Shown here: in pieces, positions 1 through 48,043 of the stretch
Position numbering within the stretch: position 1 is the first letter of the stretch
How the letters are laid out: the number at the start of each line of letters is the position of its first letter
Origin: Promicromonospora citrea
GTDB lineage: Bacteria > Actinomycetota > Actinomycetes > Actinomycetales > Cellulomonadaceae
Assembly (NCBI RefSeq): GCF_013004695.1
Contig: NZ_JABEMG010000020.1
Coordinates: 1-48,043, forward strand
Reading direction: 5' to 3'
Length of the DNA stretch: 48,043 nucleotides
Translations under genes and position numbers: made by a program
The notes under the pieces: model-generated
What the model saw: only the letters and a program-made list of their open reading frames with translations
Databases searched by the model: none
Told to the model about the DNA's origin: nothing

Positions 1-116
1 CGCCCCGCCGCGCGTACGTCGTCGGTGCCCTGCCCCGGCGCGGGCCCGGCAAGATCGACCGCGCCGGGGTGCAGCGCTCCGTCGTGCAGGCGGAGCGGGA
101 ACCCGTGCGACCATGA
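1..116 (+). CDS. menE: MenE C-terminus (o-succinylbenzoate-CoA ligase), 5' end outside window
   Basis: Only the last 37 codons are present; the reading frame begins at base 3 and stops with TGA at 114-116. The tail contains LPRRGPGKIDR, which matches the A10 motif of ANL-superfamily adenylating enzymes, where the lysine of GK orients the adenylate. The assignment to MenE (activation of o-succinylbenzoate with CoA in menaquinone synthesis) rests on this motif at the very C-terminus plus menA immediately downstream on the same strand. Another acyl-CoA ligase cannot be excluded from so short a piece. Confidence 0.65.
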   Translation, partial: PRRAYVVGALPRRGPGKIDRAGVQRSVVQAEREPVRP

Positions 117-183
117 CGTTCGTTCACCCGCCGGGGCGCCGCCCCGAACCCGACCAGCGCACCGACGAACGAAGGACTGACTG

Positions 184-1053
184 ATGGCCACAGCCGCCGA
201 GTGGATCTCCGGGGCCCGGCCCCGCACGCTGCCGGCGGCGGCGGCCCCCGTCATGGTGGGCACCGGCGCGGCCGCCCAGGTCGACGCCGCGGCGTGGCTG
301 CCCGCGCTGCTCGCGCTCGGCGTCGCGCTCGCGCTGCAGGTGGGCGTCAACTACGCCAACGACTACTCCGACGGCGTACGCGGCACCGACCTCGACCGCG
401 TCGGGCCGATGCGGCTGACGGCGTCGGGCGCTGCCGCCCCCGGGACCGTGAAGCGCGCGGCGTTCGTCGCGTTCGGCGTCGCGGCGGTGCTCGGGCTCGC
501 GCTGTGCGCGGTGTCGGGCCGGTGGTGGCTGCTCGCGGTCGGCGTCGTCTGCGTCGTCGCCGCCTGGTACTACACGGGCGGCAAGAAGCCCTACGGGTAC
601 CGGGGCCTCGGAGAGATCGCCGTCTTCGTGTTCTTCGGGCTGGTCGCGGTGCTCGGCACCACGTACACGCAGGCCGGCACGATCACGGCGCCCGCGGTGC
701 TCGGTGCCGTGGGTGTCGGCCTCATCGCGTGCGCGCTGCTCATGGTGAACAACCTGCGCGACATCCCCACCGACGTGCTCGCGGGCAAGCGCACCCTGGC
801 CGTGCGGCTCGGCGACCACCGGGCGCGCCGCGCCTACCTCGTGATGATCTGGCTGCCGCTGCTGCTGGGCGCGCTGTGCGCGTTCTGGGCGCCGTGGACG
901 CTGCTCGTCCTGCTCCTGCTCGGCCCGGCCGTGCTGCTCTCCGTGCCCGTGCTCGCGGGCGCGCGCGGCAAGCTGCTCGTCCCCGTGCTCGCCGGGACCG
1001 GCCTGTACGAGCTGGGCTACGGCGTGCTGCTCTGGTTCGGCCTGTCGGTCTGA
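184..1053 (+). CDS. menA: 1,4-dihydroxy-2-naphthoate polyprenyltransferase
   Basis: A 289-residue UbiA-family integral membrane prenyltransferase that joins a polyprenyl chain to 1,4-dihydroxy-2-naphthoate, giving demethylmenaquinone. The first aspartate-rich motif NYANDYSDG is at residues 56-64 and the second, [16 protein letters not shown], at about 189-204. Between and after these are hydrophobic helices typical of the family, and the length is normal. The ATG at 184 is preceded by GAAGGA at 171-176, a suitable ribosome binding site. It lies 67 bp after the menE stop, so the two are probably one menaquinone transcript. It converges on the phosphatase gene downstream; a short GC-rich inverted repeat at 1054-1071 may terminate it. 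Confidence 0.93.
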
Positions 1054-1084
1054 GCCCGGCCCGGCCCGGGCGTTGTCCGAGCCG

Positions 1085-2731
1085 TCAGTCCCGCTCGACC
1101 CGGAGCACGCACGCGTCGTCGTACTCGTTGAGCCCGTCGCCGAGCAGCGACGACACGAGCTCCCCCGCGAGGGCGCCCGCCGTCCCGAGCGCGGCCTGCG
1201 CGAGCTCGTCGAGGCCGGTGAGCAGCGGGCGGTCGTGCCGCTCGACCATGCCGTCCGTGTAGAGCCACAGCACGTCGCCCCAGCCGAGCTCGACGCTCCC
1301 CTGCCCGGACGGCTCACCGTCCCGGTCGGTCAGGTGCCGACCGCTCCGGTCCCCCACGACGGCGGCGGGCGGCCGCACCGGCCGGGAGGCCACGCCCAGC
1401 GGCATCCAGCGGCCGGTCCACAGGAACGTCGCCTCGCCGTCGGCCCGGGTCACCAGCGGCGGCGGGTGCCCCGCGCAGGCGAACTCGAGCCGCCCGGTGG
1501 TCAGGTCGAGCTCCGCGTAGACGAGCGTGGACCCGAACCCCACGTTGTGCCGCTGAACGAACCGGTCCACGCGTGCCAGGACCTGCGCGGGCCCGACGCC
1601 GCGCTCGGCGTGGCTGCGCACCACCGTGCGGAGCTGGCCCATCGCGGTCGCCGACTTCAGCCCGTGCCCCACGATGTCGCCGACGGTGAGCGCGAGCACC
1701 GTGTCGTCCACCCAGAACGCGTCGTACCAGTCGCCGCCCACCTCGAGCGTGCGCTCGGCGGGCCGGTAGTCGGTGGACAGCCGCGCACCCTCCGGCTGCG
1801 GCAGGTGCTCGGTCAGCATCGCGCGCTGCAGCTCGTGCGCCACCGAGACGCTCTGCTCGTGCAGCACCGCGCGGTCCAGGGCGACGCCGCCCTGCTGGCC
1901 CGCGGCGGCGAGCGCGTCGCGGTCGAGCTCGTCGTCGCCGGCGTGCGCCCGCGGGACGAGCACGAGCACGCCGTGCAGCGCGTCGGCACCGCGCAGCGGC
2001 ACCACCACGTGGCCCTCGGGCGTGACCTCGACCTCGTCGACCGGGGTGGCGGCCCCGCGCCCCGCCCCACGGGACGAGCCGCCCGGGGCGGTCCCGTCGC
2101 GCAGCGTCGCCCGCAGCGCCGTCGTGAGCTCACCCGCAGGCGGCCCGCCGCCGCACTGCGCGCGCAACTCGGGGGCGCCCGTGGCGTCGACGAGCCACAC
2201 CCACGCGGAGTCGGCCCGGAACTCCTCGACCGCCGCCCGCACCAGCGCGTCGCACACGCCGTCGACGCCCGCCGCCCGGGCGAGGGCCGTCGTCGTGGTG
2301 AGCAGCGTGCGTACGCTCGTGGCGGAGCGCTCGGCCTCGGCGCGCGCCGCGAGGAGCTCACGCTCGTACCGGGACCGCTCGCGCGCGTCGAACAGCGCGA
2401 CGTCGATGACGACGTCCGCCGGGTCGTCGCCGCCGTGCCGCTCCGCGGAGAGCAGCACCTGCCGTCGCCCGTCGGCCGTGCGCAGCTCGACGGCGATCTC
2501 CTCCACGCGGTCCTGGAGCCGCAGCAGCGGGGCCAGGTGCGTCTCCCAGTAGATGCGCCCGCCCACCGACAGCAGCGAGCTCAGGCGCGTGCCGCGCAGG
2601 TCCGGCGCGGTGGTGCCGTCGAGCCAGGCACGGAACGTGTCGTTGGCATCGATGATCGCGCCCGCCCCGTCGAGACGGAGCAGAGCCACCGGGGCGGTGT
2701 CCCACGACCGGGCGCGACCTGGGGGCGTCAC
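1085..2731 (-). CDS. RsbP-like PAS-GAF-PP2C (SpoIIE-type) serine phosphatase
   Basis: The 548-residue protein has an N-terminal PAS-like domain (about 10-120, with an IIDAND segment), a short charged coiled-coil-like linker, a GAF-like region (about 140-290) and a C-terminal SpoIIE/PP2C domain. The phosphatase domain shows VGGDWYD, GDIVGHG, LYTDGMVER and a final EYDDACVL, which carry the metal-binding aspartates. Such phosphatases dephosphorylate anti-anti-sigma factors. The GTG start at 2731 overlaps the stop of the upstream hydrolase gene as GTGA (2728-2731), so translation is coupled; an in-frame start farther upstream at 2887 would lie inside the hydrolase gene. Bacillus RsbP has PAS plus PP2C; the GAF-like insert here is a difference. 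No sigma or anti-sigma gene is visible in the window. Confidence 0.85.
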   Translation of the reverse strand: MTPPGRARSWDTAPVALLRLDGAGAIIDANDTFRAWLDGTTAPDLRGTRLSSLLSVGGRIYWETHLAPLLRLQDRVEEIAVELRTADGRRQVLLSAERHGGDDPADVVIDVALFDARERSRYERELLAARAEAERSATSVRTLLTTTTALARAAGVDGVCDALVRAAVEEFRADSAWVWLVDATGAPELRAQCGGGPPAGELTTALRATLRDGTAPGGSSRGAGRGAATPVDEVEVTPEGHVVVPLRGADALHGVLVLVPRAHAGDDELDRDALAAAGQQGGVALDRAVLHEQSVSVAHELQRAMLTEHLPQPEGARLSTDYRPAERTLEVGGDWYDAFWVDDTVLALTVGDIVGHGLKSATAMGQLRTVVRSHAERGVGPAQVLARVDRFVQRHNVGFGSTLVYAELDLTTGRLEFACAGHPPPLVTRADGEATFLWTGRWMPLGVASRPVRPPAAVVGDRSGRHLTDRDGEPSGQGSVELGWGDVLWLYTDGMVERHDRPLLTGLDELAQAALGTAGALAGELVSSLLGDGLNEYDDACVLRVERD

Positions 2732-3528
2732 GGTGAGAGGTACTCGCGCATCGCCGTCGTCAAGGCCTCCGGCGCGCTGAGGTTCGGACAGTGCCCGACC
2801 GCGTCGATGAGGCAGAACTCGCTGTCGGCGAGGTGCTCGTGGACGTACCGGCCCACCTCGACCGGCGCGATCACGTCCTCGCGGCACTGCACCACGAGGC
2901 TCGGTGTGCGCACCGCGGCCAGGTCGGTGCGGTTGTCCGACAGGAACGTCGTGCGCGCGAAGCGCTTCGCGATGGCCGGGTCCGTGCGACAGAACGCGTT
3001 GGTCAGCTCCTCGCCCAGCTTGGGCCGGTCGGGGTTGCCCATGATGACCGGGGCGATGAACTCCGACCAGCCGAGGTAGTTGGAGTCCATGGTCTCGAGC
3101 AGCTCGTCGATCTCGTCGGCGGAGAACCCGCCGCGGTAGCCGTCGTCGTCGATGTAGCGCGGGCTGGGGCCGACGAGCACGAGGCGGTCGAAGAGCTCAG
3201 GCCGGCGGGCGGCGGCGAGCAGCCCGATCATGGCGCTCACCGAGTGGCCGACGAACACGACGGGGCCGAGCGCGAGCTCGTCCAGCAGCTCCACGACGTC
3301 GGCGGCGTACCCGTCGAGCGAGGAGTGCCGGTCGGGGTCGTACGCGGAGAGGTCGGAGCCTCCGGCACCGACGTGGTCGAACAGGACGACGCGGTAGGTG
3401 TCCTCGAACGCGGGGGCGACGAGACGCCACATCGACTGGTCGCAACCGAAGCCGTGGGCGAACACCATCGCCGGGGCGCCTTCAGGTGCGCCGCTGACGG
3501 TGGCGCTGTGGCGTGAGGCGACAGTCAT
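2728..3528 (-). CDS. RsbQ-like alpha/beta hydrolase, energy-stress pathway
   Basis: A 266-residue alpha/beta hydrolase that resembles Bacillus subtilis RsbQ along its whole length, including GFGCDQS (26-32), the nucleophile elbow GHSVS with Ser96, RRPELF, Asp218 in QCREDVIAP and His246 in GHCP. RsbQ works with the phosphatase RsbP to signal energy stress to sigma-B, probably by hydrolysing a small ligand; plant D14/KAI2 receptors are in the same family. The start at ATG 3528 matches the RsbQ N-terminus; a TACACT -10 box ends six bases before it, suggesting a leaderless transcript. A longer in-frame start at 3639 is not favoured. Its stop overlaps the start of the PAS-GAF-PP2C gene. Confidence 0.88.
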   Translation of the reverse strand: MTVASRHSATVSGAPEGAPAMVFAHGFGCDQSMWRLVAPAFEDTYRVVLFDHVGAGGSDLSAYDPDRHSSLDGYAADVVELLDELALGPVVFVGHSVSAMIGLLAAARRPELFDRLVLVGPSPRYIDDDGYRGGFSADEIDELLETMDSNYLGWSEFIAPVIMGNPDRPKLGEELTNAFCRTDPAIAKRFARTTFLSDNRTDLAAVRTPSLVVQCREDVIAPVEVGRYVHEHLADSEFCLIDAVGHCPNLSAPEALTTAMREYLSP

Positions 3529-3534
3529 CGAGCC

Positions 3535-3540
3535 AGTGTA
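3535..3540 (-). promoter_or_regulatory. Putative -10 box of the rsbQ-like gene (leaderless)
   Basis: On the minus strand TACACT is followed by six bases and then the ATG at 3528, placing the expected transcription start at the start codon. No convincing Shine-Dalgarno sequence lies in between. Confidence 0.5.
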
Positions 3541-3615
3541 GGCACCGTCCGCGGCCCGCACGGGCGGCGGCGCGGCGGCCGTGCCCGATGTCACCCCTTC
3601 CGTCCTCGCCGGGCC

Positions 3616-3635
3616 ACCCGCACGATCGTGCGGGT
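3616..3635. terminator. 20-bp perfect palindrome downstream of the DUF4229 gene
   Basis: ACCCGCACGATCGTGCGGGT is a perfect palindrome 11 bp beyond the DUF4229 stop and about 88 bp upstream of the rsbQ-like start. It may be a terminator stem without a loop sequence of its own, or a dyad operator. There is no T-run. Confidence 0.4.
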
Positions 3636-3645
3636 CCACGGGGGT

Positions 3646-3918
3646 TCACGGGTCGCTGCGCAGCTCCTCGTCGAGGCGTGCGTCCTCGTGCAACGCGTCC
3701 ACGTCGTGCTGCCCGGTGGCACGCGCGGCGGCCCGGCGCTCGGCACGCTCGGCCATCCAGCGCGCGGCGGCGTCCCGCGGCCTGCTCAGTGCCAGGTAGG
3801 ACACCGTCAGCGCGATCACGACGGCGACGACCGGGAGCAGCCAGCCCCGCATCCCGACGAGGTACAGCACGCCGAAGGCCGCGCCGAACAGCGCCAGGCG
3901 GAGCAGGGTGTAGATCAC
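3646..3918 (-). CDS. DUF4229 family small membrane protein
   Basis: A 90-residue protein starting MIYTLLRLALFG with two predicted transmembrane helices (about 3-22 and 27-45), followed by a charged, Arg/Ala/Glu-rich cytoplasmic tail. This matches the DUF4229 family of actinobacterial membrane proteins, whose function is unknown. I place the start at the GTG at 3918 because GGAGG lies eight bases upstream of it; the in-frame GTG at 3927 directly abuts that GGAGG and could not use it. It is divergent from the phospholipase-D-N-terminal-like gene at 4018. Confidence 0.75.
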   Translation of the reverse strand: MIYTLLRLALFGAAFGVLYLVGMRGWLLPVVAVVIALTVSYLALSRPRDAAARWMAERAERRAAARATGQHDVDALHEDARLDEELRSDP

Positions 3919-4005
3919 GAGGGGCACCTCCCCATGGTAGGCCGGGCGTACGTCACACCTGACCAGACCCTCACCGGACGCTCACCGCAGGGGCCCGGGC
4001 CGCCG

Positions 4006-4011
4006 TAGGCT
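4006..4011 (+). promoter_or_regulatory. Putative -10 box, leaderless start of the PLDNc_N gene
   Basis: TAGGCT is followed by six bases and then ATG at 4018. No ribosome binding site is present between them, so translation probably begins at the transcript's 5' end. Confidence 0.5.
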
Positions 4012-4017
4012 GGGGGC

Positions 4018-4386
4018 ATGCCTCGCGTACTGCTGATCCTTGCCGTCGTCGGACTCGCGGTCTACGCCCTTGTCGACGTCTGGGGCTCCGAGGAGGACGA
4101 GCGTGGCGGCCTGCCCCGCTGGCTGTGGGTGCTGCTCATCGTCCTGCTGCCCCTGCTCGGCGCCATCGCGTGGATCGTCGTGCGGGTCTCCGCCCGCCGC
4201 TCGGGGACGAGCGGCCCGGGTTCCGGCGGCCGTCCGACACCGCCCCGGCCCGGCGGCGGTCCCCGGCGCCCGTCCGGCCCCGTCGCGCCCGACGACGACC
4301 CGGAGTTCCTCTGGCGCCTCGAGCAGGAGAAGCGCCGCCAGCAGCGCGAGGCCCGCGCGGAGGACGACACGGAGGACAAGTCCTGA
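4018..4386 (+). CDS. PLDNc_N-type two-helix membrane protein
   Basis: A 122-residue protein with a first transmembrane helix at about 4-22, a second at about 35-55 within a LPRWLWVLLIVLLPLLGAI stretch, and then a Pro/Gly/Arg-rich tail ending in charged residues. The spacing and the W-x(n)-LLPLLGAIAW pattern match the phospholipase D N-terminal-like (PLDNc_N) membrane domain found as a stand-alone protein in many actinomycetes; it contains no HKD catalytic motif, so no phospholipase activity is implied. A TAGGCT -10 box six bases before the ATG suggests a leaderless mRNA. Confidence 0.75.
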   Translation: MPRVLLILAVVGLAVYALVDVWGSEEDERGGLPRWLWVLLIVLLPLLGAIAWIVVRVSARRSGTSGPGSGGRPTPPRPGGGPRRPSGPVAPDDDPEFLWRLEQEKRRQQREARAEDDTEDKS

Positions 4387-4430
4387 CCTGACCGGGGCAC
4401 CTGACCCGGCCCCGGCCCCGCCGGGCCCAC

Positions 4431-4490
4431 CGCGAGAACGACCTCGGGGACCGAATCTCACCGGATTCGGTCCCCGAGGTCGTTCTCGCG
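4431..4490. repeat. Long palindromic element P1 (27-bp perfect arms), likely bidirectional terminator
   Basis: Arms 4431-4457 and 4464-4490 are perfectly complementary over 27 bp with a 6-base loop. The outer part of the arm contains CGAGAACGACCT, which also bounds the palindromes at 19546 and 35846, while the inner arm differs between copies but remains paired. It sits between the convergent PLDNc_N and ccsB genes, so it could stop transcription from both sides. Confidence 0.85.
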
Positions 4491-4504
4491 TGGCGGTCGG
4501 CGGC

Positions 4505-5476
4505 CTACAGGCCCGAGTAGCTGTGCTTGCCGTTGAAGATCAGGTTGACGCCCGTGAAGTTGAACAGCACGCACGCGTACCCCGCCACGACGAACCAGGC
4601 CGCCCGGGTGCCGGACCACCCGCGCGTGGTGCGCGCGTGCAGGTAGGCCGCGTAGACGACCCACACGATGAAGCTCCAGACCTCCTTGGGGTCCCAGCCC
4701 CAGTAGCGGCCCCACGCGTCCTCGGCCCAGATGGCGCCGCCGATGATGGTGAACGTCCAGAGCACGAAGGCCACGGCGTTCAGCCGGAACGAGAGGGACT
4801 CCAGGGCGGCGGGCGCCGGCGTGTGGTCGAGCCAGCCCCAGCGCGCGCTCCCGAGCACCGGCGAGCCGTTGTCCCGCGCGTCGCGCAGGAGCTGCAGCAC
4901 CGAGGTGACGAACGCGACCGTGAAGATGCCGGTGGCCAGGATCGCGACACCCACGTGGATCACGAGCCAGTACTTCTGCAGCGCGGGCTGCACGCCCGTG
5001 GCCTCGACGAAGAACCGGGTCTGCGCCGTCACGAGGAAGATCGTGCCCAGGAAGGTCACGAAGGCCCCGAGGAACCGCACGTCGCGGCGGGTGCTCACGA
5101 TCGCGAACACGGCGACGGCGACGAACGCGCCCACCACGGTGAACTCGTACATGTTGGCCCACGGGGTGCGGCCCGCGGCGATGCCGCGCAGCACGACGGC
5201 GACCAGCAGCAGCGCGGCCGCCAGCCAGGTCACCGACATGCCGACCCCGGCGAACCGGCGGTCGACGGGCCCGGGCGCACCGTTCGCCGGCGTCCCGTCC
5301 TGCGGCGCGTCGACCACCCCGCCGGCGCCCACCGCGACGCGCTCGCGCGTCTTGTCCCGCGCCTCGACCCGGGCGCCCGACAGGCGTGACAGGTCGATCG
5401 AGAACGCGATGAGCGCGACGGCCAGTGCCGTCGCCGCGCCCCAGACGAGCAGCACGCTCAGGTTTGCCAGCTCCAT
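4505..5476 (-). CDS. ccsB: CcsB/CcsA-type cytochrome c synthetase subunit
   Basis: A 323-residue polytopic membrane protein of the System II cytochrome c biogenesis pathway, which with ResB moves haem across the membrane and attaches it to apocytochrome c. The WWD-like motif WGRYWGWDPKEVW lies around residues 245-265, with conserved His residues before and after it (VIHVG, LHART) as expected for haem handling. It is the last gene of a five-gene operon; only two bases separate its ATG (5476) from the resB stop codon (5479-5481). The naming CcsA versus CcsB differs between annotation schemes. Confidence 0.93.
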   Translation of the reverse strand: MELANLSVLLVWGAATALAVALIAFSIDLSRLSGARVEARDKTRERVAVGAGGVVDAPQDGTPANGAPGPVDRRFAGVGMSVTWLAAALLLVAVVLRGIAAGRTPWANMYEFTVVGAFVAVAVFAIVSTRRDVRFLGAFVTFLGTIFLVTAQTRFFVEATGVQPALQKYWLVIHVGVAILATGIFTVAFVTSVLQLLRDARDNGSPVLGSARWGWLDHTPAPAALESLSFRLNAVAFVLWTFTIIGGAIWAEDAWGRYWGWDPKEVWSFIVWVVYAAYLHARTTRGWSGTRAAWFVVAGYACVLFNFTGVNLIFNGKHSYSGL

Positions 5477-5478
5477 GT

Positions 5479-7239
5479 TCAGTCCTTCTCCGATCCGGTG
5501 CGATCAGGGGTGGCCGGTGCGGCCGGTGCCCGTGTCTCTCGCACGTCTGGCTGTCGCACGTCCCCCGGCACGGCGTCCAGGGCGCGGTCGACCTCCGCCT
5601 GGAGGCCTGCGTCGTCCCCGCGGGCGAGGCCCGCGACCTCGACCACCGTAGCCCCGTCCGGGCCGGTGTACGCGCGCGCCCACACCCGGCGACGGGGCGT
5701 GAACAGCGAGACGGTCAGGCCCGCGAGCGCCAGCAGGGCGAACACGAGCACGAAGGTGAGCGACGGGTCGTGGCGCAGGTCGAGCGCGACGTAGCGCGGC
5801 AGGTCCTCGCCGAGGGTGAGCGTGCCGAGCCCGTCCGGCAGCTCGACGGTCTCGCCGGGCCGGGCGAGCACCTTGACGCGCTGCCCCTGCTCGTCGAGCG
5901 CGGGCTCGAGCGAGGCGGTGTCCAGCTCGTACACGTTCTGCGGGGTGCCGTCGTCGAGGCCCAGGTCGCCCGTGTAGACCTCGAGCACGAGCAGGGGGTC
6001 GACGGGCTGCGGGAAGGCGGAGCGCACGGACCCGTCCTCCGTCGCCTCGGCGGTCGGCAGGAAGTAGCCGACGAGCCCGATCTGGTCGAGGCCGGGCGAC
6101 ACGTCGGGCACCTTCACGACCCCGCGCGACGTGTACATCGTGTCCTCCGGGATGAACGTGACGCGTCCGGAGAAGGCGACCTCGCCCTCGGCGTCGTGCA
6201 CCGTGATCTCGGGGGCGAAGCCGTTGCCCTGGAGGTAGATCTTGGCGCCGTCGACGACGAGCGGGTGGTTGACCTTGATCTGCTCGGGCCGCTGCTCGCC
6301 GGAGGGCTCGGTGACGGTGACGTGGGCGGTGAAGTCGCGGGCCTGGGCGAAGGCGACGGTGTCGCTCGCGAACTCGGAGTCGAACCGGTCGAGCGTCATG
6401 GAGAACGGCACGAGCGACTGCGGCCGGAACCAGGCGCCCTTCTCGAAGGTGTCGTAGTCGACGACCGCGTTGGCGAACCCGCGTCCCTCCGTGACGATCG
6501 CCTGGCCGCGGTAGTGCTGGAGCTGGCCGGTGGCCACGGAGACGAGCAGGCCGACGAGGGCGAGGTGGAAGACGAGGTTGCCCGTCTCGCGCAGGTAGCC
6601 GCGCTCGGCGCTCACGGTCTCGGCCGCGGGGCGGGCGCCACGGGCGGCCTCCTCGCTCCGGTCGACCCGGAACGTCGGCAGCCAGGTGAGGTTCCCGCGC
6701 AGGCGGGCGGCGACGGCGTCGGCCACCTCGCGGGGCGAGGCGTCGGTGACGGCGCCGGCCTTGGCGGGGAACCGGGTGAACCGCGAGGGCACGCGCGGCG
6801 GGCGGCCGCGCAGGGCGCGGTAGTGCGCTGCGGAGCGCGGCAGGATGCAGCCGACGAGCGAGACGAACAGCAGGATGTAGATGGCCGAGAACCAGACCGA
6901 CGAGTAGACGTCGAAGAACCCGAACCGGTCGAGCCACTCGCCGGCGGTCGGGTGCTCGGCGAGGTACTCGATGACGCGCGCGGCGTCCTGGTTGCGCTGC
7001 GGCAGCACCGAGCCGGGCACCGCGGCCACGGCCAGGAGCATGAGCAGCATGAGCGCGACGCGCATGGACGTGAGCTGCCGCCACGTCCAGCGCAGCGTGC
7101 CGACGAGCCCGAGCGCGGGCGCCGCGGGCCGGCCGGGGCCGTCGGGGCGCGCGGGGCCGCCGGAGGCCGGCGCGCCCTGGGTGAACTCGTCCGCGATGCC
7201 CTCGGGGACGTAGGTCTCGTTGCCGTTGCGGCCGGCCAT
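5479..7239 (-). CDS. resB: ResB-like cytochrome c biogenesis protein
   Basis: A 586-residue ResB/Ccs1 protein: a short Pro/Gly-rich N-terminus, transmembrane helices near 60-80 and 120-140, a conserved ...LVGCILPR region, a large extracytoplasmic domain, and a last helix near 515-535. ResB pairs with CcsA/B to deliver and ligate haem to cytochrome c outside the membrane. The ATG at 7239 overlaps the ccdA stop codon by one base (TGATG), so translation is coupled; the frame stays open upstream only as a reading-frame shadow of ccdA. Length is typical for actinobacterial ResB. Confidence 0.92.
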   Translation of the reverse strand: MAGRNGNETYVPEGIADEFTQGAPASGGPARPDGPGRPAAPALGLVGTLRWTWRQLTSMRVALMLLMLLAVAAVPGSVLPQRNQDAARVIEYLAEHPTAGEWLDRFGFFDVYSSVWFSAIYILLFVSLVGCILPRSAAHYRALRGRPPRVPSRFTRFPAKAGAVTDASPREVADAVAARLRGNLTWLPTFRVDRSEEAARGARPAAETVSAERGYLRETGNLVFHLALVGLLVSVATGQLQHYRGQAIVTEGRGFANAVVDYDTFEKGAWFRPQSLVPFSMTLDRFDSEFASDTVAFAQARDFTAHVTVTEPSGEQRPEQIKVNHPLVVDGAKIYLQGNGFAPEITVHDAEGEVAFSGRVTFIPEDTMYTSRGVVKVPDVSPGLDQIGLVGYFLPTAEATEDGSVRSAFPQPVDPLLVLEVYTGDLGLDDGTPQNVYELDTASLEPALDEQGQRVKVLARPGETVELPDGLGTLTLGEDLPRYVALDLRHDPSLTFVLVFALLALAGLTVSLFTPRRRVWARAYTGPDGATVVEVAGLARGDDAGLQAEVDRALDAVPGDVRQPDVRETRAPAAPATPDRTGSEKD

Positions 7240-8030
7240 CAGATCACCGTCTCGAACCCGCTGATCCACAGCTGCAGGACGCCGGTGAGGCGGTTCCACA
7301 GGCCGGTGACCAGCAGGAGGCCGACGAGCACGAGCAGGGCGCCGCCGAGGCGCATGGCCGCGAGGCGGTGCCTGCGCAGGAAGTCCATCATCCGCTCGGA
7401 GCTCTGCAGCCCGAGCGCGACGAGCAGGAACGGCACGCCGAGCCCGACGCAGTAGGCGACGCCGAGCAGCGCGCCGCGCCCGGCCGACGCCTCGTCGATG
7501 GCGAGCGCCTGCACCGCGCCGAGCGTCGGGCCGATGCACGGCGTCCAGCCGAGCCCGAACACGACGCCGAGCAGCGGGGCGCCCCACAGGCCGGCGCGCG
7601 GCGACAGGTGGAACCGCGCCTCGCGCTGCAGGAACGGCACGGCGCCGAGGAAGCCGGCGCCGAGCAGGATCACCACGACGCCGAGCACGCGCGTGATGAC
7701 GTCCTCCCAGCGGACCAGGAAGGTGCCGAGGCCGCCGAACGCGGCGCCGAAGGAGACGAACACGGCGGTGAAGCCCAGCACGAACAGCGCGACGCCGCCG
7801 ACCACGCGTCCGCGGGCCGGACGGGGGCGGGTGGCGACCAGGCCCGGCGTCGTGCCGGTCGAGGCGGCCGCCATGCCGCTCACGTACCCCACGTAGCCGG
7901 GCACGAGCGGCAGCACGCACGGTGAGGCGAAGGACACGAGACCGGCCAGCACCGCGACGGGCACCGCGAGGAGCAGCGACCCGCTGAACGCGGTGACGGC
8001 GAGCCCGTCGCCGACGGCGGCCGCGATCAT
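7239..8030 (-). CDS. ccdA: CcdA, DsbD-like membrane thiol-disulfide reductant carrier
   Basis: A 263-residue protein with six predicted transmembrane helices. The two conserved proline/cysteine motifs are present: FASPCVLPLVPGYVGYVSG near residue 34-52 and WTPCIGPTLGAVQA near 155-168. CcdA carries reducing equivalents from cytoplasmic thioredoxin to the extracytoplasmic thioredoxin ResA, keeping apocytochrome c cysteines reduced. The start and stop codons overlap those of resA and resB by single bases, the usual arrangement in this operon. Confidence 0.95.
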   Translation of the reverse strand: MIAAAVGDGLAVTAFSGSLLLAVPVAVLAGLVSFASPCVLPLVPGYVGYVSGMAAASTGTTPGLVATRPRPARGRVVGGVALFVLGFTAVFVSFGAAFGGLGTFLVRWEDVITRVLGVVVILLGAGFLGAVPFLQREARFHLSPRAGLWGAPLLGVVFGLGWTPCIGPTLGAVQALAIDEASAGRGALLGVAYCVGLGVPFLLVALGLQSSERMMDFLRRHRLAAMRLGGALLVLVGLLLVTGLWNRLTGVLQLWISGFETVI

Positions 8031-8626
8031 CAGGCCGCCTCCGCCAGGACCTCGTCGACGAGCGCCTCGAGCGTCGACCCCTCGGCCTGGCCGATGACGC
8101 GTGCGGCGACCTTGCCCTCCGCGTCGAGGATCACGGTGGTGGGCACGGCCTGGAGCGGCACGACGCCGTTGAGGCCCGCGATCACCTCACCGGTACGGTC
8201 CTCGATGCTCGGGTAGGGCACGTCGAAGGTGCGCTGGAACGCCTGCGCGGCGCCGGCGTCGTCCTCGGTGTTGATGCCGAGCACGCGCACGCCGTCCTTG
8301 CCGGTGGCGAGCTCGACGAGGTCGGGCGCCTCGGCGCGGCACGGCGCGCACGAGGCGTACCAGGTGTTGACGACGACGACGTCGCCCGCCCAGTCGGCGC
8401 TCGACACCTCGTTCCCCTCGAAGTCTGTGCCCGCGACGGTGACGGGGCCCTTGCGGTCCCCGGCGTCGTAGGTCTGGACCGACCCGTCGCCCGACACGTA
8501 GCCCTGGCCGACGACGTCGCCCGCGCCGGAGTCCTCGGGCGTGCAGCCCGCGAGCGACGCGACCAGGCCGACGACGATGCCGACGGCCACCACCCACTGC
8601 ACGACCTTGAAGGTCCGTCCGCGCAT
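8030..8626 (-). CDS. resA: ResA/TlpA-like lipoprotein thioredoxin
   Basis: A 198-residue thioredoxin-fold protein. The N-terminus is a lipoprotein signal with lipobox LAGC (Cys28), so it is probably anchored on the outside of the membrane. The catalytic CxxC is in YASCAPCRAEAP (Cys93 and Cys96), followed by a cis-proline region (QAVPTTVI). It should reduce the haem-binding cysteines of apocytochrome c using electrons from CcdA. The ATG at 8626 overlaps the stop codon of the preceding phosphoglycerate-mutase-like gene as TGATG. Confidence 0.93.
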   Translation of the reverse strand: MRGRTFKVVQWVVAVGIVVGLVASLAGCTPEDSGAGDVVGQGYVSGDGSVQTYDAGDRKGPVTVAGTDFEGNEVSSADWAGDVVVVNTWYASCAPCRAEAPDLVELATGKDGVRVLGINTEDDAGAAQAFQRTFDVPYPSIEDRTGEVIAGLNGVVPLQAVPTTVILDAEGKVAARVIGQAEGSTLEALVDEVLAEAA

Positions 8627-9270
8627 CACGCGCCGGGCACCTTGCTCGCGCCGGGGTAGAGCTCGGCGGCCGGCTCCGTGTAGTGGAGCCCGACGAACCG
8701 GTCGCCCTCGAACCGGAGGGACGTCAGGGAGGCCAGGTTGCACTGGCGGTCGCGCGGGTCGTGCCAGAGCGTGCCGCCCTCGAACGCGCGCCGGGTGAGC
8801 CAGACGGGGAGCTGGTGGCTGACCAGCACGATCTCGTGCCCCTCGGCGGCTCGGCGTGCGTCGTCGACCGCCTCGCGCATGCGCTCGACCTGGGCGCGGT
8901 ACGGCTCGCCCCACGACGGGCGGAACGGGTTCCACAGGTGCGGCCAGTGGCGCGGGTCGCGCAGGGCGCCCCCGCCGCCCGCGACCCGCAGGCCCTCGAA
9001 GCGGTTGCCCGCCTCGATGATGCGGTCGTCGGTGGCCAGCTCGAGGCCGAAGCCCTCGGCCACCGGCGCGGCGGTCTCCTGCGCGCGCTGCAGCGGGGAG
9101 GCGACCACGCGGACGACGTCGCGCCCCGTGCTCGTCAGGTGCTCGGCGACGAGCTTCGCCATCGCCTGGCCGCGGTCGGAGAGTCGGTAGCCGGGCAGGC
9201 GCCCGTACAGGATTCCGTCGGGGTTGTGCACCTCGCCATGGCGCAGCAGGTGGACCGTGGTGGAGACCAT
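8626..9270 (-). CDS. Histidine phosphatase (phosphoglycerate mutase-like) family protein
   Basis: A 214-residue protein with the histidine phosphatase signature LLRHGEVHNP near the N-terminus (His at about 10) and the second catalytic His in VLVSHQLP. The family includes GpmB-like mutases and assorted phosphatases; substrate cannot be told from sequence. It is the first gene of the cytochrome c maturation operon, an arrangement I recall in mycobacteria (the Rv0525-Rv0529 order). The ATG at 9270 lacks a clear ribosome binding site; a GAGACT hexamer seven bases upstream (plus strand 9278-9283) could be the -10 of a leaderless operon promoter. Confidence 0.85.
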   Translation of the reverse strand: MVSTTVHLLRHGEVHNPDGILYGRLPGYRLSDRGQAMAKLVAEHLTSTGRDVVRVVASPLQRAQETAAPVAEGFGLELATDDRIIEAGNRFEGLRVAGGGGALRDPRHWPHLWNPFRPSWGEPYRAQVERMREAVDDARRAAEGHEIVLVSHQLPVWLTRRAFEGGTLWHDPRDRQCNLASLTSLRFEGDRFVGLHYTEPAAELYPGASKVPGA

Positions 9271-9331
9271 GGCGCCCAGTCTCGCACCCTGGGCCGGGTG
9301 CCCGTGAACTCGGGCGCGTGTGGAGTTGGCC

Positions 9332-9844
9332 TCAGTCGCAGTGCGCGGCGAGCCCCTCCTGCGTGCCGCCCGCCTCCCGGGCGGACGCCGCGACCTTCGC
9401 CATGGCGCGGCCGAGCGCGAGGAACTCGTCGGGCTCGAGGGCCTCGACCAGGATGCGCCGCACCGCGGCGACGTGGCCGGGTGCCGCCGCCACGAGGGCC
9501 GTGTACCCCGCGTCGGTCATGCTGCAGTTGACGCCGCGCCGGTCCCCCTCGGCCGCGCAGCGCTCGACGAGCCCGCGCGCCTCCATGCGGGCGACCGTGT
9601 GCGTGAGGCGGCTGCGGGACAGGACGAGCCCGTCGGCGAGCGCCGACATCCGCATGGTGCGGCCGGGCGCCTCGGAGAGCTGGACGAGCAGGCTGTACTC
9701 GCCGAGCGAGAGGGGAAGGGTACGGTCGTGCACGGCGCCGAGCGCCTCGACGAAGCGGGCGCTGCCCTCCAGGTAGTGCCGCCAGGCGCCCTGCTGCTCC
9801 TCGGTGAGCCAGACGTCGCCTTCCTCGACCGTCTCCACCGCCAT
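9332..9844 (-). CDS. MarR-family transcriptional regulator
   Basis: A 170-residue winged-helix protein: the recognition region LSRSRLTHTVARMEARGLV and the wing CAAEGDRRGVNCSMTDAG are characteristic of MarR. It is divergently transcribed from the YceI gene, with an inverted repeat TAGTTGA-N4-TCAACTA between them, so it probably represses both itself and yceI, with release on binding a small ligand or on oxidation. There is one cysteine in the wing (CAAEGD), one (NCSMT) after it and one near the C-terminus; whether they sense oxidants is unknown. Confidence 0.88.
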   Translation of the reverse strand: MAVETVEEGDVWLTEEQQGAWRHYLEGSARFVEALGAVHDRTLPLSLGEYSLLVQLSEAPGRTMRMSALADGLVLSRSRLTHTVARMEARGLVERCAAEGDRRGVNCSMTDAGYTALVAAAPGHVAAVRRILVEALEPDEFLALGRAMAKVAASAREAGGTQEGLAAHCD

Positions 9845-9899
9845 GTCACCACCGCTTCCGTCCGATCGTGCCGCTGGGACCGCCCCCTAGGAATACGTT

Positions 9900-9910
9900 A
9901 CGGGACCCGT
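9900..9910. promoter_or_regulatory. Second small dyad in the MarR/yceI promoter region
   Basis: ACGGGACCCGT is an 11-bp dyad about 20 bp from the main operator on the MarR side. It could be part of the MarR promoter or a second regulator site; the evidence is symmetry and position only. Confidence 0.3.
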
Positions 9911-9931
9911 TATGTTGGATGTCGTCGTAGG

Positions 9932-9949
9932 TAGTTGATCCCTCAACTA
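9932..9949. promoter_or_regulatory. MarR-type operator between marR-like gene and yceI
   Basis: TAGTTGATCCCTCAACTA is a perfect 7-bp inverted repeat with a 4-bp spacer, in the 143-bp gap between the divergent genes. TTGA/TCAA half-sites are common for MarR regulators. This is the only strong dyad of that type in the gap, so I assign it to the adjacent regulator. Confidence 0.7.
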
Positions 9950-9987
9950 TCCGCCCAAACCGCCACATCACCAAGGAGTTCTCCCTC

Positions 9988-10542
9988 ATGGCCACCCCGC
10001 TCCCCGCCGGCCTCACCGCAGGCGTGTACGAGATCGACCCCTCCCACACCGCTGCCTCGTTCTCCGTCCGCCACGCCGGTATCGCCAAGGTGCGCGGCAG
10101 CATCGCGGTCACCTCCGGCACCATCACGGTCGGCGAGGACCTGGAGTCGTCGAGCGTCACCGCCGAGCTGGACGCGGCCTCGGTCAGCACGGGTGACGCC
10201 GGCCGCGACGGCCACCTGAAGAGCGCCGACTTCTGGCACGCCGACGAGAAGCCGACCTGGACCTTCACGTCCACGGGAATCCGCGCCGACGGCGACGACT
10301 ACCTCATCTCCGGCGACCTCACGATCAACGGCATCACCAAGGGCGTGGAGCTGGAGACCGAGTTCACCGGCACCGCGAAGGACCCGTTCGGCAACAACCG
10401 GGCGGGCTTCGAGGCCAAGCTCGAGATCAACCGCAAGGACTTCGGCCTGACCTGGAACGCCACGCTGGAGACCGGCGGCTTCCTGGTGGGCGACAAGGTC
10501 AAGATCGAGCTCGACGTCAGCGCCATCGCCAAGGAGGCCTGA
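9988..10542 (+). CDS. YceI family lipid/isoprenoid-binding protein
   Basis: A 184-residue YceI-domain protein of normal length: YEIDPSHTAASFSVRHAGIAKVRGS near the N-terminus, then SADFWHADEKP, DLTINGITKGVELE and the closing beta-strands. YceI proteins form a lipocalin-like barrel that binds polyisoprenoid chains. No signal peptide is visible, so this one is likely cytoplasmic, as in many actinomycetes. A strong AAGGAG ribosome binding site precedes the ATG. The MarR operator upstream indicates inducible expression. A bidirectional terminator separates it from rex. Confidence 0.92.
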   Translation: MATPLPAGLTAGVYEIDPSHTAASFSVRHAGIAKVRGSIAVTSGTITVGEDLESSSVTAELDAASVSTGDAGRDGHLKSADFWHADEKPTWTFTSTGIRADGDDYLISGDLTINGITKGVELETEFTGTAKDPFGNNRAGFEAKLEINRKDFGLTWNATLETGGFLVGDKVKIELDVSAIAKEA

Positions 10543-10557
10543 GCCTCGCTCCGCGGT

Positions 10558-10590
10558 GGGCCCCGGGCGACCGTCGGTCACCCGGGGCCC
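10558..10590. terminator. Bidirectional terminator between yceI and rex
   Basis: GGGCCCCGGG (10558-10567) pairs with CCCGGGGCCC (10581-10590), and an inner GACC/GGTC pair extends the stem. It lies between convergent genes; there is no strong T-run, which is normal for this GC-rich group. Confidence 0.7.
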
Positions 10591-10598
10591 GTCCGCGT

Positions 10599-11246
10599 CT
10601 AGAGCGCCGCGGCGCGCGTGGCCGCGTGGAAGGCCAGGATCTGCAGCTCGCCGGCGACGTCGACCGAGCGCACCACGACGTCGTCCGGCACCTGGAGCGC
10701 CACCGGCGCGAAGTTGAGGACCTCCCGGACACCGGCGCCCACCACGGCGTCCGCCACGTCCTGCGCGCCGTGCGCGGGCAGGGCGAGCACCACCATCGTG
10801 ACGCGCTCGCGCCGCAGCACCTCCGCGAGGTCGCGCACGTGCTCGACGGTCACGCCGGCGACGCGGGTGTCCACCACCTCGGGCGACGCGTCGAGCAGCG
10901 CCACCACCTGGAAGCCGCGCGTCGCGTATCCCGAGTAGTTCGCCAGGGCGTGCCCGAGGTTGCCGATGCCGACGATGGCGAGGCGGTGCTCGGTCTCCAG
11001 CCCCAGGGCGACGGTGATGTACGAGGCGAGCGACTCGACGTCGTACCCGACGCCGCGCGTGCCGAACGAGCCCAGGTAGGACAGGTCCTTGCGCAGCTGC
11101 GCCGAGCTGACGCCCGACCGCTCGGCGAGCTCCGTCGAGGAGGTGAGGTCCACCCCCTCCGCCGCGAGGTCGCGCAGGGCCCGCAGGTAATAGGGCAGCC
11201 GCCCCACCGTCGCCGCGGGAACCGTCCCGTCACTCAGCTCGACCAC
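10599..11246 (-). CDS. rex: Redox-sensing transcriptional repressor Rex
   Basis: A 215-residue Rex: N-terminal winged helix (LPYYLRALRDLAAEG, SSAQLRKDLSYLGSFGTRG), Rossmann domain with IVGIGNLGHAL for NAD(H) binding, and a C-terminal swapped helix region ending ELQILAFHAAT. Rex represses respiratory and fermentative genes when NADH/NAD+ is low and leaves DNA when NADH rises. I choose the GTG at 11246 because GGGGAG lies six bases upstream; an in-frame GTG at 11291 would add 15 residues. The gene is adjacent to a glutaredoxin-like gene and near cytochrome c maturation genes, consistent with a respiratory role. Confidence 0.92.
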   Translation of the reverse strand: MVELSDGTVPAATVGRLPYYLRALRDLAAEGVDLTSSTELAERSGVSSAQLRKDLSYLGSFGTRGVGYDVESLASYITVALGLETEHRLAIVGIGNLGHALANYSGYATRGFQVVALLDASPEVVDTRVAGVTVEHVRDLAEVLRRERVTMVVLALPAHGAQDVADAVVGAGVREVLNFAPVALQVPDDVVVRSVDVAGELQILAFHAATRAAAL

Positions 11247-11306
11247 GTGCTGCTCCCCTCCCCCCGACCACTCCGTCGCGGGCGTACGCACACACTGCCG
11301 GGACGA

Positions 11307-11555
11307 TCATGCCAGGAGCCGGGCCAGCCGCGCACCGTCCACGCGCCAGAAGCCCTGCTGGACGCCGTCCACCTCGACCACCGGGACGTACTCCCCGTAC
11401 CGGTCGCGCAGACCGGGCTCGCTGTCGATGTCGACCTCCTGCCACGCCTGGTCCGCCTCCTCGCAGACCCGCGCGACGACGGCACGCGCGTCCTCGCAGA
11501 GATGGCACGCCTCGCGCGTGTACAGGACGACCCGGGGTCCGGCAGCTTCGGTCAC
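11307..11555 (-). CDS. Glutaredoxin family protein (CHLC)
   Basis: An 82-residue glutaredoxin-like protein with redox motif CHLC (Cys17, Cys20), a cis-proline in YVPVVEVDG and a truncated C-terminus, matching the DUF836/glutaredoxin-2-like actinobacterial group that sits upstream of rex. It may be a thiol oxidoreductase using mycothiol or another reductant; substrate unknown. Its start overlaps the stop of the upstream Pr6Pr-like gene by four bases (ATGA), so they are co-translated. Confidence 0.85.
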   Translation of the reverse strand: MTEAAGPRVVLYTREACHLCEDARAVVARVCEEADQAWQEVDIDSEPGLRDRYGEYVPVVEVDGVQQGFWRVDGARLARLLA

Positions 11556-12250
11556 GCCCCCGAGGTTACGTCACGCCGCAGGCCGTCCCGGTCGGCCCGG
11601 TCCGCGGCCGGGAGCCGGCCGTCCGCGACGCGCACGCCCCACGCCAGCGCCAGGAAGACGACGGCGACGAGTGCCGCGTTCGTCAGCGCCCGCCCGTACC
11701 CGAGCTCGGTCACGTCGAGGAACGGGTACGGGTACCAGCCGGTGACGGCGCCCCGGGTGAAGGTGTACGCGAGCCACGCGACCGGGTAGGCGACCGACCA
11801 CCAGACCGTCCGCCCGCCCACCCGGGGTCGCGGCCCGGCCAGCAGCCACACCACGACCGCGCCGACGGGCGCCACGACGTGCAGCAGCGTGTTGGCGACC
11901 AGACCGGCGCCGGCCAGCGGCGTGAGCCCCCGCAGCACCGTGTTGTAGACGATCCCCGTCACCGCGATGCACAGCAGCGCGTCGAGCCGCAGCACGCGGA
12001 ACACGGCGCCGTCGCACCACGGGTCGGCGGCGAGCGCCAGGGAGACACCGGCCACGAGCAGGTTGGACTGGATCGTGAAGTAGCTGAACAGGCGCACCAG
12101 CCGTTCGGCGTGCGTGGGAGCGAGCCCGGGGCCGTCGGTGACGGCCACGGCGAGCTCCATGGCGACGCCGGTCAGCGCCGCCAGACCGACGAGGAGGTGC
12201 ATGGCCCGCACGAGGGCTGCCCGCTGCCCGGGCCCGGTCCGGAACGTCAC
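11552..12250 (-). CDS. Pr6Pr family membrane protein
   Basis: A 232-residue protein with six or more predicted transmembrane helices and the motif FSYFTIQSNLLVA (about 55-67), plus NTLLHVVAP and the WYPYPFLDV region, which are characteristic of the Pr6Pr/FAR-17a-AIG1-like membrane family. The family includes eukaryotic proteins acting on fatty-acid esters, but the bacterial function is unknown. Start is GTG 12250; the TAGACA six bases before it may be a weak -10 of a leaderless transcript. It overlaps the glutaredoxin-like gene. Confidence 0.75.
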   Translation of the reverse strand: MTFRTGPGQRAALVRAMHLLVGLAALTGVAMELAVAVTDGPGLAPTHAERLVRLFSYFTIQSNLLVAGVSLALAADPWCDGAVFRVLRLDALLCIAVTGIVYNTVLRGLTPLAGAGLVANTLLHVVAPVGAVVVWLLAGPRPRVGGRTVWWSVAYPVAWLAYTFTRGAVTGWYPYPFLDVTELGYGRALTNAALVAVVFLALAWGVRVADGRLPAADRADRDGLRRDVTSGA

Positions 12251-12315
12251 GACCCGTGTCTACCAGCGGTTCCACGGGGCCGCCCGGCGAGACCGTGCGG
12301 TGCCGTGCGCGCGGA

Positions 12316-12321
12316 TAGAGT
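12316..12321 (+). promoter_or_regulatory. Putative -10 box, leaderless HAD gene
   Basis: TAGAGT is followed by seven bases and the ATG at 12329, with no ribosome binding site in between. Confidence 0.5.
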
Positions 12322-12328
12322 GGCCCCC

Positions 12329-13123
12329 ATGCCGTCGACGCACCCCTCGTCCGCCACCGCGGCGTTCTTCGACGTCGACAACACGATCATCCGCGGTGCG
12401 AGCGCCTTCCACATCGCCAAGTCCGCGTACCAGCGCAAGTTCTTCGGCACCCGGGACATCCTGAAGTTCGCCCTCGTGCAGGCCCGGTACCTGCTGTGGG
12501 GCGAGAACAGGGAGGAGATCGACCAGGTGCGCGACCGCGCCCTGTCGCTCATCGCGGGCCGCAGCGTCGCGGAGATCGCCACCCTCGGCGAGGAGGTGTG
12601 GGACGCCGTGCTGTCGCTGCGCATCTATCCGGGCACGCGGCGGCTGCTCGACGAGCACATCGCGGCGGGCCACCAGGTGTGGCTGATCACCGCGACCCCG
12701 GTCGAGATCGCGCAGCTCATCGCGCGCCGCCTGGGCGCGACGGGGGCGCTCGGCACGGTCGCCGAGCACAAGGACGGCTTCTACACCGGGCGGCTGCGGG
12801 GCGACCTCATGCACGGCCAGGCCAAGGCCGACGCGATCGTCGAGCTGGCCGAGGCCCAGGGGCTCGACCTCGAGGACAGCTACGCGTACGGCGACTCGCT
12901 CAACGACCTGCCGATGATGCGGGTGGTGGGCCACCCCTGCCCGATCAACCCCGACCTGCGGCTGCGACGGCACGCCCAGGAGGTGGGCTGGCCGATCCGC
13001 GAGTTCCGGGGCCGGTCCCAGCGCGCAGCGGGCCGCGGCGTCCGGACGGCGTCGTGGGCCGGGGCGGCCTGGGTGCTGGGCCTGGTCCTGCGCGCCGCCC
13101 GCCGCCGCCTGCGCGGGGGCTGA
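12329..13123 (+). CDS. HAD-IB family phosphatase (SerB-like)
   Basis: A 264-residue haloacid-dehalogenase phosphatase. Motif I FFDVDNTII (nucleophile Asp and general acid Asp) is at residues 13-21, motif II is LITATP, and motif III/IV is the late YAYGDSLNDLPMM. This arrangement matches the HAD-IB subfamily containing SerB and the CicA-like hydrolases; substrate is not decidable. A C-terminal helix rich in Ala, Trp and Arg could associate with the membrane. The ATG follows a TAGAGT -10 box by seven bases. Directly downstream begins a 41-bp-period repeat array. Confidence 0.87.
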   Translation: MPSTHPSSATAAFFDVDNTIIRGASAFHIAKSAYQRKFFGTRDILKFALVQARYLLWGENREEIDQVRDRALSLIAGRSVAEIATLGEEVWDAVLSLRIYPGTRRLLDEHIAAGHQVWLITATPVEIAQLIARRLGATGALGTVAEHKDGFYTGRLRGDLMHGQAKADAIVELAEAQGLDLEDSYAYGDSLNDLPMMRVVGHPCPINPDLRLRRHAQEVGWPIREFRGRSQRAAGRGVRTASWAGAAWVLGLVLRAARRRLRGG

Positions 13124-13139
13124 CCGCCGCGCAGCCCGC

Positions 13140-13283
13140 CGACTGCAGGCTGTGCGCCGGCTGGGGCCTGTCCCCGCTGTCGAGTGCAGAGTGTGCGCCG
13201 GTTCGAGCCCGCTCCGGCCGTCGAGTGCAGAGTGTGCGCCGGCTTGGACCCGCCGACGCGTCACGAACTCTGCACTCAACGGG
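13140..13283. repeat. 41-bp-period repeat array A ending in an inverted copy
   Basis: Unit starts are at 13140 (degenerate), 13181 and 13222, exactly 41 bp apart; the well-conserved part is CGAGTGCAGAGTGTGCGCCGG. The array ends with ACTCTGCACTC at 13267-13277, the inverse of the unit's first 11 bases after C, so the last unit can fold back. Array B (13398-13500) has the same ending block, CCGCCGACGCGTCACGAA, 217 bp farther on. This and array B fill most of the 490-bp gap between the HAD gene and the bS22 gene; I see no gene in the remainder. Confidence 0.8.
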
Positions 13284-13397
13284 GCGATGCCGGTGTGACG
13301 GGCGGTGGCGGGCGAGCGGTCCGGGCCCTGGCTCGGTGCCGCGCGCCACCGCCGCCGCTTCCTCGGCAGCTGACCCGCCCGCCGGCACCCCGGCCGT

Positions 13398-13500
13398 CGA
13401 GTGCAGAGTGTGCGCCGGCTCGGGCCCGCCCCGGCCGTCGAGCGCAGAGTTTGGTCCGGCTGGAGCCCGCCGACGCGTCACGAACTCTGCACTCGACGGG
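13398..13500. repeat. 41-bp-period repeat array B ending in an inverted copy
   Basis: Unit starts are at 13398 and 13439 (the latter diverged as CGAGCGCAGAGT), then the same terminal block as array A and an inverted ACTCTGCACTCG at 13484-13495. It looks like a second copy of the whole two-unit-plus-inverse structure. Confidence 0.8.
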
Positions 13501-13558
13501 GGGCGACAGCCGTCCGCGGCGACCGCCGCCCCGGGCGGACCGTGTTCGGGGACGACGA

Positions 13559-13586
13559 AGGCCCGATCCCTCAGGGGACCGGGCCT
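13559..13586 (-). terminator. Terminator of the bS22 gene
   Basis: Read on the minus strand, AGGCCCGGTCCCC-TGA-GGGATCGGGCCTT forms a stem with one mismatch and ends in CTT, beginning 28 bp beyond the bS22 stop. This is a standard GC-rich intrinsic terminator for this group. Confidence 0.75.
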
Positions 13587-13614
13587 GCTCGTCACGCGCC
13601 CGACGGCGCGTGCG

Positions 13615-13713
13615 TCACTTCTTGTTGCGGCGCTGGTGGCGGGTCTTGCGAAGCAGCTTGCGGTGCTTCTTCTTGGCCATACGCTTGCGGCGCTTCTTGA
13701 TGACGGAGCCCAT
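13615..13713 (-). CDS. Small ribosomal subunit protein bS22 (AURKAIP1/COX24-domain peptide)
   Basis: A 32-residue, extremely basic peptide starting [19 protein letters not shown] and ending QRRNKK. It matches the actinobacterial peptide formerly annotated as an AURKAIP1/COX24-domain protein and later seen in mycobacterial ribosome structures as bS22, located in the small subunit near the decoding region. The ATG at 13713 has GAGGA five to six bases upstream. It stands alone, with its own terminator downstream. It is too short for routine gene-length cut-offs and is easily missed. Confidence 0.9.
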
Positions 13714-13904
13714 ACGTCCTCACAATGTTCGATCGGTCGGCGGCGGCCCGACGACGGGCCGCTCGGCGAAGTGGTCCACGGTTGGTCCGGGACAGTGACG
13801 CCTGGATGACGATGCCGACCAACACGGAAAGTAGTCCGCCCCTAGGTTACCTGCTTCACCGCGCGGCCCGTAATCGGCGCCGTGTGACGTCGCGCGCCCC
13901 GGGG

Positions 13905-14573
13905 TCAGGGCCGCGCCGCGAACCGCTCCAGCAGCTCGGCGTGCCCCGAGCAGATGAGGAGGTCGTTGGCGGAGATGCGCGTCTCCGGCGTCGCGTACAC
14001 GAAGTCCGCGCCCGGTGACTTCACGCCGATCACGGTGACGCCGTAGCGCTTGCGGATGTTCGACTGGCCGAGCGTGAACCCCTGCGCCTCCTTCGGCGGA
14101 CGCATCTTCACGATGGTGAACCCGTCCTCGACCTCGATGTAGTCGAGCAGCTTGCCGCTGACCAGGTGCGCCACACGCTTGCCCGCGTCGGCCTCGGGGA
14201 AGACGACGTGGTGCGCACCGATGCGCGTCAGGATGCGCCCGTGCTCCGCCGAGATGGCCTTGGCCCAGATCTGCGGCGTACCCATGTCGACGAGGTTGCC
14301 CGTGATGAGCACCGACGCCTCGAGCGACGAGCCGACGCCGACCACGGCGACGCCGAAGTCGCGCCCGCCGAGCTGCTCGAGGGCCTCCGGGTTGGACGCG
14401 TCGGCCTCCACGAGCGGCAGGCGGCCGGACCACTGCGCCACCAGGTTCGGGTCCTGCTCGACAGCGAGCACGTCCTGCCCCAGCCGGTCCAGGGTCGCCG
14501 CGATCGCCGACCCGAACCGGCCCAGGCCGATCACCAGCACACCCGCGTCGCGGTCGGGCTTCTTCTCCGCCAC
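13905..14573 (-). CDS. TrkA/KtrA-type potassium channel regulatory (RCK) protein
   Basis: A 222-residue protein with an N-terminal RCK_N Rossmann domain (VLVIGLGRFGSAIA at about 12-25, then acidic EQD at the end of strand 2 for nucleotide binding) and a C-terminal RCK_C domain (YGVTVIGVKSPGADFVYATPETRI). It gates the TrkH/KtrB partner encoded immediately upstream. RCK_C domains of this type are known c-di-AMP receptors in other Gram-positives, which is relevant because disA is in this window. Start is GTG 14573 with GAGAGGGAG just upstream; 27 bp separate it from the trkH stop. Confidence 0.9.
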   Translation of the reverse strand: MAEKKPDRDAGVLVIGLGRFGSAIAATLDRLGQDVLAVEQDPNLVAQWSGRLPLVEADASNPEALEQLGGRDFGVAVVGVGSSLEASVLITGNLVDMGTPQIWAKAISAEHGRILTRIGAHHVVFPEADAGKRVAHLVSGKLLDYIEVEDGFTIVKMRPPKEAQGFTLGQSNIRKRYGVTVIGVKSPGADFVYATPETRISANDLLICSGHAELLERFAARP

Positions 14574-14600
14574 GGTCTCCCTCTCTGCCTACCGGTCAGG

Positions 14601-15998
14601 TCACCCGATGATCGGGCGTTCCTCGGGGAAGCGTACGATGCGTCGCCGGTCGCGGAGCGCCAGCACCGCCACGACCGTCACGGCGCCGGTGCGGCCCACG
14701 AACATGAGGAGCGCGAGGATGTACTTGCCCGCGTCGGGCAGGTCCTGCGTGATGCCGGTCGTCAGGCCGACGGTCGCGAACGCCGACAGCACCTCGAACA
14801 GCACCTGCGACAGCCCCAGGTGGGTGACCTGCAGCAGCGCCACGCACGAGACGAGCACGATGCTCGCGCCCGTGAACACCACGGCGATCGACAGCCGCAG
14901 CACGTCGCGCGGGATGCGCCGGCCGAACGCCTCGATGTCCCGGTCGCCACGCGCCTCCGCGACGATCGCGAGCAGCATGACGGCGAGCGTCGTCACCTTG
15001 ATGCCGCCCGCCGTCGACGCCGAGCCGCCGCCGACGAACATCAGCGCGTCCTGGATGAGCCAGCTCGACTCGTGCATCGCGCCGATGTCGACGGTGCTGA
15101 ACCCGCCGGAGCGCGGCATGACCCCCGCGAACAGCGACGCCAGCACCTTGTCCCCGAGACCCAGCGGGCCGAACGTCCGCGGGTTCGACCACTCCAGCAC
15201 GAGCAGCAGCAGCGCGCCGACGACGAGCAGCACGACGCTGGTCACGATCGTCAGCTTGCTGTGCAGCGACAGCTTCTTGGTCCACCCGCGCCAGCGCTGT
15301 CCGGGACGCGGCCACGCGCGCTGGATGTTCAGGATCACGGGGAAGCCGAGCGCGCCCACGAACACGCCGAGCACGAGCGGCAGCACGAGCGTCCAGTCGC
15401 CGACGTGCGGCGTGAGGCCCTCGACCGTGGGCACGAACCCGGCGTTGTTGAACGCCGAGATGCCGTAGAACAGGGCGTGCCACGCCGCGGTGCCCACGTT
15501 GTTCTCGATGACGACGAAGCGCGGGAACAGCAGGAGCGCGATCGACAGCTCGAGCGTGGTGGCCGTGATGATGATGACCCGGACGAGCGAGCCGACGTCG
15601 CCCAGCCTGCTGGTCTTCGTCTCCGACGCCGTGAGCAGCTTCTGCGTCAGGCCGATCTTGCGGGAGACGATCATGCCGAGCAGGGAGGCGACGGTCATGA
15701 TGCCGAACCCGCCGACCTTGATGCCCGCGAGGATGACGACCTGGCCCCACGCGGACCAGTACGTCGCCGTGTCCTGCACGACCAGGCCGGTGACGCACAC
15801 GGCCGACACCGCGGTGAACAGCGCGTCCACGAGGCTCGCGCCCCGGCCGTCCGCCGTCGCGAACGGCGTGAGCAGCAGGGCGGCGAACAGCACGATCACG
15901 CACGCGAAGACGGTGACCGCGAGGCGGGCCGGGGCGCGGAACGCGAGATCGTCGACCAGCTCCCGGAGACCGAACAGCCTGTGCCGCAAGACCGGCAT
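14601..15998 (-). CDS. TrkH/KtrB family potassium uptake permease
   Basis: A 465-residue TrkH-type membrane protein with four M1-P-M2 repeats; the selectivity-filter loops can be seen as SAVCVTGL, SAFNNAGF, RSGGFSTVD and SAFATVGLTTG. It conducts K+ in a regulated manner together with the RCK protein encoded downstream. The ATG at 15998 has GGAGGGAG eight bases upstream; the frame open far upstream of this is a shadow of the divergent deacetylase gene. Three 14-bp repeats sit directly upstream. Confidence 0.92.
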   Translation of the reverse strand: MPVLRHRLFGLRELVDDLAFRAPARLAVTVFACVIVLFAALLLTPFATADGRGASLVDALFTAVSAVCVTGLVVQDTATYWSAWGQVVILAGIKVGGFGIMTVASLLGMIVSRKIGLTQKLLTASETKTSRLGDVGSLVRVIIITATTLELSIALLLFPRFVVIENNVGTAAWHALFYGISAFNNAGFVPTVEGLTPHVGDWTLVLPLVLGVFVGALGFPVILNIQRAWPRPGQRWRGWTKKLSLHSKLTIVTSVVLLVVGALLLLVLEWSNPRTFGPLGLGDKVLASLFAGVMPRSGGFSTVDIGAMHESSWLIQDALMFVGGGSASTAGGIKVTTLAVMLLAIVAEARGDRDIEAFGRRIPRDVLRLSIAVVFTGASIVLVSCVALLQVTHLGLSQVLFEVLSAFATVGLTTGITQDLPDAGKYILALLMFVGRTGAVTVVAVLALRDRRRIVRFPEERPIIG

Positions 15999-16012
15999 CC
16001 GTCCCGCTCCCT

Positions 16013-16055
16013 CCGTACTGTGTCCGCCGTACCGTGTCCGCCCGTACCGTGTCCG
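16013..16055. repeat. Three tandem 14-bp repeats upstream of trkH-like gene
   Basis: CCGTACTGTGTCCG (16013), CCGTACCGTGTCCG (16027) and CCGTACCGTGTCCG (16042) are spaced 14 and 15 bp apart, about 15-57 bp upstream of the trkH-like start. They may be iterated protein-binding sites in the leader or promoter. Confidence 0.6.
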
Positions 16056-16060
16056 CACAG

Positions 16061-16087
16061 CGGTCGCGGTGCACGCCACCGCGACCG
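16061..16087. promoter_or_regulatory. 10-bp perfect stem-loop in the trkH/deacetylase divergent region
   Basis: CGGTCGCGGT pairs with ACCGCGACCG around a 7-base loop. It lies next to the 14-bp repeats, in the probable leader of the trkH-like gene. Function unknown; attenuator or operator are both possible. Confidence 0.45.
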
Positions 16088-16160
16088 CCCTACTCTGCCA
16101 CGCCACGGGCCGGACCGGCCGCCGCTGCGGACGCGTCGGCCCGTCCGTACGCCGTTCCGT

Positions 16161-16166
16161 TACCGT
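16161..16166 (+). promoter_or_regulatory. Putative -10 box, leaderless deacetylase gene
   Basis: TACCGT is followed by six bases and the GTG start at 16173. Confidence 0.45.
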
Positions 16167-16172
16167 GGGCGG

Positions 16173-17342
16173 GTGCACCTCGCCCGCCTCGTCTGGAGCC
16201 CGCAGCTCCTCGAGTACGACTTCGGCCCGGGGCACCCCATGTCTCCCGCCCGGCTCGACCTGACCATGCGCCTGGTGCAGGAGCTGGGTCTGCTCGACCA
16301 CCTCGACGTGGTCGACGCCGCCCCCGCGTCCGACGCCGTCATCCAGACCGTCCACGACGCCGACTACGTCGCGGCCGTACGCCGCGCCGGGACGACGCTC
16401 GAACCCGACCTGGCCCGTGGCCTCGGCACCGACGACGACCCGCTGTTCCCCCGCATGCACGAGGCCGCCGCCCGCCAGCTCGGCGGCTCCGTGGCGCTGG
16501 CCGACGCCGTGTGGAGCGGCGAGGTCACGCACGGCGTCAACGTCGCGGGCGGCATGCACCACGCGATGCCGGGCGCGGCGTCGGGCTTCTGCGTCTACAA
16601 CGACGCGGCCGCCGCGATCCGCCGCCTGCTCGACCGGGGCGCCGAGCGCGTCGCCTACCTCGACTTCGACGCCCACCACGGCGACGGCGTCGAGGCCATC
16701 TTCTGGGACGACCCGCGCGTGCTGACCGTGTCCGTCCACGAGGACGGTCGCACGCTGTTCCCCGGCACGGGGGCGTCGTCCGACGTCGGCCCGCCCGGCC
16801 CTGCCGAGGGGACCGCCGTCAACCTGCCGGTGCCCGCGCGCACGTCGGGCGCGGCGTGGCTGCGCGCGATCGACGCCGTCGTCCCCGTGCTGGTGCGCGA
16901 GCACCGTCCGCAGGCGATCGTGTCCCAGCACGGCTGCGACGCCCACGGCCGTGACCCGCTGTCCAACCTCAGCGTCTCCGTCGACGCCCAGACCACGGCC
17001 CAGCAGTGGGCCCACGCCCTCGCGCACGAGCACGCGGACGGCCGCTGGCTCGCGCTCGGCGGCGGGGGCTACGCGGTGTCCGACGTCGTCCCGCTCGCCT
17101 GGGCCGCGCTCGTCGCCGAGGCCGCGCACGTGCCCCTGGAGCGCGGCGCCGAGCTGCCGGCGGCGTGGCGCGCCGCCGTCGAGGCGCTCGACCTCGACGC
17201 CGCACGCACGCTCGGCCGCGCCGACGTGCCGTTCCGGAGCTGGAGCGAGGGCTACGACCCCGCGGACGCCGTCGACCGCACGGTCCAGGCGACCCGTCGC
17301 GCGGTGTTCCCGCTGTGGGGCCTGGACCCGATGCTCGACTGA
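16173..17342 (+). CDS. AcuC-like histone deacetylase family protein
   Basis: A 389-residue class I-type deacetylase. The tandem catalytic histidines are in GGMHHAM, zinc ligands in YLDFDAHHGDGVE and later SQHGCDAHGRDPLSNL, and the active-site Gly-rich loop is LALGGGGYAV. In bacteria AcuC removes acetyl groups from lysines, for example activating acetyl-CoA synthetase; other members act on polyamines. Start is GTG 16173, giving MHLARLVWSPQLLEYDFGPGHPM with the usual N-terminal GHPM/H-x-R segment. It is divergent from the potassium uptake genes and converges on an ABC permease. Confidence 0.9.
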   Translation: MHLARLVWSPQLLEYDFGPGHPMSPARLDLTMRLVQELGLLDHLDVVDAAPASDAVIQTVHDADYVAAVRRAGTTLEPDLARGLGTDDDPLFPRMHEAAARQLGGSVALADAVWSGEVTHGVNVAGGMHHAMPGAASGFCVYNDAAAAIRRLLDRGAERVAYLDFDAHHGDGVEAIFWDDPRVLTVSVHEDGRTLFPGTGASSDVGPPGPAEGTAVNLPVPARTSGAAWLRAIDAVVPVLVREHRPQAIVSQHGCDAHGRDPLSNLSVSVDAQTTAQQWAHALAHEHADGRWLALGGGGYAVSDVVPLAWAALVAEAAHVPLERGAELPAAWRAAVEALDLDAARTLGRADVPFRSWSEGYDPADAVDRTVQATRRAVFPLWGLDPMLD

Positions 17343-17355
17343 CCCACCGCACCCC

Positions 17356-18081
17356 TCACGGCGTACGGCGGCGGAGGGTCAGCACGCCGAGCAGCGCCGC
17401 GCCCACGATGAACAGCGCGATCACCCCGACCGCGCCACGGACCCCCGCCCACTCCTCACCTGCCGCGAGCGACGTCATCGCCTCGATCGCGTACGTGAGC
17501 GGGAAGGCGCGCGACAACCACTCCAGCACCTGCGGCATCTGGTCGCGCGGCATGAGCAGGCCGCACGTGATGAGCTGCGGGAACAGGATCGCGGGCATCA
17601 TCTGCACCGCCTGGAACTCGCTGCGGGCCAGCGCCGACGCGGCCAGGCCGAGGGTGCAGCCGAGGATCGCGTCGAGCAGCGCCACCACGACGACGAGCCC
17701 GAGCGGTCCGGCCACGTCCATGCCGACGAGCAGCGCGAACCCGACCACGACCACGGCCTGCACGAGCGCGAGCGTCGCGAACGCCAGCGCGTAGCCCGCC
17801 ACGAGGTCGCCCCGGCGGACGGGCGTCGTCATGAGCCGCTCGAGGGTGCCGGACTGCCGTTCGCGCAGCGTCGCCACGCTCGTGACGAGGAACATCACGA
17901 CGAGCGGGAAGAGCCCGACGAGCATCGGGCCGAAGCGGTCGAGCACCTGCGGCTGGTCGGCGAACATCCACGCGATGAGCCCGATGAGCAGGCAGGGCAG
18001 CACGAGGACGAGGGCGACCGTGCGGTGGTCGCCGCGGAGCTGGGCGAGCACGCGGCCGGTCGTGGCGAGGGTCAGGCTCAT
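17356..18081 (-). CDS. ABC-2 type exporter permease
   Basis: A 241-residue permease with about six hydrophobic segments. The cytoplasmic motif RERQSGTLERLMTTPVRRGDLV and the late ...LITCGLLMPRDQMPQVLEWLSRAFPLTYAIEAM are typical of the ABC-2 (DrrB-like) exporter family. The start codon overlaps the stop of the ATPase gene by four bases (ATGA). With the TetR-type gene upstream, this suggests an inducible drug or lipid exporter; substrate unknown. Confidence 0.88.
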   Translation of the reverse strand: MSLTLATTGRVLAQLRGDHRTVALVLVLPCLLIGLIAWMFADQPQVLDRFGPMLVGLFPLVVMFLVTSVATLRERQSGTLERLMTTPVRRGDLVAGYALAFATLALVQAVVVVGFALLVGMDVAGPLGLVVVVALLDAILGCTLGLAASALARSEFQAVQMMPAILFPQLITCGLLMPRDQMPQVLEWLSRAFPLTYAIEAMTSLAAGEEWAGVRGAVGVIALFIVGAALLGVLTLRRRTP

Positions 18082-18848
18082 CGGGGGTCCTCCTCGGCGG
18101 TGTGCCGCCCGGCGGGCGCGGCGCCCCGCTCGGCGAATCGGTCGATGAGGGTCAGGAAGGCGCGCTCGGCGTCGGGCGCGCCCGTGGACGCGAGCAGGTC
18201 ATCGGGCGTGGTGTCCGCGACGAGCCCGCCGGCCCGCAGGAGGAGCAGGCGGTCGCACTGCGTGGCCTCGTCCATCACGTGGCTGGAGACCAGGAGGGTG
18301 CGCCCGTCGGCGGCGAGCCGGCGGAACACGCTCCACAGGTCACGCCGCAGCACGGGGTCGAGACCCACGGTGGGCTCGTCGAGGACCAGCAGCTCCGGAT
18401 CACCGACCAGCGCGGCGGCCAACGACACCCGGGACCGCTCGCCGCCGGACAGCGTGCCGACCCGCTGCTTCTCGTGCCCGCCGAGGTCGACGGTGGCGAC
18501 GGCCGCCGCCACCGCCCTGGCCGGCGCGGGCACCCCGGCCAGCGCGGCGAAGTACCGCAGGTTCTGCACCACGGTGAGGTCGGTGTAGACGCTCGCGTCC
18601 TGCGTCATGTACCCGACCCGCCGCCGCAGCGACGGGCTGCCCGCGGGAGCCCCGAGCACCTCGACCGTGCCGGTGACCTTGTCCTGGACGCCGACGATGC
18701 TGCGCATCAGCGTGGTCTTGCCGGAGCCGGACGGTCCGAGCAGCCCGACGACGGACCCGGCGGGCACGGTCAGCCCGAGGCCGTCGACGACCGGCCTGCC
18801 GCCCCGGACCACGCGCAGGTCCCGGATCTCGACCGCGTTTTTCCTCAT
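18078..18848 (-). CDS. ABC exporter ATP-binding protein
   Basis: A 256-residue ABC ATPase: Walker A GPSGSGKTT near residue 41, Q-loop YMTQD, signature LSGGERSRV, Walker B LLVLDEPTVGLD, and switch His in SSHVMDEA. The order is that of DrrA-like export ATPases. The ATG at 18848 lies eight bases after the stop of the TetR-type gene; a 5-bp dyad CCTCA-TG-TGAGG straddles the start codon. It forms one transcript with the regulator and permease. Confidence 0.93.
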   Translation of the reverse strand: MRKNAVEIRDLRVVRGGRPVVDGLGLTVPAGSVVGLLGPSGSGKTTLMRSIVGVQDKVTGTVEVLGAPAGSPSLRRRVGYMTQDASVYTDLTVVQNLRYFAALAGVPAPARAVAAAVATVDLGGHEKQRVGTLSGGERSRVSLAAALVGDPELLVLDEPTVGLDPVLRRDLWSVFRRLAADGRTLLVSSHVMDEATQCDRLLLLRAGGLVADTTPDDLLASTGAPDAERAFLTLIDRFAERGAAPAGRHTAEEDPR

Positions 18849-18856
18849 GTGAGGAA

Positions 18857-19483
18857 TTATTCGCCCGGCCGCGCGGTCTCCGCAAGGGGCTCCGTGAGAT
18901 AGCGCTGCAGCGTGGGGCCGACGAGCCGGCCGACCTCCCGGGGCGCGAGCCCCGCGAGCGGGTCGACCCGCAGCAGGTACCGCGTGAGCAGCACGCCCGA
19001 CATCTGCGAGGCGACGAGCGCCGCCCGCAGCGGGGCGTCGGAGGCCTCGACGGCGCGCATCACCGGCCCGAGGACCGCCGAGCCGATGAACTGCAGCAGC
19101 AGCCCGCGCAGCTCGGCGTCTGCGAGGACGGCGGGCACGACGAGGCGCACGGTGTCGCCGTCGTCCGCGTCCCACAGACCGATGACGCCCTCCACGAGCC
19201 GCTCGCCCAGCGTCTCGCGCGGACCGGCCACGACGCGTTCGACGACGGCGTCCGGCTCGATGCCCGTGACGCCGAGCGTCGCGGTGAGCAGGCGCGCCTT
19301 GCCGGGGAACCAGTGCCGCACGGTGCCGGGATCGACGCCGGCACGGCGGGCCACCGAGCGCAGGGAGGTCGCCTCGTACCCGCGCTCGAGGAACTCGGCC
19401 CTGGCGGCGGTCAAGATCTCGCCGCGCGCGTCCTGCCCGGCGGGCCGCCGACCGCGGCGCGGTGCGGGAGCAGCGTCAACCAT
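18857..19483 (-). CDS. TetR-family regulator of the adjacent ABC exporter
   Basis: A 208-residue TetR protein: the helix-turn-helix is EILTAARAEFLERGYEATSL...VARRAGVDPGTVRHWFPGKARLL (about 22-67), and the C-terminal half is helical, of the TetR C-terminal type with aliphatic ligand pocket. The ATG at 19483 gives a conventional N-terminus (MVDAAPAPRRGRRP); the frame open upstream crosses a palindrome and is not coding. It is the first gene of the operon with the exporter ATPase and permease, so it most likely autoregulates all three. Confidence 0.9.
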   Translation of the reverse strand: MVDAAPAPRRGRRPAGQDARGEILTAARAEFLERGYEATSLRSVARRAGVDPGTVRHWFPGKARLLTATLGVTGIEPDAVVERVVAGPRETLGERLVEGVIGLWDADDGDTVRLVVPAVLADAELRGLLLQFIGSAVLGPVMRAVEASDAPLRAALVASQMSGVLLTRYLLRVDPLAGLAPREVGRLVGPTLQRYLTEPLAETARPGE

Positions 19484-19545
19484 CCGGCCATTCTCGCCCA
19501 CGGGGCCGTTCCGGCCGGGGCTTGCCGGTGCTGGCCGGACAGGGC

Positions 19546-19613
19546 CCTCTCCGAGAACGACCTCAGGCACCGATCCACGAGGAGATCGGTGCCTGAGGTC
19601 GTTCTCGGAGAGG
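19546..19613. repeat. Long palindromic element P2 (30-bp perfect arms)
   Basis: Arms 19546-19575 and 19584-19613 are perfectly complementary over 30 bp around an 8-base loop. The arm contains CGAGAACGACCT as in P1 and P3, but the inner stem sequence differs and is compensated on the other arm. It lies 25 bp beyond the stop of the gguB-like permease and upstream of the TetR-type gene, so it can act as terminator of the sugar operon. Confidence 0.85.
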
Positions 19614-19638
19614 ACCGCGTGCGGGTTCCCGGGACGGA

Positions 19639-20820
19639 TCAGCGCGCGGCGGCCGCCCGGCGCTTGTTCCAGACGTCGAACGCGACGGCCAGGAGCAGCA
19701 CGATGCCCTTGACGACCTGCTGCGTGGACTGGTCGACGCCCATGAGCTGCATGCCGTTCGACATGACGGCCATGATGAGACCACCGACCATCGCGCCGGT
19801 CACCGTGCCGATGCCGCCGGTCACCGCGGCGCCACCGATGAAGCAGGCCGCGATGGCGTCGAGCTCGAACATGTTGCCCGCTGCGGGCTGGGCGGCGCTG
19901 GACCGGGCCGAGAACACGACGCCGGCCACCGAGGCCAGGAAGCCCATGTTCACGAACATCCAGAAGTTGACGCGCTTGACCCGCACGCCCGACAGCTGCG
20001 CCGCGGCGAGGTTGCCACCGATGGCGTAGACGTGGCGCCCGAACACGCTGTGCTTGGTGACCAGCGTGTAGACCATGATCAGCACGGCCAGGATGATGAG
20101 CACGGCGGGCAGGCCGCGGTAGGTCGCGAGGTTCCACGCGAACCACATGACGACGACGGCGACCACGACGAGCTTGAGCACGAACAGCACCGGTGCCTCG
20201 ACCGTCTGGTTGTAGGCGATCCGGGCGCGGCGGTTGCGCCACGCGTTGTACGCGAAGCCCAGCACCGCGACGGCGAAGATGACCAGCGTGAACGCGTCGT
20301 AGCCGTAACCGCCGAGCAGGCCGTTGAAGAAGCCGGACGCGATGCTCGTGTACTCCGACGGGAACGGCGAGAGCGAGACGTTGTTCAGGACCTCGAGGGT
20401 CAGGCCGCGGAACAGCAGCATGCCCGCGAGGGTCACGATGAAGGCTGGGATGCCGACGTACGCCACCCAGAACCCTTGCCACGCCCCCACCAGCAGGCCG
20501 GTGCCCAACGCGGCGAGCACGCCGACCCACCACGGCATGCCGTTGCGGATGACGACGACGGCCGCGACGGCACCGGTGAGGGCCACCACCGATCCCACCG
20601 ACAGGTCGATGTGCCCGCCGATGATGATGATGACCATGCCGATGGCGAGGATGAGGATGTACGAGAACTGCAGCACGAGGCTCGTCAGGTTGCGCGAGCT
20701 GAGCAGCAACCCGTCGGTGAGCACCGAGAACAGCAGCACGATCAGCACGAAGGCGATGAAGATGCCGCTCGTGCGGACGTTCCGGGTGATCAGCTCCCGG
20801 AGGTTGGCGATGCCGGTCAT
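19639..20820 (-). CDS. Multiple-sugar ABC transporter permease (GguB/MmsB-like)
   Basis: A 393-residue CUT2-family (RbsC/XylH-like) permease with about ten transmembrane segments; the signature [16 protein letters not shown] and the late [23 protein letters not shown] are conserved for ribose/xylose-type permeases. The extra hydrophobic insert around residues 180-240 makes it longer than RbsC and fits the GguB/XylH subgroup. It overlaps the ATPase gene by four bases (ATGA). With the ChvE-like binding protein and the two-domain ATPase it forms a complete importer for xylose, arabinose, galactose or similar sugars. Confidence 0.92.
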
Positions 20821-22385
20821 GCCGTCGCCTCCTGAGTCTCCTGCGTCATGAGGGCCATGAGTCCTTCCTGGGTGGCAGAGGGCACGTCGACCTCGCCTGT
20901 GATGCGGCCGAAGGCCAGGGTGTAGATGCGGTCGCAGATCCCGAGCAGCTCGGGGAGCTCCGAGGAGATGACCAGGACGGCCTTCCCCGCCGCGACCAGC
21001 TCGTTGATGATCGTGTAGATCTCGTACTTGGCGCCGACGTCGATGCCGCGCGTGGGCTCGTCGAGGATCAGCACCTCCGGCGCGGTGTACAGCCACTTGG
21101 ACAGCACGACCTTCTGCTGGTTGCCGCCCGAGAGCTTGCCCACCTCCACCAGCACGTTCGGCGTGCGGATGTTCATGGAGTCGCGGTACTCCTCCGCGAC
21201 CTTGAGCTCCTCGTTCTCGTCCACGAAGCCGTTGCGCGTCAGCTTGCCGAGGCCCGCCGCCGAGATGTTGCGCCGGATGTCCTCGATGAGGTTGAGGCCG
21301 TACTGCTTGCGGTCCTCCGACACGTACGCGATGCCCGAGCGGATGGCCGCCGGCACGCTGTGCACGTCGACCTCCTTGCCGTGCAGGTACGCGCGCCCGG
21401 AGATGTCGCGGCCGTACGAGCGGCCGAACAGGGACATGGCGAGCTCGGTGCGGCCGGCACCCATGAGGCCGGCGATGCCGACCACCTCGCCCGCGCGGAC
21501 GGTGAGGTTCGCCTTGTCGACGACGACGCGGCCGGGCTGGGTCGGGTGGTACACCGTCCAGTCCTCGATCCGCAGCACCTCCTCGCCGGGGTGCGACTCG
21601 CGGTCGGGGTACCGGTTGTCGAGGTCGCGGCCCACCATGCCGCGGATGATGCGGTTCTGCACCGCCTCCGACGACTCGCCCGCGGTCGCCATGTCGAACG
21701 TCTCGATCGAGCGCCCGTCGCGGATGATCGTGGTGCGGTCGGCGATCTCGGCGATCTCGGCCAGCTTGTGGGAGATCATGATCGAGGTGATGCCCTGACC
21801 CTTGAACTGGCGGAGCAGACCGAGCAGGTGCTCGGAGTCGGTGTCGTTCAGGGCCGCCGTCGGCTCGTCGAGGATGAGCAGGCGCACGTCCTTGGAGATC
21901 GCCTTGGCGATCTCCACGAGCTGCTGCTTGCCCACGCCCAGGGCGGAGATCGGCGTCGTCGGCTGCTCGTTCAGGCCGACCCGCTGCAGCAGGGCGGCCG
22001 CCTCGGCGTTGGTCCTGTTCCAGTCGATGCCGCCGCCGGCGCGGCGGCGCTCGTTGCCGAGGAAGATGTTCTCGGCGATCGACAGGTACGGGACGAGCGC
22101 GAGCTCCTGGTGGATGATCACCACGCCGCGCGCCTCGGAGTCGTTGATCGTGCCGAACTGGGCGGTCTCGCCGTCGAGCACGATGTCGCCCTCGTAGGAG
22201 CCGTACGGGTACACGCCCGACAGCACCTTCATCAGGGTGGACTTGCCCGCGCCGTTCTCGCCGCAGATCGCGTGGATCTCACCGCGGCGGACGGTGAGGT
22301 TGACGTCCTGGAGCGCCTTGACCCCAGGGAATGTCTTGGTGATGCCGCGCATCTCGAGGATGTCGGTCGGCGCCGAATCGGCCAT
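20817..22385 (-). CDS. Multiple-sugar ABC transporter ATPase (GguA/MmsA-like)
   Basis: A 522-residue protein with two ABC cassettes in tandem. The first has Walker [10 protein letters not shown], signature-region [15 protein letters not shown] and Walker [12 protein letters not shown]; the second has a degenerate P-loop [10 protein letters not shown] but a good [15 protein letters not shown] and [15 protein letters not shown]. This degenerate second site is normal for CUT2 ATPases such as RbsA and XylG. The start at ATG 22385 follows a 159-bp gap carrying a strong hairpin downstream of the binding-protein gene. Confidence 0.93.
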
Positions 22386-22441
22386 GCCAGTCCTTGTCGC
22401 GTGTCGCCAATAGGGGGTTGCAGGGGCCGGTCCGGCCCGCG

Positions 22442-22505
22442 CCGTCCGGCCGGCCGGTGGTGCGGCGCCCCCGCTTGGGAGCGCGACCACCGGCAGGCCG
22501 GACGG
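22442..22505 (-). terminator. Intercistronic hairpin between binding protein and ATPase genes
   Basis: Arms 22442-22461 and 22486-22505 are complementary at 19 of 20 positions around a 24-base GC-rich loop. A strong hairpin immediately after a binding-protein gene commonly leads to partial termination or mRNA stabilisation, giving more binding protein than ATPase and permease. Confidence 0.65.
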
Positions 22506-22544
22506 CTTGTCGGCCGGGACGGCCGGACTACCGAGCGCTCAGGC

Positions 22545-23708
22545 TCACTCGTCGACCTGGCCGGAGGCGACCTCGTCCTCCGTGAGGTAGCCGGAGTCGA
22601 TGAGCTCGGCCTCGAGGTTGTCCTTGGTGACGATCACCGTGGGCAGGAGGTACGACGGCACGACCTTCACGCCGTTGTCGTAGGTCTCCGTGTCGTTCGC
22701 CTCGGGCTCGTTGCCCTCGAGGAACGACGTCGCGGCGATCACGGCCTGCTCGGCCAGGAGTCGCGTGTCCTTGAAGATGGTCGAGTACTGGACGTCGTCC
22801 TGGATCAGCTTGGCCGACGCGGCCTCGGCGTCCTGGCCGGTCACGACGGGGATCTCGAGGTCGCCCTCGCCGTAGCCCGCGTTCTGCAGGGCGGTGAGGA
22901 TGCCGCGCGACAGCACGTCGGCCGGGGCCAGCACGCCGTCGATGGTCTCGTCGTTGCCCGTGTACGTCGAGGTCAGCAGGTTCTCCATGCGCTCCTGCGC
23001 ACCCTCCTGCTCCCAGCGCTGGATCGCGACGGTGCCGAAGTCGGTCTGGCCGGACGGGACGACGAGCGTCTTGTCGTCGATGTACGGCTGGAGCACCGAC
23101 ATGGCGCCGTCGAAGAAGAACCCGGCGTTGTTGTCGTCGGGCGAGCCGGCGAAGAGCTCGATGTTGAACGGGCCCTCGGGCGCGTCAGCGGCCTCCTCGC
23201 CGTTCTCGTCGAGGATGCCCAGGCCGGTCAGCAGCGAGGTGCCCTGCTGGACGCCCACCTGGTAGTTGTCGAACGTGACGTAGAAGTCGACGTTCTCCGA
23301 GTCGCGGATCAGGCGGTCGTAGGAGATCACCGGGATGTCCGCGGCGGCAGCGGCCTCGAGCTGGCTGCCCAGCGCGGTGCCGTCGATCGAGGCGACGATG
23401 AGCGCCTCGGCGCCCTTGTTGATCATCGCGTCGATCTGCTGCTGCTGGGTCGGGATGTCGTCGCCCGCGAACTGCAGGTCGACCTCGTACCCGGCCTCCT
23501 CGAGACCCGACTTCACGGCGTTGCCGTCGGCGATCCAGCGCTCGTAGGTCTGGGTCGGCATCGCGACGCCGACCAGGCCGCCCTCTTCGCCGTCGCCGCC
23601 ACCGGCGCCGCCACCGGCACCCTCGCCACCGCACGCGGTGAGCGAGACGGCCAGAGCGCCCGTCGCCAGCGCGGCCAGACCGCGCGTGGCCCACAGCTTC
23701 CTTGCCAT
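22545..23708 (-). CDS. ChvE-like sugar-binding lipoprotein
   Basis: A 387-residue periplasmic-binding-protein family I lipoprotein. The signal peptide ends in lipobox LTAC (Cys at about 26), followed by a Gly/Glu-rich linker. The mature protein begins LVGVAMPTQTYERWIADG and contains QIDAMINKGAEALIVASID, VISYDRLI and VTGQDAEA, as in ChvE/XylF-type sugar-binding proteins that recognise arabinose, xylose, galactose or glucose. The start at ATG 23708 has GAGGAG upstream. It is the first gene of its operon, with an operator over its promoter. Confidence 0.93.
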   Translation of the reverse strand: MARKLWATRGLAALATGALAVSLTACGGEGAGGGAGGGDGEEGGLVGVAMPTQTYERWIADGNAVKSGLEEAGYEVDLQFAGDDIPTQQQQIDAMINKGAEALIVASIDGTALGSQLEAAAAADIPVISYDRLIRDSENVDFYVTFDNYQVGVQQGTSLLTGLGILDENGEEAADAPEGPFNIELFAGSPDDNNAGFFFDGAMSVLQPYIDDKTLVVPSGQTDFGTVAIQRWEQEGAQERMENLLTSTYTGNDETIDGVLAPADVLSRGILTALQNAGYGEGDLEIPVVTGQDAEAASAKLIQDDVQYSTIFKDTRLLAEQAVIAATSFLEGNEPEANDTETYDNGVKVVPSYLLPTVIVTKDNLEAELIDSGYLTEDEVASGQVDE

Positions 23709-23781
23709 GTCTTCTCCTCTTCGAGTGTTCCGGGCACACGTCTCTGCGACCCGGCCGACTTCACTTTGTGAACGCAACCGA

Positions 23782-23797
23782 TTGTGATCGCTCACAA
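23782..23797. promoter_or_regulatory. LacI-type operator in the chvE-like promoter
   Basis: TTGTGATCGCTCACAA is an inverted repeat with TTGTGA/TCACAA arms. On the minus strand TTGACC (plus 23805-23810) and CACAAT (plus 23781-23786), 18 bp apart, are plausible -35 and -10 elements, so the operator fills the spacer and touches the -10. The LacI-type gene just upstream is the likely owner. In the rest of the 280-bp gap (23709-23988) I see nothing else. Confidence 0.65.
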
Positions 23798-23988
23798 GCC
23801 TGTTGGTCAAAACCGTCTCGGCTGAACTTTGACGGAACGGTGAACGACCGGGTTCACGGTAGCGGCGGCCGGTGAGAAGCAAGGGAACGCGCTGGGATGG
23901 TTACGGCATCGATACCCGTCGTCCCAAGGGTCGGTCACTCCGGACGCGGAAAAGGCTTGCCGTCCGCACCGGGCCGGTCAGGGCCGGG

Positions 23989-25065
23989 TCAGGCCACGGT
24001 CAGGTCCGCCGCCACGAGCTCGGTGCCGCCGGGCTGCACCCCGACGACCGAGCCGTCCTCGCCGGTCGACTCCCGGCCCACGATCCGCGAGTCCGGCACG
24101 ACCCGGCGGAACGGCGCCGGGTCGCCCGACGCCCCGATCCGCTGGAGCACGAGGTCGACGGCGGTCTGCGCGATCTGGTCCCGCCCGGGGTCCACCGAGG
24201 AGAGCGCCGGCACCGCGAAGCGGGCGTCGTCGACGTCGTCGAACCCCATGAGCGCGACCTCGCCCGGCACGTCGACGCGGTGCGCGTGCAGCGCGTGCAG
24301 CGCACCGAGGGCCAGCGCGTCGTTCAGCGCGAACACGGCGTCGACCTCGACACCCGCGTCGAGCAGGCGGGCCATCGCCTCCGCCCCGGTCGAGCGGTGC
24401 CACGGGCCTGCCTCGACCACGAGCGCCGGGTCGTACGGCAGCCCGGCCTCGGCCAGGCCCTGCCGGTAGCCCTCGGTGCGCAGGGCCGCCGACCCGACCT
24501 CCTGCCCCGCGTGCGCGCCGACGACGGCGATCCGGCGCCGCCCGAGCGACGCGAGGTGCAGGGTGGCGGCCTTGGCCGCGGCCACGTTGTTCATCGTCAC
24601 GTGGTCCGCCGGCGCGCCGAACACGCGCTCGCCGAGGACGACGAGCGGGAAGTCGACGGTGAACAGGTCGATGTCGTCGGGCCCGAGGGCGAGCGGCGAG
24701 AAGATCAGCCCGTCGGTGAGGTGCCTGCGGCGGCCCGAGAGCACCTCGGTCTCCCGCTCGCGGCTCGCGCTCGTCTGCTCGATGAGCACCGTCCAGCCGG
24801 CGGCGTCGGCGGCGGACATGACGGCGTCGGCGAGCTGGGCGAAGTACGGCAGGGAGAGCTCGGGCACGGCGAGCGTGACGAGGCCGGTCCGGCGCGTCCG
24901 CAGGTTGCGCGCCGACACGTTGACGCGGTAGCCCAGCTCCGCGATCGCCGCCTCGACGCGTTCCCTCGTCGCCGGGCGGATGTACGGGTAGCCGTTCACC
25001 ACGTTCGAGACGGTCTTGATGGACACGCCGGCGCGCTGCGCCACGTCGTGCATCGTCACGGCCAC
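23989..25065 (-). CDS. LacI-family transcriptional regulator of the chvE-like operon
   Basis: A 358-residue LacI regulator: helix-turn-helix TMHDVAQRAGVSIKTVSNVVNG then hinge ATRERVEAAIAELGY, followed by a sugar-binding core (LTDGLIFSPLAL, VGAHAGQEVGS, GFDDVDDARFAVPALSSVDPG). The GTG at 25065 has AGGAGG six bases upstream. It lies between the (p)ppGpp synthetase gene and the chvE-like gene, in the same direction. The KTVSNVVNG recognition helix is the kind that pairs with TGTGAGCG-type operators, and this half-site occurs at the chvE, ytfQ and araB promoters; that link is an inference. Confidence 0.92.
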   Translation of the reverse strand: MAVTMHDVAQRAGVSIKTVSNVVNGYPYIRPATRERVEAAIAELGYRVNVSARNLRTRRTGLVTLAVPELSLPYFAQLADAVMSAADAAGWTVLIEQTSASRERETEVLSGRRRHLTDGLIFSPLALGPDDIDLFTVDFPLVVLGERVFGAPADHVTMNNVAAAKAATLHLASLGRRRIAVVGAHAGQEVGSAALRTEGYRQGLAEAGLPYDPALVVEAGPWHRSTGAEAMARLLDAGVEVDAVFALNDALALGALHALHAHRVDVPGEVALMGFDDVDDARFAVPALSSVDPGRDQIAQTAVDLVLQRIGASGDPAPFRRVVPDSRIVGRESTGEDGSVVGVQPGGTELVAADLTVA

Positions 25066-25099
25066 GCCGTCCTCCTGCGCTGCGTCGGTCGTCCGGGGG

Positions 25100-25873
25100 T
25101 CAGGGCTCGCTGTCGAAGCCGAACCCGCCGTCGGCCTCGGCGGCGCGCCAGAAGTCGCGCAGCATCTCCTCCGGCGTGTGGAGGTTGTGGCGGCTGGCCA
25201 TCGGCTCCTCGTCGCCCGAGATCGCCTTGACCTCGTCGTGGATGCGCTCCATCGAGGTGTCGAGCGACCAGGCGACGTCGGCGGCGAGCTTGAGCGAGTC
25301 GGTGAGGTGCCTCGGCACGTCGCCGTCGTACTTGTAGTAGATCTTGTGCTCGAGGCTGGCCCAGAAGTCCATGGCGATGGTGCGCAGCTGGATCTCGACG
25401 TTCACGCGCTCGACCCGGTCGGAGAGGAACACCGGGATCTGCACGATCAGGTGCAGGGACTTGTAGCCCGTCGCCTTGGGATGCTTGATGTAGTCCCGTT
25501 CCTCGAGCAGCGTCATGTCCGTCTGCTTGAGCAGCATGTCCCGCAGCAGGTAGATGTCGTTGACGAAGCTGCACGTGATCCGCACGCCGGCGATGTCGAA
25601 CATCTGCTCGCGCACGCCCTGCGGCGTGAGCGGGATGCCCTTGCGCCGGCACTTGGCGACGATCGACTCGAACGACTTGAGGCGCGACCCGACGTGCTCG
25701 ACGGGGTTGTAGTTCTGCATGTGGCGGAACTCGTCGCGCAGGATCGAGACCTTGGTCATCACCTCGTCGATGCCGAACTTGTAGGTCAGCACCAGCCGAC
25801 GGAGGTCGGCGACCAGCTGACGCAGCTCGGCGGGATCGGGCATCGGCCGTTCCCTGAGGTCCTCGGGCAGCAT
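25100..25873 (-). CDS. Small (p)ppGpp synthetase (GTP pyrophosphokinase family)
   Basis: A 257-residue single-domain RelA/SpoT synthetase without a hydrolase domain, TGS or ACT domain. Synthetase motifs include DIAGVRITCSF (about 110-120), HPKATGYKSLHLIV and VEIQLRTIAMDFWASLEHKIYYKYDG with the catalytic glutamate. Such enzymes make the alarmones ppGpp or pppGpp in the cytosol. I give the ATG at 25873; a second ATG at 25843 has a better-placed AGGGA and is an alternative start (247 residues). It sits between two sugar-transport operons and may be co-transcribed with the lacI-type gene 34 bp downstream. Confidence 0.87.
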   Translation of the reverse strand: MLPEDLRERPMPDPAELRQLVADLRRLVLTYKFGIDEVMTKVSILRDEFRHMQNYNPVEHVGSRLKSFESIVAKCRRKGIPLTPQGVREQMFDIAGVRITCSFVNDIYLLRDMLLKQTDMTLLEERDYIKHPKATGYKSLHLIVQIPVFLSDRVERVNVEIQLRTIAMDFWASLEHKIYYKYDGDVPRHLTDSLKLAADVAWSLDTSMERIHDEVKAISGDEEPMASRHNLHTPEEMLRDFWRAAEADGGFGFDSEP

Positions 25874-25876
25874 GCT

Positions 25877-25912
25877 CACGGGACCACCGTACGGGCTGAC
25901 GGTGGTCCCGTG
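25877..25912. terminator. Perfect 14-bp hairpin between yjfF-like and (p)ppGpp synthetase genes
   Basis: CACGGGACCACCGT (25877-25890) pairs with ACGGTGGTCCCGTG (25899-25912) around an 8-base loop. It is 18 bp beyond the yjfF-like stop and ends three bases before the proposed synthetase ATG, so it serves as the terminator for the transport operon and leaves almost no room for a separate 5' leader. Confidence 0.75.
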
Positions 25913-25929
25913 GGCGGAAAGTGTCCCGC

Positions 25930-26925
25930 TCAGGTCCTCCGCAGGCTGAGCACCCGCTGGAGCAGCACGAAGACCAGCAGGAGCACGCCGATCACGATGC
26001 GGGTCCACCAGGAGCTGAGAGTGCCCTCGAAGGTGATGACGGTCTGGATGAGGCCGAGCACGAGCACGCCCAGCACGGAGCCGAGCACGAACCCGGTGCC
26101 GCCGGTCAGCAGCGTGCCGCCGATGACGACGGCGGCGATGGCGTCGAGCTCCATGGCGACGCCCGTGAGCGAGTAGCCGGACCGGGAGTACATCGCGAAC
26201 AGCAGGCCGCCGAGCCCGGCGCACGTGCCGCTCACCACGTAGGCGAGCACCGTGGTGCGCGCCACGGGCAGACCCATGAGCAGGGCGGACTGCTCGCCGC
26301 CGCCGATCGCGTACACCGTGCGGCCGAACCGCGTGAAGTGCAGCGCGAGGAACGCCACGCCGAGCACGATCGCCGCGATGAGCACGCTCGAGGTCATGCG
26401 CCACTGGCCGGCGATCTGCACCCAGCTCGCGAGCTCCACGAAGGCCGGGTCGCCGATGGCGATCGACTCGGGCGCGATGAGGAAGCACAGCCCGCGCGCG
26501 AAGAACATGCCCGCGAGCGTCGCCACGAACGGCTGCACCTGGAACAGGTGGATCATCACGCCGTGCGCGAGCCCGATCACGGTGCCGACGCCGACCGCGA
26601 GCGGCAGCACGACGGGGACCGGCCACCCCGCCTGCAGCAGGGCGGCGGTGACCACCGTGGACAGCGCCAGCACGGCGCCCACCGAGAGGTCGATGCCGCC
26701 GGTGAGGATGACGAACGTCATCCCGACGGCGAGCACCACGAGGTGGGCATTGTTGATGAACAGGTTGGAGACCACGGCGGGCGTGAGGAAGTTGTCGTAG
26801 CGGGTGCCGCCGACGACCAGCATCAGGGCGAGCACCACGAACGTGCCGAGCACCGGCAGATAGCGGCGGTCCAGGCGGACCGGGATCCGCGCCGCCGTCC
26901 GGCGGGCAGGGGCCGACGTCGTCAT
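25930..26925 (-). CDS. yjfF: Sugar ABC transporter permease (YjfF-like)
   Basis: A 331-residue CUT2 permease with about nine transmembrane segments; the signature GGIDLSVGAVLALSTV and MELDAIAAVVIGGTLLTGGTG are conserved. It resembles E. coli YjfF, one of two permeases of the YtfQRT-YjfF galactofuranose transporter; in Shewanella the same gene set next to araBDA (araUVWZ) imports arabinose. The start ATG 26925 overlaps the ytfT stop (ATGA). Last gene of the operon, followed by a strong hairpin. Confidence 0.9.
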   Translation of the reverse strand: MTTSAPARRTAARIPVRLDRRYLPVLGTFVVLALMLVVGGTRYDNFLTPAVVSNLFINNAHLVVLAVGMTFVILTGGIDLSVGAVLALSTVVTAALLQAGWPVPVVLPLAVGVGTVIGLAHGVMIHLFQVQPFVATLAGMFFARGLCFLIAPESIAIGDPAFVELASWVQIAGQWRMTSSVLIAAIVLGVAFLALHFTRFGRTVYAIGGGEQSALLMGLPVARTTVLAYVVSGTCAGLGGLLFAMYSRSGYSLTGVAMELDAIAAVVIGGTLLTGGTGFVLGSVLGVLVLGLIQTVITFEGTLSSWWTRIVIGVLLLVFVLLQRVLSLRRT

Positions 26926-27980
26926 CCGGCCGTCACCTCCGTCGAGTCGGGGCGCGCGGCGGGCCGCTGCGCGCCGGTACCGGTCCGCCGGCGGACGGCG
27001 GTGAACCGCTCGCGCATTCGTGGCGACTGCAGCAGCGTCACCGCGATGACCACCAGCGCCATGAACAGCGGCGTCACCAGGGGCGAGATGCCGAGCACCG
27101 TGACCGTGCGCTCGAGCGTCGCGATGACGAGGGCGCCCACGAGCGTGCCGGACAGGTTGAACTTGCCGCCCGAGAGCGCCGTGCCCCCGATGACGACGGC
27201 GAGGATCGCGTCGAGCTCGATGAAGAGGCCGGCGTTGTTGGCGTCGGCCGCCATGGTGTCGGCGCTGATGAGCAGGCCCGCGAGCCCGGCGAACAGGCCG
27301 GAGGCCGCGTACACGGTCCAGGTCAGGGTGCGGGACCGCACGCCGGACAGGCGGCTCGCGGCCGGGTTGATGCCCGTGGCCTCGAGCAGCATGCCGAGCG
27401 CGGTGCGCCGCACGACGTACGCGACGGCGGCGAACACGCCGAACGCGAGCACGGCGGCCGCGGGCAGGCCCAGCCAGAACCCCGACCCGAGCACCTTGAA
27501 CGGCGCGCTGGTGACCGTGGTGATCATGCCGCCGGTGATGAGCATCGCGACGCCACGGCCCGCCGTCATGAGGATGAGCGTCGCGATGATCGGCTGGATG
27601 CCGAGCACCGACACGAGGAACCCGTTCCACACGCCGAGCACCAGGCACAGCACGAGCGCGAGCCCGATGGCACGGAGCACGGTGCCCGGAGCTGCCGGGT
27701 CGGGTGCCGCGGCAAGCTGTGACAGCGCGACGGCCCCGGAGACGGCGACCACCGCCCCGACGGACAGGTCGATGCCGCGGGTCGCGATGACCAGGGTCAT
27801 GCCGAGCGCGACGAGCAGCAGCGGCGCCGTCGTGCGCAGGATGTCGATCGGTGCGCCGAAGAGGTGACCGTCGCGGACGGTGATCGCGAGGAAGCCCGGC
27901 CGGGCGACCGTGTTGGCCACGAGCAGCGCGACGAGCGCCGCCACGGGCCAGAACAGGTGGTGACGCAGCACGTCCCTCAC
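26922..27980 (-). CDS. ytfT: Sugar ABC transporter permease (YtfT-like)
   Basis: A 352-residue CUT2 permease containing TRGIDLSVGAVVAVSGAVA and IELDAILAVVIGGTALSGGKFNL. It pairs with the YjfF-like permease to form the membrane channel. Start is GTG 27980, overlapping the ATPase stop as GTGA. Substrate is inferred from context as L-arabinose or its furanose form, because araBDA are close by and share the operator. Confidence 0.9.
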   Translation of the reverse strand: MRDVLRHHLFWPVAALVALLVANTVARPGFLAITVRDGHLFGAPIDILRTTAPLLLVALGMTLVIATRGIDLSVGAVVAVSGAVALSQLAAAPDPAAPGTVLRAIGLALVLCLVLGVWNGFLVSVLGIQPIIATLILMTAGRGVAMLITGGMITTVTSAPFKVLGSGFWLGLPAAAVLAFGVFAAVAYVVRRTALGMLLEATGINPAASRLSGVRSRTLTWTVYAASGLFAGLAGLLISADTMAADANNAGLFIELDAILAVVIGGTALSGGKFNLSGTLVGALVIATLERTVTVLGISPLVTPLFMALVVIAVTLLQSPRMRERFTAVRRRTGTGAQRPAARPDSTEVTAG

Positions 27981-29503
27981 GCCGCACCACCCCCTGCGAT
28001 GAGGTCGACCACCTGGGCCGTCGAGGCCCCCTCCCCGTCGATCTCCGCCACCTTGCGGCGGTCCCGCAGCACCGCGATCCGGTGCGAGAGCCGCAGCACC
28101 TCCTCGAGCTCGGCGGAGATGAAGACGACGGACATGCCGCCGGCCGCCAGGTCCGCGACGAGCTTCTGGATCTCGGCCTTGGCGCCGACGTCGATGCCGC
28201 GCGTCGGCTCGTCGAGCACCAGCAGCCGCGGCGCGGTGGCGAGCCAGCGGGCGAGCAGCACCTTCTGCTGGTTGCCGCCCGACAGGTTGCGCAGCAGCGC
28301 CTCCGGGTCGGCGGGCCGGATGCCGAGCTGCTCGATGTACCGCGCGACGATCTCGTCGACCTGCCTGCGTGGCAGCGGACGCATCCAGCCACGTTCGGCC
28401 TGCAGCGCGAGCACGATGTTCTCCCGCACCGTGAGGCCGTCCACCACGCCCTCGCCCTTGCGGTCCTCCGACGTGTAGGCGATGCCGTGGCCCATGGCGG
28501 TGCGCGGGTTCCGCAGCCGGGTGGGCCGCCCGGCCACGCGCGCCTGCCCGGTGTCCGCCCGGTCGGCGCCCGTGAGCAGGCGCGCGAGCTCCGTGCGCCC
28601 CGAACCGAGCAGACCGGCGAGCCCGACGACCTCGCCCTCGTAGAGGTCGAGGTCGAACGGCTGGATCGAGCCCTTCCGGCCCAGGCCGAGCACCTGCAGC
28701 AGTGGCGTGGCGCCGGCCGGCCGCTCGGTCCGCTCGGCCACCTCCTCCGCGGCCTCGAGCACGTCCATGGACCGGCCGATCATGTGCTGCACCAGCTCGG
28801 CGGCCGGCAGGTCCGCCGTCACGTACTCCCCGACGAGCCGGCCGTTGCGCAGCACGGTCATCCGGTCGGAGACCTCGTAGACCTGGTCCAGGAAGTGGCT
28901 GACGAACAGGATCGCCACGCCGTCGTCGCGCAGCGAGCGCATGACGGTGAACAGGTGCTCGACCTCGTCGGTGTCGAGGCTGGAGGTCGGCTCGTCGAGG
29001 ATGAGCACCTTGCAGTCCCCGACCGTGGCGCGGCAGATCGCGACGAGCTGCTGCACCGCGAGCGAGTGCGACCCCAGCGACGACGCGGGGTCGATGTCGA
29101 GGCCCATCCGCCGCAGGTGGGTCGCCGCCTGGCGGCGCATCGCCCGCCAGTGGAGCCCGCCCAGCACGCGCGGCTCGGCGCCGAGCATGATGTTCTCCGC
29201 CACCGTGAGGTTCTCGCAGAGGTTGACCTCCTGGTACACGGTGCTGACGCCGTGGGCGCGCGCGTCGGCCGGTCCGCTGAACCGGCGCTCGACGCCGTCG
29301 ACCACGACGGTGCCCTCCGTCGGCGTGTGCACGCCGGTGAGGGCCTTGATCAGCGTGGACTTGCCCGCGCCGTTCTCGCCCATGAGGGCGTGGATCTCGC
29401 CGGGGCGCAGGTGGAGATCGACCCCGTCGAGGGCCTTCACCGGCGGGAACTCCACGGTGACGCCCGTCAGCTCGACGACGGGCGGTGGTGTCTGCTGGGT
29501 CAT
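27977..29503 (-). CDS. ytfR: Sugar ABC transporter ATPase (YtfR-like)
   Basis: A 508-residue tandem ABC ATPase. First cassette: [34 protein letters not shown]. Second: GLLGSGRTELARL (degenerate P-loop), [30 protein letters not shown]. It energises the YtfT/YjfF permeases. It is separated from the ytfQ-like gene by an 81-bp gap with a strong hairpin and overlaps the next gene. Confidence 0.93.
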   Translation of the reverse strand: MTQQTPPPVVELTGVTVEFPPVKALDGVDLHLRPGEIHALMGENGAGKSTLIKALTGVHTPTEGTVVVDGVERRFSGPADARAHGVSTVYQEVNLCENLTVAENIMLGAEPRVLGGLHWRAMRRQAATHLRRMGLDIDPASSLGSHSLAVQQLVAICRATVGDCKVLILDEPTSSLDTDEVEHLFTVMRSLRDDGVAILFVSHFLDQVYEVSDRMTVLRNGRLVGEYVTADLPAAELVQHMIGRSMDVLEAAEEVAERTERPAGATPLLQVLGLGRKGSIQPFDLDLYEGEVVGLAGLLGSGRTELARLLTGADRADTGQARVAGRPTRLRNPRTAMGHGIAYTSEDRKGEGVVDGLTVRENIVLALQAERGWMRPLPRRQVDEIVARYIEQLGIRPADPEALLRNLSGGNQQKVLLARWLATAPRLLVLDEPTRGIDVGAKAEIQKLVADLAAGGMSVVFISAELEEVLRLSHRIAVLRDRRKVAEIDGEGASTAQVVDLIAGGGAA

Positions 29504-29526
29504 CCTCGACCTTCTGTCAGCCGGGC

Positions 29527-29569
29527 GGGCCGGGGCGGCGCGCGCACGCGGCGCGCACCGCCCCGGCCC
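29527..29569 (-). terminator. Intercistronic hairpin between ytfQ-like and ytfR-like genes
   Basis: GGGCCGGGGCGG (29527-29538) and CCGCCCCGGCCC (29558-29569) form a perfect 12-bp stem. Its position directly after the binding-protein gene matches the hairpin in the chvE-like operon and suggests the same role in setting the ratio of binding protein to transporter. Confidence 0.65.
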
Positions 29570-29584
29570 TCGGGTCGCCGTTCG

Positions 29585-30589
29585 TCAGTACTCGCGGGTG
29601 GGCAGCGCTTCCTTCGCGGCCTCCTGGTCGAACGCCTGGTCCTCGACCACGATCCGCTTCTCGACCTCCTCGCCCGCGACGACCTTCTTGGCGATCTCCG
29701 CCAGGTCGGGCCCGAGCAGCGGGTTGCACTCGACGATGTAGTTGATCTTGCCGTCGACGAGCGCCTGCATGCCGTCCTTGACGGCGTCGACGGTGACGAT
29801 CTTGATGTCCTCGCCCGGTGTCATGCCTGCGGCCTCGATGGCCTCGATGGCGCCGAGCCCCATGTCGTCGTTGTGCGCGTAGACGAGGTCGATGTCGTCG
29901 TGCTTGTTGAGGAATCCCTCCATGACGGTCTTGCCCTCGGCGCGCGTGAAGTTGCCCGTCTGGCTGTCGATGATCTCGAGGTCCGAGCCCTCGATGGCGG
30001 CCTCGAAGCCCTCCTTGCGGTCGATGGCCGGTGCCGCACCCGTCGTGCCCTGCAGCTCGACCACCTTGTAGCCCTCGCCGTCGTACTGGTCGACGACCCA
30101 CTCGCCGGCCATCTGCCCCTCCTTGACGAAGTCGGAGCCGATGAACGACTCGTACAGGCTCTCGTCCTCGGAGTCGACGGCGCGGTCGGTGAGGATCACG
30201 GGGATGCCCGCGGCCTTCGCCTCCTCGAGCACCGCGTCCCAGCCCGTCTCCACCACCGGGGAGAACGCGATGACGTCGACGCCCTGCGTGATGTACGAGC
30301 GGATGGCCTGGATCTGGTTCTCCTGCTTCTGCTGCGCGTCGGAGAACTTGAGGTCGAAGCCGTTCTCGGCCGTGAGCGTGTCCTGGATGGACTTCGTGTT
30401 GGCGGCGCGCCAGCCGGACTCGGCGCCCACCTGCGAGAAGCCGAGGGTGATGACGCCGTCGTCGGCGCCGCCGGACTGGCCGCCGCCCCCGGTGGCGGTC
30501 CCCGCGTCCGAGCTGCACGCACCGAGCGCGAACAGGGCTGCGGCCGAGGCCGCCGCGAGGACGGTGCGGGTCAGGGTGGTACGTGCCAT
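29585..30589 (-). CDS. ytfQ: Sugar-binding lipoprotein (YtfQ-like)
   Basis: A 334-residue binding protein with lipobox LGAC (Cys at about 25) and a Gly/Ser linker. The mature part begins ITLGFSQVGAESGWRAANTKSIQ and includes YITQGVDVIAFSPVVETGWD, VILTDRAV and VYAHNDDMGLGAIEAIEAAG, closely matching YtfQ. In E. coli this protein binds galactofuranose; related systems take arabinose or fructose. GAGGAGGAGAC lies directly before the ATG. It leads the four-gene operon; the promoter carries the same operator as araB. Confidence 0.93.
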   Translation of the reverse strand: MARTTLTRTVLAAASAAALFALGACSSDAGTATGGGGQSGGADDGVITLGFSQVGAESGWRAANTKSIQDTLTAENGFDLKFSDAQQKQENQIQAIRSYITQGVDVIAFSPVVETGWDAVLEEAKAAGIPVILTDRAVDSEDESLYESFIGSDFVKEGQMAGEWVVDQYDGEGYKVVELQGTTGAAPAIDRKEGFEAAIEGSDLEIIDSQTGNFTRAEGKTVMEGFLNKHDDIDLVYAHNDDMGLGAIEAIEAAGMTPGEDIKIVTVDAVKDGMQALVDGKINYIVECNPLLGPDLAEIAKKVVAGEEVEKRIVVEDQAFDQEAAKEALPTREY

Positions 30590-30605
30590 GTCTCCTCCTC
30601 GAGAT

Positions 30606-30625
30606 CCCGCACTGCGTCGTGCGGG
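30606..30625 (-). promoter_or_regulatory. Small hairpin in the ytfQ leader
   Basis: CCCGCAC and GTGCGGG pair around TGCGTC in the 5' untranslated region, about 17-36 bases before the ATG. Possible role in mRNA stability; no riboswitch family is recognised. Confidence 0.35.
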
Positions 30626-30652
30626 TGCTGGACTACCTGGTACCTCTCTGGA

Positions 30653-30666
30653 TGTTAGCGCTCACA
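30653..30666. promoter_or_regulatory. LacI-family operator at the ytfQ promoter
   Basis: TGTTAGCGCTCACA is a near-palindrome (half-sites TGTTAGC and GCTCACA). On the minus strand the block TGTCAG ... TGTGAGCGCTAACATCCAG is also found at araB (35787-35800), with TAACAT as a candidate -10 inside it. A single regulator probably controls both. Confidence 0.7.
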
Positions 30667-30770
30667 AAGTTCTGACAGGCAGTGCGGGGCGTCACATTCG
30701 GGTAACGAGTGTGCCCTTTTTTCGCCCGTTCGGGAACAGGATGACCACAACTGATTCAACGTTGCCCCGC

Positions 30771-30866
30771 CGAGGTAGTCACTTGGCGAGGTAGTCAGTT
30801 GGCGAGGTAGTCACGTGGCGAGGTAGTCACGTGGCGAGGTAGTCACGCGGCGAGGTAGTCACGCGG
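30771..30866. repeat. 16-bp tandem array 1, six forward copies
   Basis: Copies start at 30771, 30787, 30803, 30819, 30835 and 30851, exactly 16 bp apart. The first ten bases CGAGGTAGTC are invariant, positions 11-14 vary (ACTT, AGTT, ACGT, ACGT, ACGC, ACGC), and every copy ends GG. The array lies between the ytfQ promoter and the GOLPH3-domain gene. The remainder of the 362-bp gap 30590-30951 holds the ytfQ promoter and leader. Confidence 0.9.
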
Positions 30867-30951
30867 CCGGGCCGGATCATCCCGGCGGCGGATGTCGCGA
30901 GCGACCATCGATGGTCTGCTGGAGGCACGACCACGTGCCACGGGAGGAACC

Positions 30952-31629
30952 GTGCAGCTCAGCCTCGCCGAGGAGTACCTGCTCCTCGCCCTCGACGACG
31001 CCTCTGGCCGCCCCCTGCTCAGCACGCAGTACCTCCAGCTCGGGCTGGCGGGGGCCGCCGCGGCCGACCTCGCGCTGCAGGGCGTGCTGGTCGTGTCGGA
31101 CGGCGCGGACGGCGGCCGCAAGGGCCGGTTCCGGTCGACCGGCCGGGCCGCGCCGTCCGACTCCGTGCTCCGCGAGGTGCTGGCCACGACCGAGGGCCGC
31201 AAGCCGCAGGACGCCGTCGGGAAGGCCGGGCAGGGCGCGACCGGCAGGCGTGTGCGCGAGACCCTGCTGGACCGGCTGGCCGCCGGCGGGGTGCTGCGCG
31301 CCGAGCAGGCGAAGATCCTCGGTCTGTTCCCGACGACCAGGTGGCCCGCACACGACCCGGCGCCGGAGGCCGCCGTCCGCGCACGGCTGCTCGACGCGCT
31401 CACCGGGCGCGCGACGCCGGACGAGCGGACCGCCGCGCTGGTCTCGCTGCTGCTGGCGACCGACCTGGTCCGCAAGGTCTACCCGGACGAGGACCGCAGG
31501 GCGCTGCGGCGCCGCGCCAAGGAGATCGCCGACTCGCAGTGGGCGGGCGCCGCCGTCAAGAAGGCGGTCGACTCCCTGGCGGCGGCCACGACGGCGGTCC
31601 TGGTCGCCACGACCTCGGCCACGAACTGA
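30952..31629 (+). CDS. GOLPH3/VPS74 (GPP34) domain protein
   Basis: A 225-residue protein starting MQLSLAEEYLLLALDDASGR, the usual opening of the GPP34 domain, followed by DLALQGVL, a basic linker, and helical C-terminal repeats. In eukaryotes GOLPH3 binds PI4P and retains glycosyltransferases in the Golgi; bacterial members are common in actinomycetes but have no established role. I prefer the GTG at 30952 (GGGAGGA just upstream, and the start of homology) over an in-frame ATG at 30892. It is the only plus-strand gene in the sugar island and is bracketed by 16-bp repeat arrays. Confidence 0.85.
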   Translation: MQLSLAEEYLLLALDDASGRPLLSTQYLQLGLAGAAAADLALQGVLVVSDGADGGRKGRFRSTGRAAPSDSVLREVLATTEGRKPQDAVGKAGQGATGRRVRETLLDRLAAGGVLRAEQAKILGLFPTTRWPAHDPAPEAAVRARLLDALTGRATPDERTAALVSLLLATDLVRKVYPDEDRRALRRRAKEIADSQWAGAAVKKAVDSLAAATTAVLVATTSATN

Positions 31630-31637
31630 CCCTTTGT

Positions 31638-31739
31638 CGAGGTAGTCACAGGGCGAGGTAGTCACAGGGCGAGGTAGTCCGGCCTCGTTCGCCACGTGAC
31701 TACCTCGCCACATGACTACCTCGCCACATGACTACCTCG
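31638..31739. repeat. 16-bp array 2, three forward then three inverted copies
   Basis: Forward CGAGGTAGTC at 31638, 31654 and 31670; inverted GACTACCTCG at 31698, 31714 and 31730; all steps are 16 bp within each half. The two halves can pair as a segmented hairpin with 10-bp helices separated by 6-base internal loops. It fills the convergent gap between the GOLPH3-domain gene and araA, so it may terminate both. Confidence 0.9.
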
Positions 31740-31751
31740 GCAGGGGGCGGG

Positions 31752-33266
31752 TCAGAGGGGCTGCGACAGGCGGTAGTACGCCGCGTTGTGGCGCACCTGG
31801 TCCGCGAAGCCGCGGCGCGTGGTGTCCTCGTCGATGACCAGCAGCTCGGTGCGCGCGATGTTCGCGAACACCTCGAACGCCTCGAGACCCGCGGCGGTCG
31901 ACATGACCGTGTGGTGCGCGCCGCCCGCCGTCAGCCAGGACTCGGCCGAGACCTCGAACGAGGGCCGCGGCGCCCACACGGCCCGCGCCACGGGCAGGTT
32001 CGGCAGGTCGTGCGGCGGTGTGACGACGTCGACGACGTTCGCCGTGAGCCGGAACCGGTCGCGCATGTCGGCGAGCGAGACCACGACCGCCCCCTCGGCA
32101 GCGTCCGCCGAGAACACCATCCGGACCGGGTCCTCCTTGCCGCCGATGCCGAGCGGGTGGACCTCGATGCGCGGCGTCGACGTGGTGAGCGTCGGGCAGA
32201 TCTCGAGCATGTGCGCGCCGAGGATCAGCTCGCGGCCCGGCGTGAGGTCGTAGGTGTAGTCCTCCATCAGCGACGCGCCGCCCGGCAGGCCGAGCCCCAT
32301 GACCTTGGCCGCGCGCACGAGCACCGCCGTCTTCCAGTCGCCCTCGGCGCCGAACCCGTAGCCCTGCTCCATGAGGCGCTGGACCGCGAGGCCGGGGAGC
32401 TGGCGCAGCGCGCCGAGGTCCTCGAAGTTGGTCGTGAACGCCTTGGCGCCCACGGCCTCGAGGAAACCGCGCAGCGCGATCTCCTGCCGCGCGGCGTACC
32501 GGAGGGACTCGTGCCGCTCGGCGCCCGCACGGAGCTCGGGGACGACGTCGTAGCGCTCCTCGTACTCCGCCACGAGGGCGTCGACCGCGCTCTCCTCGAC
32601 CGCCTCGACGGCCGCGACCAGGTCGTTCACGCCGTAGGTGTTGACCGAGACGCCGAACCGCAGCTCGGCCTCGGTCTTGTCGCCCTCGGTGACGGCGACG
32701 TTGCGCATGTTGTCCCCGAACCGGACCAGGGTCAGCTCGTGCGTCGCGGCCCAGCCGGCGGCGCCACGCACCCACGTGCCCACGCGGCGCGTGACGGCCG
32801 GGTTGGACACGTGCCCCACCACCGTCGTCCGCGCGACACCCAGCCGCGTGGCCAGGTACGCGTACTCGCGGTCGCCGTGCGCGGCCTGGTTGAGGTTCAT
32901 GAAGTCCATGTCGATGCTGTCCCACGGCAGCTCGACGTTCGCCTGCGTGTGCAGGTGCAGCAGCGGCTTGCGCAGCGCGTCCAGGCCCGCGATCCACATC
33001 TTGGCCGGGCTGAAGGTGTGCATCCACGTGATCACACCCAGGACGCGGTCGTCGCCGTTGGCGTCGAGCATGGCCCGGCGGATCGCGGCGGAGTCCTTCA
33101 GCACGGGCTTCCACACCACGTTCACCGGCACGTCCGACGACGCGTCGAGCGCGCGGGCGACCTCCTGCGACTGCTCGGCGACCTGGGCCAGGGTCTCCTC
33201 GCCGTAGAGGTCCTGGCTGCCGGTGAGGAACCAGACCTCGCGGTCCGCGTACGGCTTGGTGCTCAT
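31752..33266 (-). CDS. araA: L-arabinose isomerase
   Basis: A 504-residue AraA that converts L-arabinose to L-ribulose with a Mn2+ centre. Recognisable parts are [17 protein letters not shown] at the N-terminus, [48 protein letters not shown], and [18 protein letters not shown], with metal-binding Glu and His in their usual places. Length is normal. ATG 33266 overlaps the araD stop codon by four bases (ATGA). It is the third gene of araB-araD-araA. Confidence 0.97.
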
Positions 33267-34000
33267 GCCTGTCCTTCCGTGGTGGCGGGCTGCTGCCCGT
33301 AGACGTTCTGGTAGCGGTCGTAGAGGGAGTCGATGTGCTGCTGCTCGATCGGCACCGGCTCGCCGAGCTGGCGGGAGACGTGCACCGTGCGCGCCACCTC
33401 CTCGACCATCGCGGCGGCCTTGACCGCCGCTCGCGCGTCCTTGCCGATCGTGAACGGGCCGTGGTTGCGCATGAGCACGGCCGGGCTGCGGTGCCCGCTC
33501 AGCGTCTCCACGATGCCGCGGCCGATCGAGTCGTCGCCGATGATCGCGAACGGCCCGACGGGCACGGGCCCGCCGAACTCGTCGGCCATCATCGTCAGCA
33601 CGCACGGGATCTCCTCGCCGCGCGCGGCCCACGCCGTCGCGTACGTGGAGTGGGTGTGCACGACGCCGCCCACCTCGGGCATGTGCCGGTACACGTAGGC
33701 GTGCGCCGCGGTGTCCGACGACGGCGCGCGGGTGCCGTCCACGAGCGTGCCGTCGAGGTCACAGACCACCATGTCGGCCGGGGTCAGGTCGTCGTAGGAG
33801 ACGCCGGACGGCTTGATGACGAAGAGGTCGGCGCTGCCGTCGGGCACGTCGGGGTTCGGCACGCGCTGCGACACGTTGCCGGCCGTCCACACCACCAGGC
33901 CCCAGCGGGGCAGCTCGGCGTGCAGGTCGCTCACGACGGCGCGGACCCGCGCCACCTCCTCCTGCACGGCCGCGGGGTAGTCGGTCAGGGTGGTGCTCAT
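33263..34000 (-). CDS. araD: L-ribulose-5-phosphate 4-epimerase
   Basis: A 245-residue class II aldolase-fold enzyme that converts L-ribulose 5-phosphate to D-xylulose 5-phosphate. The zinc ligands appear in [13 protein letters not shown] (two His) and late in [12 protein letters not shown] (His); TAGNVSQRV and [10 protein letters not shown] form the phosphate-binding region. Start ATG 34000 overlaps the araB stop by one base (TGATG). Length is typical for AraD. Confidence 0.95.
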
Positions 34001-35712
34001 CAGCTCTCCTGCGTCGTGGTTCGTGCGGTGGTCTCCCGCGGGGCGAGCGCCCCGACGGCGGCGCGCTCGACCGCCAGGCCGGCGTCGTAGCGCTCGAGGA
34101 ACGCGGCGTAGCCCGCCACGTCGGCCGGGTCCGGCTCGACGACGTCGAGCTCGGCGGAGGCGAACACCTCGGCGGCCAGCCAGGTGCCCAGGTCGGGGAC
34201 GTCGGCCCCGGCGGCGGCCGCCCGGTAGGCGGCCAGCACGGCGATGCCCCACGCGCCGCCCTCGCCCGCGGTCCGGCCGACGGCGACCGGCGCGCCGAGC
34301 GCCGCAGCGAGCAGCCGCTGGGCCACGCCCTCGGTCCGGAACATGCCGCCGTGCGCGAACATCGCGTCGAGGCCCACCTCCTCCCGCTCGAGCACCCGCA
34401 TGCCGAGGCTCAGGGTGCCGAACGCGCTGTAGACCTGGGTGCGCGCGAAGTTGGCGAGCGTGAGACGGCTGTCGGGCGTGCGGGTGAACAGCGGGCGCCC
34501 GGCCTCCAGGCCGGTGATCGGCTCGCCGGACAGGTAGTTGTAGGCGAGCAGGCCGCCGCCGTCGGCGTCGCCGTCCAGGGCCGACCGCAGGAAGGCCTCG
34601 AAGACGGTCTCCGGGTCGGCGGGCTGCCCGAGCGCGGCGGCGAGCTGGCCGAACAGGTCCGCCCACGCGGCGAGCTCGCTGGCCCCGTTGTTGCAGTGCA
34701 CCATGGCCACGAGGTCGCCGGCCGGGGTGGTGACGAGGTCGATCTCCTCGTGCACCCGCTCCAGCGGCCGCTCGAGCACGACCATGGCGAAGATGCTCGT
34801 GCCGGCACTCACGTTGCCCGTGCGCGGCGCCACCGAGTTCGTCGCGACCATCCCCGTGCCCGCGTCGCCCTCGGGCGGGCACAGCGGGATGCCCGGCCGG
34901 AGCGTCCCGCTCGGGTCCAGCAGCGCGGCGCCCTCGGGCGTGAGCGTCCCGGCGTCGGCGCCCGCGGGCAGGACGGCGGGCAGCAGGTCGGCCAGCGGCG
35001 GCACGCGGCCGGCGGCACGCTCGTCGAACGCGGCGAGCATCGCGCGGTCGTAGCCGGCGGTGGCGACGTCGACGGGGAACATGCCCGACGCGTCGCCCAC
35101 GCCGAGCACGTGGCGGCCGGTGAGCCGCCGGTGCACGTAGCCCGCGAGGGTCGTGAGGTGGCGCACCCGGGCGACGTGCGGCTCGTCGTCGAGCACGGCC
35201 TGGTAGAGGTGCGCGACCGACCAGCGCAGCGGGATGTTGTGGCCGAGCAGCTCCGTCAGCTCGCGGGCGGCACGCTCGGTGCTCGTGTTGCGCCACGTGC
35301 GGAAGGGGACGAGCAGCTCACCGGCCTCGTCGAACGCGAGGTAGCCGTGCATCATCGCCGAGACGCCGAGGGCGCCGACGGTGGTAGGCCGCACGCCGTA
35401 CCGGGCCTCGACGTCGGCGAGGAGCGCGGCGACCGCCTCCTGCAGACCCGTCCAGACCGCCTCGAGCGAGTAGGTCCACACGCCGTCGACGAGCTGGTTC
35501 TCCCAGTCGTGGCTGCCGCTCGCGAGCGGCACGTTGTCGGGGCCCACGAGGCACGCCTTGATCCGGGTCGAGCCGAGCTCGATGCCGAGGGCGGTGCGGC
35601 CCTGCTCGATCGCCGCGGCGATGTCCAGGTCCGCCTCGTGCGGGGTGGTCGCCTGTGGTGTGGTGGTCTGCGGCGTGGTCGCCCGTGCGCCGCCGTCCTG
35701 CCGCTCCGCCAT
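34000..35712 (-). CDS. araB: L-ribulokinase (FGGY family)
   Basis: A 570-residue FGGY-family sugar kinase. N-terminal [16 protein letters not shown] is the phosphate-1 motif, [11 protein letters not shown] and TWRNTSTE follow, then [29 protein letters not shown] and the late GHGG-type [10 protein letters not shown] and [10 protein letters not shown]. This is the variant found with araA/araD in clostridia and actinomycetes and often misnamed xylulokinase; position next to araD and araA supports L-ribulokinase. I choose ATG 35712 (GGAG nine bases upstream) rather than an in-frame start at 35781 that lies close to the operator. Confidence 0.9.
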
Positions 35713-35786
35713 CGTCGGCCGCTCCGTCCTGCCCGCGCCGTCACGGGCTGTCGTTCCCAAGGTTCTCTGCTCACGATCCACTGGAT

Positions 35787-35800
35787 GTTAGCGCTCACAC
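35787..35800. promoter_or_regulatory. LacI-family operator at the araB promoter
   Basis: TGTTAGCGCTCACA, identical to the ytfQ operator, within the minus-strand block TGTCAG-N6/7-TGTGAGCGCTAACATCCAG. TAACAT may be the -10. Identity to the ytfQ site over the operator and flanks indicates co-regulation of arabinose uptake and catabolism. Confidence 0.7.
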
Positions 35801-35845
35801 GATACCTGACACCTGCCTGCCCCTCGCTGCCGGCGACCGTTCCCG

Positions 35846-35903
35846 CCGAGAACGACCTGCGGGACGGGTTCCGGTCGGATCCCGTCCCGCAGGTCGTTCT
35901 CGG
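35846..35903. repeat. Long palindromic element P3 (23-bp perfect arms)
   Basis: Arms 35846-35868 and 35881-35903 are perfectly complementary; after one mismatch an inner TCCG/CGGA pair closes the loop. The outer word CGAGAACGACCT is shared with P1 and P2. It begins 15 bp beyond the stop codon of the CUT1 binding protein and lies just upstream of the araB promoter, so it would isolate araB from read-through. Confidence 0.85.
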
Positions 35904-35917
35904 GGGTGTGCCGCGGC

Positions 35918-37258
35918 TCAGCCGTTGACCGTGAAGCCCTGGTCCGTGCCGTAGGCCACGTTCTCCTCCTGCCACGCCGCCAGCCCGTCGAGCAGCGACG
36001 ACCGGTCGAGCCACGCCTGGCCCACCGTGTCGGCGAAGACGCTGTTCGCGTACGACTGCCACGGCAGGTACTGCCAGCCCTCGTTCACGTCCGCGGCGCC
36101 GCCGGCCAGCACCTCGTTGATCTTCTGGCCGCCGAAGTACTCCGACTCGTAGCCCAGGAACTCCTCCGACCCCAGGTGCTCGACGGTCGCGGGGAACCCT
36201 CCGGTCTCCATGAAGGCCTGGATGGACTCGTCGCTCGCGTTGAGCCACTTGAGGAAGCCCGCAGCGAGCAGCTTGTTCTCCGCCGCCCCCGGGATCGACT
36301 CGGTGCTGCCGCCGTTCTCGGCGTTGGTCGGCGTGCCGTCGTAGGTCGGCATCGGAGCCACGCGCCACTTGCCTGCACCGTCCGGTACGCCGTCCTCGAG
36401 GATGCCCGGCATCCAGGCGCCGAGCGCGACCGACGCGATGGTGCCGTCGTTCAGCGCCGCGTACCACTCGTCGCTCCAGCCCGGGAGCCGGCAGAGCAGC
36501 TCGTCGTCGATGAGCGGCTGGTACATCTCGGCGAACCGGGTGGTGCCCTCGTCGGCCAGGTCGATGGTCACGGACTCGCCGTCGTTCTGGAACGGGGTAC
36601 CGCCCGCCTGCCAGATCATGCTCGTCGTGAACCCCGGGTCGCCCGAGTCGTTCGCGAGGCACCGGTCCGGGTCGTCCTGCTTGACGGCCCGCGCGACCTC
36701 GATGTATTCGTCCCACGTGGTCGGCACCTCCACGCCGACGTCGTCGAACACCTCCTGGTTGTAGAAGAAGGCCATCGGCCCGGAGTCCTGCGGCAGGCCC
36801 CAGATGCCGCCGTTCTGGGAGACCGCGCCCCAGGTCGACGGCGTGTACAGGCTCTCGAGCTCGTCGAAGCCGTACTGCGTGAGGTCCACGAGCTGGCCGG
36901 GGAGCTGGAACTGCGGGATCGACTGGTACTCGATCTGCACGACGTCGGGCACGCCCTTGCCCGCCGCGATCGCGTTCTGCAGCTTGGTGTTGGACTCGCC
37001 CGCGCCGACCGTGTCCACGAGCGTCACGTCGACGTCCGGGTACGCCTTCTCGAACTCCTCGATCTGCTTCTCGGCCTGCGGGGTCCACGTCCAGTAGGTG
37101 AGGCTGCCGCCCTCCTGGAGCGCGGCCTCGATCTCGTCCGCGGTGGCGCCCTCGCCGCCACCGCCGTCACCGCCGCCGCCCGAGCAGGCGGTCAGGGAGA
37201 CGGCGAGCAGCGCGGTCAGGGCGCCGGCCGCGACACGTCCTGTGCGGGTGATGGTCAT
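35918..37258 (-). CDS. CUT1 extracellular solute-binding lipoprotein
   Basis: A 446-residue family 1 solute-binding protein. Lipobox LTAC (Cys at about 25) is followed by a Gly-rich linker; the mature protein starts SLTYWTWTPQAEKQIEEFEKAYPDVDV and contains VPDVVQIEYQSIPQF, GPMAFFYNQEVFDDVGV and FLKWLNASDESIQAFME as in oligosaccharide-binding proteins. It is the last gene of a permease-permease-binding protein operon. Given araBDA next door, arabino-oligosaccharides (compare AraN of Bacillus) are a reasonable guess. Confidence 0.92.
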   Translation of the reverse strand: MTITRTGRVAAGALTALLAVSLTACSGGGGDGGGGEGATADEIEAALQEGGSLTYWTWTPQAEKQIEEFEKAYPDVDVTLVDTVGAGESNTKLQNAIAAGKGVPDVVQIEYQSIPQFQLPGQLVDLTQYGFDELESLYTPSTWGAVSQNGGIWGLPQDSGPMAFFYNQEVFDDVGVEVPTTWDEYIEVARAVKQDDPDRCLANDSGDPGFTTSMIWQAGGTPFQNDGESVTIDLADEGTTRFAEMYQPLIDDELLCRLPGWSDEWYAALNDGTIASVALGAWMPGILEDGVPDGAGKWRVAPMPTYDGTPTNAENGGSTESIPGAAENKLLAAGFLKWLNASDESIQAFMETGGFPATVEHLGSEEFLGYESEYFGGQKINEVLAGGAADVNEGWQYLPWQSYANSVFADTVGQAWLDRSSLLDGLAAWQEENVAYGTDQGFTVNG

Positions 37259-37305
37259 GGTCTTCCCTCTTCCACGTCGTCGTAGCTCGGGTCCTCGGGG
37301 TCGGG

Positions 37306-38169
37306 TCAGGCCTTCACGCCGCCGGCGCTCAGGCCGGACTGCCAGTAGCGCTGCAGCAGCAGGAAGGCGATCACGATCGGCACGATCGTGAGGAACGAGC
37401 CGGTGATGACCAGGTTGAACACCGGCTGGGCGCCGATGCCGGACGCGTCGGCGAGCCACTGGTACAGGCCGAGCGTCAGCGGGTACAGGTCCGGGTCGTT
37501 GAGCATGATCAGGGGCAGGAAGTAGTTGTTCCAGGTGGCCACGATGGCGAACAGCGCCACCGTGACGATGCCGGGTGCGAGCAGCCGCAGCGAGATCGTG
37601 AAGAACGTGCGCCACTCGCCCGAGCCGTCCACCCGGGCCGCCTCGAGGATCTCCGTCGGCACGGCCTCGGCGGAGAACACCCACATGAGGTAGAGCCCGA
37701 ACGGCGAGACCAGCGAGGGCAGGATGATCGCCCACATCGTGTTCGTCAGGCCGACCTGGCTGAACAGCAGGAACGTCGGCACCGCGAGCGCTGTACCCGG
37801 CACGGCGATGGCGCCGAGGATCGTCGCGAACACCGCGCCGCGCCCGCGGAACCGGTACTTCGCCAGGCCGTAGCCCGCCGCCGTCGCCAGGAGCGTCGCA
37901 CCGCCCGCGCCGACCACCACGTAGACGATCGTGTTGAGGAACCAGCGCACGAAGATGCCGTCGTCGTGCGTGATCACCTGCTGCAGGTTGTCGACGAGCG
38001 CGAACGGGCCGGAGAACCACAGGCCGAACGAGCTGAGCAGCTCGCTCTGCGTCTTGGTGATGCTGAAGAACATCCAGGCCAGCGGCAGCAGCGAGTAGAC
38101 GACGAGGAAGCCCAGCAGCGCCGTGAGCGTGACCGACTTGCGCGGCCGCAGGTACGAGTAGCCCGCCAT
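37306..38169 (-). CDS. CUT1 sugar permease (MalG-like)
   Basis: A 287-residue binding-protein-dependent permease with six transmembrane helices. The EAA loop is EILEAARVDGSGEWRTFFTISLRLLAPG, which docks to the ATPase, and the C-terminus ends QRYWQSGLSAGGVKA as in MalG-type permeases (AraQ-like). ATG 38169 overlaps the stop of the other permease by one base. No ATPase gene accompanies it. Confidence 0.93.
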   Translation of the reverse strand: MAGYSYLRPRKSVTLTALLGFLVVYSLLPLAWMFFSITKTQSELLSSFGLWFSGPFALVDNLQQVITHDDGIFVRWFLNTIVYVVVGAGGATLLATAAGYGLAKYRFRGRGAVFATILGAIAVPGTALAVPTFLLFSQVGLTNTMWAIILPSLVSPFGLYLMWVFSAEAVPTEILEAARVDGSGEWRTFFTISLRLLAPGIVTVALFAIVATWNNYFLPLIMLNDPDLYPLTLGLYQWLADASGIGAQPVFNLVITGSFLTIVPIVIAFLLLQRYWQSGLSAGGVKA

Positions 38170-39056
38170 CACGCCTCCCTCCGCGTGCCGCGCAGCTGGA
38201 CGACGTACGCGATCACTGCCGTGACGAGGCCCATGACGATCGCGACGGTCGCCGCGTAGCTGACCTGGTTGCCCGCGAACGTGAGGTTGTAGGCGTAGAT
38301 GTTCGGCGTGTAGTACGACGAGATCAGCGCGGGCTGGATCTCCTTGAGGATGTTCGGCTCGTTGAAGAGCTGGAAGCTGCCGAGGATCGAGAAGATCGTC
38401 GCGATGACGAGCGCCCCGCGCACGGCGGGCAGCTTGATGGAGCGCACGATGCGGAACTGGCCCGCCCCGTCGATCGCCGCCGCCTCGTAGACCTCGTGCG
38501 GCACCGTCTTGAGCGCCGAGTACAGGATCAGCATGTTGTAACCGACGAACTCCCAGGTCACGATGTTGCCGATCGCCGTGAGGATCCACCGTTTGGTGTA
38601 CGGGTCGAGCAGCGCGAAGCCCACCAGGTCGTTGACGGTCGCCGTGAGGCCGAGCCGGTCGTCGTACATGTAGCCCCACATGAGCACCGCCACGACGCCG
38701 GGCACGGCGTACGGCAGGAAGAGCGCCACGCGGAAGAAGCTCCGGCCGTGCAGCCGCCCGCTGTCGATCGCCAGGGCCGCGACGAGCGCGAGCAGCAGCA
38801 TGATCGGCACCTGCACGACGAGGAACAGCCCGACGCGGCCCGCGCCGTCCCACAGCTTGGGGTCGGTGAGGGCCGTGACGTAGTTGGCGAACCCGGCGAA
38901 CGTGGTGCCGCCCATGAGCTGGTTGCGGAACAGGCTCAGGTACATGGAGTAGGCCAGCGGCGTCACGATCATCAGCGCGAACACCACGAGGAACGGCGAC
39001 ACGAAGCTCCAGCCGGCCGCTGAGACGCGGCGGCTCGGTGGGCGGCGACCTGGCAC
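38169..39056 (-). CDS. CUT1 sugar permease (MalF-like)
   Basis: A 295-residue permease with six transmembrane helices and EAA loop HEVYEAAAIDGAGQFRIVRSIKLPAVRG. It pairs with the MalG-like permease. Start is GTG 39056, with GGAAGGGG about eight bases upstream. It is the first gene of the operon. A promoter and operator-like dyad lie upstream, next to the second lacI-type gene. Confidence 0.92.
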   Translation of the reverse strand: MPGRRPPSRRVSAAGWSFVSPFLVVFALMIVTPLAYSMYLSLFRNQLMGGTTFAGFANYVTALTDPKLWDGAGRVGLFLVVQVPIMLLLALVAALAIDSGRLHGRSFFRVALFLPYAVPGVVAVLMWGYMYDDRLGLTATVNDLVGFALLDPYTKRWILTAIGNIVTWEFVGYNMLILYSALKTVPHEVYEAAAIDGAGQFRIVRSIKLPAVRGALVIATIFSILGSFQLFNEPNILKEIQPALISSYYTPNIYAYNLTFAGNQVSYAATVAIVMGLVTAVIAYVVQLRGTRREA

Positions 39057-39072
39057 GCGCGCACCCCTTCCC

Positions 39073-39090
39073 CCGGACGACGTCGTCCGG
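39073..39090. promoter_or_regulatory. 18-bp perfect palindrome in the CUT1 leader
   Basis: CCGGACGACGTCGTCCGG is fully self-complementary and lies 17 bp before the GTG. A second dyad CCGCGCAG-CA-CTGCGCGG is at 39102-39119. Both are in the predicted 5' untranslated region. Confidence 0.45.
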
Positions 39091-39126
39091 ACTCACAGGC
39101 ACCGCGCAGCACTGCGCGGCGACAGA

Positions 39127-39142
39127 ATGTGAACGTGAACAT
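39127..39142. promoter_or_regulatory. LacI-type operator of the CUT1 operon
   Basis: ATGTGAACGTGAACAT is an imperfect palindrome (ATGT/ACAT ends around a central ACGT). On the minus strand TTGACA (plus 39180-39185) and CAGAGT 18 bp later form a promoter, placing this dyad just downstream of the expected transcription start, where repressor binding would block elongation. Remaining sequence up to 39289 shows nothing recognisable. Confidence 0.6.
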
Positions 39143-39289
39143 CCTGTGCGCGGCGACTCTGCCATCGCACCCGCCGACGTGTCAACGATCTCGTCGGCAT
39201 GCGGGAAAGCGCGATCCCGGGGGTTCGCCTGCGGCCTTGCCGCCGTGTTCGGGCGGAGCAGGAGGGCCGGCAGGTGGCGCAGCGGCGGG

Positions 39290-40330
39290 TCAGGCGCGCG
39301 GGGCTCCTGCGCTGCGGCGGACCACCAGCTCCGGAGCGATCAGCTCGGCCGTGGGCCCGTCACCGTCGACGGCGGCCAGCAGCAGCGCGACGCTGCGCCG
39401 GCCGAGGTCACCGAACGGCTGCCGCACGGTGGTCAGCGGCGGGATGAAGTGTCCCGACCCCTCGATGTCGTCGAACCCCACCACGGAGACGTCGTCCGGC
39501 ACGGACAGACCGGACTCCCACAGCGCGCGCAACAGGCCGAGCGCGAGCTGGTCGTTGGCGGTGAACACCGCCGTCGGCCCCTCGCCCGCCGCGACGCGCC
39601 GCGCGAGGTCGAGGCCCACCGCGTAGCCGCTGTCGGCCGTCCAGCTCGCGACCACCGGGTCCGGCACGGCCAGGCCGTGCTCGGCGAGCACGGCGCGCCA
39701 CGCCTCCTTGCGCTCGACGGCGTCCAGCCAGTCCGGCGGGCCCGCGACATGCAGGATCTGCCGGTGCCCCAGCCCGATCAGGTGCTCGACGGCGAGGCGC
39801 GCCCCCGCGCGCTGGTCCACCGAGAGCGGGATCACCGGCACGTCCGGCCGCAGGTCCCGCGCGGCGATGAGGACGACGGGCACGGGCGCCCGGAACGACT
39901 CCACGGCGTCGGCCACGTCGGTGTGCGGCGCGATCACGACGATGCCCTCGACCGCCTGGTCCATGAAGTGCTCGAGCGCGCCGTGCAGCGTCTCGGCGTC
40001 GTAGCGGCGCAAGGTCGCCACGCTCACGTACCAGCCCTGCTCGCGCGCGGCCTCCTCGACCGCGATCAGCGTGCTCGACGGCCCGAACAGTGGCGACCCC
40101 GTCGTCACGACCCCGACCGTCGCGGTCCGCGCGGTGACGAGCGCCCGCGCCGCGCTGTTGCGGCGGTAACCGAGCTGCGCGATCGCCTCCAGCACCTTCT
40201 CCCGGGTGGCCGGGCGTACGCTGCGGTGCCCGTTGAGCACCCGGGAGACGGTCTGGTGGGACACGCCCGCGAGCGCCGCGACGTCGGCCATGGCCGGCGG
40301 CCGCGTCGTCGCGGGTCGGGAGACGGTCAC
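39290..40330 (-). CDS. LacI-family transcriptional regulator of the CUT1 operon
   Basis: A 346-residue LacI regulator: AMADVAALAGVSHQTVSRVLNGHRSV is the helix-turn-helix, ATREKVLEAIAQLGY the hinge; the ligand core includes VEGIVVIAPHTDV, VFTANDQLALGLL and VVGFDDIEGSGHFIPPLTTVRQP. The HQTVSRVLNG recognition helix differs from the first LacI gene, fitting a different operator. Start GTG 40330 lies seven bases after the proC stop; an ATG at 40291 with little lost from the N-terminus is an alternative. It probably represses the CUT1 operon 233 bp downstream. Confidence 0.92.
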   Translation of the reverse strand: MTVSRPATTRPPAMADVAALAGVSHQTVSRVLNGHRSVRPATREKVLEAIAQLGYRRNSAARALVTARTATVGVVTTGSPLFGPSSTLIAVEEAAREQGWYVSVATLRRYDAETLHGALEHFMDQAVEGIVVIAPHTDVADAVESFRAPVPVVLIAARDLRPDVPVIPLSVDQRAGARLAVEHLIGLGHRQILHVAGPPDWLDAVERKEAWRAVLAEHGLAVPDPVVASWTADSGYAVGLDLARRVAAGEGPTAVFTANDQLALGLLRALWESGLSVPDDVSVVGFDDIEGSGHFIPPLTTVRQPFGDLGRRSVALLLAAVDGDGPTAELIAPELVVRRSAGAPRA

Positions 40331-40337
40331 CGGGGGA

Positions 40338-41141
40338 TCATCCCGCCAGCTCGCGGGCGCGGTCACGCGCGGCGGCCGCTGCGGCGACGAACGCGGCCCG
40401 CACCGCGCGGTCGTCCAGCTCACGCAGGCCCGCCGCCGTCGTGCCGCCGGGCGAGGTGACCTTCTCGCGCAGGATCACGGGGTGCTCGCCCGACTCGTCG
40501 AGCAGGCGCGAGGCGCCGAGCAGCGTCTGCGTCGCCAGGCGGCGTGCGACGTCGCGGGTCAGGCCGAGCAGCACACCGGCCTCGGCGAGCGCGTCGGCCA
40601 CGTGGAACACGTACGCGGGGCCCGAGCCGGAGATCGCGGTCACCGCGTCGAGGTCCTTCTCGGCCGCGCGCACGACGGCGCCCGTGCCGGCGAGCAGGTG
40701 CTCGACCGCCTCGAGGTGGGCGTCGGTGGCGGAGGCACCGGGGGCGATCGCGGTGATGCCCGCGCCGATCGCCGCGGGCGTGTTGGGCACCGTCCGCACC
40801 ACGGGGAGTCCCGCGGGCAACCGCTCCTCGTAGAAGGTGGTGGGCAGGCCTGCCGCGACGGTGACGACGACGGCCGACGGGTCGAGCGCGGGCGCGACCT
40901 CCTCGAGCAGCGCACCGACGTCCTTCGGTTTGACGCCGACGAGGACGAGGCCCGCCCCGCGCACGGCCGCCGCGTTGTCGCTGGTCGTGGCCACCTGATA
41001 GGTCTCACGCAGGTGCTGGGCCTTCGCCTCGGTCCGCACGGTGGCCACGACGTCGGACGCCGCCCACCCGCCGGAGAGCGCGCCCGCGAGGACCGCCTCG
41101 CCCATGTTCCCGGCGCCGAGCACCGCAAGTCGCTGGTTCAC
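40338..41141 (-). CDS. proC: Pyrroline-5-carboxylate reductase
   Basis: A 267-residue enzyme making L-proline from 1-pyrroline-5-carboxylate with NAD(P)H. The N-terminal Rossmann motif is LAVLGAGNMGEAVL, and the C-terminal dimerisation domain has VVRTVPNTPAAIGAG, AISGSGPAYVFH and EKVTSPGGTTAAGL, all diagnostic for ProC. Start is GTG 41141; GAGAAT six bases upstream may be the -10 of a leaderless transcript, or GGGAG may be a distant ribosome binding site. The lacI-type gene follows almost immediately. Confidence 0.95.
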   Translation of the reverse strand: MNQRLAVLGAGNMGEAVLAGALSGGWAASDVVATVRTEAKAQHLRETYQVATTSDNAAAVRGAGLVLVGVKPKDVGALLEEVAPALDPSAVVVTVAAGLPTTFYEERLPAGLPVVRTVPNTPAAIGAGITAIAPGASATDAHLEAVEHLLAGTGAVVRAAEKDLDAVTAISGSGPAYVFHVADALAEAGVLLGLTRDVARRLATQTLLGASRLLDESGEHPVILREKVTSPGGTTAAGLRELDDRAVRAAFVAAAAAARDRARELAG

Positions 41142-41165
41142 GCGGTCATTCTCTCCCGCGGCCGG

Positions 41166-41819
41166 TCAGAGCGGGAACGCGGCGTAGAAGTCCTCCATGA
41201 GGTCCGCGGGGCCGGTGGCCTGCAGCACGGCCGTGCCGTTCTGCCAGACCACGACCGCCGTGCCGGCCTTCGCCGGGACGATCGCGTACCGGCCGACCAC
41301 GGTGCTGCCCACCTTGACGTCACCCTCGTGCTCGGGCTCGCCCGCCGCCTTCGTCCAGGCGGCCGCCGCCGTGGCCGCCTCGTCGTCCGTGGCCCACTGG
41401 CCGGCGACGACCTCGACCTCGTCCGGGCCGCCGTCGGCGTACCGGGCCGTCCACGCCTCGAGGGCGCCCTGCTCCTTCGGCTCCTCGGCCTCCTCGAGCT
41501 CGCCCAGCGCGTACCGGAGCACCGCGGACGGCAGCGCCTGCTGGAAGTCCGTCTCGTCGCGGGTGCGCTCGATGGCCTTGACCGTCGGTGTCGGCGCGGG
41601 CGCCGTGACCGTCACGGTGGGGACCGGCTGCGGCGTGCCCTCGGCACGCCAGAACCCCGGCCAGACGAGGCCCGCCGCGAGCACGACGGCCAGCACCAGG
41701 ACGAGGAGCCCCAGCAGGACGACGAGCCGACGGCGGCGGTACACCGCGCGGGACGGCTTCCGTGGCGCGACCGATGCGGTGGCACCCGTCCGCGGCGCTC
41801 TCACACGCTGGTCCGACAT
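41166..41819 (-). CDS. Membrane-anchored hypothetical protein
   Basis: A 217-residue protein with a basic N-terminus (about 1-32), one transmembrane helix (LVVLLGLLVLVLAVVLAAGLVW), a Pro/Thr-rich linker and an extracytoplasmic alpha/beta domain ending TGPADLMEDFYAAFPL. I do not recognise the domain. AGGGGAG precedes the ATG by six bases. It is upstream of proC in the same direction and divergent from radA. Confidence 0.7.
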   Translation of the reverse strand: MSDQRVRAPRTGATASVAPRKPSRAVYRRRRLVVLLGLLVLVLAVVLAAGLVWPGFWRAEGTPQPVPTVTVTAPAPTPTVKAIERTRDETDFQQALPSAVLRYALGELEEAEEPKEQGALEAWTARYADGGPDEVEVVAGQWATDDEAATAAAAWTKAAGEPEHEGDVKVGSTVVGRYAIVPAKAGTAVVVWQNGTAVLQATGPADLMEDFYAAFPL

Positions 41820-41991
41820 GTCTGGCTCCCCTGCACTCCTGCCGCTGATCTCCCGCCGCCGGGTACGACGCACCGGCTTCTGGTCGGCACCTTATGTGCC
41901 ACCACCGACATCCGCGCGGAGGCACGCGGCCGGGGGGCGCCGGAGCGTGCGTCGGTGCTCGTGCCGGTGCTCGTGTGTCAGTGGCGGCACG

Positions 41992-41997
41992 TACGGT
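41992..41997 (+). promoter_or_regulatory. Putative -10 box, leaderless radA
   Basis: TACGGT is followed by six bases and the GTG at 42004. The 184-bp gap to the divergent gene also holds a small GGCAC/GTGCC hairpin at 41886-41900. Confidence 0.5.
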
Positions 41998-42003
41998 GCG
42001 ACC

Positions 42004-43458
42004 GTGACCTCATCGACCTCGAAGCGGGCGCGGCCCGCCTACCGCTGCAGCGAGTGCGGCTGGACCACCGTCAAGTGGGTAGGCCGCTGCGGGGAGTGCC
42101 AGGCCTGGGGCACGGTGAGCGAGGAGGGCGCCCCGACCGCGGGGCCGCGCACCGCCGCCGTGTCGCCCGCCCGCGAGCCCGCACGCCCGATCGCCGACAT
42201 CGACGTGGAGTCCGCGCGGGCCCACCCGACCGGCGTCGGCGAGCTCGACCGCGTGCTCGGCGGGGGTCTGGTGCCCGGCGCCGTGGTCCTGCTCGCGGGC
42301 GAGCCGGGCGTGGGCAAGTCGACCCTCCTGCTGGCGGTCGCGAGCAACGTGGCCGACGGCGCGCTCGGCCCCGACGGCGTCGACTCACCCCGCACCGTGC
42401 TGTACGTGACCGGCGAGGAGTCGGCGGGCCAGGTGCGGCTGCGCGCCGAGCGCATCGGGGCGCTGTCCCCCACGCTGCTGCTGGCGGCGGAGACCGACCT
42501 CGGCACGGTGCTCGGACACCTCGAGGCCACCCAGCCGGACATGCTCATCGTCGACTCGGTGCAGACCGTCGCGTCCGCGCAGGTCGAGGGCGCCCCCGGC
42601 GGGGTGTCGCAGGTGCGCGAGGTGGCCGCCTCCCTCATCGCCGTCGCGAAGGAGCGCCAGATCCCGACGATCCTGGTGGGCCACGTGACCAAGGACGGCT
42701 CGGTGGCGGGCCCGCGCACGCTCGAGCACCTGGTCGACGTGGTCTGCCAGTTCGAGGGCGACCGGCACTCCCGGCTGCGCATGATCCGGGCGGTCAAGAA
42801 CCGGTACGGCCCCACGGACGAGGTCGGCTGCTTCGACCTCTCGGAGGACGGCATCGTCGGTCTGCCCGACCCCTCCGGCCTGTTCCTGTCGCACGCGGGC
42901 TCGGGCGTCGCGGGGTCGTGCATCACGGTCACCCTGGAGGGGCGGCGGCCGCTCGCCGTGGAGGTGCAGGGGCTCGTGGCACCGAGCCCGCTGAACAACC
43001 CCCGGCGGGCGACCAGCGGCGTGGACTCCAGCCGGCTCGCGATGATCCTCGCGGTGCTGCACCGGCACGGTGGCGTGCGCCTCGCCGACCAGGACGTCTA
43101 CGCCTCGACCGTGGGCGGCGCCCGGATCACCGAGCCCGCGTCCGACCTCGCCGCCGCGCTCGCCCTGGTCTCGGCGCGGACCGGCAGGCCGCTGCCCGCC
43201 GCGACGGTCGCGATCGGCGAGGTCGGCCTCGCCGGGGACCTGCGCCCCGTGACCGGCCTGGACCGCCGGCTCGGCGAGGCGGCACGCCTCGGGTTCGAGC
43301 ACGCCGTCGTCCCGGAGGGCACGGGCGTCAAGGCCCCGGACGGGCTGCGCCTGGTCGAGGCGGCCCACATCCGCGACGCCGTGCAGTGGGCGCAGTCGGC
43401 GGCCCAGGGCGGGCGCCCGGACGCGCGCGGAGGCGACGGGAGGATGGACGGTGAGTGA
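42004..43458 (+). CDS. radA: DNA repair protein RadA (Sms)
   Basis: A 484-residue RadA, a RecA-like branch-migration helicase. Zinc finger Cys15/18/29/32 (CSECG ... CGECQ), Walker A GEPGVGKST near 99-107, the RadA-specific KNRYG motif at about 265-269, and a Lon-protease-like C-terminal domain without protease residues. Start GTG 42004 follows a TACGGT -10 by six bases; the frame upstream is a shadow. disA begins 53 bp downstream; RadA and DisA are known to interact and regulate c-di-AMP synthesis in Bacillus and mycobacteria. Confidence 0.95.
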   Translation: MTSSTSKRARPAYRCSECGWTTVKWVGRCGECQAWGTVSEEGAPTAGPRTAAVSPAREPARPIADIDVESARAHPTGVGELDRVLGGGLVPGAVVLLAGEPGVGKSTLLLAVASNVADGALGPDGVDSPRTVLYVTGEESAGQVRLRAERIGALSPTLLLAAETDLGTVLGHLEATQPDMLIVDSVQTVASAQVEGAPGGVSQVREVAASLIAVAKERQIPTILVGHVTKDGSVAGPRTLEHLVDVVCQFEGDRHSRLRMIRAVKNRYGPTDEVGCFDLSEDGIVGLPDPSGLFLSHAGSGVAGSCITVTLEGRRPLAVEVQGLVAPSPLNNPRRATSGVDSSRLAMILAVLHRHGGVRLADQDVYASTVGGARITEPASDLAAALALVSARTGRPLPAATVAIGEVGLAGDLRPVTGLDRRLGEAARLGFEHAVVPEGTGVKAPDGLRLVEAAHIRDAVQWAQSAAQGGRPDARGGDGRMDGE

Positions 43459-43499
43459 CCGGTGCGTGAAACGAACCGCTTGTGACCCAGGGCACAGCG

Positions 43500-43505
43500 T
43501 AGGAT
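43500..43505 (+). promoter_or_regulatory. Putative -10 box, leaderless disA
   Basis: TAGGAT is followed by six bases and the GTG at 43512, giving disA its own promoter within the 53-bp gap after radA. Confidence 0.5.
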
Positions 43506-43511
43506 TTCTTC

Positions 43512-44594
43512 GTGGCCACGACCTCCTCGCACCCTGAAGAGCTGCTCCGGGAGACCCTGGCCGCCGTGGCGCCGGGAACCGAGCTGCGTGACGGCCTCGA
43601 GCGCATCCTGCGCGGTCGGACCGGCGCGCTCATCGTGCTCGGCCTGGACCAGACCGTCGAGCAGATCTGCTCCGGTGGCTTCGCTCTCGACGTCGGTTTC
43701 TCGGCGACGCGCCTGCGCGAGCTGTCCAAGATGGACGGCGCCGTGGTGCTCGACCGGGGCGCCACCCGGATCCGGAAGGCCGCGGTGCAGCTGCTGCCCG
43801 ACCCGACCATCGAGACGACCGAGTCCGGGACGCGGCACCGGACGGCGGAGCGCGTCGCGAAGCAGACCGGCTTCCCGGTCATCTCGGTGAGCCAGTCGAT
43901 GCGGATCGTCGCGCTCTACGTGGGCGGCCAGCGCCACGTGCTCGAGGACTCCGACACCATCCTCGGCCGCGCGAACCAGGCCCTCGCGACGCTCGAGCGC
44001 TACCGCGCCCGCCTCGACGAGGTGTCGGGCACGCTGTCGGCCCTGGAGATCGAGGACCTGGTCACGGTGCGCGACGTGTGCTCCGTGGTGCAGCGCCTCG
44101 AGATGGTCCGCCGCATCTCCGACGAGATCGCCGGCTACGTCATCGAGCTCGGCGTGGACGGCCGGCTGCTGGCGCTGCAGCTCGACGAGCTGATCGGCGA
44201 CGTCGGCTCCGACCGCGAGTTCGTGATCCGGGACTACGTGCTCGGCCGCAAGGACCGCACGCTCGCCGACGTGCAGGCCGAGCTCGCCGCACTCACCTCG
44301 CAGCAGCTCCTCGACCTGAGCCAGATCGGCCGCATCCTCGACCTGCCCGGCGGCGGGGACGCGCTCGACGCCGCCGTCGCCCCGCACGGCTACCGCCTCC
44401 TGTCCAAGGTGCCGCGCCTGCCGAACAGCACGATAGAGCGCCTCGTCGGCCACTTCAGCAGCCTGCAGAAGCTCCTCGCCGCGAGCGTGGACGACCTCAT
44501 GTCGGTCGACGGCGTCGGCGAGCAGCGCGCCCGGACCATCCGGGAGGGCCTCTCGCGCCTCGCGGAGTCCAGCATCCTCGAGCGTTACGTCTGA
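43512..44594 (+). CDS. disA: DNA integrity scanning diadenylate cyclase DisA
   Basis: A 360-residue diadenylate cyclase making c-di-AMP from two ATP. The DAC domain contains DGA (75-77) and RHRTAER (108-114), the catalytic motifs; a helical linker follows, then a C-terminal helix-hairpin-helix domain ([22 protein letters not shown]) that binds branched DNA. Length is normal. GTG start with a -10 six bases upstream. c-di-AMP commonly controls potassium uptake through RCK_C domains, as in the Trk-type regulator at 13905. Confidence 0.96.
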
Positions 44595-44611
44595 CCGACC
44601 TTGCACAGGAA

Positions 44612-44642
44612 GGCGGGCACCCCGCCGCCGGGCGTGCCTGCC
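44612..44642. terminator. Terminator between disA and lysR-type gene
   Basis: GGCGGGCAC (44612-44620) pairs with GTGCCTGCC (44634-44642), one G-U pair, in the convergent gap. Confidence 0.55.
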
Positions 44643-44658
44643 GAACCCGGCCGGTCAA

Positions 44659-45588
44659 TCAGTGCGTGACCCATCCGGGAACCCATACCTCGTCGTCGAC
44701 CTGCGGCCCTGAGGCTCGTAGGTAGTCGCGCAGGTCGGAGAGCACGGGATGCTGGTGCCCGGCCCGCGTGAGCAGCACGTGCGGATAGACAGGTGTCGGC
44801 TCGTGCAGGGGGATACGCCGCAGGTCGTAGCTGTCGGGCCACAGGTAGCGGTCGTCGGTGCCGACCAGGGTCGCCAGGGTGTCCGACCCGGCCAGCGCGT
44901 CCATGAGGGCCTCGTCGCCGAAGTGGGGGCCGATCGCGTCGATGCTCAGCCCGAAGTCCTGCGAGAGCGACCGGTAGAACAGCTCCCACTCCGTGCCCGG
45001 CCTGATGCCGGGGATCCAGATGCGGTGACCGGCGAGATCAGCAGGCCGGACCTGCTCTCTTCCGGCCAACGGGTGTGCCGGGCCGACCAGCAGCTGCAGC
45101 GGCATGTCCAGGAGCCGCTCGGCTCTGATCCCCGAAGGGACCTGCTCCGCGGGCAGCGCCCGGAAGGAGGCGTCGAGGTCTCCGTCGAGCACGGCCCGGG
45201 CCACCTGACCGGCGTCCTGCTCACCGAGCGCAACTGCGTCCAGGGCCGTGTCAGGGCGCGAGCGGTAGAAGCGGTGGACGGCCTGGGCCGGCACGACGCG
45301 TCGGTTGAGGACGTCGATCCGCAGGGGACGACTGCCGGGACGCACCGCCTGTGCTGCCTGGTCGAGGGCTGCCAGGACCTTCCTGGCGTGCGGGAGGAAG
45401 ACGTGCCCGTCCAGGCTCAGCCGTGACCCGCGCGAGGTGCGCACGAGAAGCGATACACCGAGGCTCTTCTCCAGGCCCACGATCCTCTTGGAGACCGCCT
45501 GCTGACTGATCCCGAGCTCGTCGGCCGCAGCCTGGAACTGACCGGCCTCGACGACGGCCACGAAGGTGCGTACCGCTTCGACGTCCAC
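44659..45588 (-). CDS. LysR-family transcriptional regulator
   Basis: A 309-residue LysR protein: helix-turn-helix GQFQAAADELGISQQAVSKRIVGLEKSLGVSLLVRTSRG (about 16-50) and a PBP-like effector domain (PLRIDVLNRRVVPAQAVHRFYR ... LLVGPAHPLAGR). Start GTG 45588; TAGGGT precedes it by six bases, so its mRNA is probably leaderless. It is divergent from the acetyltransferase, with a clear inverted repeat between, and likely regulates it. Confidence 0.92.
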   Translation of the reverse strand: MDVEAVRTFVAVVEAGQFQAAADELGISQQAVSKRIVGLEKSLGVSLLVRTSRGSRLSLDGHVFLPHARKVLAALDQAAQAVRPGSRPLRIDVLNRRVVPAQAVHRFYRSRPDTALDAVALGEQDAGQVARAVLDGDLDASFRALPAEQVPSGIRAERLLDMPLQLLVGPAHPLAGREQVRPADLAGHRIWIPGIRPGTEWELFYRSLSQDFGLSIDAIGPHFGDEALMDALAGSDTLATLVGTDDRYLWPDSYDLRRIPLHEPTPVYPHVLLTRAGHQHPVLSDLRDYLRASGPQVDDEVWVPGWVTH

Positions 45589-45594
45589 ACCATG

Positions 45595-45600
45595 ACCCTA
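45595..45600 (-). promoter_or_regulatory. Putative -10 box, leaderless lysR-type gene
   Basis: On the minus strand TAGGGT, then six bases, then the GTG at 45588. The adjacent inverted repeat overlaps the expected -35 side. Confidence 0.5.
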
Positions 45601-45604
45601 CTGT

Positions 45605-45621
45605 CACAACCACTGGTTGTG
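45605..45621. promoter_or_regulatory. LysR-type operator
   Basis: CACAACC-ACT-GGTTGTG is a perfect 7-bp inverted repeat with a 3-bp spacer, consistent with a LysR box, located in the 89-bp gap between the divergent genes. Confidence 0.65.
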
Positions 45622-45677
45622 CATAGGCCTCGCCCGGTTGTTTGATCGGGCGTCCGCGACACTGCTGAGATGGCGCC

Positions 45678-46229
45678 ATGTCCACCCGCACTCAGCAGGT
45701 CATGCCTGTCCAGTCCACTGATTTCACGCGGTACGCGGAACGAATCGCCGAGGTCACTGAGGCGACCTCCCGGCTGAACGTCCTCCCGTTCAGCGAGACG
45801 GAGCAGCGCGCGAAACTACTCGCGGTTGTGTTCGGCGGTCCGTTGCCGGAGTCGGTGACGATCTACCCGCCCTTCTACACGGAGCACGGGCTTGCCACGA
45901 CGTTCGGGAAGAACGTCTTCGTCAACCAGGGATGCACGTTCATGGACGGCGGTGGCATCACCATCGGGGACGACGTCATGATCGCTCCGCGCGTCAGTCT
46001 CGTCACCGGCGGGCACCCGCTGCCGCTGGACGAGCGGCGCGAGTACACCGTCAGCGCCCCGATCGTGATCGAGGACGACGTCTGGATCGGCACGGCCGCC
46101 GTCGTCACCCAGGGCGTGACCATCGGCTCGGGAGCGGTCGTCGCCGCCGGCGCGGTCGTCACCCGTGACGTGCCCGCACGCACGCTGGTCGCGGGCGTTC
46201 CCGCCCGGGTGGTCAAGACCATCGGCTGA
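45678..46229 (+). CDS. Sugar O-acetyltransferase (maltose/galactoside acetyltransferase-like)
   Basis: A 183-residue left-handed beta-helix (hexapeptide repeat) acetyltransferase of the Maa/LacA/NodL type. [53 protein letters not shown] includes the catalytic His of GGHP; the later [30 protein letters not shown] and AGVPARVV are hexapeptide repeats. It should move acetyl from acetyl-CoA to a sugar hydroxyl in the cytoplasm. Divergent from its probable LysR regulator. Confidence 0.9.
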
Positions 46230-46301
46230 TGCCGCCCGGTCTTCGGCACCTTGTCCGCTGCGGCACGCGGACGACATGGGAGCGTGGGCGCGCCCCGAGC
46301 C

Positions 46302-47033
46302 TCAGCCCTGCTCCCCGCCCTTGTCCTTCACCCCCGCCGACGGCGAACCGCTCGGCGACGCCGACCCGGACGCCGACCCGCTCGGAGACGGGGAGCCGGT
46401 GGGCTCGGGCACGGTGTAGGTGAGCCGCACGACGTCGCTCGTCGCCCCCTCGACCCCCGCCAGCGTCACCTGCGCGGTGTACTCACCCGCGACCAGCTTC
46501 GGCTGCCCGGGCTCGCACCCCGGCACGGACCGCGCGTCCGACCAGCGCACCTCCGTCGTGTCGACGTCGTCCGGGCCGAGCAGCAGCAGGCGTTCCTCGT
46601 CGGCATCGGCGCAGTCAGCCGACGACCACACCCGCTCGGCGCTCTCCTCCCCCACCTCGCCGCGGTACACGGTCACCGCGAGGTCCCGTCGCGGGGCGTC
46701 GACGAGGCACTGCGTGTCGGCGTCGTTGGCGACCGACACGGTGAACCGGACGGGCACGCCCGGTGTGACGGCGGTGCGATCGGCGGCGAGCCCGACATCG
46801 AGGTCGTCTGCCGTGCACGGTGCCGCCGCGGCGTTGGGGTCGACGGGCGCGGGCGGGGCCATCTTGTCCGACGCGATGGACGGTTCGGCTCGCGGCCAGG
46901 TCACGGCGACCCCCGCACCGCCGAGGGCGAGCACGACGAGCACCGCGATCACGCGACCGCGGCGCGGACCCCGCACGTCGGGCTCGCGGCCCGGGCCCGT
47001 GGCCCGCTCGGCCCGCTCCGGTGCATCCACCAC
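46302..47033 (-). CDS. Membrane-anchored hypothetical protein with Ser/Pro-rich tail
   Basis: A 243-residue protein (262 if the in-frame GTG at 47090 is used). A basic N-terminus is followed by one transmembrane helix (VIAVLVVLALGGAGVAVTW), then a beta-rich extracytoplasmic domain with four cysteines (PCTADDL, TQCLVD, ADCADADE, GCEPGQ), and a low-complexity Ser/Pro/Gly tail. This looks like an Ig-like or DUF4232-like secreted domain, but I do not recognise a function. I prefer GTG 47033 because AGGGGG lies eight bases upstream. Confidence 0.6.
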   Translation of the reverse strand: MVDAPERAERATGPGREPDVRGPRRGRVIAVLVVLALGGAGVAVTWPRAEPSIASDKMAPPAPVDPNAAAAPCTADDLDVGLAADRTAVTPGVPVRFTVSVANDADTQCLVDAPRRDLAVTVYRGEVGEESAERVWSSADCADADEERLLLLGPDDVDTTEVRWSDARSVPGCEPGQPKLVAGEYTAQVTLAGVEGATSDVVRLTYTVPEPTGSPSPSGSASGSASPSGSPSAGVKDKGGEQG

Positions 47034-47188
47034 CCGCTGAACCCCCTGCCGAGCCACGGCTCGATCGATCTGACTGACGGCGGACGACACCGTGTGACGT
47101 GCGGTGACGGCGTCCGCATCCCCAAAAATACGACGTCCGGCGCCCCTCCGGCCGCAGCCGCGCCGCCGCGGAGGTCACGCGCCCACGG

Positions 47189-47306
47189 CGAGGTAGTCAC
47201 GTGGCGAGGTAGTCATGAGGCGAAGTAGTCATGAGGCGAAGTAGTCACCCGGCGTGCGCCAGATGACTACCTCGCCAAGTGACTACCTCGCCAAGTGACT
47301 ACCTCG
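47189..47306. repeat. 16-bp array 3, four forward then three inverted copies
   Basis: Forward units start at 47189, 47205, 47221 and 47237 (the last two read CGAAGTAGTC); inverted GACTACCTCG at 47265, 47281 and 47297. Every step within a half is 16 bp. Here the array lies between divergent genes, directly upstream of mutY, so a terminator role alone does not explain it. Between 47034 and 47188 I see no other feature. Confidence 0.9.
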
Positions 47307-47308
47307 CC

Positions 47309-47346
47309 GGGAGGGGGAGGGGGGCGGGGGTGGGGCAGGATGGGGG
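47309..47346 (+). other. G-quadruplex-capable G-run cluster before mutY
   Basis: Six runs of three to six G on the plus strand, separated by one to six bases, ending one base before the mutY start codon. The pattern satisfies the usual four-run rule for a G-quadruplex. Confidence 0.6.
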
Positions 47347-47347
47347 C

Positions 47348-48043
47348 GTGACGGTTGCGGAGGCGGTGCGGGGCGCGCGGGGTTCGACGGTGGACAGCGA
47401 CGGGACCGGCGCCGCCGTCCGGCACGAGGAGCTGCGTGCCACCGTCGTGGACTGGTTCGAGGGCGCCGCCCGCGACCTCCCCTGGCGCGCGGCCGACCGC
47501 ACCCCGTACGGCGTGCTGGTCAGCGAGGTGATGCTGCAGCAGACGCCCGTCGTCCGCGTCGAGCCGGCCTGGCACGCCTGGATGGAGCAGTGGCCGACGC
47601 CCGCCGACCTCGCCGCGGCCCCGACCGCCGAGGTGCTGCGCGCGTGGGGTCGCCTCGGCTACCCCCGTCGCGCCCTGCGCCTGCAGGAGTGCGCGCGGGC
47701 GGTCGTCGAGCGGCACGGCGGTGTCGTGCCGGGCACCGAGGAGGAGCTGCGCGCCCTGCCCGGCATCGGCGAGTACACGGCGGCAGCGGTCGTGGCGTTC
47801 GCGTTCGGCCGGCGGTCCGTCGTCGTCGACACGAACGTGCGGCGGGTGCTCGCACGCACGGTCGGCGGGGTGGCGCTGCCCGCGCCGTCGTACACGGCGG
47901 CCGAGCGTGCGCAGGCGACCGCCGTCGCGCCGGAGAGCGACGCGGACGCGGCGCGCTGGGCCGCCGCGTCGATGGAGCTCGGCGCCCTGGTCTGCACGGC
48001 CAGGGCCCCGCGGTGCGGCGCCTGCCCGGTCGCGGACCTGTGC
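47348..48043 (+). CDS. mutY: A/G-specific adenine glycosylase MutY, 3' end outside window
   Basis: The first 232 codons of a MutY/HhH-GPD DNA glycosylase that removes adenine opposite 8-oxoguanine. Visible parts are DLPWR, EVMLQQTPVVRV, the helix-hairpin-helix LPGIGEYTAAAVVAFAFG followed by VVDTNVRRVLAR with the catalytic Asp, and the iron-sulfur cluster region CTARAPRCGACPVADLC, which is cut at the end of the window. GTG 47348 has CAGGAT six bases upstream, a weak -10 for a leaderless transcript. The C-terminal NUDIX-like domain would lie beyond the window. Confidence 0.92.
   Translation, partial: MTVAEAVRGARGSTVDSDGTGAAVRHEELRATVVDWFEGAARDLPWRAADRTPYGVLVSEVMLQQTPVVRVEPAWHAWMEQWPTPADLAAAPTAEVLRAWGRLGYPRRALRLQECARAVVERHGGVVPGTEEELRALPGIGEYTAAAVVAFAFGRRSVVVDTNVRRVLARTVGGVALPAPSYTAAERAQATAVAPESDADAARWAAASMELGALVCTARAPRCGACPVADLC

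Follow-up and report, generated by a model that had tools for sequence, protein, structure and literature searches.

The window, by which we mean the whole 48,043-nucleotide stretch of Promicromonospora DNA analysed here, contains three arrays of a 16-bp unit. The arrays and the genes around them, as called by our own codon-usage caller, are as follows.

29585..30589, minus strand: periplasmic sugar-binding protein gene (PF13407)
30771..30866, plus strand: array 1, six forward 16-bp units in a single orientation, between divergent genes; the GPP34 start lies 91 nt downstream
30952..31629, plus strand: GPP34-domain gene (PF05719), between arrays 1 and 2
31638..31739, no strand assigned: array 2, a forward run of three units followed by an inverted run of three, between the convergent GPP34 and araA genes
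31752..33266, minus strand: araA (L-arabinose isomerase, AraA domains), convergent with the GPP34 gene
46302..46952, minus strand: open reading frame without a Pfam match, left of array 3
47189..47306, no strand assigned: array 3, a forward run of four units followed by an inverted run of three, upstream of the MutY-like gene
47348..48043, plus strand: HhH-GPD/MutY-like gene (domain match), running off the contig end

An earlier note, made from the sequence alone, had placed the three arrays at exactly these positions, and the 16-bp period and the variable unit positions 11-14 that it described hold in all of them. The edges of array 2, taken at the 12-mer unit boundaries, lie 6-10 nt from the stop codons of GPP34 and araA. 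Array 3 is set between the minus-strand reading frame without a Pfam match and the plus-strand HhH-GPD gene, and two of its four forward units read CGAAGTAGTC. The exact word CGAGGTAGTC has 17 matches in the window, every one within the arrays; with at most one mismatch there are 35, against a mean of 3.98 and a largest value of 13 in 100 shuffles. An Rfam scan of the window at gathering scores and a tRNA scan gave nothing.

The arrays differ in their capacity to fold. Array 1 has no strong DNA fold (z -0.05), whereas arrays 2 and 3 reach z scores of -9.97 and -12.98, and the RNA scores for the two strands of array 2 are -10.0 and -12.1. In the sister genome G194 the places of arrays 1 and 3 are without an array, and that of array 2 holds a short sequence with no array. 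Orthologues of araA are present in all 13 genomes of the genus.

Unit, spacing and dialects

The window's genome (G000) holds 297 unit pairs at 16-bp spacing. The pair searches led to 88 clusters, from which 24 lone units and two in-gene clusters of two units (L058:3047 and L071:5882) were dropped. The remaining 62 arrays, with 372 units, are among the places that these searches listed, so the genome has at least 62 and some are missing from the set. Same-strand spacing is exactly 16 bp in 261 of 265 cases. The unit can be written as CGARRTAG, a dialect part, three variable bases and RG; it is not palindromic, and a palindrome arises only between opposite arms. The linkers, four nucleotides long, comprise 33 words, the commonest accounting for 68 of 261. 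There are no unique spacers of similar length, and the earlier view that this is not CRISPR is upheld.

Forward units followed by inverted units make up 44 of the 62 arrays, and 18 have one orientation, although those near contig ends (on L044, L051 and L053) may be incomplete. Close inverted pairs are forward-then-inverted in 57 cases and never in the opposite order, one array being able to give several. In one cluster (L074:2977) a weak inverted unit stands ahead of forward ones, the sole such order seen.

A generic array search found the element in 10 of the 13 Promicromonospora genomes and gave no match in the 24 further genera of the family, with copy numbers across species from zero to several hundred pairs. 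Among 396 genomes of the order the generic pattern occurs in G000 and one other, G531. The latter has a single three-unit array with different linkers at a gene's end, perhaps by chance. Exact pairs of the first dialect were found across 84,980 species in 26 stretches, all labelled Promicromonospora, in a search that may omit the window's own or near genomes. Among the titles listed in searches of the open-access literature, including by the unit strings, none describes these repeats. The earlier note had suggested looking for the unit at 16-bp spacing in the genome and its relatives; many copies are found in both, so its provision that there might be no further copies falls away and the iterated element is real. 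An assembly artefact is also ruled out, since separate assemblies contain such arrays too, and some of them lie at orthologous positions.

The dialect part is mostly TCA in the window's genome and AAC in G194, its sister species with 100/100 support in an araA tree. Pairs divide completely, with 269 of the first dialect and none of the second in G000 and none of the first and 197 of the second in G194. The search for the first dialect fixed more letters than that for the second, which makes the first-dialect counts the more conservative of the two. In G194 the core varies as well, letters 4-5 being AG, GA or GG. When the 62 arrays were compared with 793 kb of G194, 14 matched at both flanks, four at one and the rest at none; of the 14 comparable junctions, seven have an array in both genomes. 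One junction can be followed through three species, with the first dialect in G000 (L054:2981), the second in G194 and the first in P. iranensis (L032). Two further arrays (L105:1767 and L105:3027) flank one gene, and are single-orientation in both sisters with the other dialect in G194. The gene between them has no Pfam match.

Position at gene 3' ends

Most arrays sit at the 3' ends of genes, with the space between two convergent genes as the commonest site. In the window's genome 50 of the 62 lie within 40 nt of a gene 3' end, 26 of them within that distance of two. The 12 without such an end include two of the window's three arrays, which by our gene calls are untypical of the genome. In G194 a 3' end lies within 40 nt of all 16 arrays, and two ends at 13. 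On contig C2 of G194, the only one taken whole, nine of ten arrays are between convergent genes, compared with 72 convergent junctions among 426. The corresponding values are 14 of 16 arrays against 118 of 680 junctions for all G194 sequence analysed, which includes C1 stretches chosen for containing arrays, and 13 of 17 against 42 of 204 for G187, where all stretches were so chosen. The earlier note had argued from the window's mix of positions that a simple terminator does not explain all. This is a fair point for divergent and one-orientation arrays; the mix itself is unrepresentative.

The contact with genes is close. Among 76 gene ends near arrays in G000, the stop codon falls inside the array in 23, and in 17 of those it is the TAG of a unit; the remaining stop codons lie up to 39 nt before the array.

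This raises the reading that arrays are translation-stop cassettes, in which three units at 16-bp spacing supply TAG in all three frames. TAG is retained in 364 of the 372 units and 68 of 88 arms have at least three units; however, the other core letters are kept equally well, TAG-less variants such as CGAGACAG recur in relatives, 20 of the 88 arms fall short of three units, and the inverted arm and hairpin order are left unexplained. We regard this reading as highly improbable. A DNA-uptake-type sequence with species dialects is less probable still. The uptake sequences of the Neisseriaceae likewise share a short core, differ in dialect between species and occur as inverted pairs tied to gene ends, but the cited sections describe thousands of copies per genome, with intragenic ones common (PMC3630211), whereas the unit here forms tandem 16-bp arrays with no dispersed single copies above background and is not known to serve in uptake. 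The density of lone exact CGAGGTAGTC copies is 19.0 per Mb for G000 and 15.1 per Mb for G194, whose arrays do not use that dialect, and the second-dialect words have one lone copy in 793 kb of G194. On these counts, with units confined to arrays, we reject the uptake reading. Ten lone copies (two from one array) were listed in 369 kb, compared with 0.6 expected from base composition, an excess that vanishes against the G194 control.

Folding, known systems and explanations

The segmented hairpins or cruciforms foreseen in the earlier note agree with both the DNA and RNA fold scores. Across both strands the median RNA z score in G000 is -12.1 for the 44 forward-then-inverted arrays and -0.9 for the 18 one-orientation arrays, which fold no better than shuffles; only the former can form a GC-rich, stable stem immediately downstream of the stop codon. 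The one-orientation arrays are nevertheless as conserved as the paired ones, with exact CGAGGTAGTC in 59 of 70 units against 249 of 302. No U tract follows the arrays: in the 15 nt past 88 array edges the mean number of T is 2.0 and the maximum 5.

Pairing extends in part to the linkers. Mirror-image linker triplets agree in 15 of 73 cases in G000 (9.7 in shuffles across arrays, 62 of 2000 reaching the observed value), in 12 of 29 in G194 (4.6; 0 of 2000) and in 11 of 28 in G187 (5.2; 16 of 2000). Pairing is far from complete, with identity at 16 of 74 mirror and 27 of 183 non-mirror comparisons, and full complementarity between the arms was not found in the linker tests. At the innermost linkers 83 of 116 positions pair, not significantly more than the 77.8 in shuffles. 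The outer flanks of G000 arrays have no excess of pairing (228 of 352 against 223.1; 428 of 2000 shuffles reach it), and those of G194 have some (77 of 112 against 68.5; 17 of 2000).

As a rule, REP-like elements go together with RAYT transposases. No RAYT/Y1 transposase (PF01797) was found in any of the 13 genomes of the genus, with matches in five of 14 control genomes, so the arrays here call for some other means of copying, or for selection exerted by a factor. REP, BIME and REPIN elements, especially those tagged with GTAG, are among the closest known systems. The cited sections describe REPs as extragenic, present in many copies, of species-specific types and arranged in inversion so as to form large stem-loops, with most convergent-gene REPs lying no more than 20 bp from either 3' end in two species and REP ends often supplying a TAG stop (PMC3733652, PMC3116915, PMC12306157). 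The arrays share the many dispersed extragenic copies (the 297 pairs above; in-gene clusters are excluded from the 62 arrays), the gene 3'-end or convergent site and the supply of TAG stops. As far as these sections go, the differences lie in the unit, a non-palindrome repeated head-to-tail instead of a palindrome of 20-40 bp, and in the tag: REPs carry an unpaired GTAG or CGTC at one end, whereas here GTAG is internal, often GATAG in the second dialect, and there is no constant terminal tag. REP singlets are also described as more degenerate than REPIN doublets, which is not true of the one-orientation copies here.

Actinobacterial terminators without a U tract (I-shaped or bidirectional) offer a second parallel. 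The sections cited for Streptomyces clavuligerus report no U tract at 353 of 535 highly structured transcript ends, as well as 55 bidirectional ends (PMC8269248). The strong GC-rich stem after a gene is common to both, but those terminators are individual hairpins defined by transcript ends, and the arrays are a repeat family with a fixed core and a 16-bp period, and with a putative role in termination.

The STAR-type repeats of Staphylococcus also form intergenic arrays of a short conserved unit in variable copy number. They have longer recurring spacers, unlike the arrays here, and are not known to have a forward-then-inverted order.

We consider it somewhat more probable than not (roughly 0.55) that the arrays form a family of REP-like stem-loops, restricted to the genus and placed at gene 3' ends, which act in both directions and are homogenised within each genome. 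A forward run followed by an inverted run would give one long stem of helices of about 12 bp with short variable stretches between them, starting a few bases past the stop codon. Since the order is forward then inverted, a transcript from either side could fold into it. We infer that such a stem limits read-through between neighbouring, above all convergent, genes, or protects mRNA 3' ends, or both, in both directions and with no U tract. Units would be homogenised by copying or recombination between arrays, and a genome's dialect would therefore shift while the array places are kept. One route, SbcCD cutting of the palindromes, is weakened: SbcD (TIGR00619) is above its curated cut-off in none of the 13 genomes, with weak partial matches in two, whereas 13 of 14 control genomes have matches, eight of them over the cut-off.

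A less probable alternative, which we hold tentatively, is that the units are repeated, directional sites at which a putative DNA- or RNA-binding factor recognises the sequence, serving as a road-block, insulator or terminator at gene ends, with a change of dialect being a change of factor. A sequence-reading factor stays a candidate because the 18 of 62 arrays with a single orientation are no less conserved than the others. The CGARRTAG core common to the dialects, the fixed spacing, the 57 to 0 arm order and the L105 one-orientation pair, both in the other dialect in G194, are consistent with it, and full linker pairing is not required. A pure hairpin needs neither a core conserved across species nor a fixed arm order. 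Binding sites alone, however, would not lead one to expect the modest excess of mirror-image linkers seen in three species, and the second dialect rarely varies by itself, with core letters 4-5 changing too. Stated specifically, and with slightly more doubt, a putative Promicromonospora factor would read CGARRTAG and the three-base dialect at 16-bp spacing and mark or block the ends of transcription units, with factor and sites changing together. If so, sister species would have rewritten a whole set of sites yet kept many of their places, and gene ends would be punctuated by a factor-dependent system with evolving dialects, unlike REP and RAYT.

It is unlikely that we are dealing with a selfish, non-autonomous repeat which some enzyme spreads and which is tolerated at gene ends, above all convergent ones where insertion harms least. 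The wide range of copy number would fit, as would the seven of 14 comparable junctions at which the sister has no array and the unrelated hairpins at the araA/GPP34 junction in other species; the lack of an SbcD above the curated cut-off in all 13 genomes may make long palindromes tolerable. Against this, the one enzyme class searched for, Y1/RAYT, is absent from the 13 genomes, clean insertion footprints are not seen, and the seven junctions where both sisters have an array, but with different units, suggest that arrays are maintained where they stand.

The earlier note's interpretation is supported in part, the protein binding or structured RNA that it proposed being putative, and the element is real and fast-evolving at gene ends. 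Short dispersed bacterial DNA is seen here in clear concerted evolution, in which sister species have arrays at common junctions while the units differ genome-wide. The arrays also supply defined sites at which to study how convergent genes are kept apart in high-GC actinobacteria when terminators with a U tract are lacking.

Arrays in the window, the genome and the genus

The earlier note placed three arrays of a 16-bp unit in the window. All three lie where it put them, and Tandem Repeats Finder calls each of them as a 16-bp array:

30771-30866: array 1, six forward units
31638-31739: array 2, forward then inverted units
47189-47306: array 3, forward then inverted units

The window also carries 41-bp tandem repeats, about three copies at 13136-13254 and about two at 13388-13471. 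It is contig C113 of a 4.96 Mb genome in 290 contigs (G000), where the further copies that the note proposed looking for were found in large numbers: 297 pairs of units at 16-bp spacing (≤2 mismatches), against none for the reversed control pattern. The fetched neighbourhoods of these matches, which cover part of the genome, yielded a catalogue of 62 arrays and 372 units.

The unit core reads CGAGGTAGTC; its chief variant, CGAAGTAGTC, is found in 22/372 units. Of the 265 same-strand spacings, 261 are exactly 16 bp. Arms hold 1-7 units (mode 3). Forward-then-inverted arrays number 44 and one-orientation arrays 18, and exact inverted pairs ≤34 bp apart occur 57 times in forward-inverted order, with some arrays contributing more than one, versus 0 in the opposite order. 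Six one-orientation arrays, at 5 loci, lie within 3 kb of another array, and in every case forward units are on the left and inverted units on the right. One-orientation arrays are as well conserved as paired ones (59/70 and 249/302 exact units). There are 33 linker words, most often ACGT (68/261) and ACCT (40/261), and adjacent linkers within an arm are identical in 44/159 pairs versus 0.11 among random pairs, a sign of local duplication.

An exact unit-pair search of 84,980 species returned 26 stretches, and their record titles all name P. iranensis (two strains), P. panici or P. soli. Relatives, which the note had also suggested searching, do carry the element: three CGARRTAG at a 16-bp period are present in 10 of 13 Promicromonospora genomes and in none of 221 genomes from the family's 24 other genera. 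In one genome of another family in the same order (G531, stretch L166, ~10003-10042) three CGAAGTAG units set 16 bp apart, with different linkers, form a single array at a gene end, which may be chance or a distant parallel. The array family is real, genome-wide and, across the searches made, limited to one genus.

Two dialects at shared junctions

The nearest relative compared, the sister species G194 (AraA 98% identical; support 100/100 on the araA tree), has arrays of the same architecture in which the unit is instead CGARRTAGAAC. We call the two spellings the first (G000) and second (G194) dialects.

Unit pairs per dialect in 13 Promicromonospora genomes (G000 and G184-G195)
First dialect: G000 269, G184 69, G185 14, G187 6, G188 4, G189 4, G195 1, remaining six 0
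Second dialect: G187 363, G194 197, G188 133, G192 83, G193 53, G189 44, G184 15, G185 4, G186 3; G000, G190, G191 and G195 0

The first dialect dominates at two separate positions on the araA tree (G000; G184 with G185), so on this one-gene tree dominance has switched at least twice. Linker words common to G000, G194 and G187 include CGTGG, TGTGG, TCTGG, CCTGG, CAGGG, TGCAG and CGCAG.

Both flanks of 14 G000 arrays could be matched in the available G194 sequence. Seven of these junctions carry a second-dialect array (locus:position L054:2981, L059:2961, L060:3004, L066:2943, L105:1767, L105:3027 and L112:2991); at the other seven, including all three window arrays, G194 has none. The two L105 arrays, one forward and one inverted, are one-orientation in both genomes; at L105 1767-3086 they flank a 370-aa ORF with no Pfam match, a layout that recurs in the second dialect in G194. 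Four G000 junctions were matchable to P. iranensis, which has first-dialect arrays at L066:15047, L074:2977 and L054:2981, the last adjoining the right-hand gene, and none at L054:4604. The compared sequences thus show that G000 and G194 are each uniform in dialect, yet share array places. Units would be homogenised within each genome by a putative mechanism. The bolder reading, that a putative dialect-reading factor acts on the arrays, we consider less likely. Uptake-sequence dialects offer a parallel to the dialect change, although the distribution of the arrays does not fit that of uptake sequences.

Gene ends and folding

Junctions of the 62 G000 arrays are 32 convergent, 13 minus-minus, 5 plus-plus and 6 divergent, with a neighbouring gene uncalled for 6. 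A gene 3′ end lies within 40 nt of 50 arrays, and two such ends of 26; the stop codon falls within the array for 23 of 76 nearby gene ends, 17 of them using the unit's own TAG. On contig C2 of G194, taken whole, 9/10 arrays are at convergent junctions versus 72/426 of all junctions. Adding further stretches, selected partly for array content, gives 14/16 versus 118/680, and all 16 arrays are within 40 nt of a gene 3′ end. In G187, where stretches were chosen because of their arrays, the figures are 13/17 versus 42/204. Two of the three window arrays lie away from gene 3′ ends, which makes the window untypical.

Forward-inverted G000 arrays fold strongly on both strands (median z -12.1 versus shuffles; one-orientation arrays -0.9). 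As single-stranded DNA, arrays 2 and 3 score -9.97 and -12.98, and array 1 -0.05. Mirror-image linkers match above expectation in G000, G194 and G187; non-mirror pairs also agree (27/178, 20/70 and 12/50), so shared descent within the array accounts for part of the excess. Innermost linkers and the flanks of G000 arrays give no pairing signal. Pairing is at most one constraint. SbcD scores above the TIGR00619 cut-off in none of the 13 genomes, with weak partial matches in 2, versus matches in 13 of 14 control genomes, 8 above cut-off. Genomes that have lost SbcCD might be able to retain long palindromes.

Proposed function and neighbouring hairpins

The function we infer is that of two-way 3′-end stem-loops: RNA from either convergent gene would fold right after the stop codon, and the folded stem, by a further step from structure to function, would presumably curb read-through or exonuclease attack. 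In Streptomyces clavuligerus, 353/535 highly structured transcript ends have no U tract and some ends are bidirectional (PMC8269248); a U-less stem is therefore plausible as a gene end in this phylum. The arrays resemble repetitive extragenic palindromes (REPs; PMC3733652) in where they lie, in their copy number, in ends that supply a TAG and in pairing between inverted copies. They lack the self-palindromic unit, the terminal tag and the decay of singlets that mark REPs, and no RAYT transposase gene was found in the 13 genomes. We therefore regard the arrays as REP-like in working, without classing them as REPs.

Other hairpins occur at such junctions. The araA/GPP34 junction, the place of array 2, holds unrelated hairpin repeats in five genomes (L115-L118, L123), of GGTCGAGC..TGTCGAGACC types in G186, G192 and G193 and GAGTGCGGGC..GCCCGCACTC types in G190 and G195. 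A second, TCGAGACCGAGGTTGC-like family stands beside 16-bp arrays at several convergent G194 junctions (L126-L145), for example at C2 positions 103073, 325947 and 333892. At gene ends in Promicromonospora, one hairpin family thus seems able to take the place of another.
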